NCBI GenBank assembly: GCA_002335145.1
Contig: DDBV01000016.1
Location: 521 to 20,112, forward strand
Source: Patescibacteria group bacterium UBA2023
Lineage (GTDB): Bacteria > Patescibacteriota > Gracilibacteria > BD1-5 > UBA2023
Direction: 5' to 3'
DNA length: 19,592 bases
Below, in pieces: positions 1-19,592 of this stretch; position 1 is the first letter of the stretch; every line of letters starts with the position of its first letter. The notes beneath the pieces are model-generated. The model did not search any database. It was not told where the DNA came from and was given only the letters and a program-made list of their open reading frames with translations. Made by a program: the position numbers and the translations under genes.

Positions 1-381
1 CAGCTCTACCAGCGCAGCGCGGACATGTTCCTCGGTGTGCCGTTCAATATCGCTTCCTATGCCCTGCTCGTCCATGTCATCGCCCACGTCACAGGCTACG
101 AAGTGGGGGAATTCGTCCATACCTTCGGAGATGCACATGTCTACAACGCGCATATAGAACAAGCCAAGGAACAGCTCACGCGTGAGCCTTATCCTCTGTC
201 CACGATCTCCATCAGTCCCGAATGCACGAGCATCGACGATTTCCGTCCCGAGCATGTGACCCTGTCGGACTACAAGTCCCACCCCACGCTCAAGGCCGAG
301 CTCCAGATCACGGGAGGATTCTTCGACGCGACGCAGGTCGCGAGCGTGGCATCCGCGGACGGCTCGACTCCGAGCGCGTAA
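1..381 (+). CDS. thyA: Thymidylate synthase ThyA, C-terminal part (5' end outside window)
   Basis: The reading frame is open from the first base and ends at TAA (379-381). The 126 visible residues match the C-terminal half of classical folate-dependent thymidylate synthase, which methylates dUMP to dTMP using methylene-tetrahydrofolate. Visible signatures are the RSxDxFLGxPFNIASYALL block near residues 5-24, the GDAHVYNAHIEQ segment that contacts the nucleotide, the LxREP motif, and the HPTLKAEL end that corresponds to the usual C-terminal strand. About 20 extra residues follow this point, slightly more than in E. coli ThyA. The catalytic cysteine lies upstream of the window. The next gene starts two bases after the stop, and dihydrofolate reductase follows as third gene, so this is a thymidylate/folate operon. 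No UGA codon occurs in the visible part. Confidence 0.95.
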   Translation, partial: QLYQRSADMFLGVPFNIASYALLVHVIAHVTGYEVGEFVHTFGDAHVYNAHIEQAKEQLTREPYPLSTISISPECTSIDDFRPEHVTLSDYKSHPTLKAELQITGGFFDATQVASVASADGSTPSA

Positions 382-383
382 TT

Positions 384-1070
384 ATGATAATTTCATCATC
401 GTCCGCGCCAATCGAGTACCTCACAACCCTCTACGACTACCTCCGTCTCGGTCTCCCTCCGGTCGAATCCGATATCCTCGCGGTCTTCGGCAGCATAGAC
501 CCGGACGTGGCGACCTACGCGGCCGAGCTCTGGCATGCCGGATATTCGAAGTCCTGAAAGATCCTCGTTTCCGGAGGGATCGCGCATACCAACGATCTGC
601 TCGCAACCGGATGGAACGAAACGGAAGCACGGGTTTTCGCTCGCGAAATGATCCTCCGCGGCGTACCGGAAGACGCAATTATTTTCGAAGACCGTGCCAC
701 CAACTCGGGCGAGAACGTCCGATTCTCTGCGGAGATCATTGAGCGAGAATTCCCGGACGCACGGTCGTTTCTCATCGTCCACCTCCCCTACATGGAGCGT
801 CGCGCGATCGCCACATGGGAAGCACAATACCCACGACCGTACGATGCCGCCCGCCCCGTCTCGCGCCCGGAGACGCTCGACGAGTACCTCATACGAACCG
901 GCATAGATACGGCGCGTCTTGCGAATATCCTCGTCGGCGATGCCCTCCGCATGGAGCGGTATACCGCGCTCGGATACCAATCGGATCAATGACCGCTCCC
1001 AACGGACATACGGACCGCCTGCGACACACTCATCTCACTCGGGTACGATCAGCATTTACCGAAATCTTAG
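384..1070 (+). CDS. DUF218/YdcF-like protein (two UGA-Gly codons)
   Basis: This is a 228-residue protein if UGA is read as glycine at codons 58 (555-557) and 203 (990-992); the frame ends at TAG. Under the standard code it would break into fragments. The first UGA gives the sequence SKSGKILVSGG, which fits the strand-then-glycine turn of the DUF218 (YdcF/SanA-like) fold. Further family-like features are GVPEDAIIFEDRATNSGEN around residues 90-110 and the LIVHLPYMERRA segment, which correspond to the family's E-x-S-x-N-T-x-E-N and fH-x-x-Ra motifs. The biochemical role of the family is not settled; envelope-related functions and binding of nucleotide-like ligands have been suggested. The start ATG lies two bases after the thyA stop and has no Shine-Dalgarno, so translation is probably coupled. 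No signal peptide or membrane segment is seen. Placement between thyA and folA is unusual. Confidence 0.85.
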
Positions 1071-1071
1071 C

Positions 1072-1560
1072 ATGTCTATCTCCCTCATCGTTGCCATGGA
1101 CCGCAACAACCTGATCGGGCGATCGGGGGAACTTCCATGGTACATTCCCGCCGATCTCAAGCGGTTCAAGGAATTGACCAAATGAGGCGTGGTCGTGATG
1201 GGACGCAAGACGTTCGATTCGATCATTGCACGGATCGGCACTCCCCTGCCAAACCGCATCAACGTGGTCGTGACCCGAGATACATCCTACTCCTATGAAT
1301 GAGTCGTCATTGCACACTCGCTCGACATTGCTCTCGGCAATGCCCGACTCTTCGGTGGACGGGATATTTGGATCATCGGCGGAGCCGAAATCTACCGACA
1401 GGCTCTGGAGTCGAAAATCCCAGACCACCTCGTTATTACCCGAATAGATCGGGATCACGAGGGGGATGCATGGTTTCCAACCGTCCCGCCCGAATACACA
1501 CTCACATCAACGGAACCAGGTGGAGAGTACTGGCACTACGAAGCCTGGACAAAGAAATAA
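1072..1560 (+). CDS. folA: Dihydrofolate reductase (two UGA-Gly codons)
   Basis: This 162-residue protein is a normal-length FolA, which reduces dihydrofolate to tetrahydrofolate with NADPH and regenerates the cofactor oxidised by the neighbouring ThyA. Visible motifs are N-terminal SLIVAMDRNNLIG, LPW, PADLKRF with the acidic substrate-binding residue, MGRKTF, PLPNRINVVVTR, WIIGGAEIY (NADPH binding) and the LVITRI...GDAWFP end. UGA occurs at codon 38 (1183-1185), where homologues carry the glycine of T-x-G just before VMGRKT, and at codon 77 (1300-1302), giving YEGVV, where a loop glycine is common. Both support UGA as Gly. The ATG is one base after the preceding TAG stop and has no Shine-Dalgarno. 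The gene closes the thyA operon at TAA. Confidence 0.96.
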
Positions 1561-1587
1561 TTGACAGCTCATTATTTAGCCTATAAT
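1561..1587 (+). promoter_or_regulatory. Consensus sigma-70-type promoter with 15-bp spacer
   Basis: A perfect TTGACA (1561-1566) and a perfect TATAAT (1582-1587) are separated by 15 bp, immediately after the folA stop. A start near 1594 would give a leader of about 30 bases to the ATG at 1624. An AT-only inverted repeat (AAATAAT 1555-1561, ATTATTT 1571-1577) overlaps the -35 and may be a weak terminator of the thyA operon or chance. Confidence 0.8.
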
Positions 1588-1623
1588 CATATTCGTGGAA
1601 TCTAATCATTTTTTAAAGTAGCC

Positions 1624-2310
1624 ATGAGCAAGAGAGGTGTAGAGGAACTCTTTTCACAGGGGGATACAAGCTCATCAGTATCTGGAAGCGTTGGTAAGAT
1701 ATTCGACCAACTGTTTGGAGATGTGTTCTGAGACAACGGAGGAATCCTGCCAGGGAACGACCGATCATACCGACCACCCCAAGGGTGGTTTCAAATCAGC
1801 GGCGGTGAACTGAATACTCTCTGGCTCACACCTGGGGGATCGGTCTCAAGTGCTCCGTCCCAGCATGAAGGACTCAGCCGTACACTCGTGAGTAGCGGGG
1901 CGGCTGGCCGCCTCTTCGCGGCATATCGGGAGGAGCAGGACGTGGTCGTACACTCGCCAAACTTTGGCGAGGTGTATCCTATTGGATGGAACGTAACGCC
2001 CGAGCGGTGGATGCTCTACGCGAGCTTCGCAGAGATGGGAGCAAAACACTCGCCCCATGCGGGAAGCTGGTCGGGAGACGCGGCCAATCCCGATACGGTG
2101 GCCCTCCACCTCGCGGCACTCGATTCAGACGGAGCAACCCACGAGATCCGCGGTATCGGTACGGCAATAGTTACTCGTGAGACGCTGAAGACCCGACGCA
2201 ATGCCCGCGACACGGGGAAGACACCACCGGCGTTACCGATCGTCTTCGATCCCAAGTATGCCCAGCTGCTCGGTGAAGACGGCATGGAAGCGATTCGCAC
2301 CTTCGTATAA
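1624..2310 (+). CDS. Unknown 228-aa protein (one UGA-Gly codon)
   Basis: I do not recognise a family. The frame runs from ATG to TAA with one internal UGA at codon 36 (1729-1731), giving FGDVFGDNGG. The first 40 residues are polar and Ser/Gly-rich. Residues from about 50 onward look like a compact globular domain, with PPQGWFQISGGEL, LWLTPGGSV, FGEVYPIGWNVTPERWMLY and a C-terminal IVFDPKYAQLLGEDG segment. There is no signal peptide, membrane segment or cysteine cluster, so it is probably cytoplasmic. The gene is isolated as its own transcription unit, with a consensus promoter about 40 bases upstream and a strong terminator 18 bases downstream. That suggests strong, constitutive, independent expression. 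No Shine-Dalgarno precedes the ATG. A function cannot be inferred from the neighbours. Confidence 0.85.
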
Positions 2311-2327
2311 TCCAGAGAGAAAAATCC

Positions 2328-2361
2328 AAAAAAGATGTCCGCTACGGCGAGCATCTTTTTT
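2328..2361 (+). terminator. Rho-independent terminator after the 228-aa gene
   Basis: The A6-GATG arm (2328-2337) pairs with CATC-T6 (2352-2361). An inner CGC/GCG stem closes a TACG tetraloop, with one mismatch and one wobble between. The T-tract completes the signal, and it lies 18 bases after the TAA. Confidence 0.8.
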
Positions 2362-2692
2362 GCTTTCGTATATGACTCGTATGCAATTCAATGACTCCTG
2401 ATGTATGTATGCGTGTTCGTTTTTTTGTCTTCGTGCGCCACCAATAGACAATATAGAGCCTGCCTGGCGGATGATCGGTCACATGAATGAAATGATCCCG
2501 CTACAAAGACCGAATCGGTGACCAGGAAACCGCGCGTTTTACCACCAACAACCGCACCGTACTCCGAGGTCCGAGCAATTCGCCAATTTCGTCAGATCAC
2601 TTTCCTCATATACTCACTGGCACTGATTGCTTCCGGTTTGCAATTCACCCCGTTCCTCCTACACTATTCCCATATTTTCACGGGAGTTTCTC
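2362..2692. other. 330-base intergenic region, no gene recognised
   Basis: This stretch between the terminator and the PolA-like gene holds no coding sequence, tRNA or known RNA motif that I can support. A weak inverted repeat (TTGTCT 2425-2430, AGACAA 2446-2451) and a candidate promoter (2638-2665) are present. With UGA as Gly, the PolA frame is open back to an ATG at 2471, but the codon use there is unlike the neighbouring genes and adds no recognisable domain. Confidence 0.5.
2638..2665 (+). promoter_or_regulatory. Candidate promoter of the PolA-like gene
   Basis: TTGCAA (2638-2643) and TACACT (2660-2665) are spaced by 16 bp and would place the transcription start about 20 bases before the ATG at 2693. 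Both boxes match consensus at four or more positions. It is plausible but not unique in this region. Confidence 0.4.
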
Positions 2693-3889
2693 ATGGCGGA
2701 AAAAGAAACCTTCTACCTGCTCGATGGACACAATTTCCTCTACCGGCTCTTCTATGCCGTACCGGAATTTACCACGTCCGATGGAACCCCTGTGAATGCG
2801 GTCTTCGGAATGACGCGCGTGCTTATGGGGATTCTCCGAGAAGATCGACCGAGTCACATCGCCGTTGTGTTCGACAGCCGTACAAACTTCCGAGAGCAAC
2901 TCTATGCCGAATACAAAGGCACTCGCGACCGAATGCCCGACAATCTCCGGGGCCAGGAGTCGATCATGCGCGAAATGATCGGTCTGCTCGGAATCCCCGT
3001 TGTAAGTCTCGAAGGATACGAAGCCGATGACATTATCGGCACACTCGCCACGCACTGCGCTTCGGCGAACCGTCGCATCGCTATTCTCTCATCGGACAAG
3101 GATCTCCTGCAATTCGTGGACGATTCACGCGTGGTAGGGTACGACCCGATGAAGAAGAAGCTCATGAAGCGCGCCGATGTCATTGAAAAATTCGGCGTTC
3201 CACCGGAATTCGTAGGAGACTACCTCGCGATCGTAGGAGACACTTCGGACAACATTCCCGGTATTCCGGGATTCGGCCCAAAGAAGGCACAAACACTCAT
3301 CGGCGAGTATGGCCCGCTCGAGAACATCTACGCGAATATCGATGCGATTTCCGGAAAAACTCGCGAGACACTTATCGAGAACGAAGAACGCGCATTCTTG
3401 AGTAAGAAGCTTGCGACCATTGATTGCAATGTTCCCATACCTACGGACAATGATTCGTATCGCTCACCCGGCACAGCCCGAATCGACTCGGCGGACTTCC
3501 GAGAGTTCCTCGGACGCTACGAATTCCATTCCCTCCTGCCTCGGGAAACCCGAGAAATGCGAGATTTCAACTCGCTCGGACTTGAAGCTCGGGAAATCGC
3601 CTCACAAAGTGAGGCCGATGAAACAATACGACAAGTCTCCGATTCTGAGCGTGTCGGTTTTGCGACCTGGGGACGAGACATCGAGTGCGATGGTATCGCG
3701 CTCACGTTCGATGGACAACACACCTTTTTGCTCCCTGCAACGAGCCGGTATTTCCCGTCCGTATTGGCAGCGGTCCTCGCTTGCGACACGCTCACTGGAT
3801 ACGATCTGAAGGACGACCTCCGGCGACTTGAATACGCCCGGATCTGGGGGTACGCCGGGGCAACCGGAGGGCAGACTGGACTTTTCTAG
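2693..3889 (+). CDS. PolA N-terminal region only: 5' nuclease plus degenerate 3'-5' exonuclease-like domain
   Basis: The 398-residue protein begins like DNA polymerase I. Residues 1-290 form a complete 5'-3' (flap) nuclease: LLDGHNFLYRLFYA (D11), VVFDSRTNFREQLYAEYKGTR (D61), YEADD (109-113), SSDKD (133-137) and the helix-3-turn-helix segment GDTSDNIPGIPGFGPKKA (182-199). All acidic metal ligands expected there are present, so Okazaki-primer and flap removal is the likely role. Residues 300-385 resemble the PolA 3'-5' exonuclease fold (LTGYDLKDDLRRLE matches NLKYDL), but the catalytic DxE is replaced by FATW (323-326), so it should be inactive. The protein then ends at TAG, and no polymerase domain follows in any frame. 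The ATG was chosen because family similarity starts there and GGAG lies six bases upstream. The stop overlaps that of the convergent gene. Confidence 0.9.
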   Translation: MAEKETFYLLDGHNFLYRLFYAVPEFTTSDGTPVNAVFGMTRVLMGILREDRPSHIAVVFDSRTNFREQLYAEYKGTRDRMPDNLRGQESIMREMIGLLGIPVVSLEGYEADDIIGTLATHCASANRRIAILSSDKDLLQFVDDSRVVGYDPMKKKLMKRADVIEKFGVPPEFVGDYLAIVGDTSDNIPGIPGFGPKKAQTLIGEYGPLENIYANIDAISGKTRETLIENEERAFLSKKLATIDCNVPIPTDNDSYRSPGTARIDSADFREFLGRYEFHSLLPRETREMRDFNSLGLEAREIASQSEADETIRQVSDSERVGFATWGRDIECDGIALTFDGQHTFLLPATSRYFPSVLAAVLACDTLTGYDLKDDLRRLEYARIWGYAGATGGQTGLF

Positions 3890-4239
3890 AGCCCGAGCCA
3901 ACCGAACAATCCTCCAGACCGCTCTGTTTCAGGAGATTGAGGAGATGTGGTTTGTGCTTCGAGCTTGTCGTAGTCCTCGCGCGGTCCAACACGCCGGGTC
4001 ATTGGGCGTACTTCAAATATACCTGGTTCCGCAGCGGGACGGTTTTCATTGGCTCGATTGATTCGTGCACGCATGGAAATAGATTCCTCGGTGAGAGCGT
4101 CGCCGATACGTCCTGAAAAATGCTCGCTCACGCGCTCGATACGATGCATATCTCCGGCAAGTGCAGACGTTGCCGACAAGCCAATATAGGCAGCCGTAAC
4201 CACAGCCCTGGGGCCGTCCCGGAAGAATGGTGATTTCAT
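3886..4239 (-). CDS. Small putative secreted protein, 117 aa
   Basis: I do not recognise a family. Reading the - strand from ATG (4237-4239) to TAG (3886-3888) gives 117 residues. The N-terminus looks like a signal peptide: MKSPFFRDGPR, then a hydrophobic run AVVTAAYIGLSATSALA with a possible cleavage after ALA (about residue 28). The mature part is short, charged and probably largely disordered (EENRPAA, TTSPQSPETERSGG) and ends in the hydrophobic GLFGWLGL. A promoter-like element lies 33-59 bases upstream. Upstream ATG and TTG codons in the same frame exist, but using them would bury the signal peptide and read through the preceding gene's terminator. Its stop shares the palindrome CTAG with the stop of the convergent PolA-like gene. 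It contains no UGA codon. Confidence 0.6.
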   Translation of the reverse strand: MKSPFFRDGPRAVVTAAYIGLSATSALAGDMHRIERVSEHFSGRIGDALTEESISMRARINRANENRPAAEPGIFEVRPMTRRVGPREDYDKLEAQTTSPQSPETERSGGLFGWLGL

Positions 4240-4271
4240 ACGGATCAATGGTGAAAAAAATATCGGCCGGA

Positions 4272-4298
4272 ATTGTATGCTTCTTTCCTTAAAAGCAA
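4272..4298 (-). promoter_or_regulatory. Candidate promoter for the 117-aa gene
   Basis: On the - strand, TTGCTT (4293-4298) and TACAAT (4272-4277) are separated by 15 bp, the same spacing as the consensus promoter at 1561. The start codon is 33 bases downstream. Confidence 0.45.
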
Positions 4299-4311
4299 GG
4301 AAAAATCCAAG

Positions 4312-4330
4312 AAAAACCGGGACGGTTTTT
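4312..4330 (-). terminator. Hairpin terminator after the 89-aa gene
   Basis: AAAAACCG (4312-4319) and CGGTTTTT (4323-4330) form a perfect 8-bp stem with a three-base loop. On the - strand it begins inside the TAA of the 89-aa gene and ends in a T-run. It separates that gene from the 117-aa gene. Confidence 0.65.
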
Positions 4331-4598
4331 ACCATCTGTTCGCCAAGCCACGAAAACCCGCGTCCTCTCTCGTTCCTCCTGCTTGAGACACGGCACGGCC
4401 GATACCGAAAGAAGTCCGCTCGATAACGGACTCGGTCGCCGGACGGACACGGGGCGATGGTGCGAGCATCTCAAGGAGCAAATACGCCGCCCCCATCGCG
4501 ACCATGGACGGAAGCGTCTCAAGATCCGACCATTTCACCCCGAAAACCCGGAGAGGCCGAGGGATATTTCGGGCAAAAGATTCGATCTGCGATCGCAT
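4329..4598 (-). CDS. Unknown small protein, 89 aa
   Basis: I do not recognise a family. The - strand frame from ATG (4596-4598) to TAA (4329-4331) encodes 89 residues. A TTG ten codons further upstream (4626-4628) is an alternative start. The middle contains a moderately hydrophobic stretch (LPSMVAMGAAYLLLEMLAP, about residues 29-47) that could be a single membrane helix or a buried helix. The flanks are Arg-rich. No UGA codon is used. Support comes from the terminator that starts directly at the stop codon and from the absence of a better frame in this interval. The gene is divergent from the DnaQ-DinG gene, with about 160 bases between the two starts. Confidence 0.5.
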   Translation of the reverse strand: MRSQIESFARNIPRPLRVFGVKWSDLETLPSMVAMGAAYLLLEMLAPSPRVRPATESVIERTSFGIGRAVSQAGGTREDAGFRGLANRW

Positions 4599-4695
4599 AA
4601 GCAGAAGTGAGTACGTAGATATGTGCAATGGACATCATCCGATTCTATTCAAACACGGTAAGAACTGGACGTATTTCTAACGGAAGAAGAAAAAA

Positions 4696-4724
4696 TTGCC
4701 GTTTCGGGACGAAACGGATACTAT
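4696..4724 (+). promoter_or_regulatory. Candidate dinG promoter with a perfect palindromic operator
   Basis: TTGCCG (4696-4701) and TACTAT (4719-4724) are spaced by 17 bp. Between and overlapping them lies the perfect palindrome CCGTTTCG-GGA-CGAAACGG (4699-4717). A palindrome filling the spacer is the classic layout of a repressor operator, and DinG-type helicases are often damage-induced, so a LexA-like role is possible but inferred. On the - strand the same hairpin is followed by a T-rich tract, so a terminator reading is also possible. Confidence 0.45.
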
Positions 4725-4757
4725 GGCCGCCACATTCCGCACCGTATACCCGACCCG

Positions 4758-7517
4758 ATGAACACCATCTACGCGAGTTTCGACATAGAATCAACCGGCA
4801 CCGATCCTCGCCGCGATGCCATCATCGAGATCGGAATCGTGCGTTTCACATCGGATGGGGAGATTCTGCGGACCTACTCTACCCTCGTGCGCCCCACCGG
4901 AGCATTGCCACCGGAAATCGCGGAGATCACGGGCATTACTGAGTCCATGCTCGCGAGTGCGCCAAGGATCGACTCACTACGGACGGCCGTCATGGAGGAG
5001 CTCGCAGACGCCGTGCTCGTGGGGCATAATATCGAATTTGATCTCGCATTCATGGAGGCAGCCGGCATTTCCCTTGCGGGACGGACAGCCATAGATACCT
5101 TCGCGATGGCGAAGTTCCTTGCATGGAACGAATCATCTCTCAATCTCGGTCATCTCGTACGATCTTTCGGTCTCGAGGCGGGAGAATTCCACCGTGCGGC
5201 TGATGACGCACTCGCTACGGCACGACTCTTTTGCTCTTTCGTATCCCGGTTGCGTGCGCTCGATCCTTTGCGGTCCGGTATTCTTCGGACTCTCTCAGAC
5301 CGTAGCCCCAAGAACACGCTCTTCTCTCACGTGGAAGAGGAATTTCTCCCCGCAAACGAAAGCGGACCGGCAACATGGAATGATTGCAAGGATGCCATCG
5401 TCTCAGCCATAAGGGCGAGGACTGCGGTGGAACCAGTCGATGAAGAAACACCGAGACCCGAGATCTCGGTGGATGCTATTCTCTCGGCTATGGCCGAGAC
5501 GGCCACGGAGAATGGTCGGACCATGGAACCAAGACCCGAGCAACGACGCATGATCAACACCGTAGCTGACGCTCTGAGGCAGCGGAAAAACACCGTAATA
5601 GAAGCTCCGACCGGGATCGGAAAGACCTTCGCCTATCTCCTCCCGACACTCTCGAGATCGCTTCCGCGGCGCGAGCGCGTTGTGGTTTCCACCCATACCA
5701 AGCTCCTGCAAGATCAGCTCTTGGATCGGGATCTGCCGTTTTTGCGCGACTCGCTCGAACGTGCCGGAGTTCCGAAGAGCTCATGGCGTGTGGCAAAACT
5801 CAAATGACGAGGCAACTATGCATCGGTGGCACTCGCATTCGAGCGTGTGGAAAATGCGACATACGATCCCGAGTTCTTCGTGTTTGCGGCGAAGATTCTC
5901 TTATGGATGACGGAAACCAAGACCGGGGAACTCGATGAGCTCTCGTGGTACGGCCGAGAATACGAGTGGGCAGCGGAAATCCGTGCCAACGGGTCGTACG
6001 TCCTCGATCGGGACAACCCGCACCGCGATGCCGAATTTCTCACGACGGCACGCGAGCGTGCGAAAGAGGCCGACTGCGTTGTGGTCAATCACGCATTTCT
6101 CCTATCCGAATACGCCGAGGAACGAGTAGGAAAACGAATCCTTCCGCCCGCGGACCATATGATCCTGGACGAAGCCCACACCCTCGAAGACGTAGTGACG
6201 GGAGCTTGTCGACGCGATGCCTCGTACGAACGATTTGATGAAACGCTCGCAAAAATCGAGACGACCATTCGGGCCTATAATACCCGAGCAAAAGACCGGC
6301 TCGAAGAACCGTTTATCATGCCCGAGTGGACATCGCTTCGAGATGGCATGAATATCGATGCGGGGATCGCATTCGATTTCTTTGCCGAATACTTCGCCGA
6401 ACGCTCGGGGATCGCAGCCGGGCAGGAACATCGCGACATGCTCCGGCGGGACGATATATTCGCCCGCGAAGGGTATGCGACCGTAAGTCGGGCCGGAAGC
6501 GCGCTCGAAGAGCGAATGAAGACCATGCTGGAGCTGCTCTGGAATGCACCGGAACCGCTCGTAAGACGAATCGATGCCTACACGGACGCGCTCGAATCCA
6601 TGGTCGATACGATCGTGCGACACATTCGCGAGAGCGAGAAAGATGCGATTCATATCGTGGGGTCGAGCGTGCGGTCGGGAGCGGTATTCCTTGCCACAGC
6701 CCCCTTGAAAGTCGGCGATTTTCTGCGATCCAAACTCTGGAGTACGCCCGCGGTCAAGATTCTCGCAAGTGCCACGCTCCGAGTCGGCGGATTATTCGAT
6801 GCCATGCGTTCGATGCTCGGATTTGAGGGATTCGAAGAAGCGGTGTTCGCATCGGACTTCGATTATGCCTCGCAATCACTCTTCTATGTACCGACCGATC
6901 TCTGAGATGTCCGACATGCCGGAAGCAAGACGCGCGTCCACCGCTTCCTTGCGGAATTGATCCGGACCGTTGGAGGGAAGACGCTCGCGCTCTTTACATC
7001 CTTCGCAAGTATCAAGGAGGCATATCTCGCCACGAATCCAGACCTCAAATCGGCGGGGATTCGCATACTCGCCCAGGGACTCTCCGGCGGCAAACAACGG
7101 ATGCTCGCGGAATTTTTATCGAGGCCGGAATCATGCGCGATCTACGGGACCGATTCGTTCTGGCAGGGCATCGACATTCCCGGTAATGATCTCGGCACTC
7201 TCGTCATTCACAAGCTCCCATTCGCTGTACCGACCGATCCGGTCGTTGCTGCACGCTCTTCCCTGTATGCCGATGGCTTCGCCGAGTATAGTGTCCCGCA
7301 AATGATTCTCAAGCTCCGCCAGGGAATCGGACGACTCATACGCACTCGGTCAGACCGCGGCATCGTAGTAATGCTCGACTCGAGAGTCCTCTCCGGATGG
7401 GGATCCGCAGTGCTCGAAAACCTACCGGAGGGAATGAAGATTCGTACCGCACCATCGGAGGAATTCTTACGCATGCTCAAGAATCGGCTCTCAGACAAGA
7501 CCGAGAGGGCTGGCTAA
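4758..7517 (+). CDS. dinG: DnaQ-DinG fusion: 3'-5' exonuclease plus XPD/DinG-family helicase (two UGA-Gly codons)
   Basis: This 919-residue protein joins a DEDDh exonuclease to a DinG-type superfamily 2 helicase, the architecture seen in Firmicutes DinG. The exonuclease ligands are D9 and E11 (FDIEST), D95 (HNIEFD), and H145 and D150 (HRAADD). Helicase motifs are Walker A APTGIGKT (283-290), motif Ia STHTKLLQDQLLDRD, the DEAH box (471-474), GTDSFWQGIDIPG near residue 800 and the motif VI QGIGRLIRT. UGA encodes residue 350, giving KLKGRGNY where DinG proteins carry KGxxNYxC, and residue 716 (TDLGDV). The four cysteines of the usual 4Fe-4S cluster are absent: only one cysteine occurs between 351 and 440. 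It may therefore act mainly as a nuclease or a cluster-free helicase in DNA repair. No Shine-Dalgarno is seen. Confidence 0.95.
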
Positions 7518-7524
7518 AATTTGT

Positions 7525-7537
7525 GTTCGATTCGAAC
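7525..7537. other. Short palindrome upstream of the pilus-like operon
   Basis: GTTCG-ATT-CGAAC is a perfect inverted repeat in the 57-base gap between dinG and the next gene. It could be an operator or a weak hairpin. A TATCAT -10-like box lies closer to the next start, but no convincing -35 partner was found. Confidence 0.25.
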
Positions 7538-7574
7538 ATATGGTATCCTCTCGGGGTATCATTTGTTTTTTGCT

Positions 7575-8429
7575 ATGGTGAGCCTATCGAATAAAGACGC
7601 GAGAACCGAGCAGGGTGCAGATCTCTTCGGACAGCTATCCGGCGAGCTCGATCTCGGACGATCCGAAGAAGAGCTGGGCTTCGAGACACACGATCCGATC
7701 GAGCGGCGCATTGTCCTCTGAAACCGCATACTTACGGGATTCATGGTCATCGGAATACTGACCGTGGCATTCATGAAGCTCGACATCTACCTGCGATTTG
7801 ACGCGGCAGATATAGGATTTTTCCGGAATTTCCCCATCTGCGACCGCCTCATCTCGGGTGTGGAGGGATACGAAAACCCGGGATGTCTCAATACGACCAT
7901 GCTTCGGGACAGCCTCACACGCCAAAAGGAAGAGCTCGAAACCGCTACCACGAAGCAGCTGATGCTCTACGTACCGTTGGTGCTCCCAACAATCAGTGTC
8001 GAGACCCGACCCGATGTGCAGTTTATTACCGAGACGACATCGAGCCGCACGCCGATAGTAAAAATGCTTGATACCCTCTATGAGGCAAAGAACGACACGG
8101 ATCTCAAGGGAGAAGATATCGAGTGTTCTGGGTACAAGTTCATCCGCGGAGGAGCACTCAAATTCTCGTGCAGCGTCTACGGGTCATCTGTTCTCGGTCC
8201 TATGGGACAGGCTCCGGTCTCTTCGCGCACGAAGACATTTCAATTCCTCGACCGACTCCAAAAGAAAGATACCGGATTCAGCATTCTGAACTATCCGTCA
8301 ACACTCCCGATCGATACATTCAAGAGCGCGGAACCGGGAATTAAGTCCCTCTTCGAGACCCGCACAAAGATCAGTCTCGACCTCCTCTATACTCCGCCGG
8401 AGCCAGAGAATCGCGATTCCGAAATCTAA
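7575..8429 (+). CDS. Single-pass membrane protein of a pilus-like operon, PilN-like layout (one UGA-Gly codon)
   Basis: The 284-residue protein has a cytoplasmic acidic N-terminus of about 48 residues (EQGADLFGQLSGELDLGRSEEELGFE). One membrane helix follows (about residues 52-68, ILTGFMVIGILTVAFM), then a coiled-coil-prone segment (RDSLTRQKEELETATTKQ) and an extracytoplasmic domain. UGA encodes residue 49 (7719-7721), immediately before the helix, giving VLGNRILTG; the open frame on both sides supports decoding it. The layout and the position before a second single-pass protein, a GspE ATPase and a GspF protein resemble the PilN/PilO or GspL/GspM inner-membrane alignment proteins. The sequence itself is not recognisable as PilN, so the assignment is contextual. 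It ends at TAA, 11 bases before the next ATG. Confidence 0.75.
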
Positions 8430-8440
8430 AAAGACCGACT

Positions 8441-9721
8441 ATGAAACTCCCGACCAATCTCTTCGAAGACGCGCTCGACATTATCGGAACATACCGATAC
8501 CACTTCATGCTCACGGGAATCTACCTGTTGATCATGGGAGCCACGGCATTCTATGCTTTTTCTCGAGTGCTTCCGACCTACGCAGAGAAACAACCCATCA
8601 TAGACGAGGCGAATACGCTCAATGCCTCGATCCAGAATATCAAGGCTCATGGCCTGACCGTAGCTGAGTTCACCACCATCTCAAAAAAAATCAACTCCGA
8701 CTCATCGTCCACGGATATTGCACAAGACAAGGGCAAGCTCCAAAAAGCTCTCACGAAACCGAGAGACTTCCGCGGAGACTACCTTGCATGGCTTGCAGAT
8801 GAGATGAAACTCTCGGAAAAACGTGGGATAGAGATAGATCGCAATGAGCGAATTCTGCGGAGTATTCTCCCCTCGTTCATATCCGCGGACAAGCAAACGG
8901 CTGGCTCGCTCGCCACCACCGGAGAGACTCTGACGCTTGAAAACTTCATCGAATACGTAGAAACGAATATCCTCCGACGCTTCAATATCCAGAGCAACGC
9001 TTCGGTCGGAATCAACGGGATGGAATTCGAGGAGAATACGGCCGGGACACTCAATATCGGATCATTCATCGTTCGGATTGATTTCCAGGGCGAGATCGAG
9101 GATATTCGGAAGATGATCGAGTTTCTCCAATCATCGGGAAAATTCTCCATCAAGAACGGACGAATCGAGGGCGAACTCCCATCCGAACAGAACATCACAA
9201 CTCTCTCGGAGAATTTGCTCGTAGATATAAGAGAATTTTCCATAAACGGGTGGCTCCCTTCGGATGACCCACTCATGAGCGCGAATGCCGAGACGAGCGG
9301 ATCCGTTGCGCTCGAATTCTACGTCCAAGGAAACAACTCTCAGAAGGTCTTGCTCATGCGAACACAGGTTCTCAACGCCTACAAGGATCTCGAAAAGAAA
9401 ATACAGTCCTACGACTCGTACTGCGAGAAGACTGCCGGATCCCCATGTTCAGAAGAGTCTGTGCGCCTTGCGGTGGTTGCTATACGCAACCAAGCTTCGT
9501 CACTCGAGTCGTACTCGGACCGGATAGACGTGATTTCACGACGCAAGGAGGTATCGAGAATCGATGAGGAGATGAGCGAGCTCATGCTCTATGCACGTTC
9601 GATCGAGCAAATCGACACGCTCGTGGAGCGCAATATCAAGACTATTGACTCCGCAACAAAACCGAGTGCCAAGTCCGCTCCGACACAAACACAAACCGCA
9701 ACCGGATCGACAAACGAATAA
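8441..9721 (+). CDS. Single-pass membrane protein of a pilus-like operon, PilO-like layout
   Basis: The 426-residue protein has a short N-terminal tail, one membrane helix (about 22-41, FMLTGIYLLIMGATAFYAF) and a large extracytoplasmic part. A helical, coiled-coil-prone stretch follows the helix (EKQPIIDEANTLNASIQNIKAH), as in PilO. A mixed domain containing EDIRKMIEFLQSSGKFSIKNGRIEGEL (about 225-250) resembles the ferredoxin-like PilO/GspM fold in its strand-helix order. It is longer than typical PilO (about 200 residues), with a second helical region and a Ser/Thr/Gln-rich tail (APTQTQTATGST). Two cysteines (YDSYCEKTAGSPC) could form a local disulfide. There is no UGA codon. Position directly before the GspE/PilB ATPase supports an inner-membrane alignment role; the family call is inference. 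Confidence 0.75.
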   Translation: MKLPTNLFEDALDIIGTYRYHFMLTGIYLLIMGATAFYAFSRVLPTYAEKQPIIDEANTLNASIQNIKAHGLTVAEFTTISKKINSDSSSTDIAQDKGKLQKALTKPRDFRGDYLAWLADEMKLSEKRGIEIDRNERILRSILPSFISADKQTAGSLATTGETLTLENFIEYVETNILRRFNIQSNASVGINGMEFEENTAGTLNIGSFIVRIDFQGEIEDIRKMIEFLQSSGKFSIKNGRIEGELPSEQNITTLSENLLVDIREFSINGWLPSDDPLMSANAETSGSVALEFYVQGNNSQKVLLMRTQVLNAYKDLEKKIQSYDSYCEKTAGSPCSEESVRLAVVAIRNQASSLESYSDRIDVISRRKEVSRIDEEMSELMLYARSIEQIDTLVERNIKTIDSATKPSAKSAPTQTQTATGSTNE

Positions 9722-9754
9722 GCACGCCTTAGCCAGAAACGCACCACCCGAATC

Positions 9755-11008
9755 ATGTCGACGAAAATCGATCTACTCAAAGAAGAGATCTACAAGGGAG
9801 AAAACGCCCAACTCATCTGTGACCTCATCATGGCCGCAGCGGTGGAGGCGGGAGCTTCGGACATCCATATCGAGCCGCTCTCGAACTTCGTCCGACTTCG
9901 GTATCGCGTAGACGGAGTCCTGCAGGAAGTATTGGAATACCAAAAATTCCTCCATGCGAACCTCGTTGCGAGATTCAAGATTCTCTCGAATCTCAAGATC
10001 GACGAGTCGCGCATGCCGCAAGACGGCCGCATTTCCACGAGCATCGATGAGAAAGGTATGGATCTGCGTGTCTCCACACTCCCTACGGTCAATGGCGAGA
10101 AAATCGTCATGCGTATCGTTGACAAGAGCAAGAAAATTCCGGATCTCGACGTCCTCGGAATTGAGGGATCGAACGGACGAATTCTCGACCGGTCCATCCA
10201 TCAACCGAACGGGATCGTCCTCACATCGGGGCCGACCGGATCGGGAAAATCGACCACGCTCTATTCCTGTCTCATTCGACTCAATACCCCCGATGTCAAT
10301 ATCATGACGCTCGAGGACCCGGTGGAAAACACTGTCGATGGCATCAACCAGAGCCAGGTTTACCCTTCTATCGGCTATACATTCGCTTCCGGACTTCGTA
10401 CCGCGCTCCGCCAAGACCCGGACATCATCATGGTGGGAGAGATCCGAGACCACGAGACCATTAACATCGCCATCGAGGCATCGCTCACGGGTCACCTCGT
10501 GGTTTCGACCATCCACACCAACTCGGCGGCCGAGACCATTACCCGTATCCTCAATATGGGAATTCCGGGATTTCTCCTCCCCGCTTCGGTAAACTGCATT
10601 ATCGCCCAGCGACTCATACGTCGCATCTGTCCGCACTGTCGCAAGGCTGTAAAGGCCCAGGATCTCCCCGCAAAACTCCAGGAGGATGTCCGTCGCTCCA
10701 TTGGTCGCACTCGCAAGGAGGAATTGGTAGAACGCGTCTCCTCCGACATTCTCAAAGATCCCATCTTCTACGAGCCAGTCGGCTGCGAGAAGTGCAATGG
10801 CGGATACAAGGGCCGCGTGGGAATCTACGAGATTCTCGAAATCACGCCGAAAATAAAAGAAATGATCCTCAAGGAGTCGAGTGCCGTCGACATCCACGAG
10901 GTTGCCGTCTCAGATGGCATGATCTCACTCGAACAAGATGGCGTGATTAAGGCACTCAACGGCCAGACCTCTCTGGAGGAGGTCTACGCCGCCGCAAAAC
11001 AAGGCTAA
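9755..11008 (+). CDS. GspE/PilB-type secretion ATPase, lacking the N-terminal domain
   Basis: This is a 417-residue assembly ATPase of the type IV pilus/type II secretion superfamily; it powers pilin polymerisation from the cytoplasmic face. Motifs in order are the ASDIHIEP start of the N2 domain (34-41), RVDG, Walker A GPTGSGKST (159-167), the Asp box TLEDPVE (185-191), Walker B with RQDPDIIMVGEIRD (219-232) and the His box TGHLVVSTIHTNSA (245-258). The tetracysteine zinc site CPHC...CEKC (C292, C295, C344, C347) marks GspE/PilB rather than PilT. It is shorter than typical PilB (about 560 residues) because the N-terminal regulatory domain is absent. No UGA is used. The invariant Arg of GEIRD is encoded by CGA. 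It is followed nine bases later by the GspF partner. Confidence 0.95.
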   Translation: MSTKIDLLKEEIYKGENAQLICDLIMAAAVEAGASDIHIEPLSNFVRLRYRVDGVLQEVLEYQKFLHANLVARFKILSNLKIDESRMPQDGRISTSIDEKGMDLRVSTLPTVNGEKIVMRIVDKSKKIPDLDVLGIEGSNGRILDRSIHQPNGIVLTSGPTGSGKSTTLYSCLIRLNTPDVNIMTLEDPVENTVDGINQSQVYPSIGYTFASGLRTALRQDPDIIMVGEIRDHETINIAIEASLTGHLVVSTIHTNSAAETITRILNMGIPGFLLPASVNCIIAQRLIRRICPHCRKAVKAQDLPAKLQEDVRRSIGRTRKEELVERVSSDILKDPIFYEPVGCEKCNGGYKGRVGIYEILEITPKIKEMILKESSAVDIHEVAVSDGMISLEQDGVIKALNGQTSLEEVYAAAKQG

Positions 11009-11017
11009 TACGTACAT

Positions 11018-12175
11018 ATGAACACTCCTTCCGATCTCATCATTCTCGACACCCCCCAATCAGGAGGGGTCGCAAAACGCCAGTCGAAGATCCCAACGGA
11101 TCTCGGGGCGATCAACGAATGGCTGATGAAGCAACAGAAGATCAAGGTTGCCCAGAAGGTGATCTTCTTCCGTCTGCTTGCGACCATGGCAAATGCGGGG
11201 CTCCCCATGCTCAAATCCATTGCGATCCTGCAAAAACAAGAGAAAGACCCGATTCTCCAGATTCTCTACAAGACGATTCAGTCCGATATCAAGGGGGGGA
11301 AGAACCTCAGCCAGTCCATGCGGGCATACCGCGGAAACTTCAGCGACTCGGAATGCTCCATTATCGAATCGGGAGAGAAAACCGGTAAGCTCAATGGCGC
11401 GCTCATTCAGCTCGCAGACCAGGTGGAGAAGATCTCGAGTACCAGCAAGAAGCTCAAAGGAGCACTCATCTATCCGGTCGCTATCATCTTCGTCATGTTC
11501 GGTGCCGTGGGTGTGCTCATGACCCTGGTCGTGCCGAAGATCGTGGAGATATTCGGGGATAAGACCAAACTCCCACCTCTCACCAAGGCTCTCATCGCCG
11601 TGAGCGATTTCTTCGTGGGATACTGGTGGGCTATGATCCTGGGAGTTGTCGCGTTTATTCTCTTCGTCTCCATCTGGAAGCGCACAAAAAACGGACACTA
11701 CCGGTATGATGGCATCATGCTACGTATCCCGATTTTCGGAAACGTCATCCGGAAAGTCATCCTCTCCCGATTCGCACGCGTCTTCTCGAACCTCCTCTCT
11801 TCCGGAATCTCGATCCTTGAATCACTACGAATCATTGCGGATGTCGTAGGAAATGAAGTATACAAGCAGCGATTCCTCCTCCTGCGCGAAGACATAAAAA
11901 AAGGAGTGAAAATCGGGGAGAGCCTCCAAGATGACCGCCTTTTTCCGGAGATGCTCGTACAGATGATCAAGGTCGGAGAGGAGACCGCGAAGCTCGACTC
12001 GATCATTCTCAAGATCGCCGACTTCTACGATGAAGAGGTGGAGACCGTCATCAATAGCATCCAAAAACTCCTCGAACCGATCATCATCGTCACGATGGCG
12101 ATCGTCATCGGTCTCATCGCCGTGGGTATCATGCAGCCGATTATGAACATGGCGGACATTGTATCGGAAGGATAG
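11018..12175 (+). CDS. GspF/PilC-type inner-membrane platform protein
   Basis: The 385-residue protein has the two repeated T2SSF domains and three membrane helices of PilC/GspF. The first domain begins near residue 46 (FFRLLATMANAGLPMLKSIAIL), with the ESGEKTGKLNGAL motif near residue 116, followed by helices at about 150-172 and 200-222. The second domain starts near residue 250 (FARVFSNLLSSGISILESLRI) and carries the repeated motif VGEETAKLD. The third helix lies near the C-terminus (EPIIIVTMAIVIGLIAVGIMQPI). These proteins sit in the inner membrane and couple the assembly ATPase to pilin extraction. The N-terminal 45 residues are a polar extension. The start is nine bases after the ATPase stop; the stop is TAG. 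No UGA codon is used. Confidence 0.95.
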   Translation: MNTPSDLIILDTPQSGGVAKRQSKIPTDLGAINEWLMKQQKIKVAQKVIFFRLLATMANAGLPMLKSIAILQKQEKDPILQILYKTIQSDIKGGKNLSQSMRAYRGNFSDSECSIIESGEKTGKLNGALIQLADQVEKISSTSKKLKGALIYPVAIIFVMFGAVGVLMTLVVPKIVEIFGDKTKLPPLTKALIAVSDFFVGYWWAMILGVVAFILFVSIWKRTKNGHYRYDGIMLRIPIFGNVIRKVILSRFARVFSNLLSSGISILESLRIIADVVGNEVYKQRFLLLREDIKKGVKIGESLQDDRLFPEMLVQMIKVGEETAKLDSIILKIADFYDEEVETVINSIQKLLEPIIIVTMAIVIGLIAVGIMQPIMNMADIVSEG

Positions 12176-12190
12176 AACCAAGTTTTTTCC

Positions 12191-12361
12191 ATGCTTCACA
12201 CCGCCTTCGACACACTCATGCACTTCTTTCGCTCAATCAGTATGAGCGTCTCGACAACGTTCGATATATCCGGAACACTTGGCGACTCCGATAACTCCCC
12301 CTCAGACGATCCCGATGGAAACTCGGACGGTGGGGGCAGTTGTGGCGGAGGTGAAGAATAG
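12191..12361 (+). CDS. Small acidic protein with Gly/Cys-rich tail, 56 aa
   Basis: I do not recognise a family. The frame runs from ATG to TAG, 15 bases after the GspF stop. The N-terminal 25 residues form an amphipathic, moderately hydrophobic segment (MLHTAFDTLMHFFRSISMSVS). The rest is acidic and flexible, with DSDNSPSDDPDGNSDGG, and it ends GGGSCGGGEE with a single cysteine. It has no prepilin peptidase motif, so a pilin role is not indicated. Co-directional placement at the end of the pilus-like operon suggests co-transcription. A weak hairpin follows 14 bases later. It is short and only moderately supported, but codon use (TTC, ATC, GAC, GGA) resembles its neighbours. Confidence 0.55.
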   Translation: MLHTAFDTLMHFFRSISMSVSTTFDISGTLGDSDNSPSDDPDGNSDGGGSCGGGEE

Positions 12362-12374
12362 ACGATTCCTCAAG

Positions 12375-12391
12375 AAAACCATCCCGGTTTT
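12375..12391 (+). terminator. Weak hairpin after the pilus-like operon
   Basis: AAAACC (12375-12380) pairs with GGTTTT (12386-12391) around a five-base loop, giving a six-pair stem ending in T4. It overlaps the -35 of the following promoter. Terminator strength would be low. Confidence 0.35.
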
Positions 12392-12416
12392 ACACAAGAA
12401 AGAAAACCGATACAAT
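12389..12416 (+). promoter_or_regulatory. Candidate murE promoter
   Basis: TTTACA (12389-12394, five of six consensus bases) and TACAAT (12411-12416, five of six) are spaced by 16 bp. The murE ATG lies 36 bases downstream. Confidence 0.55.
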
Positions 12417-12451
12417 GCGCTCATTGAGCGTATTTGTTTTCTCGCCGACCC

Positions 12452-13759
12452 ATGAGCGCGTTCTCTAAGCTCCTCCCCCTGAATCATCCGATCCGAGTCC
12501 TCTACCACTACGTCCGCGGTATCGCCGCCCACTGGCGGTATGGGCGACCTGGTCGCAACATGACCGTGATCGGCATCACCGGAACAAAAGGAAAAACCAC
12601 GACCACGAATCTCATCGCCCGTGGCCTGAGTGGCAACGGCGCACGAGTGTTCGCATTCTCGACCGCAAACTACTGTATGGATGGCGAGTGGCACGAGAAC
12701 ACCACAAAAATGACGAGCCCTTCACCATTCGTGCTCCAGCGACTCCTTCGTGAAGCGGAAAACCGTGGCTGTACCCATGCGGTCATCGAGACATCGAGTC
12801 ACAGCGTATTCTATCACCGGGACTACGGTGTCGCCTATGACACGGTCGTCTTCACGAATCTCTCGCGCGACCATCTCGATCTCCACCGCACCATGGCCGA
12901 TTACCTCGCGACCAAGAAGCGACTCTTCGAGTGACTCGTTTACTACCGCCGAAAAAAGGGCGTGAAGAAGATCGGGATCGTGAATCTCGATGACCCCGCC
13001 GCCAATGAATTTCTCTCCGTGACAGCGGACGCGCTCATTACCTACGGGCTCACCCCCGCAGCCGAAATCTCCGCAAAGAGCGTACAGGAGACGGGGGACG
13101 AGACAGTTATTACCATTCGGATGCCCTCGAACGAATTTGTAATCCGATCTAAACTCCGCGGCACCTACAATGTATCGAATATCCTCGCTGCCACCGCGGC
13201 ACTCATGGCCCAGAAGGTTCCATCGGCAGTAATAGCGGAGACGCTCTCGAAAACTTCTGGCATACCATGACGACTGGAACCAGTCCAAAATCACCTGGGA
13301 ATACGCATCTTCGTGGACTACGCTCACACCGAATGATCGCTGCAAAACGTCCTTGAGACCGTCCGAAACATTCCGGACTGCGGACGAGTTATTGTCGTGT
13401 TCTGAGCGACAGGAGACCGCGACCCAGCAAAACGTCCCAAGATGGGAGCCGTAGCAGACCGCTTGGCAGATGTCGTCATAGTAACGGATGACGATCCTTA
13501 TACCGAGCCTTCCGCCAAGATTATTGCCGAAATAGCGGAAGGGGTCTCGCGAAAAATCGGAGAGAACTATTGGATCGTCCCGAATCGGGAAGACGCCATC
13601 CGAACCGCTCTCGCAGTCTCCCGATCCGGAGATACCATCGTACTGGCTGGCAAAGGATCGGAGACGATCCAAATGACGAACCGCTGAGCGGTAAAATGGA
13701 ACGATGCGGAAGCGACAAAACGGATTCTTGCGGAGGTTGAAAAAAACGAAATCAACTAG
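12452..13759 (+). CDS. murE: Mur ligase MurE, shortened N-terminus (five UGA-Gly codons)
   Basis: This 435-residue UDP-MurNAc-tripeptide synthetase adds the third amino acid of the peptidoglycan stem. Motifs are the ATP loop GITGTKGKTT (41-50), TSPSPFVLQ, ETSSHS, FTNLSRDHLDLHRTMADYLATKKRLF, GTYNVSNILAATAA, DYAHT, VVFGATGDRDPAKRPKM and LAGKGSET. UGA encodes residues 161, 273, 295, 318 and 412. Residue 273 (IPGRLE) and residue 318 (VFG) are conserved glycines in MurE. The N-terminal UDP-binding domain is reduced: the ATP loop begins at residue 41 rather than near 110. The specificity motif DNPR of diaminopimelate-adding enzymes reads DDPY (347-350), so the third residue may not be meso-diaminopimelate. 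The stop is TAG. It has its own promoter and no Shine-Dalgarno. Confidence 0.94.
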
Positions 13760-13794
13760 GCTAGAATCGGACTGGAAAAATACGGGGATCTCGC

Positions 13795-14091
13795 ATGGAA
13801 GACTCCCCATCGGATGAGCCGATGGAAGCTTCGGGTATGAGGTACGCGCGGTATGCCCGACCCCCGATGAAGATGACATACTCCCCTTCATCGAATCATT
13901 TGTCCGAGGATGAGATAATTCCTCCGCGAGCATTTGACGACACGTCTACTGCGTATCACTGGGGTGAAACCATCGACGACACCGCGATCATGGCGACCGC
14001 GATGAACCCCACCATATGAGTGCTCGCCGCTGGAGAAGCATCGGACTGTCCGAATTCGAACGGCCGGAAGAGGTCGAACATGATCCGATAA
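13795..14091 (+). CDS. Uncertain hypothetical protein, 98 aa
   Basis: This is a low-confidence call. From ATG (13795) preceded six bases earlier by GGGGA, a frame with one UGA (14017-14019) runs to TAA (14089-14091). The second half has codon use like the neighbours (GETIDDTAIMATAMNPTIGVLAAGE); the first half (MEDSPSDEPMEASGMRYARYARPP) is atypical. The frame one base earlier (positions divisible by three) is open from before 13761 to TAG at 14131-14133. It contains a natural-looking stretch (YEVRAVCPTPDEDDILPFIESFVRG) but has no start codon and five UGAs. Either this gene is real, or the region is a degraded or frameshifted gene, or it is non-coding. No family is recognised. Confidence 0.3.
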
Positions 14092-14136
14092 AAAAAGAAG
14101 TACACTCTCCGAAAATAGCACGAGGACATTAGACCA

Positions 14137-14142
14137 TATAAT
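14137..14142 (+). promoter_or_regulatory. -10 element upstream of rsmE
   Basis: A perfect TATAAT lies 22 bases before the rsmE ATG. No good -35 is seen at 15-18 bp upstream, so this is supported mainly by the -10 match and position. Confidence 0.4.
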
Positions 14143-14164
14143 CGGTAATCTGTAAAGTTTTCCC

Positions 14165-14869
14165 ATGCAACGGTTCTTACTCGATACCCCTCTTGCCGAA
14201 CGAATTTGTCTGACAAACCCCGACCTCGTCCATCAGATCGGTCATGTCCTGCGATCAGCGGTCGGAGACTCGATTGTTTTCTTCGATGGCCACTCACCCG
14301 AAGAACACCTCTACCGGATCGAGAGTGTCTCCAAGCGGACAGTAGAGTGCCGCCGGACGGCAATACGCCCCTCCGAATGCGAACCGCAACATCGGGTAAC
14401 GATCGCTCAGGCCATGCCAAATACCATCGAAAAGCTCGAGTATGCCCTGCAGAAATGCGTGGAAATCGGCGCGACCGGATTCATAATATTTCGCGGTGAC
14501 CGCTCGCAAAAACCGCTCCCGAATGAACACAAACGCGAGCGTCTCGAAAAAATCGCAAAAGAAGCACTGGAGCAATGCGGCGGCTGTATCATGCCGGAAA
14601 TCCGCTATACCGAGAGCATATCCGATGCGATTGGGAGTCCACGGGAGACCTTCGCGCTCGATATGGGGCCGTTCCGTGCCGATTCCATGACCGAGCACGG
14701 ATCGATAACACTCCTTGTCTGACCCGAAGGAGGATGGAGCAACGAAGAACGGGAGTTTTTCAGTCGGACAGGGATCGAGCGGATTTCATTCGGCAATCGC
14801 GTGATGCGAACCGAAACAGCTGCTGTGGCTGGATGTGTAATGTTTGCTCACGGCACACAGTTGTGATAG
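14165..14869 (+). CDS. rsmE: 16S rRNA m3U1498 methyltransferase RsmE (two UGA-Gly codons)
   Basis: The 234-residue protein belongs to the SPOUT (trefoil-knot) methyltransferases and matches RsmE, which methylates U1498 (E. coli numbering) of 16S rRNA using S-adenosylmethionine. The N-terminal PUA-like part shows HVLRSAVGDSIVFFDG. The knot domain has IAQAMPNTIEKLEYALQKCVEIGA, RGDRSQ, KEALEQCGG, LLVGPEGGWSNEE and the terminal FGNRVMRTETAAAVAG. UGA at codon 186 (14720-14722) supplies the first glycine of GPEGG, an essentially invariant cofactor-binding glycine, which is strong evidence for UGA as Gly. A second UGA at codon 234 (14864-14866) immediately precedes the TAG stop, so the C-terminus reads either ...TQL or ...TQLG. 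No Shine-Dalgarno is visible. Confidence 0.95.
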
Positions 14870-14905
14870 ACTCAGATCAATTCACCCTCATTCTTTTTTC
14901 AAACT

Positions 14906-16756
14906 ATGGTCGCCAACTTCGCTTGATCGAATCGCTCCGCACTCAGCGATAGTGCAAGAAACCGTATCGAGGCGGCAAAATCCGCACTCTCGAACTACAC
15001 CGCGAAGGACGCGCCCTCAAAAACCGATACACGGTCGCCCGAAATCTCACAAGACGTAGACGCGTACTTGGCACGGCAAACCGAATCGCTGTATCTTTTG
15101 GAGAGTATCGTTTCGGGGGACATTACGACATTCCTATCAGAAGACGTATTCGAAGCAGCGGAACGACTATCCGCCATGCTCTCGGACCGTCGGGACACCA
15201 CCGGAAACTCTAACGGAGAGACAGTCGAGACGATCATGTGATGGATCACGAAAGAGTGTTTCTCTCGGATCCGTGCGTCCATCGGAGAATTTCCCATGGG
15301 GGCGATCGATGCCTTCAATGCAACGATCATCGTAGTTGACCGCCTCCTATCAGCATTCGGCTCTCCTTCCATGTTCCATCGGACAAGAACGATCGGAAAC
15401 CGAAAACCGGACGATATGTTCGCCGGGACGCTGGTCATCAACTCGGCTCTAGACAAGACGATCAGCGAATACCCAGACGGCCTCAGGAGTCTCATCGGAA
15501 TGTATGAACACATTGCCGAGTATCTGTGCCCAGAAGAGGAGTTCTCCGAGGCGGTACCCGCCCACAACAAAGCATCCCGAACACTCGTATGGCAGACCAC
15601 CCGAGAGTACTACCACTCCCTCCCGGTCGTCACGATGCACGAGGATATTCGTGCGTACTTTATCGGCACACTTCGTGGCGTACGGATGTTTTCGACAATC
15701 AGAACCTCTTCACACGCCGGCCAGAGTGTCCTTCGCGGGAGCGATATATATGCGACATACGAGCAGCTCGTCCGACTCCAGAACTACCTCAGAACCAGAG
15801 GAGTCGAGGGAGAATATGAGATCGATGCGACCCGGACATTTACCGTATCACCGTCCGGTATCCAAATGCGAAAATGCCTCGTACAGTCAAAATGGCACGA
15901 AGGAAAACAGCAATTTCTTCTCGATATAGAGACTGCATGGAATGATCCGACTGATATACTCGGAATTGCCGATACGCCCGGAAAGAACCCAGTCTCCCGA
16001 GCAAGCAACATCGCAAGAAACCTCAAGAACATTCGCCAAGCAAGTGACCAGGGCGAATTGGAAGGAGTGCGGTATCGGAGTGACTGAGCGAGACTCGTAC
16101 GGGAACGATCCACGCGCATGGTCGTGCGGATTGATGACGTCCTCTGATTCCGTATCGAGGAAGACGTGGAGACAACGGAGTGAATGCGCCGACTCTACGG
16201 CATGGCTACCGACATAACGCTCATGAACGTGATCGCCGAAGCGGTCGCACGAATGGCACACAGAGCCGAGAACACACCAGCGAAGCCGGAGCGCGCTCGA
16301 CATATTTCTATCACCAAACGGTCAATCGGACCAAAACAGAAAGTCGTCCTCTCGGCCCGAGATGAACTCCCCGAATCGACCCGTCCCGTACGCCACAGAC
16401 CCCTATGAGAAGTAACCACGGCCACGAGCGGTCGAATCGATGCGGTACTTGCCCACGGCGAACGCCGCTATACCCTCCCAGACAAGGGGTGGCATTCGGC
16501 AATGCCGACACTCCCTGCGTGATACCGGATCTCCCGGGAGGCATTCGATCGCGCGAGGGAAAACGGAAAAGAACTCGCGTTCGAAATCGTGCCACTCCAC
16601 GATGGTGAGACCATGTATGATCCGTATCTGGGGACCTACGATGACACGATGGAATACCTGAAAATGCTCTACAACGAATTCGATGAAAAGACGCACGTGA
16701 TTCGCATGCAGACATACCGGCGATCCACGGCAGAAATGCGGCAGACTGCTCAGTAA
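14906..16756 (+). CDS. Unknown 616-aa protein with seven UGA-Gly codons
   Basis: I do not recognise a family. The frame from ATG to TAA is continuous only with UGA as Gly at codons 7, 112, 394, 414, 426, 501 and 539. The first 100 residues are helical and polar (DSARNRIEAAKSALSNYTAKDAP). Residues 120-400 look like a mixed globular domain, with FPMGAIDAFNATIIVVDRLLSAFG, GLRSLIGMYEHIAEYLCPEEEF and LVWQTTREYYHSLPVV. A basic linker follows (HISITKRSIGPKQKVVL). The C-terminal 120 residues, starting near GRIDAVLAHGERRYTLPDKGW, appear to be a second domain. No signal peptide or membrane helix is seen. A weak promoter (TTGCTC, 17 bp, TAGACT) lies in the end of rsmE. A strong bidirectional terminator follows the stop. 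Function is unknown. Confidence 0.85.
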
Positions 16757-16783
16757 AAAAGGGGGGTTACTCCCCTTTTTTAC
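16753..16783. terminator. Bidirectional terminator between convergent genes
   Basis: GTAAAAAAGGGG (16753-16764) and CCCCTTTTTTAC (16772-16783) form a perfect 12-bp stem with a seven-base loop. T-runs appear on both strands. The TAA of the 616-aa gene lies in the left arm. The last codons of the - strand 76-aa gene, which ends at 16767, lie in the right arm. Confidence 0.9.
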
Positions 16784-16997
16784 TCTTCCCGAAGAAGTGC
16801 TCGAGCACGATACCAGCCACGGCCGCCGGGAGAAATTCGAGATTCTTGACGTAGCGGTAGGCGGTCGCGGCGTCCCGGACAATCTCTCGGACCTCCCGCA
16901 GAATCCCGATGAACATGGCGAGTGCCACGATCATCATGATACCGAGGATGATATTGAACGCAACGAGTACGACGATGAGCAAATCCATCGGTGTCAT
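16767..16997 (-). CDS. Small membrane protein, 76 aa
   Basis: The - strand frame from ATG (16995-16997) to TAA (16767-16769) encodes 76 residues. A second ATG three codons later is also possible. The N-terminus is a long hydrophobic helix (about 5-32, LLIVVLVAFNIILGIMMIVALAMFIGIL). An amphipathic charged segment follows (REVREIVRDAATAYRYVKNLEF), then a second short apolar stretch (PAAVAGIVLEHFF) and a basic tail (GKSKKGE). This layout resembles DUF948-like or other small single-pass proteins, but no family is certain. It is the last gene of the csaB operon, 12 bases after the 134-aa gene, and its 3' end forms one arm of the shared terminator. There is no UGA codon and no Shine-Dalgarno. Confidence 0.75.
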   Translation of the reverse strand: MTPMDLLIVVLVAFNIILGIMMIVALAMFIGILREVREIVRDAATAYRYVKNLEFLPAAVAGIVLEHFFGKSKKGE

Positions 16998-17009
16998 GGA
17001 GAACGAACG

Positions 17010-17414
17010 TTAAAAAGCGAAATTGGAGAAAAAATCCCGCACAGGCTCATCCCCCTCGATCCGTCGGACTTCTTCTCCCGATTTGAACGCTCTTCCGATC
17101 TGATTGGTCTCGATCGAGAGTTTTTTGTCGAATCCCGTCCCTGAAGCCATATCGAGGTAGCGCAAAGTCGCGGATTCAATCCATGCCTTCGTCACGAGTT
17201 CTGGGTAGCGAACCACGGAGAGTTCGTAGGTCTCATTTGTGGTAGAGCCGGCGATGAGGACCGCCTTCTTCTCGGACAAAAATGCCTGGTATTCATCGTC
17301 GCTCTTGAGCGTAGCGCGCGATTTGTGGGCCGTGTCAGCGGAGAATTTTTTGGCGCGGTCGGCATATTCCCGAGCCTTATTGGTAGCGTCTTCGCGCAGT
17401 TTCTTCCAGTCCAT
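17010..17414 (-). CDS. Unknown 134-aa protein with charged helical N-terminus
   Basis: I do not recognise a family. The - strand frame from ATG (17412-17414) to TAA (17010-17012) encodes 134 residues. The first 45 are rich in Lys, Arg and Ala, and helical (KKLREDATNKAREYADRAKK). The rest looks like a small alpha/beta domain with strands KKAVLIAGST and YELSVVRYPELV and a C-terminal VRDFFSNFAF. No signal peptide or membrane helix is visible, so it may be cytoplasmic or bind the membrane face through the basic helix. Its start lies inside the end of csaB (38-base overlap), and the 76-aa membrane protein follows 12 bases later, so the three are probably co-transcribed. No UGA is used. Confidence 0.75.
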   Translation of the reverse strand: MDWKKLREDATNKAREYADRAKKFSADTAHKSRATLKSDDEYQAFLSEKKAVLIAGSTTNETYELSVVRYPELVTKAWIESATLRYLDMASGTGFDKKLSIETNQIGRAFKSGEEVRRIEGDEPVRDFFSNFAF

Positions 17415-18483
17415 TGGTCAAAAAACGTTCGAGAGTATGTGAGAGGTTCGTCCGCATTGTATCGGAATCGCGCATGAGCGCAAGTCGCGCCTCCTCGTGC
17501 GAGGATTCGAGCCGATCGAAGACAGTGAATATCTCCTCCGGCGAGGTATCGTCCGCACAAACTCGATACGCGTGGTTGTAGCGGTCGAGCAGTGCATCGG
17601 TCTTGGTGGAGTAGGACACTCCCACGAACGGGAGAGCATGGACGAACGAGAGGATATTCGCGTGGAGTCGCATCGCGATCATCGAGTGCAACCGCGGATA
17701 CCATTCGAGCGATTCCTGCATCGACACCGTGATCGTGACGCCGAGACGGTTGGCAATCGCCCGATAGCTCAAGTGGTCGTTCGATACCCTGTCCTCTCCG
17801 TGAAACGAGTGTGATATGAGTACCGGTTCGAATCCTCGTTCTCGCAATCATGCCACGAGACCAGCAAGCAGACTCTCGTCATCGGCAGCATACCCTCCAC
17901 GCAGGGCAATGCCGACAAAGCGGGATTTCGAATCAGATCGAGCAAGCGGCTCGTAGAGATGGACGGGATCAGGGAGGAGATCGGCTTCGATACCGATCTC
18001 CCGGAGCGTCTGCTGCGAAGCCTCATCACGCACGGATACACGAGTACCGTGAAAGAGTGAACAAAGCGTCTCCCGGTGCTCCGGAGAAACATAGACTCAA
18101 ACGGCACACCAGAAGACGGGTTTCCGCAAGAATTTGGCAACCATGACGCGCAATAACCACTGAAGCCGAAGACTTCGGAATGATTGTCCGGGTTCGTTGT
18201 CGTATACAAGCCCTCCTCCCCCGAAGATCACCAAGTCGGCGCGGGCCGTCTCCACGAGTGTCCGCAAGAATATGAGGATATTCTTCCAAGGATGGCGTCG
18301 GATTGCATGGGGAAAGTATCCGATCGTCCGGACATCCGATACGAGCATGCTCGCAGGATCATACGTTGCACATACGCACTCAATGCCAGGAAATGCTCGC
18401 GCAAGCAGACGAACCTCCTGTGCGAGAATAAGCTCGTCTCAAAGGTTGCGATGACCGGAAGCGGTAAAAACAAACGCCCTCAT
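17377..18483 (-). CDS. csaB: Polysaccharide pyruvyl transferase, CsaB family (three UGA-Gly codons)
   Basis: The 368-residue protein matches the polysaccharide pyruvyl transferase family, whose member CsaB adds a ketal pyruvate to a secondary cell-wall polysaccharide so that SLH-domain surface proteins can bind. Family features are the N-terminal NLGDELIL (13-20), ADLVIFGGGGLVYD (about 82-95), FLRKPVFWCAVGVYV, the TRVSVRDEASQQTLREIGI segment, MRLHANIL (271-278) and LPFVGVSYSTK. UGA encodes residue 15 (18439-18441), the glycine of the family's N-x-G-D-E motif, residue 129 in the AVGVY loop, and residue 212. The intact frame starts at ATG 18481-18483 and ends at TAA. It is the first gene of a - strand operon and divergent from the Kazal-domain gene. 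No SLH domain protein is in the window, so the acceptor polysaccharide is unknown. Confidence 0.9.
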
Positions 18484-18486
18484 GTC

Positions 18487-18513
18487 TTGACTCGAAAAGT
18501 GACGGAGTATACT
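18487..18513 (+). promoter_or_regulatory. Promoter of the Kazal-domain gene, 15-bp spacer
   Basis: TTGACT (18487-18492) and TATACT (18508-18513) each match consensus at five of six positions and are separated by exactly 15 bp. The ATG is 31 bases downstream. The -10 lies in the palindrome AGTATACT, which could also serve csaB on the other strand, although no good - strand -35 was found. Confidence 0.7.
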
Positions 18514-18544
18514 GAGGAAGTATAGTCCATAATCGAAAACACGT

Positions 18545-19414
18545 ATGGCAAAAAAGAATGCAACTCACTTCATACCCGCGCTCGCGCTCATTTTGCTCTT
18601 ATCTGGTGTTGCCATCGGATACGCGCTCTTCGGTGAGGAGAGCAACCCATGAGGCGAGATCGATTCTCACACTGGTCTCACGACCAACTCCGACACCCCC
18701 CTCTGCACGACCGATTACGCTCCGGTATGCGGTACCGATGGACGGACATACTCGAATCGATGCGTAGCGGAAAAGCAGAATGCCATCATGGTTGCCTCGG
18801 AAGGAGCATGTCCTCTGGTTTCCGAAACGGACGAATCTGAACCACTCCCATCAACGGGGGGCACGATGACCGATTCAGTCACCGCTCCGGAGTATATCGG
18901 CTCGGATATAGAGATGCGTGCAAATCCGGAGACCATCACATCGGAGGCGGTCATGGGATCGTCTTCGGACATGTCCGAATCGAGTACACGGACCGGGTCT
19001 GTCTTAGAGTCTCCGTCCGCCGTTATCAGCACTTCCGTAGCCACATACGACAATCCAGTGGTCGGCTACGGATTCGACATGCCGAAATCGAGCTACTACC
19101 AGGGATTCGGAGCGCGCGATGGTGCGGTCCACTCCGTTGCTGTGCAGGCCGGCACGGGCGTGACGACCTTCGAAGACGCAACAGTCCGCGTGTTGCTCTA
19201 TCGCTCCATCCTGGAGCCGCTCATGGAAAACGGGCGCAAGATTATCTCGGATGAGGAATCCGGACGCGTCTATGTCCGGATTGGGACGGGTATGACCGCG
19301 GTCGTGGAGGCATCGAGCATGGACGATCCAACGGCCCGAGTAATAGTAGAGAGTCTGCGCGAAGCCCGCACGACTCCTGCCACGGATGATATTGTCGCAC
19401 CGATCGGACAGTAA
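18545..19414 (+). CDS. Membrane-anchored Kazal-type protease inhibitor domain protein (one UGA-Gly codon)
   Basis: The 289-residue protein begins with a short basic N-terminus and one hydrophobic helix (about 9-29, FIPALALILLLSGVAIGYALF), an uncleaved anchor or signal peptide. UGA encodes residue 36 (18650-18652), giving NPGGEI. Residues 54-89 form a Kazal-like domain: C54, seven residues, C62 in APVCGTDGRTYSNRC, ten residues, C73, then C89. This keeps four of the six classical Kazal cysteines, as in many bacterial and follistatin-type versions. Kazal domains inhibit serine proteases. A Ser/Thr/Glu-rich linker follows (about 92-165), then a C-terminal domain (SVAVQAGTGVTTFEDATVRVLLYR) of unknown family. 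It is probably displayed on the outside of the cell. It has a good promoter, and a phosphatase gene starts three bases after the TAA. Confidence 0.85.
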
Positions 19415-19417
19415 CCT

Positions 19418-19592
19418 ATGCTTCGATTCTTTGTAGCACGGCACGGACAAAACGTTGACAATGCGAATGGTATTCTCAATGGCCATCGTGACCTACCGCT
19501 CACCCGGATAGGTCGCGATCAGGCACGGGAGCTTTCGCGTTTGATCCGTGAAAATGACATAAAATTCGATGCGATCTACTCATCGCCACTCA
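19418..19592 (+). CDS. Histidine phosphatase superfamily protein (phosphoglycerate mutase-like), N-terminal part
   Basis: The gene starts at ATG, three bases after the preceding stop, and runs off the window. The 58 visible residues match the histidine phosphatase (phosphoglycerate mutase-like) fold. The catalytic RHGQ motif is at residues 8-11 (FFVARHGQNVDN), followed by LNGHRDLPLTRIGRDQARELS and the FDAIYSSPL motif. The histidine H9 would carry the phosphoryl group. The short loop and the Q after RHG are seen in broad-specificity phosphatases and in cobalamin-pathway or sugar-phosphate phosphatases, so the substrate cannot be told from this fragment. There is no Shine-Dalgarno. Confidence 0.9.
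   Translation, partial: MLRFFVARHGQNVDNANGILNGHRDLPLTRIGRDQARELSRLIRENDIKFDAIYSSPL

Follow-up and report, generated by a model that had tools for sequence, protein, structure and literature searches.

The window analysed here, a 19,592-nucleotide stretch of contig DDBV01000016.1 from Patescibacteria group bacterium UBA2023, was called as 16 complete genes. Ten of the 16 carry in-frame UGA codons, 26 in total, whereas no in-frame UAA or UAG was found in any called gene. All 16 genes end in UAA or UAG, and none ends in UGA. This recount confirmed the tally of the first-pass annotation, which had reported 26 in-frame UGA codons in ten genes terminated by UAA or UAG. If the three stop codons were equally likely to arise as errors, the probability of all 26 in-frame stops being TGA would be 4e-13. 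The ten genes are as follows.

384..1070, + strand: DUF218-domain protein, 228 aa (PF02698, E 8e-18); UGA at 555 and 990
1075..1560, + strand: dihydrofolate reductase FolA, 161 aa (PF00186, E 2e-44); UGA at 1183 and 1300
1624..2310, + strand: 228-aa protein, open frame only, no family match; UGA at 1729
4758..7517, + strand: DnaQ-exonuclease/DinG-helicase, 919 aa (PRK08074, E 3e-155, below the curated cut-off); UGA at 5805 and 6903
7521..8429, + strand: 302-aa protein, open frame without Pfam match; UGA at 7719
12434..13759, + strand: MurE ligase, 441 aa (PRK00139.1-4, 378 bits, above the cut-off); UGA at 12932, 13268, 13334, 13403 and 13685
14165..14869, + strand: RsmE 16S rRNA methyltransferase, 234 aa (PF04452, E 1e-37); UGA at 14720 (the leading G of GPEGG) and at 14864
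14906..16756, + strand: 616-aa protein, a single open frame when read with table 25, no family match; UGA at 14924, 15239, 16085, 16145, 16181, 16406 and 16520
17377..18480, - strand: CsaB-like polysaccharide pyruvyl transferase (PF04230, E 5e-29; TIGR03609, E 3e-30, below the cut-off); UGA at 18439, 18097 and 17848 (lowest base of each codon; the start near 18480 was chosen by us)
18545..19414, + strand: Kazal-domain protein, 289 aa (PF00050, E 3.5e-9); UGA at 18650

Five of the 16 genes (the 228-aa protein without a family and the 302-, 76-, 134- and 616-aa frames) gave no match in a Pfam search. For the 616-aa protein, none of 7996 candidates scored was a homologue at E 1e-3, and a PDB search with CsaB gave no match. 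Two further TGA codons lie in a minus-strand frame (3886-4638) that likewise gave no Pfam match and was left out of the gene count. The GC content of the window is 54%, and UGA accounts for 6.6% of its glycine codons. CGA (n=106) and CGG (n=99) are both common.

Ten of the 26 UGA sites, in FolA, RsmE (14720), MurE and DinG, were compared with alignment columns after masking UGA as X, and six of the ten were found to occupy glycine columns. Both FolA sites, 1183 and 1300, are G in all three alignments listed, and RsmE 14720 is G in all three structures listed, with RsmE 14864 lying beyond the alignment ends. Among database homologues of MurE, 13268 corresponds to G in 114 and W in 6 of 120, 13403 to G in 108 and W in 11 of 119, and 13685 to G in 59 and W in 50 of 109. 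Two other MurE sites are variable, 12932 being N in 88/120 and G in 14/120, and 13334 being chiefly D, E or A, with a single G. One MurE database homologue is titled 'gcode 4', and the W residues at the glycine columns probably come from database proteins translated with table 4. The earlier placement of UGA on glycines at FolA 1183, RsmE 14720 and MurE 13268 and 13403 was thus upheld, but the description of DinG 5805 as an invariant glycine was not borne out, because the two aligned DinG structures have S and P at 5805 and A and R at 6903, with glycine at neither site.

The host genome (1.10 Mb, 89% complete) was found to contain one class-I release factor, which is RF1: it scored 483 bits against NF001859 (cut-off 400) and only 276 bits against the prfB model (cut-off 370). 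The predicted absence of RF2 (prfB) therefore agrees with what was found, although at 89% completeness a missing RF2 gene in this genome alone falls short of proof. Only one of 77 genomes of the host's order has RF2 above the cut-off. This genome, G058, is split over some 500 contigs and, at 2.7 Mb, is about double the usual size; it is suspected to be contaminated despite a rated contamination of 3%. An excerpt of PMC6851277 likewise describes prfB as undetected in the BD1-5 genomes then available.

A tRNA-Gly with anticodon UCA had also been predicted, and one UCA tRNA with glycine acceptor identity was found in the host genome (C16:18760-18838). Its acceptor end, G1:C72, C2:G71, G3:C70 and U73, contains the elements given as criteria for tRNA-Gly(UCA) in an excerpt of PMC8629427; the acceptor stem has seven pairs and the variable loop four bases. 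The sole tRNA-Trp found in the host genome has the anticodon CCA. Such a UCA tRNA was observed in 64 of the 77 order genomes, two having been discarded because their sole match was no tRNA. A viral source of this tRNA was considered and dropped: viral contigs were scanned three times, with 1, 0 and 14 hits to the pattern, ARAGORN found no UCA tRNA in these 15 stretches, and the sole viral match to the six-pair form described below does not read as a tRNA.

All 46 tRNA-Gly(UCA) copies read from the order have six contiguous anticodon-stem pairs, as do all 22 distinct copies of the type found in the sister family f13. Six pairs were observed in none of 29 ordinary glycine tRNAs and in 33 of 243 other tRNAs; at least six potential pairs were counted in 4/30 other class I tRNAs of the host genome, 1/26 of G140, 20/123 at f13 loci and 8/64 at order loci, copies being distinct within each group and the groups possibly overlapping. 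The six-pair stem is thus enriched in UCA tRNAs, but is not exclusive to them. The proposal that it is unique to the host's order was rejected, because counting outwards from the loop revealed that the f13 copies share a covarying sixth pair at 26:44; ARAGORN draws five pairs in three of four f13-type UCA tRNAs and six in the other. Single-sequence folding of the host UCA tRNA gave a cloverleaf with six pairs, but this result carries little weight, since the z-score was not strong (-1.25) and the f13 and tRNA-Gly(UCC) comparison sequences gave no full cloverleaf.

Across 11 genomes of the order, UGA at conserved rpoB columns falls on G in 159 of 174 cases and on W in none, in a comparison that contains only five conserved W columns. 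In the same gene, CGA falls on R in 34/42 cases and CGG on R in 4/8, and W is not among the residues listed. In the RF1 genes of 54 genomes, the UGA share of glycine codons was found to be negatively correlated with GC content (Spearman -0.87), reaching about 80% in low-GC members, and no UGA was seen in RF1 of three genomes with 44-58% GC. UGA use in the order thus drops with rising GC, such that the host, at 54% GC, uses UGA for about 7% of its glycines. The order and f13 are sisters with support 100 in an rpoB tree that includes G001, whose frame is broken; independent origins of the code in these two groups, also considered, are accordingly unsupported. The closest named MurE homologues are from Gracilibacteria. 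The window's order is most likely the Gracilibacteria/BD1-5 group, and f13 is probably Absconditabacteria.

Could UGA instead encode tryptophan, as in the Mycoplasma-like table 4? Open frames would look identical under such a code, some MurE homologues bear W at the relevant positions (6, 11 and 50 rows), and a review gives Trp as the meaning of UGA in BD1-5 (PMC4695839). However, UGA is absent from the tryptophan columns of rpoB and abundant at its glycine columns, the FolA, RsmE and MurE columns are glycine, and the UCA tRNA bears glycine identity elements together with U73, all of which make a tryptophan code extremely improbable. The label that ARAGORN gives to the UCA tRNA, selenocysteine tRNA, raises another alternative. 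Selenocysteine tRNAs have an extended acceptor stem and an extended variable arm. The host tRNA, with seven acceptor-stem pairs, only four bases in the variable loop, U73 and an acceptor end of GCG/CGC, speaks against this label, and UGA occupies glycine columns; a selenocysteine function is thus exceedingly unlikely.

Under the standard code, the in-frame UGA codons might also be explained as errors, leaky stops or signs of pseudogenes, considering that the assembly is a metagenome-assembled genome from which an RF2 gene could be absent owing to its 89% completeness. This is hardly credible in light of the count of 26 TGA against no TAA or TAG in frame, the lack of any gene ended by TGA, and the recurrence of both pattern and tRNA across the order.

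The RF1-only genome, the UCA tRNA, the rpoB columns and the FolA, RsmE and MurE columns together support the original assignment of UGA to glycine (NCBI translation table 25), and the window almost certainly derives from a gracilibacterium of the BD1-5 lineage that uses this code, with RF2 gone and a dedicated tRNA(UCA). In the proposed mechanism, UGA would have become a sense codon for glycine because loss of RF2 leaves no factor to terminate there. The dedicated UCA tRNA, whose acceptor identity is that of glycine, would read UGA, RF1 would terminate genes at UAA and UAG, and tRNA-Trp(CCA) would read UGG. Glycyl-tRNA synthetase presumably charges the UCA tRNA, so that glycine would be inserted at UGA in the host. 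From its geometry, the six-pair anticodon stem may help to confine U34 of this tRNA to UGA, away from the tryptophan codon UGG. Published BD1-5 proteomics reported 97 peptides that matched only the Gly database and 3 that matched only the Trp database (PMC4032931); the same study (Hanke 2014) also found individual peptides carrying Trp, Ala, Lys and Asp, so a low level of misreading is possible. Points counted against the table 25 reading were the 89% completeness, the two DinG and two MurE sites off glycine, the W rows among MurE homologues and the Trp listing in PMC4695839.

How does this system compare with known ones? The table 25 Gracilibacteria/BD1-5, as excerpted from PMC4032931 and PMC6851277, also read UGA as glycine, with RF1 present, RF2 not found and a UCA tRNA. 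However, their genomes have 33% and 29% GC, respectively, versus 54% in the window; an excerpt of PMC8629427 gives a range of 0.21-0.53 for Absconditabacteria and Gracilibacteria combined. Absconditabacteria, probably represented by the sister clade f13, share UGA = Gly, but their CGA and CGG are described as Trp codons in that excerpt, unlike the arginine columns occupied in rpoB of the host's order. Excerpts on tRNA-Pyl (PMC5758916, PMC4695839) describe another reader of a former stop codon (UAG) with a six-pair anticodon stem and an unusual D-loop. The host tRNA differs from it in having a UCA anticodon, glycine identity, an ordinary T-loop with TTCRA present (T-psi-C is missing in tRNA-Pyl), two bases rather than one between acceptor and D-stems, and a variable loop of four rather than three bases. 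A UGA-reading tRNA-Trp(CCA) with a four-pair stem, known from parts of PMC13092985, also departs from the usual five pairs, but there the stem is shortened and the reading broadened, whereas the stem of the UCA tRNA is lengthened; the term '6-bp' does not occur in the main text of that paper.

A genome of the host's class, G087, was found to have in-frame UGA at near-invariant glycines of a PilB ATPase and a tRNA(UCA) of glycine type. It also carries an intact RF2 gene, which lies 3 kb from the PilB ATPase gene (C59:6963-12130 covers RF2 to PilB). In this lineage UGA seems to mean glycine although the RF2 gene persists. UGA as a stop in G087 was also considered: among 183 frames with a length of 200 aa or more, 19 end at TGA, with a run-on of more than 60 codons in 11 and of 22 codons or fewer in 7. 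This count is weak alone, because long run-ons are also seen in G118, a control that uses the standard code (3/8). Trees in which f14 was constrained to group with the recoded clades were not rejected (AU p 0.18 for f14 alone and 0.32 with f12); the code in G087 may share its origin with those clades or have arisen independently. We tentatively raise the possibility, somewhat less probable than its converse, that G087 is a living intermediate of UGA reassignment with its own tRNA-Gly(UCA) and intact RF2, and that the recoded clades later lost RF2 and fixed the six-pair tRNA-Gly(UCA), which would aid the separation of UGA from UGG.

The UGA = Gly code itself is not new, being already known for Gracilibacteria, and the practical gain for the window is therefore correct annotation, since the standard table splits 10 of its 16 genes. 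The wide range of UGA use across the order makes models of codon reassignment testable along a GC gradient, and the six-pair anticodon stem suggests a testable means of keeping U34 off UGG. Finally, the coexistence of RF2 and tRNA-Gly(UCA) in one lineage, if G087 truly represents such a case, would make an intermediate stage of stop-codon reassignment directly observable.

Within the window (GC 54.2%), 26 in-frame TGA codons are spread over 10 of the 16 complete genes called, and constitute 6.6% (26/396) of the glycine-type codons. These genes contain no in-frame TAA or TAG, and all 16 end in TAA or TAG. The recount thus agrees with the first-pass annotation on both the number of UGA codons and the gene ends. 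That annotation had also placed UGA on invariant glycines, a claim that holds in part. When TGA was masked as X and the residue opposite was read, 10 of the 26 sites were covered and six of these faced glycine. Both FolA sites face glycine, and the RsmE TGA is the first glycine of GPEGG. Three MurE sites (window 12434-13759; homologues P0001-P0120) face glycine in 114/120, 108/119 and 59/109 homologues, and all other rows in these columns (6, 11 and 50) carry tryptophan. The tryptophans probably come from proteins of table-25 genomes (UGA as glycine) translated with table 4 (UGA as tryptophan); "gcode 4" appears in the title of one homologue. Two further MurE sites fall on variable columns, and the claim is not borne out for DinG, neither of whose two sites is glycine in the aligned DinG structures.

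Other features of the window were also recorded. The first gene is incomplete and encodes the C-terminal portion of thymidylate synthase; a DUF218 gene and folA come next (window 1-1560). Between a PolA-type exonuclease and dinG lie about 870 bases without an assigned gene (3886-4757), where a minus-strand frame with two TGA gave no Pfam match. The 616-aa protein (14906-16756; seven UGA versus 30 GGN) matched no family, and none of the 7996 candidates scored was a homologue at E 1e-3. A protein with a Kazal-type protease-inhibitor domain is encoded at 18545-19414, in a small, reduced genome.

The host genome, G000 (1.10 Mb, 38 contigs), would be expected from the first-pass annotation to lack the release factor RF2 (prfB) and to carry a tRNA-Gly with anticodon UCA, and both expectations are borne out in this 88.9% complete assembly. 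Its sole class-I release-factor match is RF1, which scored 483 bits against the NF001859 cut-off of 400, and 276 bits against the prfB model, under the cut-off of 370. ARAGORN, run on the loci of 41 tRNA places, found one tRNA-Trp(CCA) and one tRNA with anticodon UCA. The latter was labelled SeC, and carries G1:C72, C2:G71, G3:C70 and U73, the very elements of the tRNA-Gly(UCA) rule in the portion of PMC8629427 available. The only ordinary glycine tRNA found was tRNA-Gly(UCC); tRNA-Gly(GCC) was probably not captured by the assembly.

Among the 77 genomes of the order of G000, a release-factor match was found in 68, and RF2 exceeded the cut-off in G058 alone (2.7 Mb, about 500 contigs, contamination rating 3%), which is suspected to be contaminated and whose RF1 has 16 in-frame TGA. 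Across the class, RF2 exceeded the cut-off in 160/288 genomes. In the 49 genomes of the sister family f13, the best RF2 match (5.6e-81) was at the RF1 level, and three genomes had no match. The UCA-tRNA pattern was present in 66/77 genomes of the order, or 64 once two with a non-tRNA sole match were discarded. A covariance model (38 matches, 29 loci scanned) detected a UCA tRNA in none of the remaining 13, of which 10 are at most 86% complete. In six genomes (L158, L160-L162, L182, L186), the RF1 motif reads GGQKVN; GGQHxN was matched in 54 others.

Codon meaning was also read from rpoB without an assumed code, with TGA as X in 30 genomes and a column called conserved when at least 8 of 10 RF2-bearing genomes agreed. 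In 11 genomes of the order (G001 was left out for a broken frame), 159 of the 174 UGA fell on glycine, 15 on E, A, S, D or I, and none on tryptophan; CGA fell on arginine in 34/42 and CGG in 4/8. In f13, UGA fell on glycine in 126/146 cases and CGG on tryptophan in 2/2, and no CGA was seen at conserved rpoB columns. This pattern, with only two CGG codons, fits the Absconditabacteria code as given in excerpts of PMC8629427, and f13 is therefore, on sequence grounds, probably Absconditabacteria. In the rpoB tree, the order and f13 form sister clades (support 100). Because the nearest named homologues of the window MurE are from Gracilibacteria, the order is taken to be Gracilibacteria/BD1-5.

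UGA use varies with GC content. In RF1 of 54 genomes (7 of 61 loci were dropped by a motif filter), the UGA share of glycine codons runs from 82% at 28% GC down to zero, the latter in three genomes of 44, 56 and 58% GC (Spearman -0.87, uncorrected for relatedness). In rpoB, UGA accounts for 54/65 glycine codons in G074 and 0/68 in G000. Thus, G000 is a high-GC member that has kept the tRNA and rarely uses UGA. A GC range of 0.21-0.53 is given for Absconditabacteria plus Gracilibacteria in the text seen of PMC8629427.

The tRNA-Gly(UCA) of the order was found to have six contiguous base pairs closing a 7-base anticodon loop (46 copies from 46 genomes, 23 distinct sequences; L034:501-579 = G000:C16:18760-18838 in the host, further copies in L126-L155 and L222-L240). 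One unpaired purine separates the anticodon helix from the D-stem, and none of the 46 copies has GG in the D-loop. Compensatory change is seen at two of the six pairs: in G068 the outermost, otherwise C-G, is U-A (one event), and in 6/23 distinct sequences the third, otherwise A-U, is G-C. The second pair is U-G in 23/23. A different, internally conserved UCA tRNA occurs in 41/49 f13 genomes, with at least six contiguous pairs in 22/22 distinct sequences (30 loci read, L361-L390). Its sixth pair, 26:44, is A-U in 14 and G-C in eight, and its D-loop contains GG, the GG-less D-loop being confined to the window's order. The six-pair stem is common to tRNA-Gly(UCA) of both recoded clades; it was seen in 0/29 ordinary glycine tRNAs and, in four groups of other class I tRNAs, in 4/30, 1/26, 20/123 and 8/64. 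Besides the f13 type, G225 (f13) has a second UCA tRNA with a five-pair stem and a glycine acceptor end (L274:1501-1574 / L437; G225:C33, contig end), part of an array that includes Asp, Ala, Tyr, Ile and Arg tRNAs. G054, which likewise carries the six-pair form, has an extra UCA tRNA (L436; G054:C96) whose acceptor stem differs (GTGGCAC...).

The longer anticodon stem may help to confine U34 to UGA, which would be useful because a tRNA that wobbled to UGG would insert glycine where tryptophan is encoded; PMC8629427 points out this hazard. Another stop-codon reader, tRNA-Pyl, likewise has six pairs, according to partial texts of PMC5758916 and PMC4695839. The reverse is described in PMC13092985, where a stem of only four pairs enables tRNA-Trp(CCA) to read UGA; "6-bp" has no matches in the main text of that paper. 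No report of a six-pair tRNA-Gly(UCA) was found in searches of the open-licence literature.

G087, a genome of family f14 in the same class, carries an intact RF2 gene as well as in-frame UGA at glycine positions. The loci concerned are as follows.

L441:6963-12130 (G087:C59), RF2-to-PilB stretch
L439:14311-15369 and L438:4485-4561, further loci for the PilT and tRNA(UCA) evidence

The RF2 (462 bits, over the prfB cut-off) carries the SPF and GGQ motifs; some 3 kb from its gene, the contig encodes a PilB-type ATPase with five in-frame UGA (T2SSE E 7e-129, X at each UGA). Three of the five fall on near-invariant glycines (115/116, 118/120 and 119/120; 120 homologues), one on a majority glycine (66/117) and one on a variable column (G in 16/120). 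The single tryptophan at each near-invariant column belongs to P0121 and probably reflects table-4 translation. Of these sites, the alignment of the window PilB covers four: three have glycine and the other has E. There are five UGA in PilT as well; the one at the Walker-A site is opposite G in 3/3 structures, and the other four face N/N/G, S/S/A, A/A/G and D/D/D. A tRNA with anticodon UCA, glycine identity and a five-pair stem lies beside a glutamine synthetase gene, on a contig other than that of RF2.

Judged from sequence, G087 is possibly an intermediate of UGA reassignment. The signal may instead be due to misassembly. Alternatively, f14 may be a basal part of the Gracilibacteria/JAEDAM01 lineage, to which recoding is restricted according to the portion of the review PMC13293708 available; the best rpoB tree does not place f14 beside the recoded clades, and the AU test does not reject trees forced into that grouping (p 0.18). 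The neighbour of G087 in this tree is the RF2-bearing G121 (f12, L461-L467), in which TGA closes only 3/70 frames of 200 aa or more.

Overall, the finding that UGA is read as glycine is correct and of a known kind; what the window contributes is a high-GC, low-UGA member of a known code. The parts worth following are the tRNA architecture and G087.
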